This document shows, piece after piece, positions 1 through 64,000 of a stretch of DNA of 64,000 bases (position 1 is the stretch's first letter; every line of letters starts with the position of its first letter). The translations under genes and the position numbers were made by a program. Source of the DNA: Gammaproteobacteria bacterium (lineage in GTDB: Bacteria > Pseudomonadota > Gammaproteobacteria > Acidiferrobacterales > Sulfurifustaceae). Location: positions 1 through 64,000 of the forward strand of contig JACQFZ010000056.1 in NCBI GenBank assembly GCA_016199745.1, read 5' to 3'. Below the pieces are notes generated by a model that saw only the letters and a list, made by a program, of their open reading frames with translations, was not told the DNA's origin and made no database searches.

Positions 1-140
1 ATTGGGCCGAGCCGCATGCGACCATTAGCCCGAGCGGAACGCGGATTATGTTCGCGAGTTCGTGGGGGGATAGTCGGCCGGATGGGCAGCATCCGGTGGT
101 GAATGTGTATGTGGTGGAGTTGCCGGGGTATAAGCCGTAA
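1..140 (+). CDS. C-terminal end of a beta-propeller (TolB/WD40-like) protein, partial
   Basis: Only the last 45 codons are in the window; the reading frame starts before base 1 and ends with TAA at 138-140. The visible tail contains the pattern HATISPSGTRIMFASSWG, a typical propeller blade strand (SPSG followed by IMFASSWG). It aligns by eye with the C-terminus of the propeller protein at 4120-5370 (AVTNRDGTCIIFASNWEKG). It is probably a paralogue or functional relative at the edge of the polysaccharide locus. A strong terminator follows directly, so this is the last gene of its unit. Function beyond the fold is not visible. Confidence 0.6.
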   Translation, partial: WAEPHATISPSGTRIMFASSWGDSRPDGQHPVVNVYVVELPGYKP

Positions 141-172
141 CGATCGTACCGCGCACTCCTTACTTTGATGTC

Positions 173-212
173 AAAGGGGCCTGCCGCTTAACGCGGAGGC
201 CCCTTTTGTTTG
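173..212 (+). terminator. Rho-independent terminator after the propeller gene
   Basis: A perfect 10-bp inverted repeat, AAAGGGGCCT at 173-182 and AGGCCCCTTT at 197-206, encloses a 14-nt loop that can itself pair partly (CCGC with GCGG). It is followed by TTGTTT. It lies 33 bp after the stop codon at 140 and isolates the upstream gene from the ATP-grasp gene. Confidence 0.9.
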
Positions 213-307
213 GCCGCGCCAAAATACTCGGTCATAGAGCACAACACCGACACCAGATATAATCGCGCCCGTCTCCATGACCTCCCCCAGGCACTACTCG
301 AAAAAAA

Positions 308-1537
308 ATGAGTCGCCGCCGCAATGACCTGACCCGCGCGGTCGTTTTGTCATGCAAAGGGGCAGCCGAAGGCGATCTCAACGTTGTCCGTTCGCTCGGC
401 CGCGAAGGCGTGCCGATCACCGTCATCGCCGAGTACGACGGTGCACCGGCCGCGCGTTCGCGCTACTGCGACGAACACATCCTGTTGCCGCGCTTCACAC
501 GTAATCCGGAAATCCTACAAAATTTTCTGATCGATTACGCTCGGCAACAAACCGACCGGCCGGTGCTCATACCAACCGCCGATCCCGATTTACTTCTGGT
601 GTCGGCACTACGCACCGAGATCGAACCGTTCTATCACTTGCCGCTGGCGAGCGCGGCGTTGGTCGATGTACTGACCGATAAACGCAAGTTCGCTAGCTTT
701 GCAGTCGAGCACGGCATGCCAGTGCCGGCGACCCACACGCCGCTAGATAAAGACCAGCTGTACCGAGTCCTACCGACGCTGGAGTACCCCGTGGTCGTAA
801 AACCATCGCATCCACAGGCATGGCCGGCAGACGTATTCGAGCATCTGGGCGACAACAAGAAAGCGCTGATCCTGCCGAACGATAGCGCGCTTCACCAAGC
901 CTGCGCCGAATTATTTGAGCGCAACCTACCCTTCTTGATTCAGGAATACATTCCCGGCGGCGACGAGGAACACTACGAGCTACATGTTTATCTCGATGCC
1001 AGCTCGACACCACGCGCCTGGTTTTGCGGACAAAAAGTCCGTATCTGGCCACCGCATGCCGGTAGCGGCTGCTACGTCGAAAGTCGCTACATCGAATTGA
1101 TGGTCGATGCCGGTCTGCAGCTGCTACGTGAGATCGGTTTTACCGGCCTCGCCAATCTCGACTTCAAGCGCCATCCGATTTCCGGAGAATTCAAGCTGCT
1201 CGAGATCAACCCGCGTGTCAGCCAGTGGAACATTCTCGGCAGCGCCTGTGGCGTCAACCTGCCCTATCTCGCTTATTGCCATGCTACCGGCCACAAACTG
1301 CCGTCGTTTGCTCGACAACGGGAAGGCACCCGCTATGTCAATTTAAAAAACGACTTGAAAGCATTCCGCTGTTATCGGCGTACCGGTGAATGGACACTCG
1401 CGCGCTATCTGCGGTCGCTGCTGCACATCAGCAACGTGCATCAATATTTCGCCGTCGATGACTTGCGGCCATTCGTGCATGAGCTGCGCGGTTCGATCAC
1501 CGGCCTAGCTCGGCGCCTATGGTCACGGTTACGCTGA
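308..1537 (+). CDS. ATP-grasp domain protein (carboxylate-amine/thiol ligase-like)
   Basis: A 409-residue protein with an N-terminal Rossmann-like pre-ATP-grasp segment and a central/C-terminal ATP-grasp fold. Visible hallmarks are YPVVVKPSHPQ near residue 160 (adenine-pocket lysine) and LLEINPRVSQW near residue 300 (metal-binding Glu/Asn). Family members couple ATP hydrolysis to acylphosphate formation and attack by an amine or thiol; substrates vary and cannot be read here. It overlaps the following GNAT gene by 19 bp, so the two are co-translated. Its position next to the EPS locus suggests it makes or attaches an amino-acid-like decoration, but that is inference. A possible relative is the uncharacterised D-aspartate-ligase-like group. 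Confidence 0.8.
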   Translation: MSRRRNDLTRAVVLSCKGAAEGDLNVVRSLGREGVPITVIAEYDGAPAARSRYCDEHILLPRFTRNPEILQNFLIDYARQQTDRPVLIPTADPDLLLVSALRTEIEPFYHLPLASAALVDVLTDKRKFASFAVEHGMPVPATHTPLDKDQLYRVLPTLEYPVVVKPSHPQAWPADVFEHLGDNKKALILPNDSALHQACAELFERNLPFLIQEYIPGGDEEHYELHVYLDASSTPRAWFCGQKVRIWPPHAGSGCYVESRYIELMVDAGLQLLREIGFTGLANLDFKRHPISGEFKLLEINPRVSQWNILGSACGVNLPYLAYCHATGHKLPSFARQREGTRYVNLKNDLKAFRCYRRTGEWTLARYLRSLLHISNVHQYFAVDDLRPFVHELRGSITGLARRLWSRLR

Positions 1538-2220
1538 CAGTCAGCATGCGCTACTTGCAAAAGGCAGCCGAGTTACACCGACGCTACGGTCTGACGGGTT
1601 TAGGGCGGCGCCTGCTCGAACGTGCGTTCGCCAGTGTGCGAACACGGCTTTATCAGCTGCGACCGGAAGTGATTTTAAAGACGCAAATCGCCAAGCTGCC
1701 GACGCTGAAGACGCCTGCTCGTTTGACGATCAGCGCGCTGCAGGCGCGCGACCTCGCCGCGTTACGGCTATTCATTCGCGATCATAATTCCGATGCGTCC
1801 AACGGATTGCGCCGGTTGCGATACAGCCTGGACCACCGCTACAGCGGACTGATCGGCCGGCTCGATGGCCGCATCGTCGGTTACGGCTGGTGGACCGACA
1901 ACACCGCGCCGCATCCACAAGCGCAGCTACACGCGTTGGCGCTCGGTGAGCGCGATGTGTTCGCATTCGATCTGTTTATCGCACCGTCACTACGCGGCCG
2001 CCACACCGGGTTGGAATTTCTGGCGATGTCGCAAAAACATTTGCTGGATCTGGGCTACGCCTACGCTTACGTCAACATCGTCGCCGCCAATCGGCGTTCG
2101 ATATGGGTGCACCATCAAGCCGGCTGGAAGGACTACGATCGCCGCAAAGTACGGATCTGGTGCTCGGCGATTATGCAATGCCAGGATCGCTTTCGACGTT
2201 ACGATCCGCGCTGGTTCTGA
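1519..2220 (+). CDS. GNAT-family N-acetyltransferase-like protein
   Basis: A 233-residue protein whose C-terminal half looks like a GNAT fold. A beta-strand FDLFIAPSLRGRHTG (near residues 152-164) matches the acetyl-CoA pyrophosphate loop position, and NIVAANRRSIWVHHQAGWK matches the usual motif B region (Asn...GF/GW). The N-terminal 60 residues are basic and unassigned. The ATG at 1519 lies inside the ATP-grasp gene; an ATG at 1546 is an alternative. It is convergent with the acyltransferase gene at 2226, with only 5 bp between the stops. Acceptor substrate unknown; a sugar amine or an amino-acid product of the upstream ligase is possible. Confidence 0.7.
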   Translation: MVTVTLTVSMRYLQKAAELHRRYGLTGLGRRLLERAFASVRTRLYQLRPEVILKTQIAKLPTLKTPARLTISALQARDLAALRLFIRDHNSDASNGLRRLRYSLDHRYSGLIGRLDGRIVGYGWWTDNTAPHPQAQLHALALGERDVFAFDLFIAPSLRGRHTGLEFLAMSQKHLLDLGYAYAYVNIVAANRRSIWVHHQAGWKDYDRRKVRIWCSAIMQCQDRFRRYDPRWF

Positions 2221-2225
2221 AGCAA

Positions 2226-3392
2226 TTATCTGTGGTGCTGAATGCGCTGCTTGACCGCGCGCACATGTTTGACCACCGAACCGATCCCGCGCCCGAGCGA
2301 AGTCGTCGCGAAAACTCCGGAAACCAAACAACGGCGTTCCACCCAAAGACCGTCGATAAACGAGCCCTCTTCGGCGCCGCTGTCTACGTAGTTCAATTCG
2401 CCGAACAACGTCGGCGCTTGTCGAATAAATTCGATCTCGTTCAGCAATCCGGGCGCGGCGCGCCCGTAGCTCGGATCCCAACCGAGCTTGAAAGCGAAGC
2501 CGGTGTCGCCGGAGATGAGATTGCTGCTCGATGCGATCACCTGGTCATTCGACATAAGCTCGGTGAAAAATGCGTGTCCAACGGCAGCGAAGCTCTGCAT
2601 CATCTCGGTAAAAAACGCCTCGTGTCCGTGGCGCGCCTTCAACGACGACCCACGTTCACCCTTCCACCCTAAATGCTCCAGCTGCAACATCCGATCGATG
2701 GTGGCATCGTCGATGTCACGACCTATCCGGGCACGCCAGCCGACACTACCGCTTTCTTCCAGGCGGCGGCGCAGGCGGCGAAACTCGCTGCGGCGATGCG
2801 GCGGAAATTGCGTGTCGAGATAACCGTCGCCGGCTTTGGCCGGCGAGAGTATCGCCCGCTGTGTACGTTCGTACTCGCTCCAGACCGCGCTGCGTTCAGC
2901 GGCAACCCGCTGCATCAACCGATCGATCTCACCGTCGCCGGACCGATTCATGAACTCGACGCCGTGCCAACCGTGCTCGGATGCACAAAAAAAATTGAAG
3001 AAACTCCGTACCGCCTCGACTGCTAATTCCGCATCGACCAGCAAACCGGTAAGAAACGTATGCGGACAACGGTAAGCGACTAGACGACGCAGCGGGAATC
3101 GACGCAACGGCCCCTGCTCCTCGAACACACCGACGCCGATCAAACGATCGATGGCGGCGATTTGTGCAAACACTAGAACGATAAAAGGCGCGGACGAACT
3201 GCTGAGGTGACGCAACGCGGGTAAGACAAAACGATGCGACAGGTAGGCATTCTTCTCCAACGCATGTTGCTCGAGCTGATCCCACTGGGCGATGGTTTGC
3301 GCGTCGATATCGTCACAATGGACGCGACTGACACGGATCGATAGCGCCGGCGACGAGATCACAACTTGTTGCTTGCCCAGTACCATGCCCAT
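2226..3392 (-). CDS. FemAB/CelD-type GNAT acyltransferase (Acetyltransf_6-like)
   Basis: A 388-residue protein of the BioF2/CelD-like double-GNAT group. The diagnostic stretch is LQLEHLGWKGERG, followed by a predicted central strand region with FKLGWDPSYGRAAPG, where these enzymes commonly read (Y/F)DPxFxxxSPG. It resembles the second family member in this locus at 15482-16642. Members are found throughout exopolysaccharide clusters, where they are presumed to acylate sugars or lipid-linked intermediates. It is the last gene of the long EPS run and overlaps the YdcF-type gene upstream by 34 bp. The acyl donor is not predictable. Confidence 0.75.
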   Translation of the reverse strand: MGMVLGKQQVVISSPALSIRVSRVHCDDIDAQTIAQWDQLEQHALEKNAYLSHRFVLPALRHLSSSSAPFIVLVFAQIAAIDRLIGVGVFEEQGPLRRFPLRRLVAYRCPHTFLTGLLVDAELAVEAVRSFFNFFCASEHGWHGVEFMNRSGDGEIDRLMQRVAAERSAVWSEYERTQRAILSPAKAGDGYLDTQFPPHRRSEFRRLRRRLEESGSVGWRARIGRDIDDATIDRMLQLEHLGWKGERGSSLKARHGHEAFFTEMMQSFAAVGHAFFTELMSNDQVIASSSNLISGDTGFAFKLGWDPSYGRAAPGLLNEIEFIRQAPTLFGELNYVDSGAEEGSFIDGLWVERRCLVSGVFATTSLGRGIGSVVKHVRAVKQRIQHHR

Positions 3393-4123
3393 CCTATGAA
3401 TTCGTGCACCGCATCCGTACTTTTTGTTAACGCACTAATTTGCGGAATAAGCGCCTCGGGTGGCCGTGGTCGTATCCATTTGCGATCGACCGGGTACGGA
3501 CAAACCTGCAGCCCTTGTGCCGCGAATACCGCGGTAGCCCGCTTCATGTGCAACGCCGACGTGACCAAATGGACTCGGTCGATCTGGCGCTCACGCAGCA
3601 GACGCGCCACTTCGACGGCGCTGTCGTACGTAGTCAGCGATTCCCGTTCGACCAACAGGCGTTGCGCCGGAAAGCCAAGAACCGTCGCCAATGCTCGCAT
3701 CAGATCGGCCTCGCGAACATCGCCGGGCGATCCGCCGGAAACGATCAGGAGACTATTGGGAAGACGGCTGGCCAGCGCCACCGCTTCGCTGACCCGGCGA
3801 AAACTGGTTTCTTGCAGTCGCCAAAATTCTTGCGATGTCAGCGACGTTCCGCTTTTACCACCCGCCAAGACGACAATTACCGGCGGTTTAACGGTGCTCG
3901 CACAGCGCGCGTCGGCCGGTACGTCGTCTTCGAGCGCAGCCACCATGATGTTGGCGCCAAGCGGCGTCGCCAACCAAAAGTAGATGGCCACAACGACCAT
4001 GGCAACCCCACGCAGCGCGACGTTCGCGCTCCGGCAGAACGTGAGCGTCAACCAGAGCAGCAATCCCAGCCCGATCCATACCAACGGTTCAGTCAGCAGA
4101 CCCAGCCAGGACGTCACGGTCAT
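3359..4123 (-). CDS. YdcF/ElyC-family (DUF218) membrane protein
   Basis: A 254-residue protein with two N-terminal membrane segments (about residues 10-27 and 37-57) followed by a DUF218 domain. Visible signatures are VIVVLAGG near residue 84, LIVSGGS, the conserved ERESLTTYDSAVEVARLL block (ExxSxxTxxNA type, with D replacing N) and HLVTSALHMKRA. The ElyC/SanA/YdcF family is linked to envelope polysaccharide and lipid-carrier homeostasis, although its chemistry is poorly defined. It overlaps the upstream propeller gene by 4 bp (ATGA) and the downstream gene by 34 bp, so it belongs to the EPS operon. It probably acts at the periplasmic face. Confidence 0.82.
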   Translation of the reverse strand: MTVTSWLGLLTEPLVWIGLGLLLWLTLTFCRSANVALRGVAMVVVAIYFWLATPLGANIMVAALEDDVPADARCASTVKPPVIVVLAGGKSGTSLTSQEFWRLQETSFRRVSEAVALASRLPNSLLIVSGGSPGDVREADLMRALATVLGFPAQRLLVERESLTTYDSAVEVARLLRERQIDRVHLVTSALHMKRATAVFAAQGLQVCPYPVDRKWIRPRPPEALIPQISALTKSTDAVHEFIGWAWYWASNKL

Positions 4124-5370
4124 CCCCCTGGCGCCGTCGTCGCCGCTTTCGGCCGCGGTTTCGGACCAAGCTCGATGAGAAAATCGGCAATCGGACCCTT
4201 CTCCCAGTTACTGGCAAAAATGATACACGTGCCGTCGCGGTTGGTGACCGCGTGTTGCTCGGCGAAGTAACCGCCGTTCTCGCGGCTGCTGTGGTGATGC
4301 GCCACCCGGCGCACTTCGTGCGCGCCTTCGAGCGAAACCCAGAAAATTTCAAAATCGTGATTCGGATATTTACGATCGGGCCCTTGCGTCGAAATCAACG
4401 CCCAGCCCGGCAGATCCAGATTGCGGCAGGAAACGTGCGGCGTCGTAACCCAACCGAGCCGGACCAGCGGAACCATGGCGCCGGTCGCGAGGTCGACCAT
4501 GTTAACGTTGCGATAACCATCGAGCTCTAGATCGGCACCGTCGAACACCATCACCTCCGAGCCGTTAGCACGCATGCACAAGTCGGCATGGCCGAACGAA
4601 CCTTCCGGCAAATCGCGCAGGTGATTCATCTGGTTGTCGTAAATGCGCGAGCGATGCCCGCCCATCATGACGACGTACTTACCGCTGGGCGACATACTGA
4701 TCCAGTCACCGGCCATTTCTTCCGTCACCGGAATACGCTTGCTGACCTTGTCGTTGACGACATCGTAGACGAACGCGTCCTTGCGGCCGCCGCGCATGCC
4801 GAACATCGCATAGTAGCGCCCGTCGCGATCCATATTGCCTTCTAAGCGAGCACGCACCGACTCGTACTCGGTAAAGTCGCGCAGTATCTTAATATTGTCG
4901 TTGCGGATATCGTACAGCGCCATCGCCCGCACGTTCGGCGAGTTGCCGACAAAGCGTAGGTGATAAAACAAGTTCGGATCGCGCGGGTGCCACAGAATTT
5001 CCGGATCGGAGCTGTTGACCTGCAGCGCCTTAATCGGCTTCCACGTACTGGTGTCGTACAGCCACGATGAGCCGTCGCTGCCGAACAGGATCGCACGCGT
5101 GCCGTCGGCGTTGAACGGATCGGCCTTGGAATAGTAGTGCCGCACCCGATCGCCGCGCCCGACCTGCGACGGATCGGTGATGCGCGTGATTTTCGTGCCG
5201 AACACCGGATCGGTATACGACTGATACAACGCCGGTCGCGGAACTTGCACCGGCGGCCGCACGTCGTGACCGGTCAGTAAGCCGTCGAACGGCGACGCCG
5301 CGTCGACACTGACGCCCCATAACGATAGCGCGCCGACGGCCGCTACTTTTGTCCAACCGCGCAAACTCAA
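4120..5370 (-). CDS. Exported beta-propeller (TolB/oligogalacturonide-lyase-like fold) protein
   Basis: A 416-residue protein. Residues 1-24 form a signal peptide ending near VSVDA-AS. The mature part has repeated blade motifs of the type FNADGTRAILFGSDG, MSPSGKYVVMMGGH and NRDGTCIIFASNWE, the DG/SG-plus-hydrophobic-strand pattern of TolB/PD40 repeats. An early segment (TDPVFGTKITRITD) is reminiscent of oligogalacturonide-lyase-type propellers, so polysaccharide binding or cleavage is possible. No catalytic residues were verified. It has 4-bp overlaps with both neighbours. The protein whose tail occupies 1-140 appears related. Confidence 0.72.
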   Translation of the reverse strand: MSLRGWTKVAAVGALSLWGVSVDAASPFDGLLTGHDVRPPVQVPRPALYQSYTDPVFGTKITRITDPSQVGRGDRVRHYYSKADPFNADGTRAILFGSDGSSWLYDTSTWKPIKALQVNSSDPEILWHPRDPNLFYHLRFVGNSPNVRAMALYDIRNDNIKILRDFTEYESVRARLEGNMDRDGRYYAMFGMRGGRKDAFVYDVVNDKVSKRIPVTEEMAGDWISMSPSGKYVVMMGGHRSRIYDNQMNHLRDLPEGSFGHADLCMRANGSEVMVFDGADLELDGYRNVNMVDLATGAMVPLVRLGWVTTPHVSCRNLDLPGWALISTQGPDRKYPNHDFEIFWVSLEGAHEVRRVAHHHSSRENGGYFAEQHAVTNRDGTCIIFASNWEKGPIADFLIELGPKPRPKAATTAPGG

Positions 5371-6530
5371 GACGCTCTCCTTACTTCTGCTGATAACTGC
5401 TGCAGACCGGCAAACCGCAAGTAAACCTGCTCGTCACCGTTGACCCACTGCCGACGCGAGAACAACCGCTCGACGCGTTCGCGCGCCGCCTTGCCCTGTT
5501 GTACGTGCGTCTGCTCCGCCAACATTCGCTTCATCCGGTCAGCCAACTGCTCGACGTTACGCGACTCGAACAAATAACCGGTAACGCCTTCATCGACCAC
5601 TTCCGGACAGCCGCCGATACGCGGCGCGATCACCGGTCGCCCGGCCGCCATCGCTTCGCGCGCCGCCAACGGAAACGACTCGCGCGTCGATGCCAGCACA
5701 AATGCATCGAGCATCGCCAGATAGTCAGGGATATTGCGTTGCATACCGGTGAATATCACCTTGCCATCGAGCCCGGCGGCATGCGCTTGCGCTTTCACCG
5801 GCTCGAGCAACGGTCCATCGCCGATCACGAGTAGACGCGTCTCCGGTCGCTCTTGTTGCACGCGGGCGAACGCCTCGATCAAATAGTTGTGGCCCTTTTC
5901 CTCGGACAGGCGAGCGACGATGCCGAATACCTTGTGTTTATTCGGATCGAGTCCGTAGCGTTGCATCAACTCGAGATTGCGCTCGCGTGGCACGAACCGA
6001 TCGGTATCGATACCGCTGTGAATGACGACCGACTTGTGCTCGCCGAGACCACTGGCCAAGCAACGGTCGCGCTCGTAGTGCGACTCGAAGATGACGAAAT
6101 CGCTGCAGTGATTGAGCAAGCGCCCGGCATAACGGAAATGCATCGGGTTATGAATGTTGTGGATGGTGGTGACGATCGGCAGGCGCTTGCCAGTGCCGGC
6201 GACACGATAACCAAACGGCAACAACCGCAACGCCACGTAAGCGACCAATGTCGAGCGTACCGATTGCGGCGCCAATACTTCGATCCGCTCGCGCCGCACG
6301 ACATCGCGCAACGCCCGCGCCGCCCGCCAAAAACCGGCGAGGCCGCGATAGTGGAAATCGATATTGACGTGATGCGCGCCTTTACCGATCACTTCTTGCA
6401 ATAAAACGCCCTCGGTCGTCGCGACATACACTTTGTGTCCGCGGCGCGACAAGTCTTCGGTCAGCGTCAAAATATCGGACTGCACGCCGCCCACCCCGAA
6501 CGGCTCGGTCATGAGATAAAGCAACTTCAT
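5367..6530 (-). CDS. Glycosyltransferase family 4 (GT-B)
   Basis: A 387-residue retaining GT-B glycosyltransferase. The N-terminal domain begins KLLYLMTEPFGVGGVQSDIL, with the GG-x-Q/E loop that contacts the acceptor side. The C-terminal nucleotide-sugar domain shows GIVARLSEEKGHNYLIEAF near residue 205 and ESFPLAAREAMAAGRPVIA near residue 288, the EX7E-type motif of GT4. It is cytoplasmic and adds one sugar to the lipid-linked EPS repeat unit. It is translationally coupled (4-bp overlaps) to the deacetylase upstream and the propeller downstream. Sugar donor and linkage cannot be predicted. Confidence 0.88.
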   Translation of the reverse strand: MKLLYLMTEPFGVGGVQSDILTLTEDLSRRGHKVYVATTEGVLLQEVIGKGAHHVNIDFHYRGLAGFWRAARALRDVVRRERIEVLAPQSVRSTLVAYVALRLLPFGYRVAGTGKRLPIVTTIHNIHNPMHFRYAGRLLNHCSDFVIFESHYERDRCLASGLGEHKSVVIHSGIDTDRFVPRERNLELMQRYGLDPNKHKVFGIVARLSEEKGHNYLIEAFARVQQERPETRLLVIGDGPLLEPVKAQAHAAGLDGKVIFTGMQRNIPDYLAMLDAFVLASTRESFPLAAREAMAAGRPVIAPRIGGCPEVVDEGVTGYLFESRNVEQLADRMKRMLAEQTHVQQGKAARERVERLFSRRQWVNGDEQVYLRFAGLQQLSAEVRRAS

Positions 6531-7369
6531 CCTGCATCCCCTTGTTGGTGTGCTTGTTGGGCAAATGCGCGTTGCCGGCGCGCATGCAACATGGCGTGAA
6601 TCAAATCGTAAGCGCCGTCGAGCTTGGCGCCCAACTCGGCAACGCCGTCGCGGTCGGTCATCTCGGTGCGGTTGAGCGCGAACAGCGGCGTACCGACACG
6701 GTTACCGCCCGGCGCCACCGATACGGCGGCGCGATAACCGGCTTCGTACACGAAGGCCAACTCGCGCCGGCCGAAGTCACCCGATGGATAACAGAAAAAA
6801 TCGACCTGGGCGCCGATCGCCTGCTCAATGAGTTCTTTGCTCTCGGCGATTTCGCGCCGCGCCTGATCCGGCGGCAGCCGCGTCAGGAACGGATGTGAAA
6901 TCGTATGCGAGCCGATGGTGATGCCGGCAGCTTGCAGTGCGCGCACGCCGTCCCAATCCAAATGCAGGCCGGGCGCCGTGCCGTAACGCGGATGCGAGCG
7001 GCGCTGCGCAGAAAAATCGGTAGTGACAAACACTGTCGCCGGAATATTGTGTCGCTTAAGAATCGGCAACGCTTGTGTCAGATTGTCTTGATAGCCGTCA
7101 TCGAACGTCACGACGACACCGGGAAGGGTCGAACCATCAGTAAGCTCGTCGATCGCTCGCGCTAACGAAATCACACGATGGTTGGCGGCGATGTACGCCA
7201 TCTGCTCGTCGAACCGTTCCGGCTGTACCGTCAACTGATCGAAACCGTCGACCCGATCGACCCGGTGATACATCAATACGCGGATCGACGGTCGCAGACG
7301 CGCATAACCCTTGGCGAACGGCCGCAGCACCGCCGGTACGATATTGCGCAAGGCGCTATGCAAACTCAT
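6527..7369 (-). CDS. Polysaccharide deacetylase, NodB type (copy 1 of 4)
   Basis: A 280-residue CE4-type protein. Motif 1 VVTFDDGYQDN supplies the catalytic-base and metal Asp pair, motif 2 SHTISHPFL supplies the HxxxH metal ligands, and FFCYPSGDF is the usual strand bearing the (Y/F)P(Y/F)G loop. YHRVDRVDGFDQLTV near the start is the usual lead-in of this group. No signal peptide is visible, so it either acts on lipid-linked intermediates or is exported atypically. It is probably an N-deacetylase of the EPS or of its precursors. The 4-bp overlaps place it in the operon between two GT4 genes. Confidence 0.88.
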   Translation of the reverse strand: MSLHSALRNIVPAVLRPFAKGYARLRPSIRVLMYHRVDRVDGFDQLTVQPERFDEQMAYIAANHRVISLARAIDELTDGSTLPGVVVTFDDGYQDNLTQALPILKRHNIPATVFVTTDFSAQRRSHPRYGTAPGLHLDWDGVRALQAAGITIGSHTISHPFLTRLPPDQARREIAESKELIEQAIGAQVDFFCYPSGDFGRRELAFVYEAGYRAAVSVAPGGNRVGTPLFALNRTEMTDRDGVAELGAKLDGAYDLIHAMLHARRQRAFAQQAHQQGDAG

Positions 7370-8535
7370 CGCGCCTCCCGTGGCTTGGCCGCGCTCGTTG
7401 CCGATTGCCGCGGCGTTAGTCCCAATGCGTCGCGATAAAGCGATTCGTACGCCGCCGCCGTTACCGTGACGCTGTAACGCTGCCGAATCGTCTCACGGGC
7501 GGCGGCGCCAAGTCGGGCGCGCAGCGGCGCATCGTTGAGCGCGCGTTGTAGGGTCTCGGTTAAACCGGCAACATCCGCCGGCGCGATCAATAAGCCATCT
7601 TTGTTGTCGGTAATCACATCCGGGATGCCACCGACTTTAGTCGCGATCACGGTGCAACCCATGGCCATACCTTCGAGCAGAATCATCGGCAGTCCTTCCC
7701 AGCGCGACGGCAATAACAACACGTCGGTCGCTGCCAGCAACCGCGGAATATCGCGGCGTTGCCCGGTAAAGATAACTTGCTGATCCAGGCCCTGGCGTTT
7801 TACCTCGGCCGCCAGCTCCGCCTGCAACTCGCCTTCGCCGACAAACAGACAACGGTAAGCGATATTGCGCTGACGCAGCTGCGCCAGCGCGGCGATGAGA
7901 TCGGGATGGCCCTTCGCCGGATGGAACCGCCCAACCAAGGCAATCAACGGGCATCCGCGGTCGACGCCGAATTCGGCACGCACGCCTTCGGCCGAGGCAC
8001 CGGCGAAACGCTCGAGCGCGATGCCGTTACGCACGACTTGCACCCGCGCCGTCGGCAAACGATCCTGCCGTACTAACACCTCACCGACCTCTTCCGAGCA
8101 AGCGATAACGCGCGTCGTTATCCGCGCCAACACGCGGTCGACCCAGCGATACAGTTTCGATTTCCACTGATTAGTGCTGTGAACCGTGGTAAACACCGGC
8201 CGCACCCCGGCAACCCGCGCCGCCAACCGGCCCCAAGTGTCGGCGGTGAACAAATGCGTATGCACGACCGAAATCCGATTCGCCCGCAGCCAGCGCGCCA
8301 GCCGCCAGACCAAGGAGATATCGAATTTGCCGCGATAACCGAGGATCGTCAGCGGAATGCCCAGCGCCCGTATTTCCGGCTCGAGATCGCCGCCGCGCAT
8401 TAGGCAGACGACGTGATAGTCGAACACCGGCGACCGATGGCGTAATACGTCCACCAACAAACGCTCGGCGCCGTGCGCCGGCAACTCGTCGATGATATGG
8501 GCGACGCGCGGTCGTTGTTCAGGAGGTCGAGACAT
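7366..8535 (-). CDS. Glycosyltransferase family 4
   Basis: A GT-B enzyme of about 389 residues. I place the start at the ATG at 8535 (MSRPPEQRPRVAHIID) instead of the longer 8619 frame, because the extra 28 residues overlap the ligase gene heavily and are low in family character. Motifs are IIDELPAHGAERLLVDVL (acceptor-domain glycine loop), LVGRFHPAKGHPDLI and SRWEGLPMILLEGMAMGCTVIATKVGG (EX7E). Cytoplasmic sugar addition to the EPS repeat unit is expected. It overlaps the upstream ligase by 17 bp and the downstream deacetylase by 4 bp. Confidence 0.87.
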   Translation of the reverse strand: MSRPPEQRPRVAHIIDELPAHGAERLLVDVLRHRSPVFDYHVVCLMRGGDLEPEIRALGIPLTILGYRGKFDISLVWRLARWLRANRISVVHTHLFTADTWGRLAARVAGVRPVFTTVHSTNQWKSKLYRWVDRVLARITTRVIACSEEVGEVLVRQDRLPTARVQVVRNGIALERFAGASAEGVRAEFGVDRGCPLIALVGRFHPAKGHPDLIAALAQLRQRNIAYRCLFVGEGELQAELAAEVKRQGLDQQVIFTGQRRDIPRLLAATDVLLLPSRWEGLPMILLEGMAMGCTVIATKVGGIPDVITDNKDGLLIAPADVAGLTETLQRALNDAPLRARLGAAARETIRQRYSVTVTAAAYESLYRDALGLTPRQSATSAAKPREAR

Positions 8536-10006
8536 TATTCGCTTCCATTGTTTGCTCGTGCTCGACCCATAGATGCGCCAGCACCGCCAGCATGATCCAA
8601 AAATAACCGTCGACTTCAATGCTGACCATGCGCGAACCGAACATATTAATCGCCAGCACCGCCACCACCATCGCCGCAGCGCCCATGCCGATAATACGCA
8701 TGAACGGCTCGGTACCCTTTCGGTATAGCCGCCCGCCGAGGCGATACATCTTTATCAACAGCAACAAGAAAATCACCAGCGCCGGGATGCCCATCTGCGA
8801 GCAGATATATAAGTACATGTTGTGGTTGTCGGCTTCACGCACGTAATACTCGGTATATTGGTCCTTGAACGCCGGAAATGCCTTGAAGCCTTTCCCGAGG
8901 ATCGGACTTTCGAGCGTCATTTCGATCGCCGCTTTCCACAACACCAAGCGATGCTCCGAGCTCGCGTCCATCTCGCCGTGGGCGCCGCTCGAGTCCTTGG
9001 TCTGCGCCATGCGATCGACAATCGACGCCGGGATGAGCTGCGGCATCGCCGCCAAAACCCCAACCGCGACCAACGCCCAGAACAGCAGGAACAGCTTACC
9101 GCGCAGATAGCCGGCGGCGAGCCCGGCAAGCGCCATACCAATATATGCGCCACGCGAGAACGTCATGATTAACAACTTCGCCATCGTCGCCAGATATAAA
9201 AACAACGGCCAAGCGCGGATACGCCGGAAGTAAACCACGAACAGCGCCAAAAACGGCCCGGCGTTATACACCAAAAAGGCGCCGAAATCGTTCGGTTGCA
9301 TTTGTGGGCCCAACAAGCGCGACTTCTCGATACTGGCGAGCCCTTCCTTCTCAATCGCTTCTTGGATACCGAACAAGATGACGACCAGCGTACCCAACAT
9401 CATGTACACAACGACACGACGCGCCATGCGGCCGTCGCGAATCAGATTGAGAAAAGCGTAAAAAACGATGAACTGGTCGATCCATGCCTTGAAATCGCCA
9501 AAGTGGTCACTCGCTCTACTGAAGCCCAGGGTCAGAAGGGAGGTGACGACCGAAATTGACGAGATTACCGCCCATAAACCAACCAACTTGGTATTCGGCA
9601 TCGACGTGAACAACGAGCGATCTTCGCGGATTGCCCGTATCAACCAACAGAACAGCAGCAGTAACAACAGCAGATTCGTGCCGTTAATGCCGGGAACGAT
9701 AGGCACGACGTAAATGCGATTGAGCGGAATATAGATGGCGAACACTGCCAATAGCCATTCGGGATCTTGCAGACAACGCTTGAACAACGCCAAGCCGAAG
9801 ACGCCGGCAAACCCGTACAGCACGAACGACGGCAACTTGAGGTGAAACAACATGATCGCAACCGCGAAGCAAGCCGGCGCCGCCAAGAACCACAGCGTCG
9901 AGCGCAACGCCGGCCCGCCCCATTTAACGGGTTCCGTTACTTCGGACTTAGGAGTCTCCGGTTCACTTTCCTGAACACCGTAAGGCTCAAGACGAAAGTC
10001 GCTCAT
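8519..10006 (-). CDS. O-antigen ligase/polymerase-like membrane protein
   Basis: A 495-residue polytopic inner-membrane protein with roughly ten to twelve hydrophobic segments and a large soluble loop in the C-terminal half. The loop region contains ILGKGFKAFP and the conserved ADNHNMYLYICSQMGIPAL segment (HNxxL...GxxG type) of the Wzy/WaaL-like PF04932 group. The closest remembered subgroup is the putative O-glycosylation ligase of exosortase-A loci. It would polymerise or transfer lipid-linked repeat units at the periplasmic face. SD AGGGG lies 4 nt before the ATG. It sits in the EPS operon and overlaps the deacetylase upstream by 20 bp. Confidence 0.85.
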   Translation of the reverse strand: MSDFRLEPYGVQESEPETPKSEVTEPVKWGGPALRSTLWFLAAPACFAVAIMLFHLKLPSFVLYGFAGVFGLALFKRCLQDPEWLLAVFAIYIPLNRIYVVPIVPGINGTNLLLLLLLFCWLIRAIREDRSLFTSMPNTKLVGLWAVISSISVVTSLLTLGFSRASDHFGDFKAWIDQFIVFYAFLNLIRDGRMARRVVVYMMLGTLVVILFGIQEAIEKEGLASIEKSRLLGPQMQPNDFGAFLVYNAGPFLALFVVYFRRIRAWPLFLYLATMAKLLIMTFSRGAYIGMALAGLAAGYLRGKLFLLFWALVAVGVLAAMPQLIPASIVDRMAQTKDSSGAHGEMDASSEHRLVLWKAAIEMTLESPILGKGFKAFPAFKDQYTEYYVREADNHNMYLYICSQMGIPALVIFLLLLIKMYRLGGRLYRKGTEPFMRIIGMGAAAMVVAVLAINMFGSRMVSIEVDGYFWIMLAVLAHLWVEHEQTMEANNVSTS

Positions 10007-10772
10007 ACAACCCCTGGTAGAACCGGTTGCCGATCAGACGGCGGACGATGCGCTTTACACCGGCAATAGCCGAGGCGCGCAACAGTGTACGAGTATCGGC
10101 GCCAGCAAAACGTTGGAACGCCGCCAAGTCGGTCGTTTGCCGAATCGCGATCCGCCGAATCGGCGCACCGGAGGCAAACATCGCCGCCGAGTTGGCGCCG
10201 ACTTCCGACGTGAAGAACAGCCGGTAACCGGCAGCGCCGCCGAGCACAATATCGCGCGCCGTGAAACGGCCCCCGGGAAACGAGATCGCACTGACCGGTA
10301 CGCGCGTACCGCGTTCGATCGCCGTCTTAGCGGCAACGAGCTCGCTGCTCGATTCAGTATTTGATAGATCGTCGAAAAATCGGTGCGTCTGGCCGTGCGC
10401 CTCGATCGCCATGCCCTGCTGTGCCATTTCGGCTAATTGCGCCCATGAACAAAAGTCGCGCCGTTGGCCCATGAAATCGCTGGTGACGAAAAAAATCGCG
10501 CTCATACCGCGCTCGCATAGCAGCGGCAACGCATGGCGGTAGTTGCTGACATGGCCGTCGTCGAACGTGAGTAACACCGCATGCTCCGGTAACACGCCCG
10601 TCAGCGCTTGCGCCAATGACACGACGGCGACACCGGTGCGACGCAAAAGATCCATCTGCGCGGCGAACTGCTCGACCGCAACCGCGTACGGACGATCAGC
10701 CGGATCGATACGCTGATATTCCTCGTCGCCGTCATAGAGCGCGTGGTACATGAGCACGATGATGCGCTTCAT
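9987..10772 (-). CDS. Polysaccharide deacetylase, NodB type (copy 2 of 4)
   Basis: A protein of about 261 residues. The ATG at 10772 (MKRIIVLMYH) is preferred over an in-frame GTG at 10784, because GGGAGAAG lies just upstream and the ATG overlaps the preceding stop as ATGA. Motif 1 is LLTFDDGHVSN; the motif 2 region reads AHGQTHRFF, preserving HxxxH but with Gly replacing the usual Ser. SFPGGRFTARD replaces the usual YPxG loop. These differences make it the most divergent of the canonical deacetylases here. It is coupled to the GT2 gene upstream and the ligase downstream. Confidence 0.83.
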   Translation of the reverse strand: MKRIIVLMYHALYDGDEEYQRIDPADRPYAVAVEQFAAQMDLLRRTGVAVVSLAQALTGVLPEHAVLLTFDDGHVSNYRHALPLLCERGMSAIFFVTSDFMGQRRDFCSWAQLAEMAQQGMAIEAHGQTHRFFDDLSNTESSSELVAAKTAIERGTRVPVSAISFPGGRFTARDIVLGGAAGYRLFFTSEVGANSAAMFASGAPIRRIAIRQTTDLAAFQRFAGADTRTLLRASAIAGVKRIVRRLIGNRFYQGLYERLSS

Positions 10773-11899
10773 GTCTTCTCCCACACATTAGTGCGGCTCA
10801 GTAGAAAATTGCGTAGCGCTAACACAGCCGCCCAGTTCAGCTCGAGAAATACCAGAACGAAACTAATCAATCGATGACTGCGTAACCGCTGACTGACCAA
10901 CCCCAATGCCGGCAACAAATAAAACGCGATCTGTCCGACCGCCAGCATGCGATAGAACAGTCCATCGGCGAGCAACGACGCGACTAACATCAATGCCAGT
11001 GCATACGGCACGAACAACCGAAACAATTTGTGCGACAGCAGTTGGATGAACACCGGATTGCGCCACGGCACGAACACCCACGGCAGGCGCGTAAACGCCT
11101 GGAAATTTCCGGTAAGCGTGCGGATTTTGCGACGGCGCTCACCAGCTGATTCTTTCTGTAATTCGTCGTAGATGACAGCGCGTTCTTCGAGCACGACCCG
11201 GCGTCCGCGGCGAACGACACCAAGTGGAATAACGACGTCATCGAGCAAAGTGTCGTCCGGCAGCACCGTGTAGTCCTCGCGCCAGATGGCATACAACGCA
11301 CCGGTCGCACCGACGGTCGAGCCGATGCGGCTCTCGGACTTGCGAATCCATTTTTCGTAGCGCCAATAGAGACCGATATTGGCGGCGGTATGCGACTGCG
11401 GATCGATATGCACCAGTTCGCCGCTGACACCGCCGACGTCGCGCTCGTTGACCAGACGCGTCACCAAGATACGCACGGCGTCGACCGACAATTCCTGGCG
11501 GACATCGGTGAAGACGAGAATCTCGGCATCGCCGGCGGCTTCAACAGCGCGGTTGAGCGCATGCGGTTTACCACGGCGTGCGTTATAGGCGATTAAATCG
11601 ACGCCGCCCTCGTGGGTGATGCGTACCGGCGTCTCATCGGTCGAGCCATCGGAAACAAAAATAATACGGCGCTGCTCGGGCGGATAGTCGAGCGCCTTCA
11701 GATTGCGAATCTTGCGGGCGACGCGGTCCTGCTCGTTGTAGCCGGCGACGATGACACAAACCTTGGGCCACGTGCGTACGGTCGATGGATCCGGTCGGCG
11801 CTCGGGCACGAATCGCGATATCAGCCAAACCAGCAGCGGATAACCGAGATAGGTGTATGCCACAAAGGCGAACGCCGACCAGAAGAGCAGTTGCATCAT
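10769..11899 (-). CDS. Membrane glycosyltransferase family 2
   Basis: A 376-residue protein. One N-terminal membrane segment (about residues 3-27) is followed by a GT-A domain with VCVIVAGYNEQD, FVSDGSTDET, VFTDVRQ in the DxD position and TLLDDVVIPL (the ED-like acid). ERRRKIRTLTGN takes the place of the QxxRW motif. Two to three further membrane segments end the protein. The architecture matches processive or polyprenyl-linked GT2 enzymes such as those of the IcaA/HAS-like group. It would add sugars at the cytoplasmic membrane. It is coupled by ATGA overlap to the downstream deacetylase and by 1 bp to the upstream one. Confidence 0.85.
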   Translation of the reverse strand: MMQLLFWSAFAFVAYTYLGYPLLVWLISRFVPERRPDPSTVRTWPKVCVIVAGYNEQDRVARKIRNLKALDYPPEQRRIIFVSDGSTDETPVRITHEGGVDLIAYNARRGKPHALNRAVEAAGDAEILVFTDVRQELSVDAVRILVTRLVNERDVGGVSGELVHIDPQSHTAANIGLYWRYEKWIRKSESRIGSTVGATGALYAIWREDYTVLPDDTLLDDVVIPLGVVRRGRRVVLEERAVIYDELQKESAGERRRKIRTLTGNFQAFTRLPWVFVPWRNPVFIQLLSHKLFRLFVPYALALMLVASLLADGLFYRMLAVGQIAFYLLPALGLVSQRLRSHRLISFVLVFLELNWAAVLALRNFLLSRTNVWEKT

Positions 11900-12867
11900 C
11901 AGCCCCTACCCGACACCAGCCAGGCGAAGTCGCCCAGATTGGCGGCACCGGTCGGCATGCGACGCAGCTCCATGGGATTGGCGCCGCGACCATTCACGCC
12001 TTCGACCGTCGTGAAGGCGAGATCGAAGCCGTACTTGCGTAACACGACTTTCGACTCGTCGTTGAAGTCGGCGGCGCGGCCATTGGGATAAGCAAAATAA
12101 CGCGGCGCGACGCCGGTCTCGGCCAACATGCGATCGCGGCAAATACGAATTTCGCTGTCGAGCTCGGCGCTACCGAGTTGCGACATGATCGGGTGTGTAT
12201 GGGTATGTCCGCCGTAATACGTCAATCCCATGGTCGCGCGTATTTCGTCCCAGCTCAGCATTTGTCGCTCGAGCTCGTGCTGGCGACCAGCGACACCGAG
12301 CTCGCTGAATATTTGATTGAGCCAACGTTGACGTTCAGCGTCGGCCACGTCTTTCAAATAACGCTTCGACTGACGTAGATAAGCATTGCGCTCACCGGTT
12401 TGGCGCAGATCGAAGCGCGCACTTCGATCCCACGGCAGCGCCGCCACCGACGCCATCTTGGTGGTGGCAACCGCCCACGGCAATTCATCGGTCCAGATCA
12501 TGCCGCCGTTATCCATGAACGACGTCGCTATGAATACCAATGCCGGCATTTGTAATTCCTGCAACACCGGATAAGCACGATCGTGATAATCGCGATAACC
12601 GTCATCGAAAGTAATCAACACCGGCGGCCGCGTACGCGATCCGTTGCCGGCGTATTCGAGCACCTGATCTGGGTTGATGACCGTACAGTTGCGTTTGATC
12701 CACTGCATCTGCGCACGAAATCGCCCGAGCTCCGTACCGGGAAACAATTCGCCCGGCTGGGTGACGCGGTGGTACATCAACACGGAGACGCCACGCGCGC
12801 GCAAAGGCGCCGATAGTGCCCATCCGGCCGACGTCGACAACGTTCGCTTAACGAGCTGTTTGATCAT
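11899..12867 (-). CDS. Polysaccharide deacetylase, NodB type (copy 3 of 4)
   Basis: A 322-residue protein. VSVLMYHRVTQPGELFPGTE is the typical opening, motif 1 is LITFDDGYRDYHDRAYPVL, motif 2 is GGHTHTHPIM, and YFAYPNGRAADFND contains the YPxG-type loop. The insert between motifs 1 and 2 is longer than in the other copies and resembles the PEP-CTERM-locus deacetylase group. It is predicted to be a zinc-dependent carbohydrate N- or O-deacetylase acting on the EPS. Its start overlaps the stop of the upstream GT2 gene (ATGA). Confidence 0.87.
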   Translation of the reverse strand: MIKQLVKRTLSTSAGWALSAPLRARGVSVLMYHRVTQPGELFPGTELGRFRAQMQWIKRNCTVINPDQVLEYAGNGSRTRPPVLITFDDGYRDYHDRAYPVLQELQMPALVFIATSFMDNGGMIWTDELPWAVATTKMASVAALPWDRSARFDLRQTGERNAYLRQSKRYLKDVADAERQRWLNQIFSELGVAGRQHELERQMLSWDEIRATMGLTYYGGHTHTHPIMSQLGSAELDSEIRICRDRMLAETGVAPRYFAYPNGRAADFNDESKVVLRKYGFDLAFTTVEGVNGRGANPMELRRMPTGAANLGDFAWLVSGRG

Positions 12868-13970
12868 GCGTTGTACTTTCTCCGGCGGTAGGCTTGTACT
12901 AGGCGTCGTGGTAGCAACAACTTGATAATCACTTTGAGCGTCGTTACGTCGACGACCGCATAGCCGAGGCTACGCAGCAAATTGCCAAACGCCGCCGCCT
13001 TTTTGGTATCTGTCTGCGCATCCGCCGCGCTTAGATAACAACTACCGATACGCCGACGAAACTCACCGCGCTTGCGTGCGTAAAGTTCCGGGTCGGCACT
13101 CCGGACATTGGCCAATACCTGGACCAAATCGAGCTTCACGACGACTTGATTGCGATCGCCCGACATCTGCGATTCCGACAGTCGATAACGGATCAATGGT
13201 CGATCGATGTAGCCGACCTGGCCGATGCGGCTGACACGTATCAGCCAATCATAATCGCACATGTTCTTTAAGTGCCCGTCGAACGCACCGACGGTATCGA
13301 CCAACGAACGTCGAAACAGCACCGTCGGCGGATGAATGAAGTTGCCTTCGACGACCCGTTCGTAAACATTACCAGCGTAAGCCGGCACAGCCGTCGTCAG
13401 CGCTGACGCTTCCGGCTTGATATCGGCACGTCGCGCGAACAACGAGGCGACGCCACCATCGCGCCGGCCGACGCTGTTGTAGTACTCGCCGATGAACGAC
13501 GTGGCGATATCGCCCGACTTGTCGAACGCCGAAAAGTCCGAGCTGCACAACACCAGCTCCGGATGCGCCTCGAGAAACGCCACTTGCAGCGCGATACGCC
13601 CGGGCAGGCAAATGTCATCGGCATCAAGCAGCGCAATATAGTCACCACAGGCGTGTTTCAGGCCAAGGTTACGCGCCGACGCTAAGCCGCCGTTCGGCTG
13701 GCGAATCGATCGCACTTTGTCGCCGTAGCGGCGCAACACTTCACTGGTGTTATCGAGCGAACCGTCATCGACCACTACCGTTTCGATATTCGGATAGGTT
13801 TGCGCCAAGACACTATCCAGCGACTCGGCCAACGTCGATGCGCCGTTGTACGCCGGGATAACAACGCTCACGAGCGGCAACGCACTGGACCGTTTTGTCG
13901 GCCCCGCGTTGTTTTTGCCTGCTTCGTTTTGCGCCATTACCAGCCCACCTGTTGTTTCCAACATACCCAT
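12864..13970 (-). CDS. Glycosyltransferase family 2
   Basis: A 368-residue soluble GT-A glycosyltransferase. LVSVVIPAYNGASTLAESLDSVLAQTYPNIETVVVDDGSLDNT is a textbook GT2 opening, followed by PNGGLASARNLGLKHA and IALLDADD (DxD). The ATG at 13970 has a good SD (GGAGGAG, 8 nt upstream), which decides the start over an internal ATG at 13937. It uses an inverting mechanism; the donor is unknown. A 38-bp gap separates it from the flippase gene, one of the larger gaps in the EPS run. Confidence 0.9.
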   Translation of the reverse strand: MGMLETTGGLVMAQNEAGKNNAGPTKRSSALPLVSVVIPAYNGASTLAESLDSVLAQTYPNIETVVVDDGSLDNTSEVLRRYGDKVRSIRQPNGGLASARNLGLKHACGDYIALLDADDICLPGRIALQVAFLEAHPELVLCSSDFSAFDKSGDIATSFIGEYYNSVGRRDGGVASLFARRADIKPEASALTTAVPAYAGNVYERVVEGNFIHPPTVLFRRSLVDTVGAFDGHLKNMCDYDWLIRVSRIGQVGYIDRPLIRYRLSESQMSGDRNQVVVKLDLVQVLANVRSADPELYARKRGEFRRRIGSCYLSAADAQTDTKKAAAFGNLLRSLGYAVVDVTTLKVIIKLLLPRRLVQAYRRRKYNA

Positions 13971-14008
13971 AAAAATAGCTCCTCCCGTATTTTTTTTGCT
14001 AGATTTCC

Positions 14009-15481
14009 TTAAGCCGATCTATTACGAATCCTCGCCCATACGGCCTGCAACGCGTCCCGGGCGTTGCTGTCGGCGGCCAGCACCAATCCGACATACACGA
14101 CGGCACCGACAGCGACGCGCGCGAACAAATTCTCCAACCCGCTGCCCAACTCGACGTGAATCACGGCGAAATACATGATCGCTGCCAATGGCGCGAACTT
14201 GAGTACCGCCGCCCACGGGAAAGGAAACCGCAACCACCGGCGACCGAACACCAATACCGAACTGATCAAAACGGCATAACTGACCAAGGTCGCTACCGCC
14301 GAGCCACGGATGCCCCAGACCGGCACCAATGCAAAATTGAGCACCAGGTTGAACACCGCACAGGCGGCGATGACCATGAGGATGGTTTTGGTGCGCTTGT
14401 GGATGTACAGGCCGGCACCGGCGATAACGATAGCGCCGTCGAACACCATACCGGCGACCACGTACGGAATGATAACGGCGCCATCGACATACTTTTCCGA
14501 CGCCAGGAACGACAACAGATCCGCACCGATGGCGATTAGACCGGCAACGATCGGCAACGCCAACATCACGTAGTAATGAACAAATTTTTGTAGAAACTCG
14601 ACCGTCGCCGTCTCGCCCTTCTCTTCCCACAGGCGCACATAAATTGGAACGATCGCTTGCGAGAACGACATGATGAAGCACAATTGAATGTACTCGCACA
14701 TGTTGTACGCCGCCGAGTAAATACCGAGCTTCTCGGCGCCGAGCACGGCGATGATGACATAACGGTCACCCTGCTGCAGGATGATGCCGGCGAACTCGTA
14801 GCCGATCATCGGAATACCGAATACCAACATCGCTCGGAACAATTCGGGCGAAAAGTTTTTCGGCCGGAACTCTACACCCCGTACCAGCCATGCGCCCAAG
14901 CAAATGGCCGCGACCAGCTCGCCGACAATGGTCGCGCCGTAGAATCCCCAGAGATTTTTGGAGACAAAAAATAATGCGAGCAACACCAAGCCCAGACCGA
15001 CATAACGCTTAACGACTTGGTAGAAGGCAAAGATCGCGCTGCGTTGTTGCGCACGAAGTTGATTGACCAGACCGCTGTCCACCACCCGTATAATGATCAA
15101 GCTGGACGTCAACAGCAGCAACGCCGGCAGTCGGCTGTCGTAAAACCAGTGCGGCAGCAACTGCGTGATGGTGGCCCACACGACCGTGACGGCCAGCCCC
15201 ATCGCCGCCATACCGAAAATCACCGTCGAATAATATTCGCCCAAACCGACGTCACGCTTGCCGGCTCGAACCTCGGCATAAAACCGCACGGTCGCATGTT
15301 GCACGCCGAGCTTGCCGATGCAGACCAACGTCGCCAGCGTGGTGCCGATATACCCCATCAGACCGTACTCTTCGGTCGTGAGCGTGCGCGTCAAAATCGG
15401 GAACGAAACGAGCCCGGCGATGGTAGCGATCAAGCTACCGATCGTGTAGTTCGAGCTGTGCTTGAACAGTTTACGGAGCAT
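14009..15481 (-). CDS. Wzx-like lipid-linked oligosaccharide flippase
   Basis: A 490-residue protein made almost entirely of membrane segments (about 12-14). It opens MLRKLFKHSSNYTIGSLIATIAGLVSFPILTRTL with an FPILTR(T)L strand characteristic of polysaccharide-biosynthesis MATE/Wzx proteins, and continues TTEEYGLMGYIG. It would flip undecaprenyl-linked repeat units to the periplasm. It directly abuts the upstream acyltransferase gene. With the O-antigen-ligase-like gene and the export proteins it makes a Wzx/Wzy-like assembly route likely. Confidence 0.88.
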   Translation of the reverse strand: MLRKLFKHSSNYTIGSLIATIAGLVSFPILTRTLTTEEYGLMGYIGTTLATLVCIGKLGVQHATVRFYAEVRAGKRDVGLGEYYSTVIFGMAAMGLAVTVVWATITQLLPHWFYDSRLPALLLLTSSLIIIRVVDSGLVNQLRAQQRSAIFAFYQVVKRYVGLGLVLLALFFVSKNLWGFYGATIVGELVAAICLGAWLVRGVEFRPKNFSPELFRAMLVFGIPMIGYEFAGIILQQGDRYVIIAVLGAEKLGIYSAAYNMCEYIQLCFIMSFSQAIVPIYVRLWEEKGETATVEFLQKFVHYYVMLALPIVAGLIAIGADLLSFLASEKYVDGAVIIPYVVAGMVFDGAIVIAGAGLYIHKRTKTILMVIAACAVFNLVLNFALVPVWGIRGSAVATLVSYAVLISSVLVFGRRWLRFPFPWAAVLKFAPLAAIMYFAVIHVELGSGLENLFARVAVGAVVYVGLVLAADSNARDALQAVWARIRNRSA

Positions 15482-16642
15482 TTACGCCTCCACCGACGAC
15501 GCGGCACGGGGCGTCTCCGACGCTTTACCTTTGGGCCCAAAGATACGTTTGATCTCCGCCTTGAGTCCCGGCAGATAGGAATAGCGCAAACGATGTGCGA
15601 TCGCGCGCGGATTGCGACGGAAAGCGACGATCTGATGGGTCTCGCGGGTCGCTTTCGCCCATTGCCGCTTGTAGTCGTACTCGCCGCGCAACATGTCGAA
15701 GGTGTGATTGCCTTCTTGAATAGCATGCTCGATGGCATAGCCCATCAAACACAGACCGGGACGCGCGCGCTCGTGGCTCGGGTCGAAGCCGCCCTGGAAG
15801 TAATACACGGTGTCGCGGAAGCGATAGCAGTAATACATGGCGATCACCGCACCGCCGGTCTCCATGCAATAAAGCCGCAGCTGATTTTTATCCTGTAACG
15901 CCTGCATTAGCTCACGATGAAAACTGACATAAGCCGGCGACGAGAACGCGTGCGCCTCGCCCTTTTGTTGCCAGCGCAGATGATGCAGCTCGATCAGTCG
16001 ATCGACCGCTTTATCGACCGACTGCTCTTGCCAGACGAAAAAGCGCGCGTCCGGCAGACTTTCGAACTTACGGCGAGTATTGCGCACGGTGTAACGCCGA
16101 TCGCGGCTCTGCGCAGCGAGGTAATCGTCCCAGGTGGCAGGTAAGTCGATATACGAAATACGCGCCGACATGCTGGCACGGCACTCGATTGCCGCCGCCG
16201 CCAATGCCGCCGCTAGCGCGCGGCGAAATGCCGAGTCGGCATGCAGGTCGGTGATGCTAGCGACGTCCCAGCCGTTCAGCTCGCGTACGAGATACTGCGC
16301 CAATATCGACGCCACTCGATCTTCATCGCCGCGCCGGATCAAGGCGTCGAGATAATCCGGCGAGGTATCGCCGCCGGTACCGACGAAGCGCAACACGCGC
16401 ACGCTGACGCCGGGAAACGGTTTAACGGTCTCTATATATAACGGCAAAATACCGAGGAGCTGGCCCGCCTCCTCCACCTGCAAAATACGCAACGCCTGGT
16501 CGTTGCCGTAGTGGCGCCACCAGTGCCACTGCCACGACCAGGTGGTAAAAATGCTCGCGTGCTCGGCCGTATCGACGAGCGCATCCCAGCGATCGCGCAA
16601 GCCTTCGAATGCCGGCACGGAATCTACTACCGTTAAATTCAT
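15482..16642 (-). CDS. FemAB/CelD-type GNAT acyltransferase
   Basis: A 386-residue protein of the Acetyltransf_6 (BioF2/CelD) group. TTWSWQWHWWRHYG near residue 33 is the hallmark W-rich N-terminal motif, RRKFESLPDARFFV starts the second GNAT half, and LHHLRWQQKGEA and YYFQGGFDPSHERARPGLCLMGYAI form the core. Such enzymes are linked to EPS synthesis and probably acylate sugars. It directly abuts the flippase gene. It is longer in the N-terminal half than the related copy at 2226-3392. Confidence 0.84.
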   Translation of the reverse strand: MNLTVVDSVPAFEGLRDRWDALVDTAEHASIFTTWSWQWHWWRHYGNDQALRILQVEEAGQLLGILPLYIETVKPFPGVSVRVLRFVGTGGDTSPDYLDALIRRGDEDRVASILAQYLVRELNGWDVASITDLHADSAFRRALAAALAAAAIECRASMSARISYIDLPATWDDYLAAQSRDRRYTVRNTRRKFESLPDARFFVWQEQSVDKAVDRLIELHHLRWQQKGEAHAFSSPAYVSFHRELMQALQDKNQLRLYCMETGGAVIAMYYCYRFRDTVYYFQGGFDPSHERARPGLCLMGYAIEHAIQEGNHTFDMLRGEYDYKRQWAKATRETHQIVAFRRNPRAIAHRLRYSYLPGLKAEIKRIFGPKGKASETPRAASSVEA

Positions 16643-16657
16643 TAAATGTTTGTCCTG

Positions 16658-17593
16658 TTATACCGCTGCCGCAAATTCCGGATAGACGTCGGCGCTGCCC
16701 ATGAACGTCATGCCTTGCTGCCGGCACCACTGTAGAACTTCTGATAAGTCGTCCAGATATCGCCGTACGTCGCTGTCGCTCTGCGGATAAGGCGAGGCCT
16801 TTGGAATGACCTCCATGGAATGGAACATCATATTGAGCACCACCACCCGGCGGTCCCGAAAGCGCGCAAGATGATAGCCGATCACGTCCTTCATCACCGC
16901 TACACTGGAGAACCAAGGACGCAACCAATACGGATCGTGGAACCAGCGATCTTTGACCGTTACCGGAATCTCGAGCACGCCGCTGCGCGCGCCGTTGTCG
17001 GCCTGCACCAACGATTCGCGCGCCGGAAAATACGGTTGCTCCGGCGCCTGGCGGTAGTCGACGTTGCCGTCAGGATGCCGCCAGCGAATATGCGGCGTGA
17101 CGCTGGTGTCGACGCGATAACCCAGACGCCCGAGCGCGCTAATCGTCGCTGCGCCGGCGCCGAAGCGACCGGCACGGAACGACAGCGGTTGATATCCGAA
17201 ATTGTGTTGGAACAGCTGCGTCAAGTTCTTGAGCTTGGCGTACTCAATGTCCGGGGCACAGTGGCACTGAAAATCGGGACTATCGACGCCGGCGTAGTCC
17301 TGAAATTTCTTTTGCGGCTCGATAAACGCCGAGTGCAGGTGCGTACCAAACTCATACGAACCTTTGAGGTCGCGCAATGTGCGTACGCACTCGGCATTTT
17401 CCATCACCTCGACCGTCAGCAGGTAGGTCGGCACCGCGCCGGCAGCGTCGAACACCGGCTGCAACCGCTCGGGCACCCCTTCGACAATAGACCGGAATCC
17501 GAGCGGGTTCGAACGCACCCAGGAGGGATCGTGATCACACTCCGTGTCGATCGTCGCCAGCACTAGTACTTTTTCGGTCCGGTCTTCAGTCAT
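16658..17593 (-). CDS. Polysaccharide deacetylase-like protein (copy 4, divergent)
   Basis: A 311-residue protein with a NodB-like fold but altered motifs. Motif 1 reads LATIDTECDHDPSW (IDTE instead of FDDG), motif 2 reads FGTHLHSAF (HxxxS pattern shifted), and SFRAGRFGAG and NMMFHSMEVIP correspond to later strands. The D and H positions needed for a metal site seem retained, with E in place of the second D. This version resembles the WalW-like/uncharacterised deacetylase group. Deacetylase, esterase and hydrolase activities all remain possible. It lies between a GT4 and a FemAB-type gene with gaps of 1 and 15 bp. Confidence 0.72.
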   Translation of the reverse strand: MTEDRTEKVLVLATIDTECDHDPSWVRSNPLGFRSIVEGVPERLQPVFDAAGAVPTYLLTVEVMENAECVRTLRDLKGSYEFGTHLHSAFIEPQKKFQDYAGVDSPDFQCHCAPDIEYAKLKNLTQLFQHNFGYQPLSFRAGRFGAGAATISALGRLGYRVDTSVTPHIRWRHPDGNVDYRQAPEQPYFPARESLVQADNGARSGVLEIPVTVKDRWFHDPYWLRPWFSSVAVMKDVIGYHLARFRDRRVVVLNMMFHSMEVIPKASPYPQSDSDVRRYLDDLSEVLQWCRQQGMTFMGSADVYPEFAAAV

Positions 17594-17594
17594 T

Positions 17595-18782
17595 TCACAA
17601 TGCTCGTTGGTAGGCCTTAATCAATTGCTCGACTACCACGGACGTCTGGAATTTTTCTTCGATAATTTGGCGCGACATCCGCCCTTGCGACCGTGCCCGC
17701 GACAAATCGCCAACCAGCGCTGTCAGCGCCTCGGCCAAGGCCTCGGCGTTTCCGGCTGGCACTAGTTGCCCGTTGACGCCGTCCTCGACCACGTCTTCGT
17801 TGCCACTGACCCGCGTGGCGACGATCGGCAAACCGGCCGACATCCCTTCCAATACCGAGTTCGGCAATCCTTCCTGGTACGACGGCTGCACGTAAACATC
17901 GGCTTTCTGTAACAACGCCGGCACTGCCATGACCCGGCCCGGAAATTCGATGGAATCGGTCAAGCCCATGTCGCCGGCCAAACGTTTTAGATTGTTCAGC
18001 TCAGGACCGTCGCCAGCGATGATCAACCGCGCGACATGACGTGCACATACCTGCTTCCAGGCACGGATCAACACGTCGAGACCTTTGACAGCACGCATGC
18101 GGCCAACAAATACCACGGTTGGCACATGATCCTGTGTCGGCGACTGCGGATCGCTGAAGCGGTCGACCTCGACGGCGTTCGGAATCATGCGCAGCTTATG
18201 TTCGGCATAACCGGCATCGCGTAGCCGCTGGCGCGTGTAAACGCTGATGCATTGAAAGTAGTCGCACCGACCGATCCACTTATTACGTAAACGCGTCAGC
18301 CAGTGATTACGCCGTTCAGCATCGAGCACACCACCGTCGAACTCCCACGCCCCCGACACCTTGACGGTCACGGAAGCACGCAGCAACGGCCGCACCAAAC
18401 CAGCGACCGTCGCCAAATTTTTCATCATATGGATATGAATGGCGTCGTAGCGGCTACGTCGATGCAATAGTATCCAGGCAAAGCGCACCATCAAAATGAA
18501 TGCACCCAAACCGCGAATGCGCGGATAGGCGATTCGTTCCACCGGAATTCCCTCGACCGTACCACGCAACGGCATCGTCGCGTCGAGCAACGGCGACAAC
18601 ACGCTCACATCATGCCCGCGCGCCTTTAACGTACGCCCGAGCAACGCCACCTGAATCTCAGCGCCGCCCAGACTCGGATAACAACCGTCGACGACCATCA
18701 AGACCCGCAAAGGCGTCTGCACGGCGGCGCGCGCTGTTGCTGCCTTCAACCTGTCATTCGTTACTGTGTCCATTGCTTGCAT
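17595..18782 (-). CDS. Glycosyltransferase family 4
   Basis: A 395-residue GT-B enzyme. LRVLMVVDGCYPSLGGAEIQVALLGR gives the acceptor-side GGAE loop; VVFVGRMRAVKGLDVLIRAW and YQEGLPNSVLEGMSAGLPIVATRVSGN give the nucleotide-sugar domain with EX7E. The first 20 residues are a poorly conserved extension, and a start at a later codon is possible. It is the first glycosyltransferase downstream of the carrier-protein/ligase block, so it may use a modified sugar, but this is speculation. Confidence 0.88.
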   Translation of the reverse strand: MQAMDTVTNDRLKAATARAAVQTPLRVLMVVDGCYPSLGGAEIQVALLGRTLKARGHDVSVLSPLLDATMPLRGTVEGIPVERIAYPRIRGLGAFILMVRFAWILLHRRSRYDAIHIHMMKNLATVAGLVRPLLRASVTVKVSGAWEFDGGVLDAERRNHWLTRLRNKWIGRCDYFQCISVYTRQRLRDAGYAEHKLRMIPNAVEVDRFSDPQSPTQDHVPTVVFVGRMRAVKGLDVLIRAWKQVCARHVARLIIAGDGPELNNLKRLAGDMGLTDSIEFPGRVMAVPALLQKADVYVQPSYQEGLPNSVLEGMSAGLPIVATRVSGNEDVVEDGVNGQLVPAGNAEALAEALTALVGDLSRARSQGRMSRQIIEEKFQTSVVVEQLIKAYQRAL

Positions 18783-18801
18783 TGTCCTACTCTCAATATA
18801 T

Positions 18802-19746
18802 TTATGAAGCGACTCGAGCGCTGATCACATCGCTGACAAAAGTACGCTCGATCCATTGGCCGATATGCCGGAACGCCTCCTGCTGCCAAGCCCGCCAATG
18901 AAACTCGTGATTGGCGTCGGCGATTACACCGATCTCGTACTGTTCACTCTTACTATTGCCGTTGAGGTACCGCTGTAAAACAATTTCTTGAAATTCGAGC
19001 CAACGATTGTCGTTGCCACTGAATAGCAATAGATGCGGTATCCGATTCCGCTCCAGCGTCCGAAAACTTTCGAGATAGGCCGGGTTCTCGTTTGGAAATA
19101 AATCCAGCGTCCGCCGGCCACCGCCGATACGCGTTTTGACGGCGGTTACAACGATTCTGCCGATTCCAGCGATATCGCTTTCGCCGCTGAATAACCGACG
19201 CCACGCCGCCGGCGCCAGTAACTTACGTAAATAACTCTTCATATGATGCTGCGCCTGCACCGCCCCCATCGGCTTGGCCGCGTTTGCATCGATCGGCGAC
19301 AATGTGACCGCGGTGTTCAACGACACCACGCCGTCAATCACGCCACGCGCGCGGGCTGCGGCCAATTGCCCAGTGATAGCACCGCCGCAAATACCGGCGA
19401 CGATGATGCGTTCGAGCCCAAAGCACCGACGAAATTCGCGACAGGCCAACAGCGTGTCGTCGACGAAACGACCCTGCTCGACACTGCGCCACAACTCGCG
19501 CGTCGCGCCCGCCTCAATATGGCCATCGCTCTCGCCCATGCCGATCGGATCGATACGTAAAACCGTATGCCCTGCCGCCGCCAGCGAGCGCGCCAACAGC
19601 ACGTTGAACCGGCCGGGACCGATGTGATACTTCAAGCCGGCAGGCAACAATACGATGCCCATACCGCTACCGGTTTGCGGGCCGGTAACAATGCCGCGGC
19701 GCATCAAGCCATCGGCGCCGGCAACTTCGAATAGCGTTTCGTTCAC
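18802..19746 (-). CDS. Alpha/beta hydrolase, exosortase-A-locus hydrolase 1 type
   Basis: A 314-residue alpha/beta-hydrolase-fold protein. GHTVLRIDPIGMGESDG is the post-beta4 DxxGxGxS block, and IIVAGICGGAITGQLAA is the nucleophile elbow. The elbow reads G-I-C-G-G, so cysteine replaces the usual serine, as I recall for the hydrolase 1 family of exosortase-A EPS loci. DANHEFHW near the end offers the catalytic histidine. A dienelactone-hydrolase-like Cys enzyme or an acyltransferase is possible. It overlaps the next hydrolase-like gene by 4 bp, the two forming the usual pair. Confidence 0.78.
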   Translation of the reverse strand: MNETLFEVAGADGLMRRGIVTGPQTGSGMGIVLLPAGLKYHIGPGRFNVLLARSLAAAGHTVLRIDPIGMGESDGHIEAGATRELWRSVEQGRFVDDTLLACREFRRCFGLERIIVAGICGGAITGQLAAARARGVIDGVVSLNTAVTLSPIDANAAKPMGAVQAQHHMKSYLRKLLAPAAWRRLFSGESDIAGIGRIVVTAVKTRIGGGRRTLDLFPNENPAYLESFRTLERNRIPHLLLFSGNDNRWLEFQEIVLQRYLNGNSKSEQYEIGVIADANHEFHWRAWQQEAFRHIGQWIERTFVSDVISARVAS

Positions 19747-20540
19747 GCCGCGCTCCCGCCGATAAGCTCGTGGCTAGCAGCAGCAAAAGCTCCTTGCGGA
19801 TCGTGTTGGCGCGACTCCTGCCAAAACGGCAAACCGGCGCAGTCGATTACGCGCTGTACACCAGTCAATACCGGCGACGTATCCGCTTTCGCCCGCGGCG
19901 GCAAGCGCACGACATCAATCTGACAATAACCGCTCAATGCCGACAGCTGCTGCAACAAATCGAATGCCTGCAATTGCGCCGCCATACGGCCGCCGAGTTG
20001 ATAGCCGGCGATATTGATCTGCTCGTCGCGCGCCAGACGTTCGAGCAACTTCGGTCGGCCTTCGATGACACGCTTGTGGGTCGATAGCTGCGTCGTTAGA
20101 TTCAACTTCAAGCAGTCCTCCAAGTAGGCGCCACCATTAACGACCGGCTCCCACAACAGCAATCGTGTGCTACCGATACGGGCCGCCGCCATACAGGCGA
20201 CAGCGGCACCGAGCCGCAAACCGAACAGTGCCGGCGCCGTCACATTCCAGCGTTGTTGTGCAAAAGCAGCGACCGCTTCAACGTCGGCTACCCAATCGCC
20301 CAAGCCCAGACTGTCGTACTCGCCGTCGCTGTCACCGTCGCCTTCATAATCGAAGCGCACGGCAAACCCGCCATTCGCAGCAATCGTGCGCGCCAAGCTG
20401 ACATAAGCCGGATGACTGAAAGTCTTCTCCTCCAAAAATGGATTACAAAACAACCAGGCCGACCCTGCTCCGGGCCGGCCATGCGCGGCATAGAAAAGCT
20501 TTTTGCCGCGTCGGTTGTCGAAGAAACCGCGTTGTTCCAT
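19743..20540 (-). CDS. Alpha/beta hydrolase-like protein, exosortase-A-locus hydrolase 2 type
   Basis: A 265-residue alpha/beta-hydrolase-fold protein. FAVRFDYEGDGDSDG is the DxxGxGxS block. The nucleophile elbow reads LFGLRLGAAVA, with arginine where serine should stand. The same GLRLGA pattern is what I remember of the hydrolase 2 family in exosortase-A EPS loci, so this is a family trait and not a fresh mutation. A classical Ser hydrolase mechanism is therefore unlikely; a binding or partner role to hydrolase 1 fits better. It overlaps both neighbours by 1-4 bp. Confidence 0.76.
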   Translation of the reverse strand: MEQRGFFDNRRGKKLFYAAHGRPGAGSAWLFCNPFLEEKTFSHPAYVSLARTIAANGGFAVRFDYEGDGDSDGEYDSLGLGDWVADVEAVAAFAQQRWNVTAPALFGLRLGAAVACMAAARIGSTRLLLWEPVVNGGAYLEDCLKLNLTTQLSTHKRVIEGRPKLLERLARDEQINIAGYQLGGRMAAQLQAFDLLQQLSALSGYCQIDVVRLPPRAKADTSPVLTGVQRVIDCAGLPFWQESRQHDPQGAFAAASHELIGGSAA

Positions 20541-21547
20541 TACTTACGCGCCACTGGGTCGATCTTCGGCAATTCCGTCACCGCCTCCACCAACAGCGGT
20601 TGTGCATGCATGTAACTGGTGGTGCGGCGCTTCGCCTCGATGTCGGCGTAAACATTCTTCGCACGCTCTTCACCGATCCCGAGGAAACTGCCGAGCTCGG
20701 CAGCGGTCACACCGTGGTTCAGCGCCCATACGGCGTAGTCCATCTGCTGATACGGCAGCGCGAAGTAAAACTCGTCTTGGCCCTGCGGCAAGCTATAGGT
20801 ATCGGTCGTCGGCGTGGTGTTGCAAATCTCCGCCGGCAAGCCGAGATGCCGCGCCAGTGCATACACCTGCGTCTTATAAAGATGTGCGATCGGCTTTACG
20901 TCAGCGGCGCCGTCGCCGTTCTTCACGAAAAATCCTTGGTCGTATTCCAGGCGGTTCGGCGTACCGACCACGGCATAGTTGAGCCGATCGGCATGAAAAT
21001 ACTCGATGGTCTTACGAATGCGCTGCTTGTAGTTGGTCGCGGCGACGATCTGCAAATAATCTTCGAGGCCCAAACGCACGTCGTGCATCTCATCGTTCGG
21101 CGATTTCGCGATCAGCCGGAAATGATTGATGCGACCTTCCAGACCACCGCTGATGACGATCTTCATTCCCCAACCGGGACCGTACGCCGGCAGCGCGCGC
21201 TTAATCGCCTGGTCGCGCCAACGATAGCAACCGATGGCTTCGAGCGTCGGCGCGATGTCTTCGATCGCATAACGAATACCAAGATGTTGGGCTAACCGTT
21301 CCGCCTTTTTGGCGCTGTCCGGCGACGAATCGCGCTCCGGCAAGATCAGACCGAAAACTTTGCTGGCGCCCAGGGCGCGTACCGCTACGCCAACGCACGC
21401 CGAGCTGTCGATGCCGCTCGATATCGCCACTACCAGTCCGCGTTTACGCAACACTTGACCACACGCCTCGCGCAGTCGCGCACCGATCCGCTCGACTTCG
21501 GCAGCCTCATCCAGCTTGAGCACATCTTTCGACAATTGGCCCTTCAC
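20540..21547 (-). CDS. NadE-like ATP-pyrophosphatase amide synthetase in the EPS locus
   Basis: A 335-residue protein of the N-type ATP-PPase group. AISSGIDSSACVG (residues 41-53) is the PP-loop, with one Gly of SGGxDS replaced by Ser. VKNGDGAADVKPIAHLYKTQVYALARHLGLP matches the NadE region that binds the deamido substrate and metal. There is no glutaminase domain, so it would use free ammonia or a partner amidotransferase. Placement between an AMP-ligase/ACP pair and the hydrolases argues for a role in making an amidated EPS decoration instead of housekeeping NAD synthesis. It could still be a true NAD synthetase. The gap to the ligase gene is 9 bp. Confidence 0.78.
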   Translation of the reverse strand: MKGQLSKDVLKLDEAAEVERIGARLREACGQVLRKRGLVVAISSGIDSSACVGVAVRALGASKVFGLILPERDSSPDSAKKAERLAQHLGIRYAIEDIAPTLEAIGCYRWRDQAIKRALPAYGPGWGMKIVISGGLEGRINHFRLIAKSPNDEMHDVRLGLEDYLQIVAATNYKQRIRKTIEYFHADRLNYAVVGTPNRLEYDQGFFVKNGDGAADVKPIAHLYKTQVYALARHLGLPAEICNTTPTTDTYSLPQGQDEFYFALPYQQMDYAVWALNHGVTAAELGSFLGIGEERAKNVYADIEAKRRTTSYMHAQPLLVEAVTELPKIDPVARK

Positions 21548-21556
21548 CCTGTCCTC

Positions 21557-23047
21557 CTACGAATTGTTAGCCGCCAAAACGAACTTCTGCACCTTACCGG
21601 AGGCGGTCTTCGGTAGTGATGAAACAAATTCAATGAGCTTCGGAATTTTGTACGCCGCCAATCGATCGCGGCAGTGTGCCTTAACGCGCATACCATCGAC
21701 GGCAGCATCCGGCTTGATGACGAGGTACGCCTTAATCACCTGACCAAGAATGTCGTCGGGTACACCGATGACCGCCACTTCGCCGATCCCGTCGAGCTCG
21801 GCAATCACCTCTTCGATTTCTTTCGGGTGAATGCGATGCGCGCCGGTCTTGATCATGTCGCTGCGGCGGCCTTCTATATATAAGTAGCCGTCGACATCGC
21901 GGTACCCCATATCGCCGGTCTTGAGCCAACCGTCCTGCAACACCTGACGCGTGGTCTCGGCATCGTTCCAGTAACCGAGCATGATATTTTCGCCACGCGC
22001 CCAGATCTCGCCGACTTCGCTCGCCGCCGCTGGGCCGCGCTCGTTACGCACTTCGAGCGTGACGCCGGGGATAGCGACGCCAATTGAACCGATCTTGTCG
22101 CGCAACCGTTCCGGCGGCAGATAACTCAAGCGCGCGGTCGCTTCGGTTTGGCCGTACATGACAAACAAACGCACCTGCGGCAAGGCATCGATCAAGCGCT
22201 CGATATGCGCCACCGGCATCGCGCCACCGGCCTGCGTGATATAGCGCAGCGTGCGCAAGTCGTAGTCGGCAAACGTCAGCCGATTAAGTAACAACGAAAA
22301 CGTCGACGGCACGCCGGCGAAACCGGTGGCGCGCTCGGCGACCATGCGCTCGACGACACGATGCGGATAAACGAGATTATCCTCGATGATCACGCAACCG
22401 CCGACCGCCAGATGGGTATGCAATACCGAGTTGCCATATGAGTAATAAAACGGCAAAACGTTGACGATGCGATCGCTCGCGTTGAGCGCCAGATAGCCCT
22501 GTATCGACTCGACGTTGGCCGCAAGATTGCCGTGGCTCAACATCACGCCTTTCGGACGACCGGTGGTGCCTGACGTATAAATAATCGCCGCCAGTCGATC
22601 GGTATTGACCGCGACCGGCGCTTCATTAGCATTGCCACCCTCGAAAATTCCTTGCCATGCATCGATCGCAATTACCTCGGCCCGATCACTGCACCAGCTT
22701 CGCACTGCCGCCGCCGACGGATGCGCCGGATCCAGCACGACGATGCTCGCGCCGCAATGCGCCAACCAAAGGGTCAAATCGGCCGCTTTCGCCGCGGTAT
22801 TGAGCGCAACCACCGCACCGCCGGCCGCCATCACTCCATAATAGGCGACTACATAGGCGCTGGAGTTCTCGAGCAACAATGCCACGCGCGCCTGCGGCGG
22901 CAGGCCGCACCGCCGCAAATAGGCGCTGAACGCCTGCACCCGCCGCCAAAGCTCGCGATAGCACAGCCGCTCGGCGCCGTGCACGATCGCATCGCTATCG
23001 GGCGTGCGCGTGGCGCTTTGTTCGAGGCGTTGGACCAGAGACAACAT
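21557..23047 (-). CDS. AMP-forming acyl-CoA/acyl-ACP ligase (ANL family)
   Basis: About 496 residues from the ATG at 23047 (MLSLVQRLEQSATR). A longer frame to 23098 would overlap the carrier-protein gene. ANL core motifs are present: IIYTSGTTGRPKGVMLSHGN (A3), MYGQTEATARL (A5), WLKTGDMGY (A7), GRRSDMIKTGAHRIHP (A8) and PKTASGKVQK (A10 lysine). It activates a carboxylic acid as an adenylate and transfers it to the phosphopantetheine of CoA or of the adjacent carrier protein. The exosortase-A-associated acyl-CoA ligase family is the closest match I recall. Acid substrate unknown. Confidence 0.88.
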   Translation of the reverse strand: MLSLVQRLEQSATRTPDSDAIVHGAERLCYRELWRRVQAFSAYLRRCGLPPQARVALLLENSSAYVVAYYGVMAAGGAVVALNTAAKAADLTLWLAHCGASIVVLDPAHPSAAAVRSWCSDRAEVIAIDAWQGIFEGGNANEAPVAVNTDRLAAIIYTSGTTGRPKGVMLSHGNLAANVESIQGYLALNASDRIVNVLPFYYSYGNSVLHTHLAVGGCVIIEDNLVYPHRVVERMVAERATGFAGVPSTFSLLLNRLTFADYDLRTLRYITQAGGAMPVAHIERLIDALPQVRLFVMYGQTEATARLSYLPPERLRDKIGSIGVAIPGVTLEVRNERGPAAASEVGEIWARGENIMLGYWNDAETTRQVLQDGWLKTGDMGYRDVDGYLYIEGRRSDMIKTGAHRIHPKEIEEVIAELDGIGEVAVIGVPDDILGQVIKAYLVIKPDAAVDGMRVKAHCRDRLAAYKIPKLIEFVSSLPKTASGKVQKFVLAANNS

Positions 23048-23069
23048 CAGTTTGCGAGTTTCGTTGCCG

Positions 23070-23321
23070 CTACGCTTGTTTGCGCTTGATGAACGCAACC
23101 AGATTATTCACCGAGTCCAAATTTTCCGGGCTCATTTCCTCATCTGCCACTTTGACGCCGAATTCATCGTCCAAGAATTGGATAACTTCGAGAATACCGG
23201 TCGAATCGATAATGCCGCGCTTCAAGAACGAATCTTCGTTCTTCAATGCCGACGCGTCGTTCGTGAACAGGTAATTCGACAGAATGAATTCGCGGATCTT
23301 CGATTCGGGTGCAGCGCTCAT
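23070..23321 (-). CDS. Acyl carrier protein
   Basis: An 83-residue acidic four-helix carrier protein. GIIDSTGILEVIQFLDDEFGV carries the attachment Ser in D-S-T (usual motif D-S-L/M); the helix II and III signatures MSPENLDSVNNLVAFI follow. It is encoded between the amidotransferase (1-bp overlap) and the AMP ligase, so it very likely holds the activated acid for amidation or transfer to the EPS. It needs 4'-phosphopantetheine from a transferase not seen in the window. Confidence 0.9.
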   Translation of the reverse strand: MSAAPESKIREFILSNYLFTNDASALKNEDSFLKRGIIDSTGILEVIQFLDDEFGVKVADEEMSPENLDSVNNLVAFIKRKQA

Positions 23322-25330
23322 TATTTGACAACTCCAGTAGAAACGGTCGCTGCCGACGCAGCGACCTCGTTAAACGAATTTCCGGTAGACACGTCGGCGG
23401 CAGTCATTGAACCGCGGATGAACATCGCATCGACCAGCATAGTCGACAGCACACCGACGAACGCCATGTTATCGGCAAAGCCGATAGCGCGACCGTTGCG
23501 GCACTTCTCGAACAGCTTAGTGACCGCGGACGGATTGAAGTAGCCGGCGTCGCGCACGCGCACCGGATCGAGCAGCTCGGCGACGTATTCGGCCGGTTGC
23601 CCGGCACTAAAAAAACTCTGACTGTCGGGCGAACGGTACGGCTGCTTGGTGCGCCGGCGAATACTATCGGGCAACAAGCCTTGCACCGATTTCTTCAAAA
23701 TATATTTCTCGGTCAGGCCACGCAGTTTCAAATACGGCGGCAGGCGGTTGGCGAATTCGATCAGACGATGGTCGAGAAACGGGAACCGCCCTTCGATCGA
23801 GCTCGCCATTGCCATGCGATCGCCTTGCGACGACAGCAAGTAACCGGACATCAGCGTGTGCGCTTCGACATACTGATCGCGCCCCAACGGAATGAAACCG
23901 GCGACTTCGGGCGGCAACCATTGCTGAATCGTCCGGTACGGGTCGAAATCGGCAAGCGCCTGTTGGACCTCCGGGCTCAGGAACTGCCAAGTGCGCTGGG
24001 TCGTTGTCCAACGCGGAATATGCGCGAAGAACGGCTGGTCCTTGTGCTCCAATCCTTCGCTGAAGAATTTTTCGGTAAAAGCGCGCCCAGCCGCCGGCGA
24101 ATTCTTCAGATACGGATAGAGCCGCGCCAAAATAGCCGGCCGCATCTTCGATTGCGGTGCACGCGCCCAGAAACGGCGGATCTTCGCCTCCTTAAAAATA
24201 TCGTAACCGCCGAAGACTTCGTCCGCGCCTTCGCCGGTAAGCACGACCTTATAACCGGCAGCACGCACGCTATCGGCCAGCAACATCAGCGGCGTCGGCG
24301 CGGTGCGCAGAATCGGTGTCTCGGCATGCCAGATCGTGCGAGCAAATGCGGCGCCGATATCGGCGCGCTTGCAACGCAACGATGTGTGCGTCGTACCGAG
24401 ATGATGCACGAGCTGTTGCTGGTGATTACTTTCGTCGAATTCGTCGTCTTCGAACGTGACCGAGAATGTTCGTAGCGGGGTATCGGTGTAATGCTTGATT
24501 AACGTCGTGATGATCGACGAATCGAGGCCACCACTTAGATACGCACCGACCGGCACATCGGCGCGCAACTGCAACCGCACAGCGTCGATCAACAGCGCCT
24601 TCAATTCCTCGGCAATATCTTGTTCGTGCCGATGATCGTCCGGCAACACGCTGGGAAATTGCCAATCCCAATATTTACTGAGCTGCATCCGCCCTGCTTC
24701 CAGCACCAGACGATGGCCCGGCGCCAGTGCTTGGACGCCTTCGAACACCGTGGTCGGCGGCAGCGCCGACCAGTAAGTGAAGATTTGCCCGAGTCCGGCG
24801 AGGTTCAACCGCCGCGGCACCGCCGGCTCGGCGAATAGCGATTTAATCTCCGACGCAAACAGCAAACGGTTGCCGACGACGGTGTAAAACAACGGCCTGA
24901 TACCGGTACGATCGCGCGTGAGCAGCAAACGTTGGCGGCGTGTATCCCATAGGGCGATGGCGAACTGGCCGTTTAGGGCGTCGACGAATTTGTCGCCGTA
25001 CTGTTCGTATGCATGAACGATAACTTCGGTGTCGGAGTGGGTGTAGAACCGATGGCCCAAGCGTTCGAGCTCGGCGCGCAGTTCGAGGTAGTTGAAGATC
25101 TCGCCGTTGAAAACGACCCAAACGGTTTTGTCTTCGTTGTGGATCGGCTGCGTGCCACCATCGATGTCGATGATGCTGAGACGCGCGTGCGCTAAACCGA
25201 CGTCGTTATCGTGATAAAAGCCGAAACCGTCCGGTCCGCGATGTTGCACCGCCTCGATCATGCGCATTAGCGAACCGCGGGCAGGCGGCGCCCCCGGGCT
25301 CGTGTTCAATATCCCGGCGATACCGCACAT
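23321..25330 (-). CDS. Asparagine-synthase-type glutamine amidotransferase (exosortase-A-locus amidotransferase 1 type)
   Basis: A 669-residue protein of the AsnB fold. Cys2 (MCGIAGI) is the N-terminal nucleophile glutaminase, with HRGPDGFG and VVFNGEIFNYLELR in the same domain. A C-terminal synthetase domain has the PP-loop YLSGGLDSSIITTL and VVLTGEGADEVFGGY. Such enzymes in EPS loci amidate carboxyl groups of sugars or of carrier-bound acids. The neighbouring ACP, AMP ligase and NadE-like gene make a carrier-bound acid a reasonable substrate. The C-terminus extends beyond the family core with a Ser/Ala/Thr-rich tail. Confidence 0.88.
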   Translation of the reverse strand: MCGIAGILNTSPGAPPARGSLMRMIEAVQHRGPDGFGFYHDNDVGLAHARLSIIDIDGGTQPIHNEDKTVWVVFNGEIFNYLELRAELERLGHRFYTHSDTEVIVHAYEQYGDKFVDALNGQFAIALWDTRRQRLLLTRDRTGIRPLFYTVVGNRLLFASEIKSLFAEPAVPRRLNLAGLGQIFTYWSALPPTTVFEGVQALAPGHRLVLEAGRMQLSKYWDWQFPSVLPDDHRHEQDIAEELKALLIDAVRLQLRADVPVGAYLSGGLDSSIITTLIKHYTDTPLRTFSVTFEDDEFDESNHQQQLVHHLGTTHTSLRCKRADIGAAFARTIWHAETPILRTAPTPLMLLADSVRAAGYKVVLTGEGADEVFGGYDIFKEAKIRRFWARAPQSKMRPAILARLYPYLKNSPAAGRAFTEKFFSEGLEHKDQPFFAHIPRWTTTQRTWQFLSPEVQQALADFDPYRTIQQWLPPEVAGFIPLGRDQYVEAHTLMSGYLLSSQGDRMAMASSIEGRFPFLDHRLIEFANRLPPYLKLRGLTEKYILKKSVQGLLPDSIRRRTKQPYRSPDSQSFFSAGQPAEYVAELLDPVRVRDAGYFNPSAVTKLFEKCRNGRAIGFADNMAFVGVLSTMLVDAMFIRGSMTAADVSTGNSFNEVAASAATVSTGVVK

Positions 25331-25336
25331 GCGGGA

Positions 25337-26422
25337 TCAATCCGATTTAGCGATTTTACGCTTGGCGCGATCGACCGATTCCGGTGGCGGTGTTTTCGCC
25401 GGCGCGGGTGCTGGACGCTCGCCAATGAGCTGTCGCAGTAAAGTTTCGATATTGCCCATACGACCGGCCAATGCACTTAGCGCCGGCACCAGCGCATCGA
25501 GCCGCGTCATCTGCTCGCCGACATTCACCAACGCCCGAGTATGGTCCTTCATCATTTCCTGATAACCGTTATCGGCGGTCGAGTTTGTCCGCGGCGCAAC
25601 TACGCGTTTGGCGTAGGGCAGCCAATTCAACTCTTCGATAGCACCGTTCAACACGCCGACGGTCACGCGTTCGTGGCTGTCGGCATAGGCGCAGATCAGG
25701 GCGGTGTCGCACAACGTATTAATGAGTCGCGGCAATCCGCCGGTGTACTTATGAATAATCGGAAACGTGTCGGCGGCGAAAAAATGCTTATCGCCCATGC
25801 CCGCCACTTTCAGGCGGTGCGTGATGTACGCACGCATCTCGTCTTCCGACAGCGCCTTAATGTGGTAACGCAAGCGTACCCGCTGCAGCAACTGTTCCAA
25901 TTCCGGCGCGTCGAGCAGATCGTTCAACGGCGGTTGCCCCACCAAAATCACGTGCAACAGACGCTCTTTCTGCGTCTCAAGACCGGACAACATGCGGATC
26001 TCTTCCAGCACCTTCGGGCTCAAGTTGTGCGCATCGTCGACCACCAGCACCATCTGCTTTTGCTGGTGGTACTGATCGATTAAGAATGTATTCAACATGT
26101 CGATCAGCTCGACTTTCTTGGCATGAAACGGGTTCATGCCGAACTCGACCAACACCGCCTGCAAGAATTCGACTTCGTCGAGCTGCGTTTGAAAAATTTT
26201 GGCGACCATCACGTCGTCCTGGGTTTCGGACAACAGTTTTTGGATCAGCGTGGTCTTGCCGGAACCGATTTCGCCGGTGATGACGACGAAACCGTCGCGG
26301 TTGCGGATGGTGTAATCCATATACGACTTGGCGCGCGAATGCGCCTCGCTCATGTACATGAACTCGGTATCCGGCGTGAGCCGGAACGGAAAATCGCGCA
26401 ACTGGAAGTATTCGAGATACAT
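25337..26422 (-). CDS. ExeA/GspA-like AAA ATPase (XrtA-associated ATPase type)
   Basis: A 361-residue protein. MYLEYFQLRDFPFRLTPDTEFMYMS is the standard ExeA-like opening, Walker A is GEIGSGKTTLIQKLL near residue 51, Walker B is MVLVVDDAHNLS near residue 125, and GGLPRLINTLCDTALI is the sensor 2/C-terminal lid. The last 90 residues are predicted helical with a proline-rich tail. In EPS loci of this type the ATPase is constant but its role is not established; assembly or energisation of the export machinery is the usual guess. It is 3 bp from the outer-membrane barrel gene. Confidence 0.87.
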   Translation of the reverse strand: MYLEYFQLRDFPFRLTPDTEFMYMSEAHSRAKSYMDYTIRNRDGFVVITGEIGSGKTTLIQKLLSETQDDVMVAKIFQTQLDEVEFLQAVLVEFGMNPFHAKKVELIDMLNTFLIDQYHQQKQMVLVVDDAHNLSPKVLEEIRMLSGLETQKERLLHVILVGQPPLNDLLDAPELEQLLQRVRLRYHIKALSEDEMRAYITHRLKVAGMGDKHFFAADTFPIIHKYTGGLPRLINTLCDTALICAYADSHERVTVGVLNGAIEELNWLPYAKRVVAPRTNSTADNGYQEMMKDHTRALVNVGEQMTRLDALVPALSALAGRMGNIETLLRQLIGERPAPAPAKTPPPESVDRAKRKIAKSD

Positions 26423-26425
26423 CGC

Positions 26426-27781
26426 TCAGTCCCGTGTGAACGGTGAATGGAAACTACCGGAGTTGTAGGCAATGCTCAGCAAATAGCGATTACCGGCATA
26501 ATCGGCGTCCACTGCGTCGCTGTCGCGGAAACTCCGGCGTGCCTCCAGCCCGACATCCCACTGGCGTCCGAGGCGATAGGCGTAGCGCACACCGTACGAG
26601 ACATCTTCGTCGACCCGCGATGTGTTCAGCTGTTCGATACGGTTACGATCGACGTTAAAGCCGAGCGTGCTGATATCGGTCAATGCATAGTCGAGATCGA
26701 CGCTGCCGCCGAATTCTTTACGATCTTGCGGCGTCGTTTCGAAATCGAGATTGCGACTGCGAATCCGAAACCGGAAACCGGCACGGCTGAGACGCTGGTT
26801 GTAGAACACGTCGGCGTCACGACTGTAATAAACATCGGTCGTCAGCACGTCGGTGCTAATACTCGCCGGCGTTCCTGTCGCCAGGGGCGCATTCGGTTGT
26901 GCAACCGTCGACAACAGATCGACGCTGGAGTCTTGGTAAGAGGAAGAATACGAAGCACCGAGATCGGAGTCGGCAGTGATGGTATGCGTCCAATTCAGAC
27001 GCCAGAGCGAACCACTCAGCTCTTCCGACGATCCTTCGCGTTCTATGCGTGTGGTACCGCCGACGACAACGAGCCGCGATTGCGTCCACTTCGTCTCGAT
27101 CTGCAGATAAGCGTCATTACGCGTCAAGTCGGCGCTCAATGCATCGTCGAAATCGACGGTCTGGTGCTCATAGTTGAGCGACGGCGTGATGCTCGAGTCG
27201 AGCGCATAAATCCAGCGAAGCGCGGTGGTATAAGAATCGCTGCCGAGCGTTGAATCGCCGACATAGAAATTCGCATAGCGTGCACCCAACGAAAACGTGT
27301 GCGGCAACGACGGGTGCAAATAAATATCGGGTCCAGTGCGGAAGACGTTAGTGGCGGCGCGGTTTGCCGGCGTATCGGCCGCCGTCGGATTCGTTCGGAC
27401 CTCGCGGGCGACGTCTTCAAAGGTCCAGTTCAACCGTTCGGGCGAAATCGTCCAAATGCCGATACCGTTGACGTCATATAAAGTGTTGTCGTCGAACGTA
27501 TGATCGGCGTAGGTGCGGTACTCGACTTGCGCGCTTAAACGGGATACCAGCGAGGCGGTGTTATCGGCATAGGCGACGCCGGCGATGGCGCTATTGATCC
27601 AATCGTCTTTCGGCTGCGCCGTGCTAGTAACGTTGGTCGCGTATTCGGTGACGTATTTACCCGTGTAAGAAAATTCCGCCGCGGTTGCCGACAGCGCATA
27701 TGCCGCCAAGCAAATTCCGGCAAGCACTTTCCGCCGAGGATCGCCTAGCGTGCGTTCGGAAATTTTTGCCTTTTTTTGCAT
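26426..27781 (-). CDS. Outer-membrane beta-barrel of EPS/PEP-CTERM loci
   Basis: About 451 residues from the ATG at 27781; a GTG at 27826 overlapping the kinase-like gene is an alternative start. A basic N-terminus is followed by a signal peptide ending ALSATAA, then a long series of alternating amphipathic strands with aromatic ends (for example YTGKYVTEYATNV, SRLSAQVEYRTYADH, DVGLEARRSF). It resembles the TIGR03016-type barrel found beside the XrtA-associated ATPase. It probably forms the outer-membrane exit or anchoring pore of the EPS system. The terminal residues FTRD do not end in the classic aromatic, so insertion may differ from standard porins. Confidence 0.78.
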   Translation of the reverse strand: MQKKAKISERTLGDPRRKVLAGICLAAYALSATAAEFSYTGKYVTEYATNVTSTAQPKDDWINSAIAGVAYADNTASLVSRLSAQVEYRTYADHTFDDNTLYDVNGIGIWTISPERLNWTFEDVAREVRTNPTAADTPANRAATNVFRTGPDIYLHPSLPHTFSLGARYANFYVGDSTLGSDSYTTALRWIYALDSSITPSLNYEHQTVDFDDALSADLTRNDAYLQIETKWTQSRLVVVGGTTRIEREGSSEELSGSLWRLNWTHTITADSDLGASYSSSYQDSSVDLLSTVAQPNAPLATGTPASISTDVLTTDVYYSRDADVFYNQRLSRAGFRFRIRSRNLDFETTPQDRKEFGGSVDLDYALTDISTLGFNVDRNRIEQLNTSRVDEDVSYGVRYAYRLGRQWDVGLEARRSFRDSDAVDADYAGNRYLLSIAYNSGSFHSPFTRD

Positions 27782-27812
27782 TCTTCCATTGCTACCCGAT
27801 GAGGCGTTCAAA

Positions 27813-28679
27813 TCACCGTCGCTCACGCTGTTTACGGAATTGCGGCAGCTGCGGCTCGTTGTTGAACACCACTCCCAACAACTTCTTCTTATCGAGCGCT
27901 TTGATGCCGTTATCGATCTGCGTATGCGTCACCGTACCGTAGGGAACGACCAACACGATGTAATCGCACAGCTCGGCCAAAATCTGCGTATCGGCCGATT
28001 CCGTCATCGGCGGCGAATCGAGAATAATGAAGCGTTCGGGATAACGTGCACGCACCGTGTCGAGCACGCCTTTCATACGTGCTGACGTGAAATATTCCCC
28101 CGGAATCTCGCGCCGGCCACCGGCCGGGACCACGCGCAGGCGCTCGATGCCAACCGGATGGATAATTTCGGCCAGATCCATCTCCGGGTTCTCGAGATAG
28201 TCGGTAAGGCCGGTCAGCGATTTTTGATTGAGCAACAAATGCAGTTTCGGATTACGCAAATTGCAATCGAACAACAGTGCCGTCTTGCCTTCGTCGAAGG
28301 CAAAGGCGGAGCTCAAATTGAGCGCAACGAACGTGCTACCGCTCTGTCCGTCGAGCGCCGTCACCATCAACACGCAGTTACGGCCGTTACTCGCCTGTAG
28401 CACCTTGGTACGAATTTCGCGGAACGCTTTGACGGTAGAATTCTCGCCCATCTCCGGAAAGATGATGCGCTTGGCAGCAAGCTCGGCGGCATCTTTCGGG
28501 CTCGGCTCGCGCATCAACGCAATCGCCGCGCTCGCCCGTGCCCGACTCTCGATTTCGGGGGACACTGTCGGCACGATGTTCTGGCCTTCGGCGATCGGCA
28601 CACGCTTTGCGTCCGCCGGCACCAGCGCCAGACGCCGCTCGGTCGCGGCGCGGTTCAACGCCTTCTCGATCTTGCTCAT
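27813..28679 (-). CDS. BY-kinase-like CpsD/EpsG ATPase with degenerate P-loop
   Basis: A 288-residue protein of the tyrosine-autokinase family of EPS loci. KAFREIRTKVL precedes the P-loop region, which reads VTALDGQSGSTFVALNLS. The Walker A lysine expected in GxGK(S/T) is replaced by serine. Walker A' LLFDCNLRNPKLH keeps its Asp/Arg, and Walker B FIILDSPPM is intact. The C-terminus is basic (QFRKQRERR) and has no tyrosine cluster. It directly abuts the chain-length gene, its normal partner. It is likely a pseudokinase or regulatory subunit, unless the nucleotide is bound in another way. Confidence 0.82.
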   Translation of the reverse strand: MSKIEKALNRAATERRLALVPADAKRVPIAEGQNIVPTVSPEIESRARASAAIALMREPSPKDAAELAAKRIIFPEMGENSTVKAFREIRTKVLQASNGRNCVLMVTALDGQSGSTFVALNLSSAFAFDEGKTALLFDCNLRNPKLHLLLNQKSLTGLTDYLENPEMDLAEIIHPVGIERLRVVPAGGRREIPGEYFTSARMKGVLDTVRARYPERFIILDSPPMTESADTQILAELCDYIVLVVPYGTVTHTQIDNGIKALDKKKLLGVVFNNEPQLPQFRKQRERR

Positions 28680-28680
28680 G

Positions 28681-30219
28681 TTAGATGACCCCCGTTATGC
28701 GGAGCACACAGACCACGGCAACGGCGACGATGGTTCCACCGGCTAACATCGCCAACCATTGAATCTCGCGACGCGCCGTCGCCGTTTCCGCCGGCGACCA
28801 CAGATGCGGCACCGTTCCCAGCACCGGCAACTTGTGGCGCTCGGCCACGAGCTGCGGCACGCGCACACGCCCGTCGATCTGCAACTTGCCATATAGCAAT
28901 CCACATGGCAGCGCGATACCAAGGAACAACCCGATCAGAACGAAATGCATGAGACGCAGGCCGGTGGGTTGTAATGGCCGCGTTGCCGGCTCCTGGATCT
29001 TGAACGTCAATCCTTGATTCTCGCGATCGAGATTCATCGACAAACGCGCTTTCTCGCGGCGATGCGACAATTCCTCATAGATCTGGCGGTTCACCTGGTA
29101 ATCGCGCGTCAATTCCTGCGTCTGCGCGGTGCCACCCTGGACACGCTTACCACGATCGACCTCGCCTTCCATTTGCTTGCGGTCCTGCCCTATGCGCGCA
29201 TTAAGCGTATCGATCTTTACCATGGTCTGCGACAGTTCCTGCCGCAGCTGTTGATACATCGGATTGTTGACGATGTTTTCGTCGATGACGGTCTTACCCG
29301 CCGCCTTCGCTTGCTCGCGGCGCGAGCGTTCGTCGGCAATCGATTGGTTCAAATCCTCAATTTGATGACGGATGCGAACGACATCGGGATAGGTATCGTG
29401 ATAAGTCAGCAGCAGCGTGTCGAGCTGTGACTGCAGCTCGGCAATGCGCGCCCGATATTGGTTCTCACGCGACGCTACGGATACCACTTCAACTTCGCCG
29501 GAAAGTTGTTTCTGCAGCGAAGCCTTTTTGATTTCGGCCTCCCGCAGCTCTCGTATCCCATCTTCGATACGTGTCTGCAATGTACCCAAGCGCACGGCGA
29601 TATCCGCCTCCGCACCCGGTTGTGCATCCAAATTGTTTGAACGGAATTCCTTGAGCGCGTCCTCGGCAGCGGTCAGCTTGTCGTGATACTCATTCACCTG
29701 CTTGTCGATAAAGTTGAACGCCTTCTGACTTTCTTCGACCTTGCTCGAAAGTGCCTCAGCGATAAAGAGCTCCGCCAAGCGTTTGGTCGTCTGGTAGGCT
29801 CTTTCGGCGTCGTCATCGTTATATTCAATCTTGATCAGATTGCGACCGAGGTTAGCGACTGATATACGCTTAGATATCTTTTTTATCAGCTTTTCCTGTT
29901 CGGTCGGCGTCAGCGGTTTTTCCAACCAGCCGGCATCGTTCAAGATCTGATTCATGATCTTGCGACCATAAATAATCTCGCGGGAGATCCGTGCCCGATC
30001 CGACACGTCGGTCGTCGAGGCAGTGCCCTCCATCAGCGGCTGAATAATATTGCGCTCATCGACCAGAATCGTGGTCGTTACGGTGTAGCCCTTGGGCCAC
30101 AACATGCCGAATACCGTCGCCACCGACAGAATGCCGGCAAACATAATGATGATCGCCCGGCGATAGGCGAACGCCTCGTTGATCAGAACCTTGATGAGAT
30201 ACTCGGGAATAATTGTCAT
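28681..30219 (-). CDS. Wzz/GumC-type polysaccharide chain-length determinant
   Basis: A 512-residue inner-membrane PCP protein. One membrane segment near residues 22-42 (IIIMFAGILSVATVFGMLW), a large periplasmic part with long coiled-coil stretches (roughly residues 150-380), the PxxPxxPxG-like LQPTGLRL near residue 430 and a second membrane segment, followed by a third near the end. This fits the XrtA-system chain-length family. It forms an oligomer that sets polymer length and links polymerase to the export pore. It lies 21 bp downstream of the export gene and 1 bp upstream of the BY-kinase-like gene. Confidence 0.88.
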   Translation of the reverse strand: MTIIPEYLIKVLINEAFAYRRAIIIMFAGILSVATVFGMLWPKGYTVTTTILVDERNIIQPLMEGTASTTDVSDRARISREIIYGRKIMNQILNDAGWLEKPLTPTEQEKLIKKISKRISVANLGRNLIKIEYNDDDAERAYQTTKRLAELFIAEALSSKVEESQKAFNFIDKQVNEYHDKLTAAEDALKEFRSNNLDAQPGAEADIAVRLGTLQTRIEDGIRELREAEIKKASLQKQLSGEVEVVSVASRENQYRARIAELQSQLDTLLLTYHDTYPDVVRIRHQIEDLNQSIADERSRREQAKAAGKTVIDENIVNNPMYQQLRQELSQTMVKIDTLNARIGQDRKQMEGEVDRGKRVQGGTAQTQELTRDYQVNRQIYEELSHRREKARLSMNLDRENQGLTFKIQEPATRPLQPTGLRLMHFVLIGLFLGIALPCGLLYGKLQIDGRVRVPQLVAERHKLPVLGTVPHLWSPAETATARREIQWLAMLAGGTIVAVAVVCVLRITGVI

Positions 30220-30240
30220 ACGCGCGCTCCGCGTGTCACC

Positions 30241-30858
30241 CTAAAACAGTCGTTCCGGCACGGTGATCACATCACCGGGAGCAAGCAGTACATTGGTCGA
30301 GAGCTTGCCCTTATTCAGAATGTCACCGAGCTCAACATCGAGCACATTGGTCTTGTCTTTCAGCTTGCGATACAGCTTGGCCCGATTCGGCGCTGCAAAA
30401 TCATTCACCCCACCGGCTTCAAGCACGGCATCGAGCACTGTCATGCCCTGCCGATAAGGCATTGATTTCGGCGTACGCACGGCGCCGGTCACACGAATGC
30501 GCGAAAGAAATTCGTGCGAACGCAGATCGATCAGGATGACGGCAACGCTAGGGTCACGGACGAAAACAGACAGTTTCTGGCGGATGGTCTCGGCAACCTG
30601 TGCTGGCGTACGTCCACCGGCCAGCACGTCGCCGATAAGCGGCATAGAAATCATGCCGTCCGGTCGCACCGGCACCGTCAGCGACAAATCCGGGTTGCGC
30701 CATACGTTGATCTGAAGACGGTCATCGATACCGATCTTATATTCGCCTTCGACCGGAGAAATAAAACCCTCGCCGGTTTTCTGAAATTCTTCCACGCGCT
30801 GCGAGGCGCAACCCATCATTAGGGCGGTCACGAACAAAAGCGCGACGACACGATACAT
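30241..30858 (-). CDS. Wza-type polysaccharide export lipoprotein
   Basis: A 205-residue exported lipoprotein. The signal peptide ends with lipobox ALMMGC, Cys near residue 17. The poly-export domain YKIGIDDRLQINVWRNPDLS is followed by a SLBB-like domain (VTGAVRTPKSMPYRQGMTVLDAVLEAGG). It is shorter than Wza and lacks the C-terminal membrane helix, as in the XrtA-system export family, so the beta-barrel encoded at 26426 may complete the pore. It is the first gene of the 26-gene run; the promoter must lie in the 296-bp divergent gap above it. Confidence 0.9.
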   Translation of the reverse strand: MYRVVALLFVTALMMGCASQRVEEFQKTGEGFISPVEGEYKIGIDDRLQINVWRNPDLSLTVPVRPDGMISMPLIGDVLAGGRTPAQVAETIRQKLSVFVRDPSVAVILIDLRSHEFLSRIRVTGAVRTPKSMPYRQGMTVLDAVLEAGGVNDFAAPNRAKLYRKLKDKTNVLDVELGDILNKGKLSTNVLLAPGDVITVPERLF

Positions 30859-31154
30859 TTTTTCGACCTCGTTACTGGATTTTCAGTTAGGTTTTCGGTT
30901 TACTTCACTCTATTCTTAACTTCTTACATAGCGATCACTGCGGCGAATGTTCGCGCGCGATGCTGAAGGGTCTTCGATGTTTGTCGTACAGGGTTCGTTC
31001 GGGGAAGCGCACTATACAGTGCCTTCCCTCTCAGCGGAACGCCACTGCCCATTTGGCCAAAGCATAGTTTTGCTTGTCCTCTCAAAAACAATTAGTTATA
31101 TCAAAAACAGTACACTTTACTTTCAGTAACCAACACCATTGAACCAACTACCGC
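30859..31154. other. Divergent intergenic region at the head of the EPS operon
   Basis: This gap separates the export lipoprotein gene (minus) from the J-domain gene (plus) and must hold both promoters. The part from 31080 to 31135 is AT-rich (AACAATTAGTTATATCAAAA) and is the most likely core-promoter zone for the plus gene. I could not assign a convincing -35/-10 pair with 16-18 bp spacing, nor a clear operator or riboswitch. No gene is evident in it. Confidence 0.5.
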
Positions 31155-31964
31155 ATGTTTCGTTTCGCTGAACACTACGCTCTACTCGGCCTCAAGCCCG
31201 GCGCCAGCTGGGTTGAGGTCAGGACCGCCTACCGCAAAAAAGTTCGCGCTTGGCATCCGGACCGCTTTCAGCGCGAGCCTCGGGCGCATAAGCGCGCCGA
31301 AGAACAGACCAAAACAATCAACCAAGCCTACGAAGCTATCGCCACGTATTACCGTGAAAACGGTGTACTGCCACTCGATCCATCGGTTATGACGCTACCC
31401 ATCGACAAAACTAATAACGAAATTGTTGCCGACCATCCTTTTATCGAACCGACTCCACGCCCAAAAAAGAGCAAGTCGGGGTTCGCCTACGACATCGCCC
31501 GTTGGTCGCTCTTCGCGAGTCTACCGATCGCCTACCTCATCTTTCAGGCGACGATTCCGGATGAGTCCGAAGCCGCGCCGCAGACCTATTCATCGGTGTC
31601 GGCACCAACGACTGTGGCGGATATTCCGCGCCCCTCTTTTACCGTCGGCTCAACCGTAGGCGAGGTCTATTCCGCACAAGGAGTACCTACGCATACTGAC
31701 AACGACACTTGGCACTACGGCACATCCAAAGTTTACTTTTCCCAAGGCAAGGTCGTGCGCTGGGAATCCGCTACCGACCATCCGCTCAACACTCATCTCG
31801 CTGACGACTCGACGTCGTCGTCTGACTTCTCGCAATCTAAAAACGATCCGGTAACTGATTGGTACGAATCAACGATCGACCCGACCAACACCAAACACCA
31901 AACACCAACCGTTAACGCGCACCCTTACCAAGTAGAATCACCTGCACCGTCTGGAACAAAATAA
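31155..31964 (+). CDS. Membrane-anchored J-domain protein
   Basis: A 269-residue protein. Residues 6-65 form a J-domain (HYALLGLKPGASWVEVRTAYRK, then AWHPDRF with the HPD tripeptide, then INQAYEAI). A single membrane segment near residues 115-135 (FASLPIAYLIFQATI) follows a basic linker. The C-terminal part contains a short BamE/SmpA-like pattern (VGSTVGEVYSAQGVPT, then WHYGTSKVYFSQGKVVRW). It would recruit DnaK at the inner membrane. It is the only plus-strand gene inside the EPS locus, and its 3' end overlaps the 3' end of the priming transferase by 53 bp (tail to tail). Confidence 0.85.
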   Translation: MFRFAEHYALLGLKPGASWVEVRTAYRKKVRAWHPDRFQREPRAHKRAEEQTKTINQAYEAIATYYRENGVLPLDPSVMTLPIDKTNNEIVADHPFIEPTPRPKKSKSGFAYDIARWSLFASLPIAYLIFQATIPDESEAAPQTYSSVSAPTTVADIPRPSFTVGSTVGEVYSAQGVPTHTDNDTWHYGTSKVYFSQGKVVRWESATDHPLNTHLADDSTSSSDFSQSKNDPVTDWYESTIDPTNTKHQTPTVNAHPYQVESPAPSGTK

Positions 31965-33396
31965 TGATGTCCAGAAACAGGCTATGGTTCTTCGCGTAAT
32001 ATAGGTCGTACTGAAGCTTTTTCACGGCGTCCTCGACCGATGCTCCGTACGGATAACGAATCTGGGCCCAACCGGTGATGCCCGGTTTTACGGCGTGGCG
32101 GTTCAAGTAATACGGAATTTGCTTCGTTAGATCTTGGACGAAAAACGGTCGCTCCGGCCGCGGACCAACAAAGCTCATGTCGCCGTTCAGCACATTAAAA
32201 ATCTGCGGCAGCTCGTCGATTCGCAGTAGACGGATTATTCGACCGACCCGCGTCACACGGTCGTCGTTCTTCTTTGCCCACTGCGGGGTACCGCCGCGTT
32301 CGGCATCTTGCCGCATGCTGCGAAACTTTAAGATCTTGAATGTCCGCCCGAATTCGCCGACACGCTCTTGCCGATAAAAAATCGGCAATCCGGATTCCAT
32401 GTAAATAAGCAGCGCGGTCAGCAACATGATCGGCAGCGTTATCACCAACAGCAGCAGGCTGACGACAACGTCAAAAATGCGCTTGATGATGTACTTGTAC
32501 GATCCATGCTCAAACCCGTCGGAAAACACGATCCAACTCGGGTTAAGACAGTCGATTTGAACATGACCGGTTTCGCGTTCGAAGAACGTCGGCAAATCGG
32601 TAACCATCACGCCTTCCATCTTGCACTCGAGCAACTCGGACATGGGAATGCCGCCATTGCGACGATCGCGCACGCCGACGACGATCTCGTCGACCGAGTA
32701 TTTGTAGGCCAACGACAATAACGTGCCTTGGTCTTGCAGAATTTTCGACTTATCGACGTGGTGCTCGTTAGTTTTCAACGGCAAGTAACCGACGAGATGA
32801 AACTTATGCCCGCTCGGATTTTCCTTTAGTAATTTACCGACCGCCGCCGCACGCGTGCCGGCACCGAGCACGAGTACCCGCCGCTGTAACGCCTGCTGGT
32901 CGACTACCCGAAAAAAGATGGCACGCGCCAACGCCGTCGACCCAAGGCCAAGAACGAAGGCGATTCCAAAAACGCCGCGGCCGAGGAAAAAGCCTGGATG
33001 CACATAGAAAATGACCGTCATCGCCACCCAGCCCAGCAGAAAGCTGGCGACAAATTTGGCGTAATACGACCAATTTCCCTTCGGTGTCTCGCGAATGTAT
33101 AGGCCGACGGCGGTCATGCACGACAACATGACGCTGGTGAAAATCAGCGCTTTCGGCCAGATGGGATGAATTTGGTGAAGCTCGTGCGGCTCAAAACGAA
33201 GTGCCGCGCCCAGGTAAATTGCGGCAAATAGTAGGCCACCCTCGACCAAACCGAGCAGTAATAGCTGTAGCGGCACATAGTGCCGAAACAGGCGAATCAT
33301 CGAGAGCTTGAGTGGCGTTGTTGAACGGCTCCGCCGCGCAAGCGCGCCAGCCGTTCCGTTCAGCCAATGAGAACCCGCACCGGTAGAGTCAGACAT
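31912..33396 (-). CDS. Undecaprenyl-phosphate sugar phosphotransferase (WbaP/EpsL-like, XrtA-system type)
   Basis: A 494-residue priming enzyme. About four to five N-terminal membrane segments, a Rossmann-like CoA-binding middle domain (RRVLVLGAGTRAAAV), one further membrane segment, and a C-terminal sugar transferase domain with YRQERVGEFGRTFKILKFRSM, RLLRIDELPQIFNVLNGDMSFVGPRPE and PGITGWAQIRYPYGASVEDA. It transfers sugar-1-phosphate to undecaprenyl phosphate, the first EPS step. The ATG at 33396 has SD GAAGGGG; family members usually start near the internal Met at 33300, so a 32-residue extension is possible. It is separated from the main EPS operon by the J-domain gene. Confidence 0.88.
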   Translation of the reverse strand: MSDSTGAGSHWLNGTAGALARRSRSTTPLKLSMIRLFRHYVPLQLLLLGLVEGGLLFAAIYLGAALRFEPHELHQIHPIWPKALIFTSVMLSCMTAVGLYIRETPKGNWSYYAKFVASFLLGWVAMTVIFYVHPGFFLGRGVFGIAFVLGLGSTALARAIFFRVVDQQALQRRVLVLGAGTRAAAVGKLLKENPSGHKFHLVGYLPLKTNEHHVDKSKILQDQGTLLSLAYKYSVDEIVVGVRDRRNGGIPMSELLECKMEGVMVTDLPTFFERETGHVQIDCLNPSWIVFSDGFEHGSYKYIIKRIFDVVVSLLLLVITLPIMLLTALLIYMESGLPIFYRQERVGEFGRTFKILKFRSMRQDAERGGTPQWAKKNDDRVTRVGRIIRLLRIDELPQIFNVLNGDMSFVGPRPERPFFVQDLTKQIPYYLNRHAVKPGITGWAQIRYPYGASVEDAVKKLQYDLYYAKNHSLFLDIIILFQTVQVILLGKGAR

Positions 33397-33703
33397 CCGT
33401 ACCCCTTCTTCTAGGTTTTTCTTTAAGGAGCAAAAGCCATGCCAAAAATGTAGTTTTCAAGCGAAAGGGCGTGCCGCCACCGTGAAGGCCAGCATGGCAA
33501 GCACCACTCCTTGAATATTCCGAATTAAACCAGGGAAATGCGAAATCTGCGTTACGACTTAAGTTGTAAGGGCGAATACCAATATGATGTTAATCAGTTT
33601 TTGGGGACATCTACGTCGGGGGCATTTTACCCTGGGAATGGCATTGGTTGCGTGTATCAGTCGACGAACGGACGATTAGAGAACCAAATACCAGGGGGAA
33701 AGC
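33397..33703. other. Gene-free spacer between gltX and the priming transferase
   Basis: About 307 bp of relatively AT-rich sequence holding the leader and promoter of the priming transferase. A GAAGGGG ribosome-binding site lies at its left edge. No convincing hairpin plus T-run terminator for gltX and no conserved RNA were seen. A 73-codon plus-strand frame crosses it but has no family character. Confidence 0.5.
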
Positions 33704-35116
33704 TCATAATCCTTGTCGTGACTTCAGGTAATCCAGGCCCGCCGCTAGCCGTCGCATAACCTGATCGCGACCGACCAAGTACAACGACACATCAATTGGC
33801 GGCGAAACCGGCCGACCTGTTAACAGGATGCGGACGGGTTGTGCCAACTTACCCAGATCAAAACCATGCGCCTGGGCAATATCTGCCACCGCGGCATGGA
33901 TGGCCGTCGGCGTCCACTCTGGCAAATTGGCAAGCCGTTCCCGCAATGCGGTCAACGCCGGCACTACCGCCGCCGTCATATGCTTGGCAACCGCCTTTTC
34001 GTCATAACCGGTAGGTTCGCGGTACAGAAACACGCTGTTCTGCGCCATCTCCACCAATGTTTTCGCGCGCTCGCGCTGCGCCTTAACAACCTCAACCAGC
34101 TCTGGACCTTGCGCCGGATCGATGCCGAGCTTGTCGAAGTGAAAACGCAAATGCTGCGCTACCTGCTGCGGGTCACTGTTTTTAATGTAATGCTGATTGA
34201 GCCACAGCAACTTCTCGGGATTTACCGCCGCCGCCGAGTTATGTACGTCGGCTACGTCGAACAATCGAACCATTTCCTCGCGCGAGAAAACCTCTTGATC
34301 GCCGTGCGACCAGCCAAGGCGGACAAGGTAATTTAGTAACGCTTCCGGCAAATAGCCTTCGTCGCGATACTGCATCACGCCGACGGCGCCGTGACGCTTC
34401 GACAAACGTGCACCGTCCGGTGCAAGAATCATCGGCACATGCGCGTACTTCGGCGGCTCGGCATTGAGCGCCTGCAGCATGTTCATTTGTCGCGGCGTGT
34501 TGTTCAGATGATCGTCGCCACGAATAACATGCGTGACGTGCATGTCCATGTCATCGACTACCACCGTAAAGTTGTACGTCGGCGTACCATCGCTGCGGGC
34601 GATGATCAGATCGTCGAGCTCGCTGCTATCGAACACCACACGGCCGCGAATTAGGTCGTCGACCACGACCGCGCCCTGCTCCGGATTCTTGAAGCGCACG
34701 ACCGGCGAAACATCTTTCGGCGGATGGGCGACGCCGGCGCGACACTTGCCGTCATAACGCGGCTTTTCCTTGCGCGCCATTTGGTCGCTGCGCAATTGCT
34801 CGAGCCGCTCCTTCGAGCAATAGCAATGATAAGCCTTGCCCTCGCGCAACAGCTGCTCCATGACGTCGCGATAACGCGGGAACCGCTGGGTCTGGTAAAA
34901 CGGGCCTTCGTCGTAATCGAGCCCGAGCCAAGTCATGGCATCGAGAATGGCATCGACCGATTGCTGGGTCGAACGCTCGCGATCGGTATCTTCGATACGC
35001 AGGATAAAGCGGCCGCCGTGCTTGCGCGCATACAGCCAACAAAATAGCGCCGTACGTGCGCCGCCGATGTGGAGATATCCGGTCGGGCTTGGAGCAAAGC
35101 GAGTGCGGATGGTCAT
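33704..35116 (-). CDS. gltX: Glutamyl-tRNA synthetase
   Basis: A 470-residue class I aminoacyl-tRNA synthetase that charges tRNA-Glu in the cytoplasm. RFAPSPTGYLHIGGARTALF holds the HIGH motif and ARLSKRHGAVGV near residue 240 the KMSKS motif. HCYCS and YDGKC in between provide a likely zinc site as in the E. coli enzyme. Length and motif order match the bacterial family. It lies 68 bp downstream of the TonB-like gene on the same strand, so partial cotranscription with the envelope operon cannot be excluded. Confidence 0.97.
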   Translation of the reverse strand: MTIRTRFAPSPTGYLHIGGARTALFCWLYARKHGGRFILRIEDTDRERSTQQSVDAILDAMTWLGLDYDEGPFYQTQRFPRYRDVMEQLLREGKAYHCYCSKERLEQLRSDQMARKEKPRYDGKCRAGVAHPPKDVSPVVRFKNPEQGAVVVDDLIRGRVVFDSSELDDLIIARSDGTPTYNFTVVVDDMDMHVTHVIRGDDHLNNTPRQMNMLQALNAEPPKYAHVPMILAPDGARLSKRHGAVGVMQYRDEGYLPEALLNYLVRLGWSHGDQEVFSREEMVRLFDVADVHNSAAAVNPEKLLWLNQHYIKNSDPQQVAQHLRFHFDKLGIDPAQGPELVEVVKAQRERAKTLVEMAQNSVFLYREPTGYDEKAVAKHMTAAVVPALTALRERLANLPEWTPTAIHAAVADIAQAHGFDLGKLAQPVRILLTGRPVSPPIDVSLYLVGRDQVMRRLAAGLDYLKSRQGL

Positions 35117-35184
35117 AAGTCGGGCGGCCGAAATGGGGCGCTATGGTACGAGAAAAATTCTACAAAATCAGCCGACGGCACTCC

Positions 35185-36204
35185 TTAGGACGGCGCTAAC
35201 TCGTACCAATATTTCATTTCCGTGATATTGACGCTCTTGGCGCCAAAATCGAACTGCTTTATGCGCGCCACCAGCTTTCGCTCGAGCTCCGGCGAACGCA
35301 GATCGCTCGACAATACCTGGCAATCTGTGACGGTACCGGAGGGTGAGATTTTGATGATAAAGACGAACTTTCCTTGTAAACCGGCATCTTCGCGCAATGC
35401 GCGACGATAAATTGTTTGAATAGCGCCCTTATTTCGATCCAGGACAAGACGAATCTCTTCCTCGGAACGACCTGATCCTCCGCCCTTGGCGCTACCTTGA
35501 GAAGCACCGCCCGATCCTCCCCGTCCGCCACCGCCTCCACCAGCACCACCGCCAATGGGACTGTTGACCTGCGTGCCAGCACGCCCCGCCAATCCCCCGC
35601 CGCCGGTGCCTTGGCTGACATTGGAAACGGCAATGCCGCCACTGCCTTTAGTCGCGTTCAACGCGATCATATTGCGCGCACCTTCACCCATCGCCGGCCC
35701 CTTACCCGCCGTGCCCACACCCGGGCCAGTACCGGCGCCCAGTCCCGGCCCCGGTTTCAGTTCTTTATTGAGCTTGGCGGATACGGCGTTATCGCGCAGA
35801 TCGGCCAAATCGTCGGAAAGCGCCAACAAGCCGGTATGCGCCGCCTTCTTGCGTGCGACCTCGGTACGTTTCGTCGTCTCGATCGGCGGCTTGACGATTT
35901 CCTGCTTTTGCGGCTTCGACACTTCCGCTTTTGGCTTAGCAATTTCCGGCGTCGGCACTTCCGGCGCGGCTTTTACTTCCACTGGCGGTGGTGGCGGTAT
36001 CCGCCGATTTTCCAGCACCAACTTGGCCAACCGCTGCGGCACCTCGAGCACAACGTTGCGCTCGATCTTCGGCACCGGCAACCAAGGCCAGATAAGGGTC
36101 ATTAACAAGAAGAAGACCAAGATCCGCTTAAGGATTCGGCGAAAACGGTCCTCGTCGTCTTCTGAGACGGTCCACGGTAAGGCGCCGGAGGCATAGAAAG
36201 ACAT
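35185..36204 (-). CDS. TonB-like energy transducer with AgmX/PglI C-terminal domain
   Basis: A 339-residue protein. One membrane segment near residues 29-46 (LVFFLLMTLIWPWL), a Pro/Lys/Val-rich periplasmic linker (residues 70-120), a Gly-rich stretch (about residues 205-245) and a C-terminal domain RSEEEIRLVLDRNKGAIQTIYRRAL...GKFVFIIKISPSGTV, the AgmX/PglI domain of TonB-like proteins. It is expected to couple an ExbB/ExbD proton channel to an outer-membrane or TPR partner. The ExbB/ExbD/ExbD genes are directly upstream (4-bp gap). It is the last gene of the 16-gene envelope unit. Confidence 0.87.
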   Translation of the reverse strand: MSFYASGALPWTVSEDDEDRFRRILKRILVFFLLMTLIWPWLPVPKIERNVVLEVPQRLAKLVLENRRIPPPPPVEVKAAPEVPTPEIAKPKAEVSKPQKQEIVKPPIETTKRTEVARKKAAHTGLLALSDDLADLRDNAVSAKLNKELKPGPGLGAGTGPGVGTAGKGPAMGEGARNMIALNATKGSGGIAVSNVSQGTGGGGLAGRAGTQVNSPIGGGAGGGGGGRGGSGGASQGSAKGGGSGRSEEEIRLVLDRNKGAIQTIYRRALREDAGLQGKFVFIIKISPSGTVTDCQVLSSDLRSPELERKLVARIKQFDFGAKSVNITEMKYWYELAPS

Positions 36205-36208
36205 TGGC

Positions 36209-36700
36209 TTAACCTTTCTTCTTCAATACCGCAAACGAGATTTCGTTATAGTTCGCCTGCGCACAAGTCACCATGACCTTGCGCAGTAAGCGATAAGGAA
36301 TTTCTTTGTCGCCCATGATAGTCACGCTCTTAATACCGCTCTTTTCATCTGTGCCAATGAGCTGACGACCCGACAGCTGTTCGAGCTCCTGCTTGAGTGG
36401 CGCGATGACATCGCCGTCAATTTTGCTGACGTCGGGAACAGCGGCAACCTTAATACCCTGGACCGTGATCTCCTGATCGTTCACCACGATGACGACCGCT
36501 TGCTTCGGGCTATCGGTCGATGTCGACTCCGGCAATTGCACGGCCTTAGTGCTTGGCAGCACCTCAACTTCGGTACTGTTGGCCAGCAAAAAGAAAATCA
36601 GGATCGTAAAGATGTCGATGAGCGACACCAGGTTTAGGTCAACCAACGCCTTGTTGCGTTCGCGCCGGCGCTGACGCTTGAGCAGCGGCGAATCGATCAT
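36209..36700 (-). CDS. ExbD/TolR-family protein (copy 2)
   Basis: A 163-residue biopolymer transport protein. A basic cytoplasmic N-terminus, one membrane helix near residues 25-45 (VSLIDIFTILIFFLLANS) with the key Asp (LIDIF), and a periplasmic domain ending VMVTCAQANYNEISFAVLKKKG. It partners with ExbB to use the proton-motive force. It overlaps the other ExbD gene by 4 bp. Two different ExbD proteins per ExbB occur in the AglRQS/AglX-type gliding and AgmX-type systems. Confidence 0.9.
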   Translation of the reverse strand: MIDSPLLKRQRRRERNKALVDLNLVSLIDIFTILIFFLLANSTEVEVLPSTKAVQLPESTSTDSPKQAVVIVVNDQEITVQGIKVAAVPDVSKIDGDVIAPLKQELEQLSGRQLIGTDEKSGIKSVTIMGDKEIPYRLLRKVMVTCAQANYNEISFAVLKKKG

Positions 36701-37218
36701 GACGCTCTCCCCGCGCCAGCTCTTGCTTGCGGCGCACGCGGGGCGTCGCCAATCGAAATATCCGGAAATAACTCGTGCGCTGCCGTCGATTTGGCGGCAT
36801 CCGCCGGCACCATGCGCACGGCGTCCAGTACCTGTACCAGCGTGTCATATGACGTCTCTTGTTCGGACAAAATGGTGGCTTCAATTTTGTCCGGGTAGCG
36901 CGCCTTCAGTTGCTGCAAGAATGCCGATAATGCCGGGTAGTCGTGGCCGTCCTTAGTCGCCGCAAAGCGCTGCAGTAAGCCGGTGTTGCGGTCGCCGACT
37001 TCCAATGCATCCGGGCGAATCGTGATCTCCAGCTGCAAATCACGCGGCATCTCGGTCGGTCCGGAGGCAGCCGTCGGTAAATTCAGCTCCAGCACTGCCA
37101 ATCGCGAGAACACGACGCTGGTCAATAGAAACGGCACCAGCACCACGATCAAATTCATAAACGCGGTGATGTCGAGCGCGACCGGATCCCGTTTGAGCCT
37201 GCGTTTGTGGCTGCGCAT
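36697..37218 (-). CDS. ExbD/TolR-family protein (copy 1)
   Basis: A 173-residue protein with a basic start (RSHKRRLKRDPVALDITAFMNLIVVLVPFLLTSVVF). The membrane helix lies near residues 18-42 with the Asp in LDITAF. The periplasmic domain contains DYPALSAFLQQLKARYPDK and DAVRMVP, as in ExbD/TolR. It differs clearly from copy 2 (different helix and C-terminus), so the pair probably forms a heteromer. It lies 1 bp after the ExbB gene. Confidence 0.9.
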   Translation of the reverse strand: MRSHKRRLKRDPVALDITAFMNLIVVLVPFLLTSVVFSRLAVLELNLPTAASGPTEMPRDLQLEITIRPDALEVGDRNTGLLQRFAATKDGHDYPALSAFLQQLKARYPDKIEATILSEQETSYDTLVQVLDAVRMVPADAAKSTAAHELFPDISIGDAPRAPQARAGAGRAS

Positions 37219-37219
37219 G

Positions 37220-37873
37220 TTATTGGCCTGCAGGTGCTATCGGTTTGCGATGCTCGACGATATTCAAAAACTTGACCTTGGCCGCTTCCAGGCTGTCGAC
37301 GATTTCCGACGTGCGTGCCTGCAAGAAGGCATGGATCAACAAAAATGGGATCGCCACCATCAGGCCGAAGGCGGTGTTATTCATGGCGATCGAAATACTG
37401 GCTGACAACAACTCTGATTTCTGCGACGGGCTTACGTTGGCGACCGCCGTAAAGGCCTCGATCAAGCCGATGATGGTACCGAGCAAGCCTAACAAGGTAA
37501 CGACGTTAGCCAACGTCGCCAGATAGTGCGTCCGCTTTTCCAAGCGCGGGACGATTTCCATCATGCCCTCTTCCATCGCCGCATCGATATCTTCACGCTT
37601 GCGCGCCGTCTTCAGGCGCTCCAGGCCATAACTGATCACTTTGCCGATAGCAGTGTCGGACTTGGACGCCATGGAATGGACCTGCGGATATTTACCGCCC
37701 TGTAACGACGGCAGCAGCGCGTCCCATAACTTGCGATTTTCCGAACGTGCGCGACTGATATAGATGAATCGCTCAATCGAAATCGCCAATCCCAAGGCCA
37801 AAACGAAAATGCTCGGAACAATGAATATTCCGGCGTCCTGGAAGAATTTGACCACGGTTGCGTATGTGCTCAT
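37220..37873 (-). CDS. ExbB/TolQ/MotA-family proton channel
   Basis: A 217-residue protein with three membrane segments: near residues 15-33, near 113-135 (YLATLANVVTLLGLLGTIIGLIEAF) and near 155-180 (ISIAMNNTAFGLMVAIPFLLIHAFL). The GLLGTIIGLIEAF signature is diagnostic of the family. With the two ExbD proteins and the TonB-like protein it forms a complete energising complex in the inner membrane. The 42-bp gap to the small exported protein upstream is the widest within this operon. Confidence 0.93.
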   Translation of the reverse strand: MSTYATVVKFFQDAGIFIVPSIFVLALGLAISIERFIYISRARSENRKLWDALLPSLQGGKYPQVHSMASKSDTAIGKVISYGLERLKTARKREDIDAAMEEGMMEIVPRLEKRTHYLATLANVVTLLGLLGTIIGLIEAFTAVANVSPSQKSELLSASISIAMNNTAFGLMVAIPFLLIHAFLQARTSEIVDSLEAAKVKFLNIVEHRKPIAPAGQ

Positions 37874-37915
37874 ACCTGTCTCCTCTCACACTCAATATTT
37901 AGAAAACCACTAATG

Positions 37916-38206
37916 TCACTCGGCCGGCGTCGCTGTCGACCGCGCCTGCAATTGCGAGTGATACTCGACCTCGCGCCGGAACACATCGCGATCGACCGGC
38001 GCCAACACCTCGTCGAGCAAACTGCTGGTGGGACGCCCCACGAGATCGGTCGGCGACGGGCTCTGCCAAGGAATAATATAGATAGCCCTCGGCGACTCCT
38101 GACTGCCAGTAATGCGCGCGCCCGGAAGCTCTAGACGATCGGCGCCCCATGCCAAAGATGTCGCGCCGACAAAACAGACGGCGATTATTTTCTGCAGCAG
38201 ATTCAT
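37916..38206 (-). CDS. Small exported protein of unknown function
   Basis: A 96-residue protein with a clear signal peptide (MNLLQKIIAVCFVGATSLAWGA, cleavage near residue 22). The mature part is short, has one IYIIPWQSP strand and a charged helical tail (REVEYHSQLQARS). I do not recognise a family. It overlaps the TPR lipoprotein gene by 4 bp and precedes exbB, so it is probably a periplasmic partner of the energised complex. Confidence 0.72.
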   Translation of the reverse strand: MNLLQKIIAVCFVGATSLAWGADRLELPGARITGSQESPRAIYIIPWQSPSPTDLVGRPTSSLLDEVLAPVDRDVFRREVEYHSQLQARSTATPAE

Positions 38207-38868
38207 CCGCTCACTCCGCTTTTATTCGATTCGCCAGCACGCCGGCGTTGATTGAGGTCGGCGATCCACTTACGCACAGTCGCCGCCTCGGCCGGCACCA
38301 ACGCCATGTAACGTTCATAGTGCGGCAGCGCTTTTTCCGGATCCTGCAGATAGACGTCGAACAGGATGCCAAGATTCAAATGAGCGTAAGCATAGTTCGG
38401 ATCCAACTGCAGCGCTTGCTGATAGGCTTTGCGCGCTTCCTCGAACCGCCCTTCGTTACGATGCACGATCCCGAGTTCGTTGTAATATGCCGGACGCTCG
38501 GGGTTGAGTCGAATCGCTTTGCCGAAGGCTTCGACCGCTTGCGCCGCTCTACCGGTGCGGGCATATACGATGCCGAGATTGGCGTATGGCGCCGACAACT
38601 CCGGTTCGCGTGCAATTAGCGCGGTCAACTCGCGCTCGGCGTCGGCCATGCGACCGGCCTGCAGCGCCGCGACCGCACGCTCGAACGCCTGATGCGACTC
38701 CGGATGCGTCACCGGCTCGACCTTTGTCGACGTCGGTGCCGGCGACGCCGCTGCCGCAGCAACATCGGCTGCGGTTGGGTTCGGATTGGGCGCTCGCGAT
38801 GTCGCGCAAGCAACGAGCAGCACGCCCAGGGTCACGAATAAAAGTGCGCGAACGTTACTGAAGTTCAT
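38203..38868 (-). CDS. TPR lipoprotein
   Basis: A 221-residue lipoprotein. The signal peptide ends with lipobox LLVAC, Cys near residue 21. After an Ala/Pro/Thr linker come about four TPR units (AFERAVAALQAGRMADAERELTAL, PYANLGIVYARTGRAAQAVEAF, YNELGIVHRNEGRFEEARKAY, AHLNLGILFDVYLQDPEKAL). It is a probable outer-membrane-anchored scaffold for the TonB/Exb system, similar in type to AglT-like gliding-motility TPR proteins. It overlaps genes on both sides. Confidence 0.86.
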   Translation of the reverse strand: MNFSNVRALLFVTLGVLLVACATSRAPNPNPTAADVAAAAASPAPTSTKVEPVTHPESHQAFERAVAALQAGRMADAERELTALIAREPELSAPYANLGIVYARTGRAAQAVEAFGKAIRLNPERPAYYNELGIVHRNEGRFEEARKAYQQALQLDPNYAYAHLNLGILFDVYLQDPEKALPHYERYMALVPAEAATVRKWIADLNQRRRAGESNKSGVSG

Positions 38869-41611
38869 CGATCACCTTTTCGCTTTTTTCCGTCTTCGCG
38901 TAGCGTACCGGACGCAACTGTCCGAGCGCGCTCAAACTCTTCTTGACCCATTGGTCGTAAATGCCACCCGGCATGCGATGGGCGTTGAGCTCGTGTATTT
39001 CGATCGCTTTCTCTTCGAACGGAAACGCTTGCTCTTCCAGCAACACGTTGTACTGCTCGAGCTCGTCGCCTTTAAGCCCTTTCGGGCGCTGTGAGCTGAG
39101 CAACGCTTTGCTGAAATCGTGATAAAGATCGGCGGTGCGGAAAGTCGCGGTCGTCACGATATCGGCCGCGCCATAATCGGCGGCGATCGAGTATGCCTTC
39201 AACAACTCCTGCATCCGCTGCTTCTTGATCTTGAGGCTCTTCTTCAGCGGTTCGACCAAACGCACGTCGCGATATGCCGCTTCCAGCGGCTCGGTCATCG
39301 CCAGCGCAGTGAGCGCACCCAAATTACGCGTACGCTCGCTACGCTCGCTGCCGCCTTTTTGCTCAGCGTCGATCAGCTCGCGCGACCAGGCATAACGATT
39401 CGCGCGATCGCCTTGCTTCTCGCTGATCTTCATCAATCGGTAGCGCGCCTCGATCGCCGGTTCCAGCGGTCGCGGATGTTGGCGCACATAGCGCTCGTAG
39501 GCAGTAGCGGCGCTGTGCTCGTTGCCGGCTTTCTCGTACAGTTCGGCAGCGCGCCATAATGCGTCGCGGCTGAAGCCAACGTCTTTCTTGGACGATGCCA
39601 ACACTTCGAACTCGGCCGCCGCCTTGAGCGGCTGGCCGCCTTCGAGATAACACACGGCCAGCTTGCCCGGCACTTCTGCTTGCAACGCATGCGTCGGGTA
39701 ATTCTTGCGGAACGCTTCGAGAATCTTGGTGGCACCGGCCCAATCTTTGAGCGTGATCAGCGCTGACGCCGCGTCATACTCGGCATTCACACGGATCGGC
39801 GACGTCGGTACTTCGCGCCCCAATCGCAGAAAATGATCGGCCGCGGCCCGCAAATCGCCACCGGCCTGCGCTTGCTCGCCTTGCTTATAGATCGACGCCG
39901 CCAAACGCTCATTCAACCCAGCGCGTGTCGGCGACTGCTCGGGCGTCAGCGCGAGCACTTGTTGATAGGAGCCCTCGGCCCGATCGAACTCGCCCTTGTC
40001 GAATTCCGCATGCGCAATCACGGTCCAGGCGGTGCGCCGCAGCTCCGACGCTGCCGGCGGTTTGAGCGCCAACACCAACTGCGCCACTGGCACCGCACGC
40101 TCGGGCAACTTCAGGGCATACAGCTTCTCGGCCGCATCGGTCAGCACACCCGGCCGGCGCGAATCATTAGGATTGGCGGCGGAAAAACGCAGCGCACTGT
40201 CGATCGCCTGCAGCCGTATCGGTTGGCGCTGATCGAGGTCGATCGTCTTCTCCTGCTCGGCATAGGCGAGCAACGCCGCATAACCGGCGTCGGCGCTCTT
40301 GTCGTGCCGCTGATAATCATTAGCCACGCGCTCGTATTCGGCCGCGGCTTCGGAAAAACGCTTACTCTCGAACAACGACTCGGCCAGCAAGAAATTGATC
40401 GCCGGCGTCTGCGCGTCGTCCGGGAACGATTCGATATAGGCACGGTACCAGCGAGCTGCTTCGCGATAGTCCTCGGTCGTTTTGCTGCGCTGCGCTTCCG
40501 CATGGTAGTGGCGGCCGAGCTCGTCCAGATGCGTCTTTAGGAGCGGTAACACCTGCGCATATACATCGGCGCTGTTAGCGGCATGAAACTCGCTCGTCTT
40601 GCCGTAGCGCACGACATATTCCTTCTTCATCTCCAGCGCCAAAGTCGCGAACTTTGCTTGCTGGTACATCTGAATCACACGCGCCTGTAACAACGGCGCT
40701 TGCGGATGCGTCGGAAAACGGCGGGCGAAGGCGTTGAGCGTATCGGCCGCGTCCTTGACGCGTTCCTGCTTGTTGTACAAGTCGCCGAGCTGTTGGTAGA
40801 CCAGGTATTCATAGCTACGCCGATCGCCGGTGCCGGTAAAACGCGGAATGGATTCGGCGCCCTGCAGATTGGCCAAGCTCAAGCTCATTACCCGGAACGT
40901 ATCCTCGACCAGCTCGCGATCGGCGCGTGCTAGCTGCTCGAACTGTTGGCTGGCATCGTCGCCAGCGAGCTTGCGGTCCAGCACGGCGAAGAACGACGGC
41001 AGACCGTCTTCGAGCCGATCTTGCTTGAACAGCGACCATCCACGCATATAGAGCGCGCGCTCGTAGAATGGCGAGGACTCGCCCTGCTGCAGCACCGAGC
41101 GATAGGCGCGCTCAGCCGCTTCATAATCACGCAAGGTAAACAGTAACTCGCCGCGACGGAACTCGGCCTCGGCGCGATGCGCACTGGTGGGATACTGCGT
41201 CACTAACCGATCGAGCGTCGCCAACGCCCGCTTCAAGTTGCCACCCTGATCGTAGGCATGCGCCAATTGATAAAGCACATGGTCGTTACCGGCAAATTGC
41301 GGATGCGCCCGCAATAAATCTTCGTAGGTTTTTATCGCTGGATCAAACTTGCCGTTGTCTTCGGCCTCAGCATTTTCGATTTCGATGTCGCCCAGACGGC
41401 GCAGCGCTTCGGGTCGGTACCGGTCTTGCGGCGCCGCATCGAGAAAGTGGCGATAGGCTTCGGCGGCGGCGGCGCGGCTGGCGCTGACAGCGACGTCGCG
41501 CTCGATTGCCACTTGCTGGCGCTCGAGACTTTTGATCGTGCCGGCATCGTCCGGTGCCGTCGCACAAGCGGCGAGCAGACACACGGTCATACCAGCGCTT
41601 AGGCGCTTCAT
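38855..41611 (-). CDS. Large TPR lipoprotein
   Basis: A 918-residue protein. Short signal with lipobox LLAAC (Cys 16), then tetratricopeptide-like repeats along nearly the whole length (for example YQLAHAYDQGGNLKRALATLDRLV, AEFRRGELLFTLRDYEAAERAY, LAESLFESKRFSEAAAEYERVA). The C-terminal 120 residues are charged and helical. It resembles the large TPR proteins of the AgmX/AglT gene neighbourhoods. It is likely a long periplasmic or outer-membrane-tethered scaffold. It overlaps the other TPR genes by 4 and 14 bp. Confidence 0.85.
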   Translation of the reverse strand: MKRLSAGMTVCLLAACATAPDDAGTIKSLERQQVAIERDVAVSASRAAAAEAYRHFLDAAPQDRYRPEALRRLGDIEIENAEAEDNGKFDPAIKTYEDLLRAHPQFAGNDHVLYQLAHAYDQGGNLKRALATLDRLVTQYPTSAHRAEAEFRRGELLFTLRDYEAAERAYRSVLQQGESSPFYERALYMRGWSLFKQDRLEDGLPSFFAVLDRKLAGDDASQQFEQLARADRELVEDTFRVMSLSLANLQGAESIPRFTGTGDRRSYEYLVYQQLGDLYNKQERVKDAADTLNAFARRFPTHPQAPLLQARVIQMYQQAKFATLALEMKKEYVVRYGKTSEFHAANSADVYAQVLPLLKTHLDELGRHYHAEAQRSKTTEDYREAARWYRAYIESFPDDAQTPAINFLLAESLFESKRFSEAAAEYERVANDYQRHDKSADAGYAALLAYAEQEKTIDLDQRQPIRLQAIDSALRFSAANPNDSRRPGVLTDAAEKLYALKLPERAVPVAQLVLALKPPAASELRRTAWTVIAHAEFDKGEFDRAEGSYQQVLALTPEQSPTRAGLNERLAASIYKQGEQAQAGGDLRAAADHFLRLGREVPTSPIRVNAEYDAASALITLKDWAGATKILEAFRKNYPTHALQAEVPGKLAVCYLEGGQPLKAAAEFEVLASSKKDVGFSRDALWRAAELYEKAGNEHSAATAYERYVRQHPRPLEPAIEARYRLMKISEKQGDRANRYAWSRELIDAEQKGGSERSERTRNLGALTALAMTEPLEAAYRDVRLVEPLKKSLKIKKQRMQELLKAYSIAADYGAADIVTTATFRTADLYHDFSKALLSSQRPKGLKGDELEQYNVLLEEQAFPFEEKAIEIHELNAHRMPGGIYDQWVKKSLSALGQLRPVRYAKTEKSEKVIDELQ

Positions 41612-43470
41612 GGTGCTGTCCCCTCAGACCGCACCGCTTCGTCATAGATCTGGGCAACAGCGAAGCGCGCCTGCGTAACATAGGCGACGATACGTTCACG
41701 TTGTTTGCCGAGCTCGCCGGCAGCAAGATCGGCCAGATATTTTCCTTGGACGTCGCTTGCCTTGGCGACATCCGTACGTAGCACACTGACACGGCCGCGC
41801 AACACGCCGATCCGCTTGGCAAAATCGTCGAAGCTAGCAGGCGCATCGACCTGCGCTTGCGCCAACGCCGCACGCCGCGTGCCGGCCTCGGTGATCAGCT
41901 TATCGACCCCCTGCAAGTGCTTCTTCGCATCCCACAGGCGCGCTTGATAGTTGGCTGACAAATCCCACGCCAGCAATCCGTTAAGCAAACGGGATTTATC
42001 ACGCGCTTCCTGCATTTCCGTCGCCGGCGTTTGTGCCAGCGTGCGGTCGACACGCTGCAGGCGCTGCAACAACGCCCGCTCTTTATCGTTCGCCAGCGCC
42101 GCCGCATCCTGCTCGCGCTCGATGCGCTCGATCTCGGTCGCATATTGCGCGCGGCTGGCGTCCAAGCGCTCGATGTCGAGCGTCCGCTGTTCCGACAACA
42201 CCTTCGGCAAGCGCTCGGCAAACGCCTGCCGGCGATTGGCGACCATGTCGTCGTTCACTTCCAAGTGTCTGGACCACTTCTCCAGGTTTTCCTGGAGGAA
42301 ACGAAGATCGCGATAATTCTTAAGCGCTTCTTGGAACTCGTGGCTGGCGAGCAATTGCGTGAGGTAACGCGTCTCCGGTGTCTCCGGCGCGGTATCCATC
42401 CGCCAGTACCAACCGGATTCGTCGACCGGGTTGGTTTCCAAAATATGGGCGATGTATTTGCCGGCACGGATCGATGCGATCGCCTCATCCAGCGATTCGA
42501 TCTCGTGCGTGTAGGCGGTCAACGCCGTTTCATAACGCTCGAGCGCTTGACCGTAGGCACCGGCTTTGCCGTAGGCATACGGCACCGCCAGCAACGATTC
42601 CTGCACCGCCGCGTCGGCGACGGCACGCGTCGACAGTTCGGTCCACGGGACCAACGCCTGCTCGTGCTGATTCAGCGCCGCGTATGCCCAACCCATGCCC
42701 AGCAACGCCTTATTCGACTGCAAGCCGGTCAAACGCACGCGTTCGAGATACGTCTTGGCGCGCGTCGGGTTGCCGTCTTGTAGAAATGTGTAGGCCAGTG
42801 CGACATTCGCTTTGTCTTTGAGCGCAGCCCTTTCTTCGCCAAAGGATGGCGTCGCACCGAGCGTTTCGAGTAACTGCACGCCGGCGTCGACGCTATTGCC
42901 ACCCGCCTTAATCATTGCCACACCCAAGTTGTAATGGCCGTACACCGACCACTCCGACTTCGGCGACACACGCTTGAGCATGTCGATCGCCTCCGGGTAT
43001 TGGCTGCGCTTCATCAATAGATAGGAATGCAGCAGCAACCGCTCGTTTTCCAGATCGCCGGGCAGCGGCGCGGCCACACGCGCCAAGGCATCCTCGGCCT
43101 GCTCGATGTAGCCACGTTGATAGCGGATTTTCGCCAAATGAAACCAGGCGCGATCGCGCACCGCCGGCGGCGCACCGGATTCGATCAGATCTTCGAAAAT
43201 ACGTCCGGCTTCGACATGCGCGCCGTATTCGAGCAACATGCCGCCGCGCAATAGTTCGGCTTCGTCGAGATGCGGACCGAGGCGCGCGAAATAGCGATCG
43301 GCCATCGATTCGGTGAGCGCGGTGAAATAGTTGCCTTGGAAGAAATGAAACAACACATCGCCGTAAGGCAGCGCCTGTACCGTGTGCTTCTCGGGCTCGG
43401 CGGCATACGCTGCCGTCGACAGCGTCGCGGCGACGGCAAGGCTAATGAGTTTTTTGGCGACTGAGACCAT
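41608..43470 (-). CDS. Exported TPR/coiled-coil protein
   Basis: A 620-residue protein. The signal peptide ends near AAYAA. The N-terminal half has TPR-like helices (WFHLAKIRYQRGYIEQAEDALARVA, HYNLGVAMIKAGG, KDKANVALAYTFLQDGNPTRAKTYLERV). The C-terminal half (about residues 380-620) is strongly charged and predicted coiled coil (RLDASRAQYATEIERIEREQ). The combination suggests a periplasm-spanning scaffold. It overlaps the 918-residue TPR gene by 4 bp and lies 6 bp after the unassigned exported protein gene. Confidence 0.84.
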   Translation of the reverse strand: MVSVAKKLISLAVAATLSTAAYAAEPEKHTVQALPYGDVLFHFFQGNYFTALTESMADRYFARLGPHLDEAELLRGGMLLEYGAHVEAGRIFEDLIESGAPPAVRDRAWFHLAKIRYQRGYIEQAEDALARVAAPLPGDLENERLLLHSYLLMKRSQYPEAIDMLKRVSPKSEWSVYGHYNLGVAMIKAGGNSVDAGVQLLETLGATPSFGEERAALKDKANVALAYTFLQDGNPTRAKTYLERVRLTGLQSNKALLGMGWAYAALNQHEQALVPWTELSTRAVADAAVQESLLAVPYAYGKAGAYGQALERYETALTAYTHEIESLDEAIASIRAGKYIAHILETNPVDESGWYWRMDTAPETPETRYLTQLLASHEFQEALKNYRDLRFLQENLEKWSRHLEVNDDMVANRRQAFAERLPKVLSEQRTLDIERLDASRAQYATEIERIEREQDAAALANDKERALLQRLQRVDRTLAQTPATEMQEARDKSRLLNGLLAWDLSANYQARLWDAKKHLQGVDKLITEAGTRRAALAQAQVDAPASFDDFAKRIGVLRGRVSVLRTDVAKASDVQGKYLADLAAGELGKQRERIVAYVTQARFAVAQIYDEAVRSEGTAP

Positions 43471-43476
43471 GACGCG

Positions 43477-44046
43477 TCACTGCCATTCCTTAACTTGGAA
43501 TTCCGGCTGCTGGTTACGCGTTTCGTCGCGGATCTTCAGCTCGATGTACTTCGGACCCGTGATCTTTTCGAAATTGAGCGTAGCACCGCGACGATAGTCG
43601 CGCTCATGCGGGCCCTTACCGGTAAACACCGCTACCAGCTCGTGCTTGCCGCTCTTGAGATTGCCGAGATAAAGCCGTTGGACACCGCCGCGATGCAATG
43701 CCTTCACCTCGCGCTCGGTGTAGAGGTAATTCGTTACGATCATGTTGTCGACTTTGACCTGCACCGAGTCGAGCTCGAACAGCGTACCGACGTCCATCGA
43801 TAGGAACACGGCGACCTGAGTATTCGCCGGGAACAATAATTCTTCCTCGAGCACCAGTAAGTCGCGGTTCAATTCCATGACATCTTTTTTCAGCGTCTGA
43901 ATATTGCCATCGAGACCCTGCGCCGTCGGCGCGGGCGGTGCGGTCGGCGTATCGTCGGCACATACGCCAACGCCGACGACGAGCATAATCGCCGCGGCAA
44001 CGCGGGCCGCGCCTTTACGGGTAAAAATCGCAGCACGAGTGATCAT
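43477..44046 (-). CDS. Exported protein of unknown function, conserved in AgmX/TPR loci
   Basis: About 189 residues from the ATG at 44046 (MITRAAIFTRKG); an in-frame TTG at 44070 inside the upstream gene is less likely. The signal peptide ends near VGVCA. A short coiled coil (QTLKKDVMELNRDLLVLEEELLFP) precedes a beta-rich domain (VAVFLSMDVGTLFELDSVQVKVDN, HELVAVFTGKG). The position between DUF3570 and TPR genes matches the small protein often miscalled AraC or dihydrolipoamide acyltransferase in such clusters. Function unknown; probably a periplasmic adaptor. Confidence 0.75.
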   Translation of the reverse strand: MITRAAIFTRKGAARVAAAIMLVVGVGVCADDTPTAPPAPTAQGLDGNIQTLKKDVMELNRDLLVLEEELLFPANTQVAVFLSMDVGTLFELDSVQVKVDNMIVTNYLYTEREVKALHRGGVQRLYLGNLKSGKHELVAVFTGKGPHERDYRRGATLNFEKITGPKYIELKIRDETRNQQPEFQVKEWQ

Positions 44047-44060
44047 CGTATTTTCTCTAC

Positions 44061-45173
44061 TCAATACCAAATCGAAACAAACAGTTGCAGGATATTCGCA
44101 TCGAACTCATAAGCGTCGCCGGTGCGCATATCGGTAAAGTCGTCGTAATAAAAACGCACGTAATCGTGCGCCGCGTTCAGCGTAACGCGGCGATAGCTGT
44201 GTTCAGACCACTTATAGCTGGCCTTTATTCCCAACGAATGGCTGCTGAAAGACGACAACTCCTTGTCGCGCGCCATGTACGTCATCTCGGACGGAAAATT
44301 GTCGCTATAGAAGGACGCTGCTGATTGATGGTAATAGCGGTAGCGCGGCTCGATGGTCCAACGTGAACCGAGCCGGCGCTGGTAACCTAGCTCCAGCGTA
44401 TGCGCCTTGATCTGCCAGGTGTCCCAGAAATAGCGGTACTCGAGGCGTAACGACGAATCGAGCGAACCTTGATCGTTTAATAAACCCTTCATTGCCCGCA
44501 GCGCAACCGCATACGAATCGCGCGTGCCGGGATACCGTTCCGGTACCAACAAACCTTGTAAACGCGCCGCTCGATACGGGCTATTCAAATAGCCGTCCTC
44601 GAGTATGCCTTCGTAGTCCAGGCTCATGAGCAACGTCTTGCTCATGACTTGGGAAATGCCCAGACGGTACTGATAACGGTTGATGTCATCTTTGAAATCG
44701 GTCTGCACCTTGCCGACCTCATCGCTGCCGGCGGTGTAACCCAAGTTAACCGTGGTCAAGCCGTCGAAGATCTCGTGCGCGACATTGACACCGAAGGTGC
44801 TGGCTGTGTAATCGGGCTCGTCGCTGGTGCTATACGACAAATTCATCGTCGTATTTCGGTACAAGTAATCCAGCGCCACCCCCTGCTCTTGGCGCTTCTC
44901 TTTATAAGGGCTCGCGGTGGTAACGACGTCGATCGACGCACCACTGATGCTGTCGACATAATAAGAAGCGGACAGCGAGAACTGATCCATACCCTTACGC
45001 ACCAACACCGCCGGTCCACCGACCGAGGTACCGCCGCCGTCATAATAGTGATACATGACGTCGGCACGATCCTCCGGCAACACCGCCGCCTGCAACAATG
45101 GGCCCGGCAACGCTAACAACGCCGCCAGTAACGCAAGATAACCGTAACAGCGCCGAGCTAGTTGCATCCGCAA
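44061..45173 (-). CDS. DUF3570 outer-membrane beta-barrel protein
   Basis: A 370-residue protein. The signal peptide ends near LLQAA. DUF3570 features follow: VLPEDRADVMYHYYDGGGTSVGGPAVLVRKG, then many alternating strands (FSLSASYYVDSISGASIDVVTTASPY) and a final strand ending VSIWY, the terminal aromatic expected for BamA recognition. It always travels with DUF4266 and a TlpA-like thioredoxin in the clusters I know. It is a probable outer-membrane component. It overlaps the DUF4266 gene by 16 bp. Confidence 0.86.
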   Translation of the reverse strand: MRMQLARRCYGYLALLAALLALPGPLLQAAVLPEDRADVMYHYYDGGGTSVGGPAVLVRKGMDQFSLSASYYVDSISGASIDVVTTASPYKEKRQEQGVALDYLYRNTTMNLSYSTSDEPDYTASTFGVNVAHEIFDGLTTVNLGYTAGSDEVGKVQTDFKDDINRYQYRLGISQVMSKTLLMSLDYEGILEDGYLNSPYRAARLQGLLVPERYPGTRDSYAVALRAMKGLLNDQGSLDSSLRLEYRYFWDTWQIKAHTLELGYQRRLGSRWTIEPRYRYYHQSAASFYSDNFPSEMTYMARDKELSSFSSHSLGIKASYKWSEHSYRRVTLNAAHDYVRFYYDDFTDMRTGDAYEFDANILQLFVSIWY

Positions 45174-45373
45174 CCCCCGCCCTGCGCCGAACCAGCGCCG
45201 CGCGCACCCTCGCGCACTTCGTAAACGTGCTGCCGATACCGGTCCGCCAACGGGTCGTGCGAAAAGCTCATGAGCGGATCGGCCAACACCTCGCGCTCAT
45301 AAGGCTTTACTTGCGCGCAGGCGCCAAGCGCTACCAGCGCAAACAGCATCAGCAATAGTGCCAATCGTTTCAT
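45158..45373 (-). CDS. DUF4266 small lipoprotein
   Basis: A 71-residue lipoprotein. The lipobox is ALGAC (Cys near residue 19), followed by AQVKPYEREVLADPLMSF and a His-containing stretch, ending with the Gly/Cys tail GGGCGCN. This is the typical DUF4266 protein. The two C-terminal cysteines next to a thioredoxin-like gene suggest thiol or metal chemistry, but this is inference. It overlaps the TlpA gene by 4 bp and the DUF3570 gene by 16 bp. Confidence 0.87.
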   Translation of the reverse strand: MKRLALLLMLFALVALGACAQVKPYEREVLADPLMSFSHDPLADRYRQHVYEVREGARGAGSAQGGGCGCN

Positions 45374-45888
45374 TCTTTTAACAACGTCCGCACTTCTTGC
45401 TCGTATTGTTGCTCGTAAGAGCTTTGAAAACCGTGATGCACGTAACGCACACGCCCGTCACGATCGATGATCAGCGTCGCCGGCATGCTGTTCACGTCGT
45501 ACAACTTGGCCACACGTTTTTCTTGATTCTTATTGCCGTCGGCGTCATACAACGTCGGCAGCTGTACACCGAGTTTGGTCAACATCGCGTCGGCGGCGGT
45601 ACGATCGGCGTCGATATTTACCGCGAGCAAGCTGAAGCCGGCGGCTTGATAACGCGCGTACAGTTTTTGCAGTACCGGCAACTCTTGCCGGCACGGTGCG
45701 CACCACGTCGCCCAAAAATTAATCAACACGACTTGGCCGCGCAGCTCACTCAACCGCACATTGTGGCCACTGTTGCTCTTGAGCGCGAAGTCCGGTGCAG
45801 CCGCGCCGGCGGCCGGAAAAGCGAATGCGGACGGCGGCGTTAGGACCAGCGCCGCCGTCACCATGAGTGATCGTATGAGCTTATTCAT
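45370..45888 (-). CDS. TlpA/ResA-like exported thioredoxin
   Basis: A 172-residue protein. The signal peptide ends near SAFAFPA. A redoxin domain follows: DFALKSNSGHNVRLSELRGQVVLINFWATWCAPCRQELP, containing the CAPC active site, and SMPATLIIDRDGRVRYVH with the cis-proline loop. It is a periplasmic thiol reductase, plausibly acting on cysteines of the heme-motif lipoproteins upstream or the DUF4266 tail. It is coupled to DUF4266 by 4-bp overlap. Confidence 0.92.
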   Translation of the reverse strand: MNKLIRSLMVTAALVLTPPSAFAFPAAGAAAPDFALKSNSGHNVRLSELRGQVVLINFWATWCAPCRQELPVLQKLYARYQAAGFSLLAVNIDADRTAADAMLTKLGVQLPTLYDADGNKNQEKRVAKLYDVNSMPATLIIDRDGRVRYVHHGFQSSYEQQYEQEVRTLLKE

Positions 45889-45896
45889 GCCGCCCC

Positions 45897-46526
45897 CTAA
45901 AAGAACAACGACAAGCCTAATGTGAACTGAAAGTTATGCTTAAGCTCGTTCTCGCCCAAGAGATCGGACGAGAACATTAAATCGCGCATCTCGGTACGCA
46001 CTGTTAGCCAGCGCGACGGCACCATCAGTACGCCGACGCCGAGATTGAACGCGTTCGACTTCTCGTCATTGAAGTCGACTGCACCAACACCGCCGATGAG
46101 ATACACCGATGACGTCATCGCCCAATTTTTGCCGAGGAATACTTCGCCCGGAAACAGGTTGTAACCGATCGACACCTGATAGTAGTCAAGATCGACTTCG
46201 GTCTTATTGAGAATGGCGATAGCGGCGAGGTTTCGGATCGCTTCGTCCGATACGGTCGACTTGCCGTACGTGCCTTCGATAAAGAAGTCTTCGGTAACGT
46301 GATACGCCAAGCGGTAACCGGTAACCGGCTCCGAACCGAAGTCTTCGACACTGAGCTTGCCGTAATACATGCCGAGCTCGATGTCGTCGACATTGACGCG
46401 CGCGATCTCAACCGAGCGTCGATCGATCTGCGGTTGGATGACTGACTCCGGCGCATCGTCAGCGACGGCGATGCCGACAAACGACAGTCCAATCAGCGTG
46501 GCGAACAAGAAAATTTTCTGTGTCAT
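45897..46526 (-). CDS. Outer-membrane beta-barrel protein (OmpW/OmpA-like size)
   Basis: About 209 residues from the ATG at 46526 (MTQKIFLFATLIG); the longer frame upstream has no protein character. Signal peptide to about residue 23 (GIAVA-DD). Eight or so amphipathic strands follow (TGYRLAYHVTEDFFIEGTYG, YYQVSIGYNLFPG, WLTVRTEMRDLMF), ending with FTLGLSLFF. It is homologous in layout to the barrel domain of the neighbouring SH3 protein, so the two are likely a paralogous pair. It is 8 bp from tlpA and 10 bp from the SH3-barrel gene. Confidence 0.82.
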   Translation of the reverse strand: MTQKIFLFATLIGLSFVGIAVADDAPESVIQPQIDRRSVEIARVNVDDIELGMYYGKLSVEDFGSEPVTGYRLAYHVTEDFFIEGTYGKSTVSDEAIRNLAAIAILNKTEVDLDYYQVSIGYNLFPGEVFLGKNWAMTSSVYLIGGVGAVDFNDEKSNAFNLGVGVLMVPSRWLTVRTEMRDLMFSSDLLGENELKHNFQFTLGLSLFF

Positions 46527-46536
46527 TGTGGTTGCG

Positions 46537-47325
46537 CTAGAAGAAGAATGAGATGCCGAGCGACCACTCTTTATAAGTGTCGGTGCGATCGTGATCGACC
46601 AACACAACGTGGTTTTTTAAATCCGCACGGGCGACGAACCGACGTGTTAGATAATAACGTGCACCGATACCGACATTGGCGAGATCGGCCTTGGTATCGT
46701 GCGCGTCCACCAGCGTCGCTTTCGGCTGATTTTCAAAACGGCCCATGCCGAGGGTAAAAAACGGCGAAAATCGTGCATCCGGATACGGTTGCGACGTAAG
46801 CGATACGTAATACAGCGAGGTGGTAGAAAACTGACCGGTTGCCTCGGCGACGGCGAGCTCGACGAGCAAATTTTCGTGGAAACGAAAACCGGCGTGCGCC
46901 GTCAGGATAGGAACGGACTCAAGACGACCATACGAAAAACCAGCTTCAACGCGGCGGTTCAGAAAATCTTGCAGCAACACATCGCCGAAGGTCTTTTGCG
47001 TACCCTCTTCGGTGAGCGTAGTTTCCATTTGCTCGCGCGGTACCCAACCTTCCTTATCGCGCGCCGTGCGCACTTCGAACCAATCGGTGTGCTGGCGAAT
47101 GATCTCCACCACCTCACCACGCTCGGCAATATAAAAAACGGGATAACCGCGGCCCGGGCCGGTGTGCAATTCAAGATACGGCTCGGCAACCCATACTTTG
47201 ACGAGTTCGCCGGCCACGGCCGGCCAAGCAACGAGGCTCAGCAGCCACAAGCACAGTCCCGGAAACAGGTATCGGCATTCCTTGCGTAAGATTCGGCCGC
47301 ACCGCGCCGTTATGCCCGCCTTCAC
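46537..47325 (-). CDS. SH3-domain outer-membrane beta-barrel protein
   Basis: About 262 residues from a GTG at 47325 (VKAGITARCGRILRK), two bases after the TGA of the upstream gene. The much longer frame (to 47733) runs antiparallel to protein logic and is a shadow. Signal peptide to WPAVAGE, a bacterial SH3 domain (VWVAEPYLELHTGPGRGYPVFYIAERGEVVEII...GWVPREQM), then a barrel ending LGISFFF. SH3 domains bind peptidoglycan or proteins, so this barrel may be tethered to the wall and to the TPR scaffold. Confidence 0.78.
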   Translation of the reverse strand: MKAGITARCGRILRKECRYLFPGLCLWLLSLVAWPAVAGELVKVWVAEPYLELHTGPGRGYPVFYIAERGEVVEIIRQHTDWFEVRTARDKEGWVPREQMETTLTEEGTQKTFGDVLLQDFLNRRVEAGFSYGRLESVPILTAHAGFRFHENLLVELAVAEATGQFSTTSLYYVSLTSQPYPDARFSPFFTLGMGRFENQPKATLVDAHDTKADLANVGIGARYYLTRRFVARADLKNHVVLVDHDRTDTYKEWSLGISFFF

Positions 47326-47327
47326 GA

Positions 47328-47837
47328 TCAATAGCCGCAGCTGGCCGTTGGATTGGCGACCGCCGTACAAAGCCCACAAGAGGAAGCCGCCTGATCCGCC
47401 ACTTGATTGCTGATCCAATCGTGAATGGCGACATAACATGCGTCGCTGCGGCTTGGGAAAATATCGCCGCCGCCGTGCGGGCCGGCAGTAGCGGAAGGCG
47501 CGACGTCGTCCTGCGTCGGCTCGACTAAGAGCTTGCTCTCGTCCGGGCTGGTGAAATTGACCTGCTGCCGGACCGCATTGAAGCTGGCATCGGGATCGCT
47601 GGTATCGAGTGTGAACGGTCCGCCATTGCCGCCGGGCTTGTGGCACTCGACACAAGTAATCACGGCGCCACCACGGCGCCGGATCTGTGACGTTAGTACC
47701 GGCAAGACACAGGTTTGAAAGTCGTTGGCGCATAAGGTCGATGTCGACGTGACACGCTCGGACGGCACTTTCTCACCGCATGCAACCAGGCCCCAACCCC
47801 AAACCGCGGCGCAAACTACCCACTTCCAATTCCTCAT
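47328..47837 (-). CDS. Lipoprotein with one c-type heme motif
   Basis: About 169 residues from the ATG at 47837 (MRNWKWVVCAAVWG). The lipobox is GLVAC. ITCVECHKPGG contains a CxxCH heme-attachment motif; the sequence after it (FTLDTSDPDASFNAVRQQVNF, then DSKLLV-like ESKLLVEP) follows the usual planctomycete/proteobacterial cytochrome-like domain. The same FxxVxxxxxF...DSxLL pattern ends the large protein upstream. Three additional cysteines near the C-terminus (SCGLCTAVANPTASC) may form disulfides. It lies 8 bp after the large heme-motif lipoprotein gene. Confidence 0.8.
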   Translation of the reverse strand: MRNWKWVVCAAVWGWGLVACGEKVPSERVTSTSTLCANDFQTCVLPVLTSQIRRRGGAVITCVECHKPGGNGGPFTLDTSDPDASFNAVRQQVNFTSPDESKLLVEPTQDDVAPSATAGPHGGGDIFPSRSDACYVAIHDWISNQVADQAASSCGLCTAVANPTASCGY

Positions 47838-47845
47838 TACGCGCC

Positions 47846-50818
47846 TCAAGGACAGCCGAGCGACGGTCCCCCGGTAATCCAATTCCGGAGTGCAGTGTAA
47901 TTATCGGAACCCAGCGGCAACCTTGCCACGCTACCTGGATGACTCGGCGTTTGCGTCTCCGTACGCGACGGCCGATACAGCAACAGGCTCGAATCTGGAT
48001 CTGTTAGGTTGGTAACCATCGACGCCGCCACACTGAAATCAGCTCCGACATTACCGGTCAAGATAAAGCGATTACCGGCAAACGATCCATTTACTGGATT
48101 CTCGCTGGAACCGTTACCACTGAACGGCTGATGGCAGCTGGCACATTGCGCCTGCAAGATCGGCTGTACGCGGCAACCGAACGCCGTCTCCGACAATTGC
48201 GCCATCGACGAACGTACGTTGCCGCTGTTGTCGAACGGATCGTTGTAGTACTGGCCACCCAAGTCGGTCCATTCGTTCAACACGCGCCGCTCCGAACTCG
48301 TGAGCGACCACGCTTGCCCGACATGGGATACGTAGGTTGCACCGTTCGTGCAGTTGCTGTTACCGGTGCGGCAGAAAGCGCGCTGCGTGCCAGTGCTAGG
48401 GTTTTCCGCCTTGAGCTTTTGCTCGTACATACGCTCGATCAACCGGCTCGACCGGGCACTGCCGGCGGTGACCGCTGCGCTTTCGCGCTCGATCTCAAGC
48501 TCGCCATCTTCGTTAACGTTGATGATCGGCCGGCCGTTGCTATCGAGGATCGGCGTACCGACCATCAAGGCCTCGTACGAAATGTAACGGCCGGTCGAAC
48601 CTGATGTCGTAGCGCTGAGATCCAAACCGGCGGCACTGGTGGAGCTGTTGTGACAGCCGCTGGTGGCACACTTGGCCGTAAGAATCGGCTGCACATGATC
48701 CGGGAAATTGATCACGATGGAACAATCTTTGGCTGACCAAGTTGCCGGATCGGCACAATGTGCCGGCCCTTTGATCGTTCGTGACGACGCATTCGGATAG
48801 GAGATGGCGATTGGATCTTGCGCCGTCACCGTTTTGCTATCGCGCGTGTTGTACAGCGACGTCCAATAATCGGCGAACGTCGGATCGCGCGTGAGCTTGG
48901 CATAAGTGGAATCCGCGGCACGGGTCTGCGCCATGGTCGTCGCCTCGGTGCCGCCCGGATGGATACCGACCGTTGCCGGATCGTTTAAGAAGTTACCGCC
49001 GCTCGCATTGGTCGTACCGAGGCGCGACGAATGACAGCCCTTACAGAAACGCCGCTCGCCTTCACGTGCCTGAATCCAATGCGTATGCGGGGTGAACGCA
49101 CGTCCTTCCTTATCGAGCGCAGTAATGGTGATCGGGGTATCCGACGGCACTTTCGCCCGCACCGAGCCATCGGGCTCGATCACGCCATAACCGATGATCT
49201 GCTGCATCTCGGACTCGGTCTCGCCGATCGCCTCGCGCGACAAGCCACCCGGCGTCGGAACCGCCTTGGTGATACGGAAGAAACGTGCGACACGGTTATC
49301 GAACGTCGTCGTGCCCGGCAACTTGAGGTTGGCAATATCGGGACGACCACTGGCACGCGGAATCGATTCGCCATCCGCTAGTACGGCATCGCCCATGCGC
49401 TGCCGACTATCCGTGTCGTACACCGTGTTGACGTCGAACAAACCGAGCCCGCTGCCGATGGTCGTGTCGGGTACGAAATTGCTCTTTACTTGCGGTACTG
49501 GCCGCGCTTGCAACGCGACTGGATCTGAGTAGTAGTAACTCGTTTGTTGCACCACCACCGGACGCAACGTCTTGTCGGTGAGACTTAGCATGTAGATGCC
49601 GTAGGCCGGATCCGCCTCTTCGTACTGATCCAACTGATCCTTGACGCGCGAGTCCTTACAAGACACCGCTTGGCCGTCCAGCAGTACGCGGCATGGCGAG
49701 TACACCACCAACGCGCGGCTAGTGTTGTCCCAGAGCGGATACGGGCTGGAATAACGACCCAGCGACGCCGGGCCCATACCACGCGCCGCTTCATGCTCGG
49801 CATCGGGTGAGCTGGGAAATAACAATTTTGTGACTTGGAACTGACCCCGAGTTTCGCCCAGCTGATTCGGCGGCGGATTGCTCGTGCCGGGATCAGTCGC
49901 ATCGGAATAATTATTGGGGTCCATAATTTCGAGCGAACCGCCCTCGTTCGTCCCGGATAGCGGCATCGTCGTCGACATCAGGCGGCCATCCGGCATCTCG
50001 CGCGGATGTAAATACGAATTGCCGGGGCTGTGGGCGCCGTAAACAACGAAAAGATTGGTTCCGTCTGGATTGACTTTAAAGACGGTGAACTGATTACGCT
50101 CACCGACGTGATCCCAGCGCGAGAATAAAATTTCACCGGTACTGAGCACCGTCGGATTGCGATCGTGACTCTGGTTGAAGGAAATCTGCTGGCAGCTACT
50201 GCCATCGGCATTCATGACGTGCAGCGCAGTTGTTTCTTCGCGCTCGTATTCGTCGTGGTAGGTATACACCGGCCCGCCATCGGCCGTCATTTTGGTTTTG
50301 CTACCTATCTGACGGTTGGAGACGAAGACGATACGCCCATCCGGCAGGTAGGCCGGGTCGACATCGTCACCGGCGAAACTGCTCTGACACGAAATCTGCC
50401 GCAGGTTTTTGGTTTCGGTGTTGTATTCCCAAATCGACCAGTGGGCATCGCCGTTGCGGCGCATGGCAAATAAAACTTCTTTGCCGTCGTACGAAACCTC
50501 GGGGTCGGAAACATCGCCCTTACCGTCGGTGTAACTGCCGGTCACATTGGTTTCACTACCGCTCGGAGAGGACCGATCACGGACGTACAAGTCGCCGCCG
50601 GCGCCAGTGATGATCGAATCGGTCGGGTTGCCGAGAGTACTGACGGGACGCCTGACATAGGCAATGGGAACATTGCCCTGGATGGTAACGCTATCGTCAC
50701 CAGAGTCGGAGTTGGAATCGGAGCCTGTGCCACCGTCGCTACAAGCCGCTAGCGCGGCAACCATCATTACTACGAAGGCGAATACAACCCTGTTCTTGAT
50801 ATTATCAAGGGCACGCAT
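47846..50818 (-). CDS. Large lipoprotein with beta-propeller and three heme motifs (hydrazine synthase alpha-like)
   Basis: A 990-residue protein from the ATG at 50818 (MRALDNIKNRV), which has a strong SD (AGGAGG, 5 nt). Lipobox MVAALAAC, then an Asp/Ser-rich linker. An N-terminal TolB-like propeller shows VSYDGKEVLFAMRRNGD, YLPDGRIVFVSNRQ and STGEILFSRWDH. The C-terminal part has FCKGCH, CATSGCH (CX4CH) and QCASCH motifs, each in a cytochrome-like context. The order propeller then heme domains resembles the HzsA family, which is far wider than anammox bacteria. It is probably an exported redox or substrate-binding protein. It heads the 16-gene unit and lies behind the riboswitch. Confidence 0.82.
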   Translation of the reverse strand: MRALDNIKNRVVFAFVVMMVAALAACSDGGTGSDSNSDSGDDSVTIQGNVPIAYVRRPVSTLGNPTDSIITGAGGDLYVRDRSSPSGSETNVTGSYTDGKGDVSDPEVSYDGKEVLFAMRRNGDAHWSIWEYNTETKNLRQISCQSSFAGDDVDPAYLPDGRIVFVSNRQIGSKTKMTADGGPVYTYHDEYEREETTALHVMNADGSSCQQISFNQSHDRNPTVLSTGEILFSRWDHVGERNQFTVFKVNPDGTNLFVVYGAHSPGNSYLHPREMPDGRLMSTTMPLSGTNEGGSLEIMDPNNYSDATDPGTSNPPPNQLGETRGQFQVTKLLFPSSPDAEHEAARGMGPASLGRYSSPYPLWDNTSRALVVYSPCRVLLDGQAVSCKDSRVKDQLDQYEEADPAYGIYMLSLTDKTLRPVVVQQTSYYYSDPVALQARPVPQVKSNFVPDTTIGSGLGLFDVNTVYDTDSRQRMGDAVLADGESIPRASGRPDIANLKLPGTTTFDNRVARFFRITKAVPTPGGLSREAIGETESEMQQIIGYGVIEPDGSVRAKVPSDTPITITALDKEGRAFTPHTHWIQAREGERRFCKGCHSSRLGTTNASGGNFLNDPATVGIHPGGTEATTMAQTRAADSTYAKLTRDPTFADYWTSLYNTRDSKTVTAQDPIAISYPNASSRTIKGPAHCADPATWSAKDCSIVINFPDHVQPILTAKCATSGCHNSSTSAAGLDLSATTSGSTGRYISYEALMVGTPILDSNGRPIINVNEDGELEIERESAAVTAGSARSSRLIERMYEQKLKAENPSTGTQRAFCRTGNSNCTNGATYVSHVGQAWSLTSSERRVLNEWTDLGGQYYNDPFDNSGNVRSSMAQLSETAFGCRVQPILQAQCASCHQPFSGNGSSENPVNGSFAGNRFILTGNVGADFSVAASMVTNLTDPDSSLLLYRPSRTETQTPSHPGSVARLPLGSDNYTALRNWITGGPSLGCP

Positions 50819-50848
50819 ACCAACCTCCTGACTTTCGTATTGTTGTTT

Positions 50849-50943
50849 GGCTATGTGGCAGCCCGACTGGCATGGGCGCGATGCGCCTGTAGCCTCGGTG
50901 CTTTGCGTCACCATCTTTCGATGGCTATGCCCTTTCTGACAGG
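50849..50943 (-). ncRNA. GEMM-I type cyclic dinucleotide (c-di-GMP) riboswitch candidate
   Basis: On the minus strand the leader reads AAAGGGCATAGCC, ATCGAAAGAT, then GGTGACGCAAAGCACCGAGG, then a GGCGC/GCGCC hairpin, then CAGTCGGGCTG. This reproduces the GEMM-I consensus: GGGCA junction strand, a stem capped by a GAAA tetraloop, the invariant GACGCAAAGC junction (core at 50900-50909) and the 3' stem-loop. The base aligned to G20 of the Vibrio Vc2 aptamer is G and the intercalating A of GCAAAGC is kept, which favours c-di-GMP over cGAMP. The aptamer ends about 20 nt before the SD, so translational control is plausible. No terminator hairpin is evident. Confidence 0.85.
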
Positions 50944-50982
50944 GAGCCTCCCTTTAGGCTGGCAAGTCTAAACGAAGGTGTT

Positions 50983-51011
50983 CCAATAATTCCGCCCTTC
51001 GTCGCGGTCAA
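50983..51011 (-). promoter_or_regulatory. Candidate sigma70 promoter of the riboswitch-led operon
   Basis: On the minus strand TTGACC (RC of 51006-51011) is followed by a 17-bp spacer and TATTGG (RC of 50983-50988). The -35 box is good and the -10 is weak (3 of 6). The expected start point near 50976 would place the whole riboswitch in the leader. Confidence 0.4.
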
Positions 51012-51154
51012 ATTCCCGCATATCGGGCAAAAAACTGTGATGGGGGTGCAATTTATGACATTGGCTAGACGATTCGTGGCAAAAATGTCGACGCATGACG
51101 CCGAATGCCGTTCGCTACTTAAAAAAATGCCAACATCCGAACGTTAATTAATAA

Positions 51155-52189
51155 TTATTGAGAAGCGCCGGCATCGCCCCGCCGTAACCCTGAGGAGTAA
51201 TACAACATGCCCTTGTCATCGACGACGACGGCATCGATCCCCGGCATCGAGTCGATCAGCTTCAGGCCACGCTCCGGCCCCATGATAAACACGCTCTTGG
51301 TTAGGCCCTCGTTAGTAATACTGTCCGGCCCAATCACCGTCACGCTGCGCACTCCGCTGGCGGATTTACCGGTCTTCGGATTGATGATGTGGTGATAACG
51401 AACGCCATCGACTTCGAAATAGCGCTCGTAGTCGCCGGACGTGGATATGGCAGCATCGACCAACGGAATCTTCGCCACTACCTGATCTTTACGCCGTGGA
51501 TCGCGAATCCCGACGATCCATGGCCGGCCGTGTTTGCTGCCGAGCACCCGGCTATCGCCACCGGCGGTTACCAGCGCCTCGCGCACGCCGCGCGCTTTCA
51601 ACAGGCCGATGCAATTGTCGACGGCATAACCCTTGGCGATACCGCCTAAGTCGATCCGCACGCCGGCGCGGGCAAATCGGATCGTCTGTTTGTCTCGATC
51701 GAGCAGCAGATGATGGTAGTTGACGCCGGGCAATGCTTCGGCAATCTGCTTATCCGTCGGCTTTATTCCTTTGCGGTAGTCATAGAGATAGCCGACGCTG
51801 GAAAAGGTAATGTCGAAGGCGCCGTCGCTCATCTCGGAAAACTGAATGGAGCGGGCAATGAGGTCGAACATTTCGCGGCTGATTGGCAGCGGCGCCTTTG
51901 CCGCCTCGCGATTGATCTGAGACAACTCACTTTCCGGCTTGAACGGGCTCATCAGCCGGTCAATGCGGTTCATCTCCGCTATCACCGCAGCGATCGCCGA
52001 TTCTCCCGCCGCCCGATCATCGTGCCAGAGCTCGACATGCACGGCCGTACCCATGATCGCCTCGTCGCGACTCAGCCACTCGGCGTGCGCTGTAATGGCG
52101 AAAAACAGCAAGCAGGCGTTGATTCCTACCGTTAGGACGGCCTTTAACGCGCGAATTTTCATTGGCGAGATACTTTTATCTATGCGCAT
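51155..52189 (-). CDS. apbE: FAD:protein FMN transferase
   Basis: A 344-residue ApbE protein. A signal or anchor segment near residues 14-37 (LTVGINACLLFFAITAHA) exports it to the periplasm. Family motifs are EAIMGTAVHVELW, GAFDITFSSVGYLYDY, RIDLGGIAKGYAVD, ALVTAGGDSRVLG, and AAISTSGDYERYF followed by HHIINPKTGKSASG. It transfers FMN from FAD to Thr/Ser of target proteins such as Nqr/Rnf subunits. Its place just upstream of a heme/TlpA/DUF3570 unit is recurrent in such clusters and implies a flavinylated partner. It is separated from that unit by the riboswitch leader, so it may be transcribed independently. Confidence 0.94.
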   Translation of the reverse strand: MRIDKSISPMKIRALKAVLTVGINACLLFFAITAHAEWLSRDEAIMGTAVHVELWHDDRAAGESAIAAVIAEMNRIDRLMSPFKPESELSQINREAAKAPLPISREMFDLIARSIQFSEMSDGAFDITFSSVGYLYDYRKGIKPTDKQIAEALPGVNYHHLLLDRDKQTIRFARAGVRIDLGGIAKGYAVDNCIGLLKARGVREALVTAGGDSRVLGSKHGRPWIVGIRDPRRKDQVVAKIPLVDAAISTSGDYERYFEVDGVRYHHIINPKTGKSASGVRSVTVIGPDSITNEGLTKSVFIMGPERGLKLIDSMPGIDAVVVDDKGMLYYSSGLRRGDAGASQ

Positions 52190-52264
52190 AGGCCGCGCAT
52201 GTTAGCGCACCCGCGGCCCACAGACGTACCGCTGACACGGGAAATTGCGCCATCCCACCGCAAA

Positions 52265-52294
52265 TTGACGGTCCCGCACTTCCCCGCGTAAACT
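52265..52294 (+). promoter_or_regulatory. Promoter of tRNA-Val
   Basis: TTGACG (52265-52270), an 18-bp spacer and TAAACT (52289-52294), with the mature tRNA starting 14 bp further on. Box quality and position fit a sigma70 stable-RNA promoter. Confidence 0.65.
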
Positions 52295-52308
52295 TCCGCT
52301 CCCTCTCG

Positions 52309-52383
52309 GGGCGATTAGCTCAGCGGTAGAGCACTGCCTTCACACGGCAGGGGTCGCAGGTTCAAACCCTGCATCGCCCACCA
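52309..52383 (+). tRNA. tRNA-Val (anticodon CAC)
   Basis: A complete 75-nt cloverleaf: acceptor GGGCGAT (52309-52315) pairs with ATCGCCC (52373-52379), discriminator A, encoded CCA. The D arm is GCTC...GAGC, the anticodon stem CTGCC/GGCAG encloses loop TTCACAC with anticodon CAC at 52341-52343, and the T arm is GCAGG-TTCAAAC-CCTGC. It decodes GUG valine codons. Its 3' half is the integration site of the adjacent element and is kept intact. Confidence 0.97.
52339..52383 (+). repeat. attL: 3' half of tRNA-Val, 45-bp direct repeat copy 1
   Basis: Forty-five bases running from the anticodon loop to the terminal CCA recur without mismatch at 53963-54007. The intact gene forms the left boundary of the inserted element, as is usual for tyrosine-recombinase islands that rebuild the tRNA. 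Confidence 0.9.
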
Positions 52384-52427
52384 TGTTTTCAAGTACTTGT
52401 AGCTGCCGCGTGTCCCGTCGTTGTGTC

Positions 52428-52446
52428 TTGGGACAGTTTTGGGACA
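52428..52446 (+). repeat. Left TTGGGACA pair (putative integrase arm sites)
   Basis: Two direct TTGGGACA copies one helical turn (11 bp) apart, 45 bp inside the left att repeat. The same pair with the same spacing occurs at the right end of the element. Confidence 0.6.
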
Positions 52447-52551
52447 ACGCGCGCGAATTTATTCGCGCCGTGTCTCAGTGTGGAGGCATGCACGCCAACC
52501 ATCTTCAAACGTGGCGACGGCCAACCGATCTGTCCACAACGCACCAATAGC

Positions 52552-52821
52552 TCAGCCGAGCCGGTTGAGACAATCGATGAGCTTGCGTTCGGATACATTG
52601 GCAAAGTCGCGACGAAACAGACCTAAAACCTTGGGAAGCGGCAACCCCATACGCTGGCCCGCTTTTTCCTGCGACAGACCAAGACGACGCGCGGCCTTTA
52701 TGATCTGAATGACCAAACCGGATTTGGTCTTCAGTTTTTCCGCGTTCGGCAGACCGAGATCGGCAAAGATGTTGCCGGAACTCTTCTCAACCTCAAGACC
52801 TTTAACGGTTCGCTTACGCAT
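52552..52821 (-). CDS. XRE-type HTH antitoxin-like protein (second antitoxin)
   Basis: An 89-residue protein. The helix-turn-helix region IIKAARRLGLSQEKAGQRMGLPLPKVLGLFRRDF (about residues 39-72) and the lead-in SGNIFADLGLPNAEKLKTKS are those of the COG5606-type HTH antitoxins that pair with Gp49/HigB-like toxins. It lies 31 bp downstream of a related antitoxin gene, so the module has one toxin and two antitoxins. It may be an orphan retained from a second toxin-antitoxin pair, or an extra repressor. Confidence 0.8.
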   Translation of the reverse strand: MRKRTVKGLEVEKSSGNIFADLGLPNAEKLKTKSGLVIQIIKAARRLGLSQEKAGQRMGLPLPKVLGLFRRDFANVSERKLIDCLNRLG

Positions 52822-52852
52822 CGTTCATCCTGCCGATCCATAGCTCGGGACG

Positions 52853-53185
52853 TTAGGCAACCTTAACCAACACCTCACCGCGCGAACGCTGGCGGGTTTT
52901 GGGGCGTGTCACGACGATTTCGACATCGCATCCAAGATCGGTCAAGAACTTGAGCAGTCGCTCATAAGAAAAGCCTCGGAGTCTTCCGCGGATGAGCGCA
53001 GAAATCTTGGGCTGGTCGATTCCAAGAAGTTCAGCTGCGGCACTTTGAGTGAGTTTGCGGATTTCGAGGATTTCACCGATGCGAGCCGCAAGCTGCGCTT
53101 TGGCGAGCGCCTCGTCGGGTTTATCATAACCTAAATCGGCGTAGACGTTAGTGCTGCCGACAGTTACAGGAATTTTCTTGCGCAT
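52853..53185 (-). CDS. XRE-type HTH antitoxin
   Basis: A 110-residue protein. VYADLGYDKPDEALAKAQLAARIGEILEIRKLTQSAAAELLGIDQPKISALIRGRLRGFS is the COG5606 HTH domain (about residues 14-72); a basic tail follows (RPKTRQRSRGE). It lies 4 bp after the toxin gene, the HigBA-like order toxin first. It is expected to neutralise the toxin and repress the operon. Confidence 0.88.
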   Translation of the reverse strand: MRKKIPVTVGSTNVYADLGYDKPDEALAKAQLAARIGEILEIRKLTQSAAAELLGIDQPKISALIRGRLRGFSYERLLKFLTDLGCDVEIVVTRPKTRQRSRGEVLVKVA

Positions 53186-53189
53186 GATC

Positions 53190-53546
53190 CTACCTCTTCC
53201 AAGACGAATGGAACTCGATTGCTCGCTTCAGCCGGTCTTTAATCAAGTCCAGCTCTTGCTTCGGTGTGGCGATTCCGTGTTTCGATTTCTTCTGAAACAC
53301 ATGCAATACGTAAACCGCCTGGGCGAACTTCACGGTGTAAACCGCCCGATAGGTATCACTACGGTAATCTTCAACAACCTCCAATACCGACGCCCCGCCA
53401 AAACCCTTGAGCGGCTTGGCATCCGGATGGCGCTTACCGGTCTGGGCCAGGAACAGCGCGTAGCCGAACATGTCCTGCACAGCCTCCGGCAATTTGCGAA
53501 GATCTTCCTTGGACGAACCAATCCATACCACCGGTTTAGCCGTCAT
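53190..53546 (-). CDS. RelE/HigB-superfamily toxin, phage Gp49-like
   Basis: A 118-residue protein. WIGSSKEDLRKLPEAVQDMFGYALFLAQTG opens the Gp49-like (DUF891) fold; VLEVVEDYRSDTYRAVYTVKFAQAVYVLHVFQKKSKHGIATPKQELDLIKDRLKRA contains the conserved beta-strands with Arg and the KKSK...TP loop. It is predicted to be a ribosome-dependent mRNA endonuclease, cytoplasmic. It is the first gene of the toxin-antitoxin operon inside the tRNA island. The upstream sequence TATGCCAAATATAGCATATTTT holds a small inverted repeat (TATGC...GCATA) that may be its operator. Confidence 0.88.
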   Translation of the reverse strand: MTAKPVVWIGSSKEDLRKLPEAVQDMFGYALFLAQTGKRHPDAKPLKGFGGASVLEVVEDYRSDTYRAVYTVKFAQAVYVLHVFQKKSKHGIATPKQELDLIKDRLKRAIEFHSSWKR

Positions 53547-53552
53547 TCACAC

Positions 53553-53572
53553 ACCGAGTATGCCAAATATAG
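53553..53572 (-). promoter_or_regulatory. Possible operator of the toxin-antitoxin operon
   Basis: An imperfect palindrome, TATGCcaaataTAGCATA, lies just upstream of the toxin start in AT-rich DNA and could be the antitoxin binding site. It is short, so chance is not excluded. Confidence 0.35.
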
Positions 53573-53834
53573 CATATTTTCGAGGCTCAGAACAAAGTCA
53601 TTTTTTTGTTTGCCCGGATATCTGATTGATGTTTTTAGCGAAGTGGTCAATTACGACGGGCAGCATTCCTACCCAATATCGATTACTTTTAAATCAGCCT
53701 CGTCATCCCGATGCGGGTCGCAAAATGTAGGCACAGTACTGCGAGCGCAAATGAGATCGCCTTGGGACACTTACTCGGCCTGTTGTGACCCTTGCCGTTT
53801 CGGTATTATGCGAATGTGAAGCTCGATCCGATTT

Positions 53835-53853
53835 TTGGGACAAATTTGGGACA
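53835..53853 (+). repeat. Right TTGGGACA pair (putative integrase arm sites)
   Basis: Two direct TTGGGACA copies 11 bp apart, about 110 bp inside the right att repeat. A third copy lies at 53762-53769. Confidence 0.6.
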
Positions 53854-53962
53854 CTCAGGTCGGGAATTCGCAGGTGACGACGGTAACGTGAAGTAGCCTA
53901 AAGTACTGTTTGTAAAACACATGCGTCGATAACGTGTTGAAGCGAAAGCACCCCAAATCGCT

Positions 53963-54007
53963 TTCACACGGCAGGGGTCGCAGGTTCAAACCCTGCATCG
54001 CCCACCA
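53963..54007 (+). repeat. attR: 45-bp tRNA-Val 3' repeat, copy 2
   Basis: An exact copy of 52339-52383 (TTCACACGG...CGCCCACCA). The tRNA 5' half is missing, so this is not a functional tRNA gene. It marks the right junction of the inserted element. Confidence 0.9.
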
Positions 54008-54263
54008 ATGAATCAGTCACTTCGTCTACGCTGTTCTGAAACGCCTCATTTGCGCGCAGACGCTTGGCCACCCCGTACCCATCGATCTTCGGCAAACCGA
54101 TATCCAGCAACAGAGCGTGGGGTCGATACTCCTGCGCTGCCTCGATAGCGCGCGGGCCATCATGCACAACATGTACGACATGCCCCAACGGTTCGAGCAG
54201 CATGGTCAAACTTAGTGCGGCGTCGATATTGTCATCCGCTATCAGCACGCGCAACGAGTCCAC
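54008..54263 (-). pseudogene. Truncated response-regulator receiver domain
   Basis: From a GTG at 54263 the frame reads a normal REC domain start: SLRVLIADDNIDAALSLTMLLEPLGH, with the acidic pair DD, then HALLLDIGLPKIDGYGVAKRLR with the phospho-acceptor Asp. It breaks after about 80 residues, before the conserved Thr and Lys of the domain. The open frame continues to 53964 only because it reads the tRNA repeat backwards. It overlaps the kinase fragment, as kinase/regulator pairs often do. Confidence 0.8.
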
Positions 54264-54362
54264 AGCCGCGTTTCCGCTCGGATAATATCCGCGGCAGGCG
54301 CTTTGGTAGTCGGCGCTTCCGCCAACGGCAGCGCTACGATGAATTCACTACCTTTTCTCCCC
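54242..54362 (-). pseudogene. C-terminal fragment of a sensor histidine kinase
   Basis: Minus-strand translation gives RKGSEFIVALPLAEAP and then a linker ending at a TGA (54242-54244). G-x-GSEFxVxLPL is the last strand of the HATPase domain of hybrid-type sensor kinases. Everything upstream of it is lost. It precedes and overlaps the receiver fragment. Confidence 0.75.
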
Positions 54363-54389
54363 ATGAATTCGGGAGAAGTCCGTTGTTAA

Positions 54390-54535
54390 GTTAAGTGCCA
54401 TTCACTCCCCACTCCTTTGCTCCTTTGAACAGGCGAGTGAACACGGGCTTGGTGTCGCCCACGGCCGTAGCCAAACAGATAGCGGCTTAGATTATCGGTG
54501 ACCGTGAGCAGATAGCAGTACTGTCCGCTGCCCAT
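54390..54535 (-). mobile_element. Remnant of an IS481-like transposase
   Basis: Minus-strand translation from 54535 gives GSGQYCYLLTVTDNLSRYLFGYGRG, which matches the integrase-core strand of IS481-type transposases (YPLTVTDxxSRYLL). The frame then drifts and stops. No terminal inverted repeats were identified, so only an internal scrap remains. Confidence 0.65.
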
Positions 54536-54562
54536 TGGTTGTTGAGCCATTTCCTCGGGGAG

Positions 54563-54905
54563 ATCCTTTTCACCGGGATTCCACTAGCCCGGAGTCAAGC
54601 GGTGAGATCAGACACCGCATCTTGGTGATTTTATCTCATAAGTTAATGGAAAAAATTTCATTTTTTTTGAGATTAATTGTCATCCACACTGTTCTGATGA
54701 TGAACCTGCGATCGGAATCAACGACGTCATCGACACAGCTGGCCAACCGAGCCATCGCTTTCGATGCTTTCGATCGCAACGACGAGCCGCTGCTGAGGCA
54801 AGTCGTTAGATAAGACGTTGAGTTTGATTCAAACCGTCGTCAAAACAAAATTCGCGACAGCGATCATAACGATACTCGTCTAGACAGCTGAGAGCCGCAC
54901 TGTCC
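54563..54905. other. Gene-free, AT-rich debris region
   Basis: It contains the inverted repeat ATCTCA...TGAGAT enclosing an A/T-rich stretch with a T-run (about 54632-54674), which could form a hairpin. No coding frame shows family character. It sits between transposase and TAXI remnants, so it is probably relic DNA. Confidence 0.4.
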
Positions 54906-55100
54906 GTGCCGGAAATAAAACAGGAAGTGGCGAAAAGTTGCCAAAGTAGTCGGTCGCCTGGACTGCCTTCTGCTGTCGCGTTCAAACATCTCACCCCAGA
55001 GGAAATGCTGCGCGGTCTATCGGCTCCGTTCCATCGCGGCGCTCTCGAATACTACAAAGAGCGCGGCTGGAAAGTTCCGACAACCCTCGCCGCACGATGA
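54906..55100 (+). pseudogene. C-terminal remnant of a TAXI-type TRAP substrate-binding protein
   Basis: The end of this frame reads HLTPEEMLRGLSAPFHRGALEYYKERGW, resembling the C-terminus of TAXI-family binding proteins, where (P/L)HPGAxxYYxExG is conserved. Only about 35 residues match and the rest of the protein is absent. It ends 7 bp before the decarboxylase gene. The assignment rests on a short motif. Confidence 0.45.
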
Positions 55101-55107
55101 GACCAAC

Positions 55108-57912
55108 GTGGGACTCGCGACAATCCACCCACCTACCAACGATGGCGAGAACGTCGCCACAGGCTATGAAATGAACCTTAAGTTGAATGCCGCCCAATCA
55201 CAACGCGACAACTCGATCAGTTTTTTTGGCGGTGTTTGGGAAGCACGGAACGATTACTGGATACATCTGGCGGATAACGCAACCTGCCTGACCGACGCCG
55301 GGAGTAACGGCGGCAACATCGAATCGGTGCGCGGTCGCACCGCTAAGATTCTACAACAACTCGAACCCATCGAAAGCTATTGGGCATTCCCTGGCCGGAT
55401 CCAGTTCGAGCGCTTACTCACACTGTTTCACAACGGGGAGTTTCGCCGGTTCAACGAGTCGGTGCAGCCGATCGCGCGTGCGGTGTCGGGTCAGACGTAC
55501 CGCTCCGCCCCAGGCGGACTGTGCTTCACCGGCAACGACGCTGCTGTCGGGAAAGCGGCGCGCGAAGAACGCCGGGACGACGCGCGCCGCCCCTACTTCG
55601 AAGTGTTGATCGTCGATAATTTGTCGGCACAACAGGAAGAATCGCTGCGCGCGCGTGTGCGTCGCCGGCGCCGGCCGGAGGACAAATTTATTTATGAGAT
55701 CGTAACTGTCCCAAGTTATGAGGACGCTTTGATCGCTGCATTGCTCAACTTCAACCTCCAGGCCTGTGTGATCCGCCACGGCTTTTTGTTGAAGTCGAAA
55801 TTCACGCTTGACGTATTGCACAAACTGGTCGACGGCAATGAAGCGGCACTACATACGCTCGAGCGTTTGCCAAAGAGCGAACGCGGTTGTTGGCTCGGCG
55901 CCAAGATCGCGCAGCTACGGCCCGAGATCGATCTATACATGGTGGCCGATGTGCCGAGGGAAGACATTGCTGGTCAGCTGGGCGAGAAATTCCAACGCGG
56001 GTTTTATAGCGAGGACGATGACCACGAGCTGCACTGCAGCATTTTGCAGGCAATCGAAGATCGCTACCAGACGCCTTTTTTTACCGCGCTCCGTGAATAC
56101 AGCCAGCAACCGACGGGGGCATTCCATGCGCTGCCTATCTCTCGCGGCAAGTCGATTCTGCAATCGCACTGGATTCGAGATATGGCGCAGTTCTACGGGC
56201 TCGGCATATTCATGGCGGAAACCTCGGCCACATCCGGTGGCCTCGACTCACTACTGGAGCCAACCGGACCGATGAAGCTCGCGCAGGTGCTCGCGGCGCG
56301 CGCCTTCGGTTCCAAGTACACGTTCTTCGTCACCAACGGCACCTCGACCGCGAACAAAATCGTTGTGCAGGCGTTAATCCAGCCGGGTGATATCGTGCTG
56401 CTCGACCGCAACTGTCATAAGTCGCATCACTACGGCATGGTGCTCTCGGGTGCGCAAGTCGCGTACCTCGATGCCTATCCGCTGAATGAGTACGCCATGT
56501 ATGGCGCCGTACCACTGCGGGAGATCAAACGCACGCTGCTCGCATTTCGCCGTGCTGACAAGCTCGATCGGGTTAAGCTCGTGCTGCTCACTAACTGCAC
56601 CTTCGATGGCGTGGTATATGACGTCGAGCGCGTCATGGAGGAATGCCTCGCTATCAAACCGGATCTGATCTTCCTCTGGGACGAGGCGTGGTTCGCGTTC
56701 GCCGGATTTCATCCGGCATATCGCCGACGCACTGGCATGGGCGCCGCCGCACGGCTGCGCGAACGCTTCGACAGTCCCGACTATCAGCAGCGCTATCTCG
56801 ATTTCAAAGAATCGTTCAGCGATACCGCCGACGACGCGCTTTGGTTGTCCACGCGCCTCGTGCCCGATCCGGCTATGGCACGCATACGCGTGTACGTAAC
56901 ACACTCGACCCACAAGACCCTGACGGCGCTACGACAAGGATCGATGATTCACGTCTACGACCAGGACTTCAAAAAAAATGTCGAGGTGGCGTTTCGCGAG
57001 GCGTATATGACGCACACATCGACCTCGCCGAACTATCAAATCCTGGCGTCGCTCGACGTCGGCCGCCGGCAAGTCGAGCTCGAAGGCTACGAATTGGTTC
57101 AATTGCAGTTGAATCACGCAATGACACTGCGAAAACAGATCGCAACGCATCCGTTGATAAAAAAGTATTTCCGCTTTCTTACTCCGACCGATTTAATCCC
57201 AGCGGAATTTCGATCCTCTGGTATCGATAGCTATTTCAATACAGACCAGCCTTGGACGTGCATGGAACAGTGCTGGCGGAGCGATGAGTTTGTGATTGAT
57301 CCCACACGCCTGACGCTCCATATCGGCGCGACCGGTATTGACGGCGACACTTTCAAGCACGAGTACTTGATGGATATGTTCGGCATCCAGATTAATAAGA
57401 CCTCGCGCAATACGGTGCTGTTCATGACCAACATCGGCACCACGCGCAGCGCGGTCGCGTACTTGATCGAGGTGTTAGCGAAGCTTGCCCACGCGTTCGA
57501 TCAGCGCACCGATGACATCAGTCCGGTGGAGCTGCACCGGCATCGAGCACGGATCGATACGCTGACTCAGCAGCAACCACCGCTGCCGAACTTCAGCGAA
57601 TTTCATCAACGGTTTCGCTGCGATCCGTTAACACCGGAGGGTGACATTCGTAAGGCTTACTTCATGGCGCACGATGGGAGCCTGTGCCGCCACATCACGT
57701 TGACGGAGCTTGAACGGCAGGTGGCGCTGGGCGATACGCTCGTGTCAGCGGCGTTCGTGATTCCCTATCCGCCCGGTTTCCCAGTGTTGTTGCCCGGACA
57801 ACTCATCAGCAAGGAGATCCTGGCGTTCATGGAAGCGCTCGATACGCGCGAAATTCACGGCTACCGCCCGGAAATCGGTTTTCGCGTGTTCACTGACGAG
57901 GCGTTGTCGTAA
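55108..57912 (+). CDS. Orn/Lys/Arg-decarboxylase-family PLP enzyme (long form)
   Basis: A 934-residue fold-type I PLP enzyme. A receiver-like wing domain occupies about residues 165-230 (YFEVLIVDNLSAQQEESL). The PLP domain has FVTNGTSTANKIVVQALIQPGD, NCHKSHHYGMVLSGA, LTNCTFDGVVYDVERVM, FLWDEAWFAFAGFHP (Asp binding the pyridine N) and THSTHKTLTALRQGS (Schiff-base Lys). The C-terminal domain follows. It is longer than LdcC/SpeF (about 715-730) and forms a separate uncharacterised group. The start is GTG 55108; an ATG at 55171 is possible. Substrate unknown; neighbouring glutaminase and amino-acid transport genes hint at amino-acid catabolism or acid tolerance. Confidence 0.83.
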   Translation: MGLATIHPPTNDGENVATGYEMNLKLNAAQSQRDNSISFFGGVWEARNDYWIHLADNATCLTDAGSNGGNIESVRGRTAKILQQLEPIESYWAFPGRIQFERLLTLFHNGEFRRFNESVQPIARAVSGQTYRSAPGGLCFTGNDAAVGKAAREERRDDARRPYFEVLIVDNLSAQQEESLRARVRRRRRPEDKFIYEIVTVPSYEDALIAALLNFNLQACVIRHGFLLKSKFTLDVLHKLVDGNEAALHTLERLPKSERGCWLGAKIAQLRPEIDLYMVADVPREDIAGQLGEKFQRGFYSEDDDHELHCSILQAIEDRYQTPFFTALREYSQQPTGAFHALPISRGKSILQSHWIRDMAQFYGLGIFMAETSATSGGLDSLLEPTGPMKLAQVLAARAFGSKYTFFVTNGTSTANKIVVQALIQPGDIVLLDRNCHKSHHYGMVLSGAQVAYLDAYPLNEYAMYGAVPLREIKRTLLAFRRADKLDRVKLVLLTNCTFDGVVYDVERVMEECLAIKPDLIFLWDEAWFAFAGFHPAYRRRTGMGAAARLRERFDSPDYQQRYLDFKESFSDTADDALWLSTRLVPDPAMARIRVYVTHSTHKTLTALRQGSMIHVYDQDFKKNVEVAFREAYMTHTSTSPNYQILASLDVGRRQVELEGYELVQLQLNHAMTLRKQIATHPLIKKYFRFLTPTDLIPAEFRSSGIDSYFNTDQPWTCMEQCWRSDEFVIDPTRLTLHIGATGIDGDTFKHEYLMDMFGIQINKTSRNTVLFMTNIGTTRSAVAYLIEVLAKLAHAFDQRTDDISPVELHRHRARIDTLTQQQPPLPNFSEFHQRFRCDPLTPEGDIRKAYFMAHDGSLCRHITLTELERQVALGDTLVSAAFVIPYPPGFPVLLPGQLISKEILAFMEALDTREIHGYRPEIGFRVFTDEALS

Positions 57913-58132
57913 TTGGTCCAATGACAAGGAAGTTTAATGAGCCACAACCTAACCTCATGCCTTGATGCGTTGCGGTGGGAGTGCCCTTATTGTGCGGCTT
58001 GCACTCTGCCACCCCCTTCCATATCGATCGGCAAGCGCTCGATCATGACAACAACACTGTTGGTGCCAGAAATTGTAGTCGCCGTGTGTGGTTCGTCGTT
58101 CCCACGATCGATTTGTTGATCATCTGCCACAA

Positions 58133-59095
58133 ATGAGACACATAACTTTTCGCCAGCTTACGGTGTTTGCTTCGGTGGCTGCCAATCGCAGTTTCTCGCG
58201 TGCTGCCGAAGATTTGTGCCTCACGCAACCCGCCGTCTCGATGCAGATCAAACAACTGGAAGACCGGGTCGGTTTGCCGTTGTTCGAGAAAATGGGTAAA
58301 CGCATCTATCTAACAGAAGCCGGGACCACACTGGCACGTCATGCGAACACCATTGCCCAGCAATTGCGTGTAGCAGAAGAAGACCTATCGGCACTGCGCG
58401 GGGGGCACGTTAGTCCGCTAAACATCGGCATGGTCAGCGCCGCGAAATATTTCGCGGTGCGCCTACTTGCCGATTTCTGTCGGCAATGCCCGAACATCGA
58501 ACTGCGCTTGAACGTGCAAAACCGTGAACGCACGTTGGAATTGCTCGCCGACAATCAAATTGACCTCGCCATTATGGACGACACACCACAAGAAATTGAC
58601 ACGGTCGCCGAATCGTTCGCCGAGCATCCGTATTTCTTTATAGCCAACTACGATCACGCGTTGGTAAACAAACACCGCATATTACTGGAGACATTAAACT
58701 CAGAATTTTTCCTAGTTCGCGAACCGAAATCGGGAACGCGAATTCTCACCGATCGCTATTTTTTGGAAAATAATTTTCGACCCAAAGCAGTGTTGGAATT
58801 GGATTGCAACGAAACGATCAAGCAAGCGGTAATGGCCGGCATGGGAATCGCTTTTTTGTCGGCGTATGCGGTCGCGTTGGAGCTGCAAGTCGGTCGCCTG
58901 AGTCGGCTTAAGGTGATTGGCACACCGGTCGTTAGTGAATGGTTCGCTGTGCGTCGCACAGAAAAGCAGCTACCGCGGGTGGCGGAGACGTTCTGCCAGT
59001 TCTTGCATCAAGAAGGGAAACAGACAATGACGCATTTACTAAAAGGTAGATCGCATATCTTTAAAACCGTGTTCACTGATCAAGCGATCGGTTAA
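58133..59095 (+). CDS. LysR-family transcriptional regulator (CbbR-like)
   Basis: About 320 residues from the ATG at 58133 (MRHITFRQLTVFASVAANRSF); an upstream in-frame start adds 15 unconserved residues. The winged HTH is SFSRAAEDLCLTQPAVSMQIKQLEDRVGLPLFEKMG, followed by the substrate-binding domain (LNIGMVSAAKYFAVRLLADF, GMGIAFLSAYAVALEL). The opening is that of CbbR-type regulators. It lies 220 bp downstream of the decarboxylase on the same strand and faces the glutaminase run. Its inducer is unknown. Confidence 0.92.
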   Translation: MRHITFRQLTVFASVAANRSFSRAAEDLCLTQPAVSMQIKQLEDRVGLPLFEKMGKRIYLTEAGTTLARHANTIAQQLRVAEEDLSALRGGHVSPLNIGMVSAAKYFAVRLLADFCRQCPNIELRLNVQNRERTLELLADNQIDLAIMDDTPQEIDTVAESFAEHPYFFIANYDHALVNKHRILLETLNSEFFLVREPKSGTRILTDRYFLENNFRPKAVLELDCNETIKQAVMAGMGIAFLSAYAVALELQVGRLSRLKVIGTPVVSEWFAVRRTEKQLPRVAETFCQFLHQEGKQTMTHLLKGRSHIFKTVFTDQAIG

Positions 59096-59122
59096 TTCTT
59101 TGGCGACAAGAGAAGCTTCCGC

Positions 59123-59370
59123 TTAGGATTCACGATACTGCTTCGCCGCATCAAGCAATCAGTCCTTGAATGTCTGCAACAACTCGGAACTTTATTTGTG
59201 CTCCGGGTGCACGAAGTAATAACCGCGCTCGCTGCGCAGCGACAGATGGCAAGGTATAAGCAGTGTCCGTCCCGCCAATTCATGGGCGACTAGGAATCGT
59301 GGCACCAACGCCATTCCCGATCCTGCCCGCGCCGCTTCGATCAGCATGGAAAATAATTCGAAGCGCAGAC
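59123..59370 (-). pseudogene. Decayed LysR-type regulator, C-terminal part
   Basis: The minus strand encodes LRFELFSMLIEAARAGSGMALVPRFLVAHELAG...RSERGYYFVHPEHK, then an in-frame TAA, SSELLQTFKD, an in-frame TGA, LLDAAKQYRES and a final stop. This is the end of the effector domain of a GcvA-like LysR protein with two nonsense codons. Its 5' side joins a duplicated piece of the small unknown gene. It is distinct from the intact LysR protein nearby. Confidence 0.8.
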
Positions 59371-59373
59371 CTT

Positions 59374-59453
59374 AAATCGACTCGAAAAGTGAGCTTGACC
59401 CGATAGATTGAATCAGGAATTGCTTGATAAGCAGATGCGCCCACATCGGGATT
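59374..59453 (-). repeat. 80-bp duplicated segment, copy 1 (truncated)
   Basis: Identical to 60790-60869 except two substitutions. In this copy it is fused to the LysR remnant and has lost the first codons of the small gene (about 40 bp deletion); further similarity (GGTTGCGGGTAATT) resumes on the other side. Confidence 0.9.
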
Positions 59454-59485
59454 CCGGCGCGGTTGCGGGTAATTGACGACTGGAC

Positions 59486-60430
59486 CTAAAAAATAGATCG
59501 TTGCGTCAGCGTGGTCAGCCATTCCAGCGCCTGCACGCCGGCTAGCGAATTGCCGCTGCGATCGAGGCCCGGGGACCATACACAAACCCCCATTTCGCCC
59601 GGCAATACTGCAACGATGCCACCGCCGATCCCGCTCTTGGCCGGCAGACCCACGCGAAAGACGAAATCGCCCGCCGCGTCGTATGTGCCACAGGTCAGCA
59701 TCAACGCGCTCAAGCGTTTTGCCGAGCTGCTGTCGAGGATATGTTCTCCACTCCACGGCACGATGCCGCCGTTGGCGAGAAATGAAACGGCCCGTGCCAG
59801 GTCGACGCAATTCATTTCAATAGCGCACTGGCGACAGTAGGCGTCGATCACGGTGTCGACCGGGTTATGAAAGTTTCCGAAGCTTTTCATGAAGTGCGCC
59901 ATCGCCGTATTACGATGCGCCTGTACGCGCTCCGACGATGCGACGTTCATGTTGTAATCCACCGCCGGGTTGGCGCTCAGGTGACGCAACAACTGCGCGA
60001 GCGTCATCTCCGATTGCACGAAGCGGCTGCATAGGATATCCGTGACGATCAAGGCGCCCGCATTTACGAATGGGTTGCGCGGCTTGCCGCCCTCATACTC
60101 GAGTTGCACGAGGGAATTAAACGCCGTGCCGGAAGGCTCACGTCCGACGCGATGCCACAGATCTTCGCCTAAAAGCTGAAACGCCAGTGCGCAGGCAAAT
60201 AGCTTCGAGATGCTTTGAATCGAAAAGCTCTCAGCGGCATCGCCGACCTGGTACGTCTCGCCCGAAACGGTATAGAGCGCCATACCGAACTTCGTCAACG
60301 GCACGTCCGCCAGCGCGGGGATATAGTCGGCCACACGGCCTTGGTTCAGGGTCGGCGTGATATCGCGATGGATGGTATCGAGGATTTTCTGGTAGTTCAC
60401 GATACGAGCGTTTCTTGTCGGCGGACGCAC
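59486..60430 (-). CDS. glsA: Glutaminase (serine-dependent beta-lactamase-like)
   Basis: A 314-residue protein converting glutamine to glutamate and ammonia. FSIQSISKLFACALAF holds the SxxK catalytic pair, VNAGALIVTDIL and YNMNVASSERVQAHRNTAMAHFMKSFGNF the conserved Asn/Glu/Tyr region, and LPAKSGIGGGIVAVLPGEMGVCVWSPGLD the C-terminal signature. Length fits the bacterial family (about 308). GTG starts at 60430 or further in are both possible. It is the terminal intact gene of the minus-strand amino-acid run. Confidence 0.93.
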   Translation of the reverse strand: MRPPTRNARIVNYQKILDTIHRDITPTLNQGRVADYIPALADVPLTKFGMALYTVSGETYQVGDAAESFSIQSISKLFACALAFQLLGEDLWHRVGREPSGTAFNSLVQLEYEGGKPRNPFVNAGALIVTDILCSRFVQSEMTLAQLLRHLSANPAVDYNMNVASSERVQAHRNTAMAHFMKSFGNFHNPVDTVIDAYCRQCAIEMNCVDLARAVSFLANGGIVPWSGEHILDSSSAKRLSALMLTCGTYDAAGDFVFRVGLPAKSGIGGGIVAVLPGEMGVCVWSPGLDRSGNSLAGVQALEWLTTLTQRSIF

Positions 60431-60611
60431 AGATCACGAGACGCGCCCATCATCTCCTGCATCGTGGACACAACAATGGTTGACGAACCTGAATCAAATA
60501 AGGGTTGGTACGACGGTATCGCTTTTGCGCGATATCGCCGTACTGCTCTTCGGTTGTCTTCGCCTCCGCCAGCAACCAAGCACGAACGGATTAGGTTCTC
60601 GGTTAATTCTT

Positions 60612-60896
60612 TCAAGAAGCGTCTTGATGCTCACCGCGACGCACCACCTGCATAGAGAAAATGGTGACTGGCCCAGCACGCAGAAGATTCATTGCAGATA
60701 CAACCATCTCAGCCGCCCTTTCAAATGACACGGTTGAAGTGGGAATATCGAGAAGAAAATCCTCGCCATACACATACCCACCGTTCGTAAAATCGACTCG
60801 AAAAGTGAGCTTGACCCGATAGATTGCATCAGGAATTGCTTGATAAGCAGATGCGCCTACATCGGGATTGTAGATTTGCGCAATACTTGGATTCAT
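60612..60896 (-). CDS. Small conserved protein of unknown function
   Basis: A 94-residue protein, alpha/beta by pattern (AIYRVKLTFRVDFTNGGYVYGEDFLLDIP, then ERAAEMVVSAMNLL). No family recognised. It sits between the ABC transporter and glutaminase genes. Its N-terminal coding part is partly duplicated at 59374-59453. The beta-strand/helix alternation resembles small cyclase-associated proteins, but I make no functional claim. Confidence 0.6.
   Translation of the reverse strand: MNPSIAQIYNPDVGASAYQAIPDAIYRVKLTFRVDFTNGGYVYGEDFLLDIPTSTVSFERAAEMVVSAMNLLRAGPVTIFSMQVVRRGEHQDAS
60790..60869 (-). repeat. 80-bp duplicated segment, copy 2 (in the small gene)
   Basis: 78 of 80 bases match 59374-59453. 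This copy lies within the intact small gene and is presumably the parent. Confidence 0.9.
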
Positions 60897-60974
60897 TGGG
60901 TTGCTCCGGCGTGGTTGCGGGTAATTATCGAATGAGTCCGCGCGAGGTGTCGCGCACAGCCATGACTGGTGCGC

Positions 60975-62552
60975 TCAATACCGCGACTGTGCCAAGAAGT
61001 TGGCAATACGGGTGCCGGCCGGCGCTGCCAATAGTTCGTCGGGCGTTCCGTTAGCGACGACACGGCCCGCCTCCATCATCACCATGCGGTCGCTTACACT
61101 CAGGGCGAATCGCATCTCATGCGTCACAATGATCATCGTCATGCCTTCCTTCGCCAACATCTCGATGACTCGCAGAACCTCGCTGACGAGTTCTGGATCA
61201 AGCGCCGACGTGGGCTCATCGAACAGCATCACGCGTGGTTGCATGGCTAGCGCGCGGGCAATGGCCACGCGCTGCTGCTGACCGCCGGACAACTGGTGCG
61301 GAAACTTCATTGCATGGACCTTCATATCGACCTTTTCTAGCACGGTCAACGCCCGTGCCCTTAGTTCATCGTCATTACCCAGTGTGTGATAACAGGGCGC
61401 GAGCATGACATTTTCGAGAATGGTCTTATGCGGGAACAAATTGAAGTTCTGGAACACCATGCCGACATGTGTGACCTGCTGATGGAATTGCTCGGACAAG
61501 ATGTATCCGTGGCGCGCATCTATCCACACATCGCCGTCGAGCCGAATGCAACCGCCATCGATGTCTTGAAGCGCGTTGATGGTTCGGATCAGTGTGGTCT
61601 TGCCCGAGCCTGAAGGTCCGATGATGCTGAGCACTTCGCTCGGCCCGACACTGACTGACACGTTATCGAGAACACACTTGCGCCCAAACGATTTGGACAC
61701 ACCTTCAACGGCGACCACCGGTCGATCCGGGGGAGCAGATCGTGGGCGCTTGCGCCTATCCGTGCCTTGCCATCCGGTCTTAGTCAGGACTACAGGTACA
61801 GACCCGTTGGCAATGGCGGGCCCATTAACAGTAGACTCGCCGGCTATAGGCATCTTCTCCATTTCCCCAGGGTTGCGCTTGGTGACGTCCAGCCAACGTT
61901 CCAAGTGGCTAACCAAATAGCTGAATACGCTGACGATGAAGACGTAGTACGCCGCCACCGCCAGCATCGTTTCAATAACTTTAAAATTACGGGTATACAG
62001 CCGCTGGCCAACCAACAAGATCTCGGCCAGTGAGATAACCGAGACAAGCGATGTCAACTTAGCGATCGTGACAAATTCATTCGCAAGCGACGGCAACGCT
62101 ACACGCAACGCCTGCGGTAAAACGATGAGACGCTGGCGACCACCAAATCGAATTCCCAACGCCCGTGCAGCCTCATGCTGACCTTTGGGGATGGAAAGTA
62201 ACCCACCACGATGAATCTCGGCGATGTAGGCGGTTTCACTGAGAACCATCGCGATGAGACCAGCCCAGAAAGGTTCCGATAGCAGCACCCCCATGCTCGG
62301 CAGCAGTTGCGGGAGGTTGTAGACAAAAATCAACAACACCATCAACGGCAAGCTGCGAAAGAACCAAACGTAGATCGAGGCCAAGGTACGCAAGAACCAG
62401 CGCTTCGAATCTTTGGCCAGTGCCACGAAGAAACCCAGCACAGTGCTCACCACCCAGGTAAGCACGCTTAGCCAAACTACAAGCAAAGTGGCTTCCCAAA
62501 AATCCTTGTACGAAAATAAACTCCAGACATACGACCAATCGAAGTCGACCAT
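60975..62552 (-). CDS. Fused ABC transporter: HisM-type permease plus GlnQ-type ATPase
   Basis: A 525-residue protein. Residues about 1-225 are a polar-amino-acid permease (WFFRSLPLMVLLIFVYNLPQLLP; the EAA loop reads HEAARALGIRFGGRQRLIVLPQALRVALP). A linker of about 60 residues leads to the ATPase, with Walker A IIGPSGSGKTTLIR, Q-loop VFQNFNLFPHKT, signature LSGGQQQRVAIARALA, Walker B VMLFDEPTSALDP and the switch His. Permease and ATPase are normally separate proteins, so this is a fusion. The substrate is a polar amino acid or an ectoine-like solute. The binding-protein gene lies 113 bp upstream. Confidence 0.93.
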   Translation of the reverse strand: MVDFDWSYVWSLFSYKDFWEATLLVVWLSVLTWVVSTVLGFFVALAKDSKRWFLRTLASIYVWFFRSLPLMVLLIFVYNLPQLLPSMGVLLSEPFWAGLIAMVLSETAYIAEIHRGGLLSIPKGQHEAARALGIRFGGRQRLIVLPQALRVALPSLANEFVTIAKLTSLVSVISLAEILLVGQRLYTRNFKVIETMLAVAAYYVFIVSVFSYLVSHLERWLDVTKRNPGEMEKMPIAGESTVNGPAIANGSVPVVLTKTGWQGTDRRKRPRSAPPDRPVVAVEGVSKSFGRKCVLDNVSVSVGPSEVLSIIGPSGSGKTTLIRTINALQDIDGGCIRLDGDVWIDARHGYILSEQFHQQVTHVGMVFQNFNLFPHKTILENVMLAPCYHTLGNDDELRARALTVLEKVDMKVHAMKFPHQLSGGQQQRVAIARALAMQPRVMLFDEPTSALDPELVSEVLRVIEMLAKEGMTMIIVTHEMRFALSVSDRMVMMEAGRVVANGTPDELLAAPAGTRIANFLAQSRY

Positions 62553-62665
62553 TGGGCTCTCTACTCGTTTGATCGAATCCTTGATCGGTTGGTAAGGAAA
62601 GGAACGTCACACCGGGACGGCCGGCGGCAACGCGTATGTTCTCGATACTATTTCGAGATAGATAT

Positions 62666-63616
62666 TCACCGCATCATCTCGACGCATCTTGCTTTTATGG
62701 CGGCTTCATTCTCAGAGGAATGCAATTTCGACATCATCTTGAGACATCTCGTCATAGTGGCGTCTTTTTGCTTGTCAGCGTCAGCCATGACGGCGACCTC
62801 GAACTCATAAGCAGCAGGCGCGGACACGTTGTACTTCTTCAATAGCTTCTGGTAACCGCCACTCGCACGAAATTTGTTCAGCGCCGTTTGCAGCGTATCG
62901 AGAAGTTCCTTGTTCTGTTTATTCAGGCCGAGCCCGACCACTACCGGATACAGATTGCGATTGCTGCTGATGACTACGCGGCCATTTGTCTTTCGTACGG
63001 CGTCCCAGAGTACGGCCGAGTCTTCCAGTTGCACATCCACACCGCCGGACATAACTGCCTGCGTGGCCTCGGGCGATGTCGGAAACTCGCGCACATCGAT
63101 GGTACCCCGCCCCACGCAACCCGTCTCTGACAACTTCTTCAGATCGGCGATCCAGGCCGCGCCCTTGATCGACGCAACTTTCTTGCCGCACAACTCCTCC
63201 GGCTCGACGGGCTTGAAGCTGCTGGTCTTGCTCACGGCGATGGAGACGCCGGTCTTCATATATGGGATGAAGTTGATCTGTAACGCACGATCCGACTTAA
63301 CGTACAACGTCGAGGCGATGACATCGAACTTGTTACCTTTCACGCCGATGATCAGGTTCTCAAATCGGGTGTCCAGGACTTTCACTTTGAGTCCGGCTAT
63401 TTTGGCCAATGCCGTCACCAATTCGAAATCGAAACCGGCGGGCTGCTTGTTGTCGTCGAAGTAGTTGTAGGGCGGATAGGTCAGGTCTGTACCCACTTGC
63501 AGCACACCGGGCTCAACCGTCGAGGTGGCGGCGCTCGCGGGGATGGTCATGCTTGTCAGTAAGACCAACGTGGCAATGCGGGCAATACGGCGCGCGGTGA
63601 TGCTTGAATTTTCCAT
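62666..63616 (-). CDS. Periplasmic amino-acid-binding protein of the ABC transporter
   Basis: About 316 residues from the ATG at 63616 with SD GAGGAG; a further upstream ATG is less well supported. Signal peptide ends near IPASAA. SBP_bac_3 features are VGTDLTYPPYNYFDDNKQPAGFDFELVTALAKIAGL, VKGNKFDVIASTLYVKSDRALQINFIPYM and GGYQKLLKKYNV. The extra C-terminal 60 residues, rich in Met and Cys (MTRCLKMMSKLHSSENEA), are unusual for the family. It delivers the ligand to the fused permease-ATPase. Confidence 0.92.
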   Translation of the reverse strand: MENSSITARRIARIATLVLLTSMTIPASAATSTVEPGVLQVGTDLTYPPYNYFDDNKQPAGFDFELVTALAKIAGLKVKVLDTRFENLIIGVKGNKFDVIASTLYVKSDRALQINFIPYMKTGVSIAVSKTSSFKPVEPEELCGKKVASIKGAAWIADLKKLSETGCVGRGTIDVREFPTSPEATQAVMSGGVDVQLEDSAVLWDAVRKTNGRVVISSNRNLYPVVVGLGLNKQNKELLDTLQTALNKFRASGGYQKLLKKYNVSAPAAYEFEVAVMADADKQKDATMTRCLKMMSKLHSSENEAAIKARCVEMMR

Positions 63617-63770
63617 GGTATGTCTCCTCAGAAGTATGTGCTTCAAGAAGCATAGGTCTCCCTATCCCAAACACCGGTGAATTTTCGTGTTGAGTCCTGC
63701 GCGCACACCGATGCGGACAGAGCTTCAGCAGTAAAGCCATTGGCTTATCGATGTATAGCAGATGCCTCTC

Positions 63771-64000
63771 TCAGTAAGAGGAGCTCCCCTCTGCTTTCAA
63801 ATTGTGTCGTTCGTGGCCTTCGATGGCGGGGCTGAAGACACTGATCAGGCGCATGTCAGTGCGCGCGCGCAAGTAGTGCCGATCGTGCTGATCGAGCGCA
63901 TAGATAACACCCAGCCGGATCGGGTAACGATTGCCGGCCATGTCCTCTACTTCACCCTCTCCGGCAATGCAGTAACACGCTTCAAGATGGTTCTTGTACT
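63771..64000 (-). CDS. ectC: Ectoine synthase, 3' part
   Basis: Only the last 75 codons are in the window; the gene continues past base 64000 and ends at TGA 63771-63773. YKNHLEACYCIAGEGEVEDMAGNRYPIRLGVIYALDQHDRHYLRARTDMRLISVFSPAIEG follows the EctC cupin pattern, with the Glu/Tyr/His iron and active-site residues. The C-terminus is slightly divergent from ectABC-type EctC (VFSPA against VFNPP). It cyclises N-acetyl-diaminobutyrate to ectoine. It is not visible whether ectAB precede it; it may be an orphan EctC. Confidence 0.87.
   Translation of the reverse strand, partial: YKNHLEACYCIAGEGEVEDMAGNRYPIRLGVIYALDQHDRHYLRARTDMRLISVFSPAIEGHERHNLKAEGSSSY

Follow-up and report, generated by a model that had tools for sequence, protein, structure and literature searches.

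Gene content and order of the locus

The window, a 64,000-nucleotide stretch of a gammaproteobacterial contig, carries 16 genes at 35185-50818, all on the minus strand and without internal stops. Intergenic spaces are tight: 14 of 15 are overlaps or at most 14 bp, and the largest, between the genes for a 96-aa protein and ExbB, is 42 bp. An earlier note made from the sequence had described this run (gaps of at most 42 bp) and its families (HzsA-like, DUF4266, DUF3570, TlpA, TPR, ExbB, two ExbD and AgmX); the coordinates were confirmed and the families borne out by Pfam and NCBIfam matches. The 16 genes are real, but the note overlooked two upstream features, an ApbE gene and a riboswitch. The run is immediately preceded on its own strand by ApbE, so that the conserved unit comprises 17 genes. 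The features are as follows.

51155..52189, minus: ApbE, FAD:protein FMN transferase (PF02424, 2.6e-84); first of the 17 genes also in 8 other genomes
50854..50941, minus: c-di-GMP-I riboswitch aptamer, leader of the 16-gene run (RF01051, 70.3 bits, E 9.7e-12)
47846..50818, minus: HzsA-like lipoprotein (HZS_alpha PF18582, 5.3e-15; PD40; 5c2v_A, 6.9e-9; lipobox LAAC)
47328..47837, minus: small lipoprotein with one CVECH motif (lipobox LVAC; Cytochrome_CBB3 0.0022, weak, below cut-off)
46537..47325, minus: SH3 domain plus predicted outer-membrane barrel (PF08239, 2.6e-8; PF13505, 1.5e-4, below cut-off)
45897..46526, minus: predicted outer-membrane barrel, OMP_myx_plus family (TIGR04565, 147.9 bits, cut-off 60)
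45370..45888, minus: TlpA/ResA-like thiol-disulfide oxidoreductase, WCAPC (NCBIfam ResA 1e-33 and TlpA 2e-26, both below cut-offs)
45158..45373, minus: DUF4266 lipoprotein with CGCN at its end (PF14086, 1.8e-22)
44061..45167, minus: DUF3570, predicted outer-membrane barrel (PF12094, 6e-38)
43477..44046, minus: UNK197, exported and familyless, first core gene (no Pfam or NCBIfam match)
41608..43470, minus: exported TPR protein, 620 aa, in a GltC-like position by order only (TPR matches)
38855..41611, minus: TPR lipoprotein, 918 aa, in a GltD-like position by order only (YbgF/BamD-type TPR matches; lipobox LAAC)
38203..38868, minus: TPR lipoprotein, 221 aa, GltE-like (GltE model at 51 bits, cut-off 225, as well as other TPR models; lipobox LVAC)
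37916..38206, minus: small exported protein, 96 aa (alignment A3; no Pfam or NCBIfam match)
37220..37873, minus: ExbB/AglR-type motor channel protein (MotA_ExbB PF01618, 5.6e-28)
36697..37218, minus: ExbD homologue a (PF02472, 3.5e-14)
36209..36700, minus: ExbD homologue b (PF02472, 2e-16)
35185..36204, minus: AgmX/PglI-type transducer with a TonB-like C-terminal domain (NF033768, 59 bits, cut-off 40; TonB_C 1.5e-4, just below cut-off)

The 17 genes recur in identical order on a single strand in 8 other genomes, which shows that the 16-gene run is more than chance. Within the run, predicted terminators and promoters between the redox half (HzsA-like to DUF3570) and the core half (UNK197 to AgmX) were not in excess (5 versus 7.6 and 19 versus 20.1 in shuffles). 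An XrtA-type exopolysaccharide gene lies within the window, 1.8 kb downstream of AgmX.

Motor and scaffold core

By sequence, the TPR/ExbB/ExbD/AgmX half appears to match the Agl-Glt/Nfs core complex, sharing with it one ExbB-type and two ExbD-type proteins encoded beside scaffold genes, a TonB- and AgmX-PglI-like transducer, and TPR proteins with export signals. The available text of Luciano et al. (2011; PMC3169522) gives the role of this complex in gammaproteobacteria as unknown, considers the core unlikely to drive motility alone, and places its genes outside Deltaproteobacteria in one cluster, together with one additional gene absent from Myxococcales. The window likewise has a single cluster, which is not seen at all loci, and the motor sometimes lies apart from the scaffold, as in the published systems. 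UNK197 and the 96-aa protein are candidates for the additional gene. UNK197 is present in 82 of 369 class genomes, and the 620-aa TPR protein is the next detected gene in 89 of 98 loci. The structural model of UNK197 (pLDDT 86.3) predicts an N-terminal helix, a coiled coil and a beta-sandwich; a specific fold relative was rejected, the likeness being weak and confined to transthyretin-like and other beta-sandwiches, a common fold (best Z 9.0, Foldseek E 2.5e-3). No GltC or GltD model gave a match. The transducer, the sole AgmX-type match in the genome, scores 21 bits against the full GltG model (cut-off 650) and, unlike M. xanthus GltG, has no FHA domain (Pfam at E <= 0.05 gave TonB_C only). 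A quickly built tree of the core has long branches.

The two ExbD homologues are dissimilar. ExbDb has an invariant membrane aspartate (78/78 rows), whereas ExbDa has asparagine where the proton-carrying aspartate is expected (76/78 rows); both positions were matched by eye on the motif. This differs from M. xanthus AglRQS, in which AglQ and AglS are both described with a membrane aspartate in the available text of PMC9389320. A pair with a single membrane aspartate bears on the working of 5:2 proton motors. The half also resembles Ton and Tol-Pal systems in its ExbB/TolQ and ExbD/TolR homologues and TonB-like domain, but none of the 17 genes was recognised as encoding Pal or a plug receptor, the ExbD proteins are unlike each other, and equivalog scores fall below cut-offs (TolQ 63 of 221 bits, ExbB 37-39 of 135-206, TolR 27 of 127); on scores and parts, an ordinary Ton or Tol-Pal system was rejected. 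Type IX secretion was also rejected (PorW/SprE 53 of 250 bits, from one TPR protein).

Heme and flavin components of the redox half

TlpA, DUF4266, DUF3570 and ApbE constitute, by family content, the flavinylation module described by Meheust et al. (2021; PMC8238504), whose available text reports ApbE-DUF3570-thioredoxin-like-DUF4266 clusters, two [S/T]GA[S/T] motifs in DUF3570, and a tested enzyme-substrate pair of ApbE and DUF3570 in Chlorobium. As there, all four components lie close together, DUF4266 has a C-terminal CxC (39/39), and DUF3570 carries a flavinylation-type motif (DSISGAS; residues 74-80 if translation starts at the TTG at 45173, giving 370 aa). However, the window DUF3570 has one motif (SGAS) and not two, and belongs to a divergent subtype (22-25% identity to four canonical DUF3570) that is accompanied by an Agl/Glt-type core in 56/56 genomes; nor was DsbD recognised in the 17 genes. 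The relaxed motif D-x-x-[ST]-x-A-[ST] is present in 39 of 43 DUF3570 rows, with SGAS in 11 and SSAS in 18 of the 43. One of the four rows without it is truncated, and the other three have no detected adjoining DUF4266 or ApbE (one contig ends there). The DUF3570 of L030 is incomplete at a contig end. FMN attachment to this DUF3570 is uncertain, because 28 of the 39 motif-bearing rows deviate from the published [S/T]GA[S/T], mostly as SSAS, and there is no counterpart of the second published motif. Among 12 other families scanned, none had the substrate motif D-x-x-[ST]-G-A-[ST], and no inner-membrane electron donor was recognised within the 17 genes.

Where the earlier note counted two outer-membrane barrels, three are predicted, since DUF3570 itself is modelled as one. 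Its AlphaFold2 model (pLDDT 90.5) is a confident barrel of 16 strands, and the protein is predicted to lie in the outer membrane with the flavin motif facing the cell surface: in the model, the motif sits in a loop after an odd strand, and such loops total 79 residues versus 22. The SH3 and barrel protein reaches 35 bits with TIGR04565, under the cut-off of 60. The OMP_myx_plus match of its neighbour makes orthology to the M. xanthus GltA/GltB barrels tempting on sequence grounds.

The HzsA-like lipoprotein shares with HzsA its propeller repeats, a CxGCH-bearing HZS_alpha middle heme domain (CKGCH at 592) and later heme-type motifs (CATSGCH at 717, CASCH at 892). The CxGCH motif is invariant in 23 rows; the L021 protein, with an in-frame stop, was left out. 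Unlike hydrazine synthase, the protein here is a lipoprotein, no HzsB or HzsC was recognised among the 17 genes, and the HzsA equivalog model gives 71.4 bits (cut-off 800). Hydrazine synthesis was rejected on the very low score and on HzsB and HzsC not being recognised.

Co-occurrence and separability of the two halves

The DUF3570 subtype is found in 56 of 369 class genomes (the window's own included), and the core marker is present in all 56. Of its 57 places, 45 are no more than 30 kb from a core marker and 12 are on other contigs; none lies farther away on one contig. Most of the loci behind the DUF3570 profile (A6) had been located by way of UNK197, making the subtype partly linkage-defined; the co-occurrence claim is carried by the gap in DUF3570 scores from 258 to 181 bits and by the absence of any genome above the gap without the core. 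Fisher tests of co-occurrence ignore shared ancestry. The HzsA-like protein is accompanied by the core in 50 of 51 cases, and 7 genomes have the DUF3570 subtype without an HzsA-like match above 300 bits (2 of these have fragments). Distribution is patchy, with the subtype in 5 of 19 other searched genomes of the host family and no DUF3570 match in the one same-genus genome searched.

Scattering of homologues without conserved linkage, the outcome named in advance as counting against an energised complex that spans the envelope and is tied to redox proteins, did not occur (56/56 genomes; 45/57 places within 30 kb), and the idea of such a complex gained support. The view of a single machine encoded in a single gene run fits the window and 8 other genomes; elsewhere, the halves are divergent or on separate contigs, and in some cases the motor genes are found at a different location. 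In all 19 genomes in which a redox-linked or high-scoring UNK197 locus has no motor, genes for a Glt-type motor are present at another site. All nine core genes are together in 50 of 86 loci of at least 15 kb (29/50 and 21/36). UNK197 is lower-scoring in 44 of 100 retrieved core loci, and 34 of 36 such loci of at least 15 kb have no adjoining redox gene, so the motor core can do without the redox set. The bit scores for UNK197 were obtained with two profiles, and the two 170-bit groupings are therefore not identical. The two halves belong to one co-occurring system but can be separated.

"Undescribed", as the locus had been called, is too strong, given that its halves match complexes in the available text of PMC3169522 and PMC8238504. 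What is new is the tie between the motor core and the flavinylation and heme set. The redox set is attached here, whereas the available text of the Agl-Glt papers mentions no redox neighbours, and we found no published description of the combination in the open-licence literature. The near-perfect co-occurrence connects two questions that are still open and puts both within reach of a test.

A c-di-GMP riboswitch in some lineages

c-di-GMP usually signals a surface-attached state. The c-di-GMP-I aptamer (70.3 bits versus a gathering threshold of 35) lies 35 nt ahead of the first ATG of the 16-gene run and also precedes the HzsA-like gene in G003, G013 and G017. Four genomes, all of one family, have it before the heme half, and in 2 others it comes before the core half. 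As a system-wide regulator it is unsupported, being at the locus in just 6 of 67 genomes; the leaders of G010, G014, G031 and G041, incomplete at a contig or retrieved-sequence end, were outside this check. A model built from the six riboswitches gave 7 matches over 100 loci, 5 being its own training sequences. The other two are in L155, where the match lies 180 bp 3' of a core that has no redox genes and the genome contains 21 such riboswitches, and in L094, at chance level (E 0.92). Rfam gave no matches in 14 further loci.

Proposed mechanism and alternatives

We propose, with about an even chance of being right, an Agl-Glt/Nfs-type envelope machine, powered by protons, that acts on a surface flavin/heme redox complex as its outer-membrane cargo. 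Its basis in sequence is the gene set, the conserved order, the co-occurrence, the unlike ExbD pair, the riboswitch and the predicted DUF3570 barrel with one motif. Proton flow through ExbB and the ExbD pair would move the AgmX transducer, whose TonB-like end would act on a periplasmic scaffold of UNK197 and the TPR proteins, and this scaffold would couple to the three predicted barrels. ApbE would place FMN on DUF3570, TlpA and the CxC lipoprotein DUF4266 could form a periplasmic-side thiol relay, and FMN near the surface would give electrons to, or take them from, the HzsA-like lipoprotein. The motor may open, position or move the redox complex so that it handles a substrate outside the cell, in the host lineage probably during the surface-attached state signalled by c-di-GMP. 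The conserved set points to a possible task for a motor core of published-unknown role in gammaproteobacteria. A more specific version, an outer-membrane electron conduit driven by the proton motive force, in which the flavin barrel and the HzsA-like protein exchange electrons with a partner outside the cell, gated or moved by the gliding-type motor and c-di-GMP-switched in some lineages, is tentative and rather unlikely as it stands. If true, it would give the Agl-Glt core complex a function in many gammaproteobacteria and constitute an extracellular redox system of a kind using mechanical work. Porin-cytochrome conduits such as MtrCAB, in which a multiheme cytochrome sits inside a barrel, similarly combine an outer-membrane barrel with a heme lipoprotein, which together may carry electrons, but differ from the predicted flavin-bearing barrel and its link to a proton motor.

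The redox genes could instead be maturation factors for a surface transport or polymer machine, with the HzsA-like protein as a surface sensor or binding protein. The available text of Wartel et al. (2013; PMC3858216) reports that Agl-Glt/Nfs machines transport surface polysaccharide, the XrtA-type gene is nearby, and in 9 loci the gene detected closest ahead of UNK197 is TlpA. We consider this rather improbable, given the tested Chlorobium pair, the invariant CxGCH motif, and exopolysaccharide family matches in 0 of 7 neighbour families found in at least 5 loci (1 of the 7 matched nothing). An energised importer, in which the TonB-like transducer would open a barrel for uptake of a metal complex or cofactor already reduced by the surface heme and flavin proteins, would suit the transducer's C-terminal domain and the iron transporter in 25 published DUF3570/DsbD-type clusters (available text of PMC8238504). 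Neither a plug-bearing TonB-dependent receptor nor an inner-membrane transporter was recognised in the 17 genes, and three TPR proteins with two dissimilar ExbD are unusual for Ton, making an importer distinctly unlikely.

There is a small chance that the machine serves gliding or adhesion, with the redox proteins within a surface adhesin complex: the motor and scaffold half resembles Agl-Glt, a c-di-GMP riboswitch is present, and a lipoprotein family adjoining 10 related loci has a LamG-domain representative; against this, the 2011 authors' doubt about core-driven motility weighs. Very improbable is a mere juxtaposition of two independent systems. The halves are separable and the core occurs without the redox set, but co-occurrence is 56/56 and 50/51, the DUF3570 subtype was not found without its genome's core marker even when separated, and the riboswitch precedes either half depending on lineage. 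With a redox complex as its cargo here, the proposed machine would be a naturally occurring case of a motor module whose cargo is interchangeable. Neighbours of the redox-less core loci include a lipoprotein-like family without a clear match in 6, phosphoribulokinase in 6 and a sulphite-reductase-like protein in 5, the latter two housekeeping-looking.

Gene content and extent of the unit

The minus-strand run of 16 genes that the earlier note had placed at 35185-50818 is present and intact, with gaps of at most 42 bp and frequent stop/start overlaps between its genes. The run itself stands, but its extent as a unit does not, as an ApbE gene and a riboswitch that both belong to it had been missed. 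The upstream half of the resulting 17-gene unit is termed here the redox half and the downstream half the core.

Features of the unit and its upstream flank
52309-52380, plus strand: tRNA gene, between ApbE and a small open frame at 52853-53185
51155-52189, minus strand: ApbE, redox half
50854-50941, minus strand: c-di-GMP-I riboswitch, leader of the 16-gene run
35185-50818, minus strand, redox half: HzsA-like lipoprotein; CxxCH lipoprotein; SH3-barrel; OMP_myx_plus barrel; TlpA; DUF4266; DUF3570
35185-50818, minus strand, core: UNK197 (43477-44046, exported, no family); TPR proteins of 620, 918 and 221 aa; 96-aa exported protein; ExbB; two ExbD (ExbDa at 36697-37218); AgmX/PglI-type transducer

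For the HzsA-like gene, the riboswitch position and a lipoprotein signal directly after the inner ATG favour a start at 50818 over one at 50914. A promoter may lie behind ApbE, where the space measures 336 bp; a promoter search found none above chance.

Co-occurrence of the redox half and the core

UNK197, used as the core marker, was detected in 82/369 genomes of the class and in 10/299 genomes sampled phylum-wide, all ten (own genome included) from the same class. A divergent DUF3570 subtype, defined by its own profile at >200 bits (next score below, 181), was found in 56/369 class genomes, every one of which also encodes UNK197 (56/56). These genomes hold 57 subtype places, of which 31 lie within 3 kb of UNK197, 14 at 3.9-29 kb and 12 on another contig; none lies farther than 29 kb away on UNK197's own contig. 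Conversely, 53 of the 55 genomes with UNK197 at >170 bits carry the subtype, G123 and G414 being those without it. HzsA-like proteins (>300 bits) occur in 51/369 genomes, 50 with the core marker and 49 with the DUF3570 subtype. The sole HzsA-like genome lacking the core marker, G090, encodes a 630-aa frame (G090:C1:1998599-2000212) that covers profile positions 11-453 only; Glt-type ExbB (best match 106 bits) and an AgmX match are absent from this genome, and the short frame is possibly a remnant of a lost system. Seven genomes have the subtype and no HzsA-like match >300 bits, with fragments present in G104 and G393. The HzsA-like gene of G035 (locus L021, 3483-6392) contains an in-frame stop, either a real break or a sequencing error.

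Conservation of gene order

Gene order was compared between the window and 16 loci from 14 genomes, and then across 100 neighbourhoods around UNK197 matches; many other loci end at contig ends or at the 20-kb neighbourhood limit. The identical 17-gene order on one strand recurs in three loci of the first comparison (L022, L029 and L035) and 5/100 of the second (L077, L081, L100, L103 and L157), that is, in eight other genomes with five family codes. Spaces in these eight loci are <270 bp, except behind ApbE (up to 441 bp). Four relatives (L031-L034) have only a canonical TlpA-DUF4266-DUF3570-ApbE type of cluster, with no core genes in the neighbourhoods examined; DUF4266 was not detected in L033, nor ApbE in L034. 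Any DUF3570 was found in 14/60 genomes (own genome counted), ten of them with the present subtype. The system is patchy among near relatives, since the subtype is present in 5/19 other genomes of the source's family and the one same-genus genome (89% complete) has no DUF3570 match.

Modularity of motor, scaffold and redox genes

Among the 56 loci with UNK197 at >170 bits, a redox gene lies beside the core in 44 of the 50 spanning at least 15 kb, compared with 2/36 of that span among the other 44 loci. Of the six high-scoring loci without a redox gene, five come from genomes whose DUF3570 subtype lies on a different contig (G329, G340, G131, G258 and G234); none was found in G414, the source of the sixth. 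In several loci (L086, L117, L119 and L160) the redox half has an inverted or divergent orientation. On a quick tree of five core proteins from 78 loci, the redox label changes 6 times, compared with ~26 when labels are shuffled, and redox-linked loci occur throughout the tree, interspersed with clades of loci that have no redox genes. Because its branches are long and its root arbitrary, the tree fits only weakly with an old association followed by later loss or duplication.

The motor genes are missing from 20 redox-linked or high-scoring loci in 19 genomes, each with at least 8 kb of downstream DNA. Nine of these 19 genomes have, among the neighbourhoods retrieved, a second core locus with a motor, compared with 3/33 for loci having their own. 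The other ten all encode a Glt-type ExbB (at least 336 bits) and an AgmX match elsewhere; further ExbB-like matches in these ten reach at most 114 bits, except a second copy at 290 in G234. A motor encoded away from its scaffold recalls, by analogy, Myxococcus xanthus, in which a single Agl motor is described as serving both Glt and Nfs (PMC3858216).

The two ExbD proteins are adjacent and differ at the membrane aspartate, which is kept in 78/78 rows of ExbDb and replaced by asparagine at the matching place in 76/78 rows of ExbDa (the two positions were paired by eye from the motif). Judging from these residues, a 5:2 motor built with this pair would have one protonatable site rather than two, whereas AglQ and AglS of M. 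xanthus are both reported to carry the aspartate (PMC9389320).

Predicted DUF3570 barrel and flavinylation motif

An AlphaFold2 model of DUF3570 (40-row alignment; mean pLDDT 90.5) has 16 long strands. Foldseek returned 455 PDB matches at E ≤ 0.001, the best 50 of which, FadL, OmpG and PelB among them, are outer-membrane barrels (TM-scores 0.33-0.50, query length). As in ordinary outer-membrane barrels, loop lengths are asymmetric, with 79 residues in total after odd strands versus 22 after even strands, counted from a periplasmic N-terminus. The flavinylation-type motif DSISGAS (residues 74-80) ends strand 3 of the model, so by strand parity a flavin would lie at the outward-facing end or inside the mouth of the barrel. 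A relaxed motif is kept in 39/43 rows (SSAS 18, SGAS 11, others 10); the four rows without it are the truncated L030, L086, and L131 and L136, which belong to one family. Neither DUF4266 nor ApbE was detected beside the motif-less DUF3570 of L086, L131 and L136; the L131 contig ends at this locus. The C-terminal CxC motif of DUF4266 is present in 39/39.

A c-di-GMP-I riboswitch in some lineages

The riboswitch lies 35 nt 5' of the HzsA-like ATG; its assignment to c-di-GMP rather than cGAMP follows the Rfam label. In the window an AGGAGG ribosome-binding site follows the aptamer at a distance of ~24 nt; as this interval contains no T-run, translation is the likelier level of control. A riboswitch also precedes the HzsA-like gene in G003, G013 and G017, all sharing one family code with the window. 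In G421 (c-di-GMP-I-GGC class, 68.9 bits) and G329 (41 bits) one stands before the TlpA-UNK197-core run, and the L021 leader of G035 has none. The riboswitch is a lineage trait, being found at the locus in 6/67 genomes searched, 25 of which have any c-di-GMP-I-type riboswitch. Genome G222 has 21 c-di-GMP-I matches, many of 113-114 bases versus the usual ~87, a pattern that resembles amplification. One of them (L155, 19435-19523) is located 180 bp 3' to a core that has no redox genes. A cobalamin riboswitch (102 bits) lies between ApbE and the core run of G421 (L089, 6513-6732, plus strand).

A proposed energized redox machine

The observed composition, order, co-occurrence, separability of motor and scaffold, barrel prediction and riboswitch match are best accounted for by a proton-driven Agl-Glt-type machine with surface redox cargo. 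In such a machine the proton motor would perform work on the redox complex, DUF3570 would bear FMN and pass electrons across the outer membrane, and the HzsA-like protein would sit at the cell surface. Less likely, the redox genes may be maturation factors for a transport machine, or the whole may be an energized importer or an adhesion or gliding machine; least likely, the two halves are mere neighbours. The riboswitch precedes the redox half in some lineages and the core in others, which fits a shared function.

The gammaproteobacterial core was earlier taken to suggest a complex of unknown function (PMC3169522), and ApbE-DUF3570-TRX-DUF4266 clusters are known, with function uncertain (PMC8238504). 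We found no description of the combined halves in open-licence papers, and within that literature no mention of DUF4266 or DUF3570 outside PMC8238504. As that survey covered five genes either side, some of the present loci may be in its tables. The available passages of a force-transducer paper (PMC12204202) do not mention AgmX, GltG or GltJ.

Flanking genes and further families

The small open frame at 52853-53185 is HTH-like by eye and had no NCBIfam match. On the other flank, large open frames on the minus strand extend over 2226-33396. Their last gene, the only one identified, encodes an exopolysaccharide glycosyltransferase of XrtA/PEP-CTERM type (TIGR03013, 576 bits), with gltX the sole gene between it and AgmX; no exopolysaccharide family is among the neighbour families present in at least five other loci. 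Three further families lie beside the redox half. Proteins of ~400-460 aa occur in 24 loci (L085, L087, L088 and 21 others), with one CxxCH motif in 23/24 and a weak PSD2/DUF1585 match for one representative. A second family is found in 12 loci, its representative appearing, by eye, to carry a Tat signal, and a third, with a LamG domain in its representative, occurs in 10 loci and has two CxxCH motifs in 8/10.
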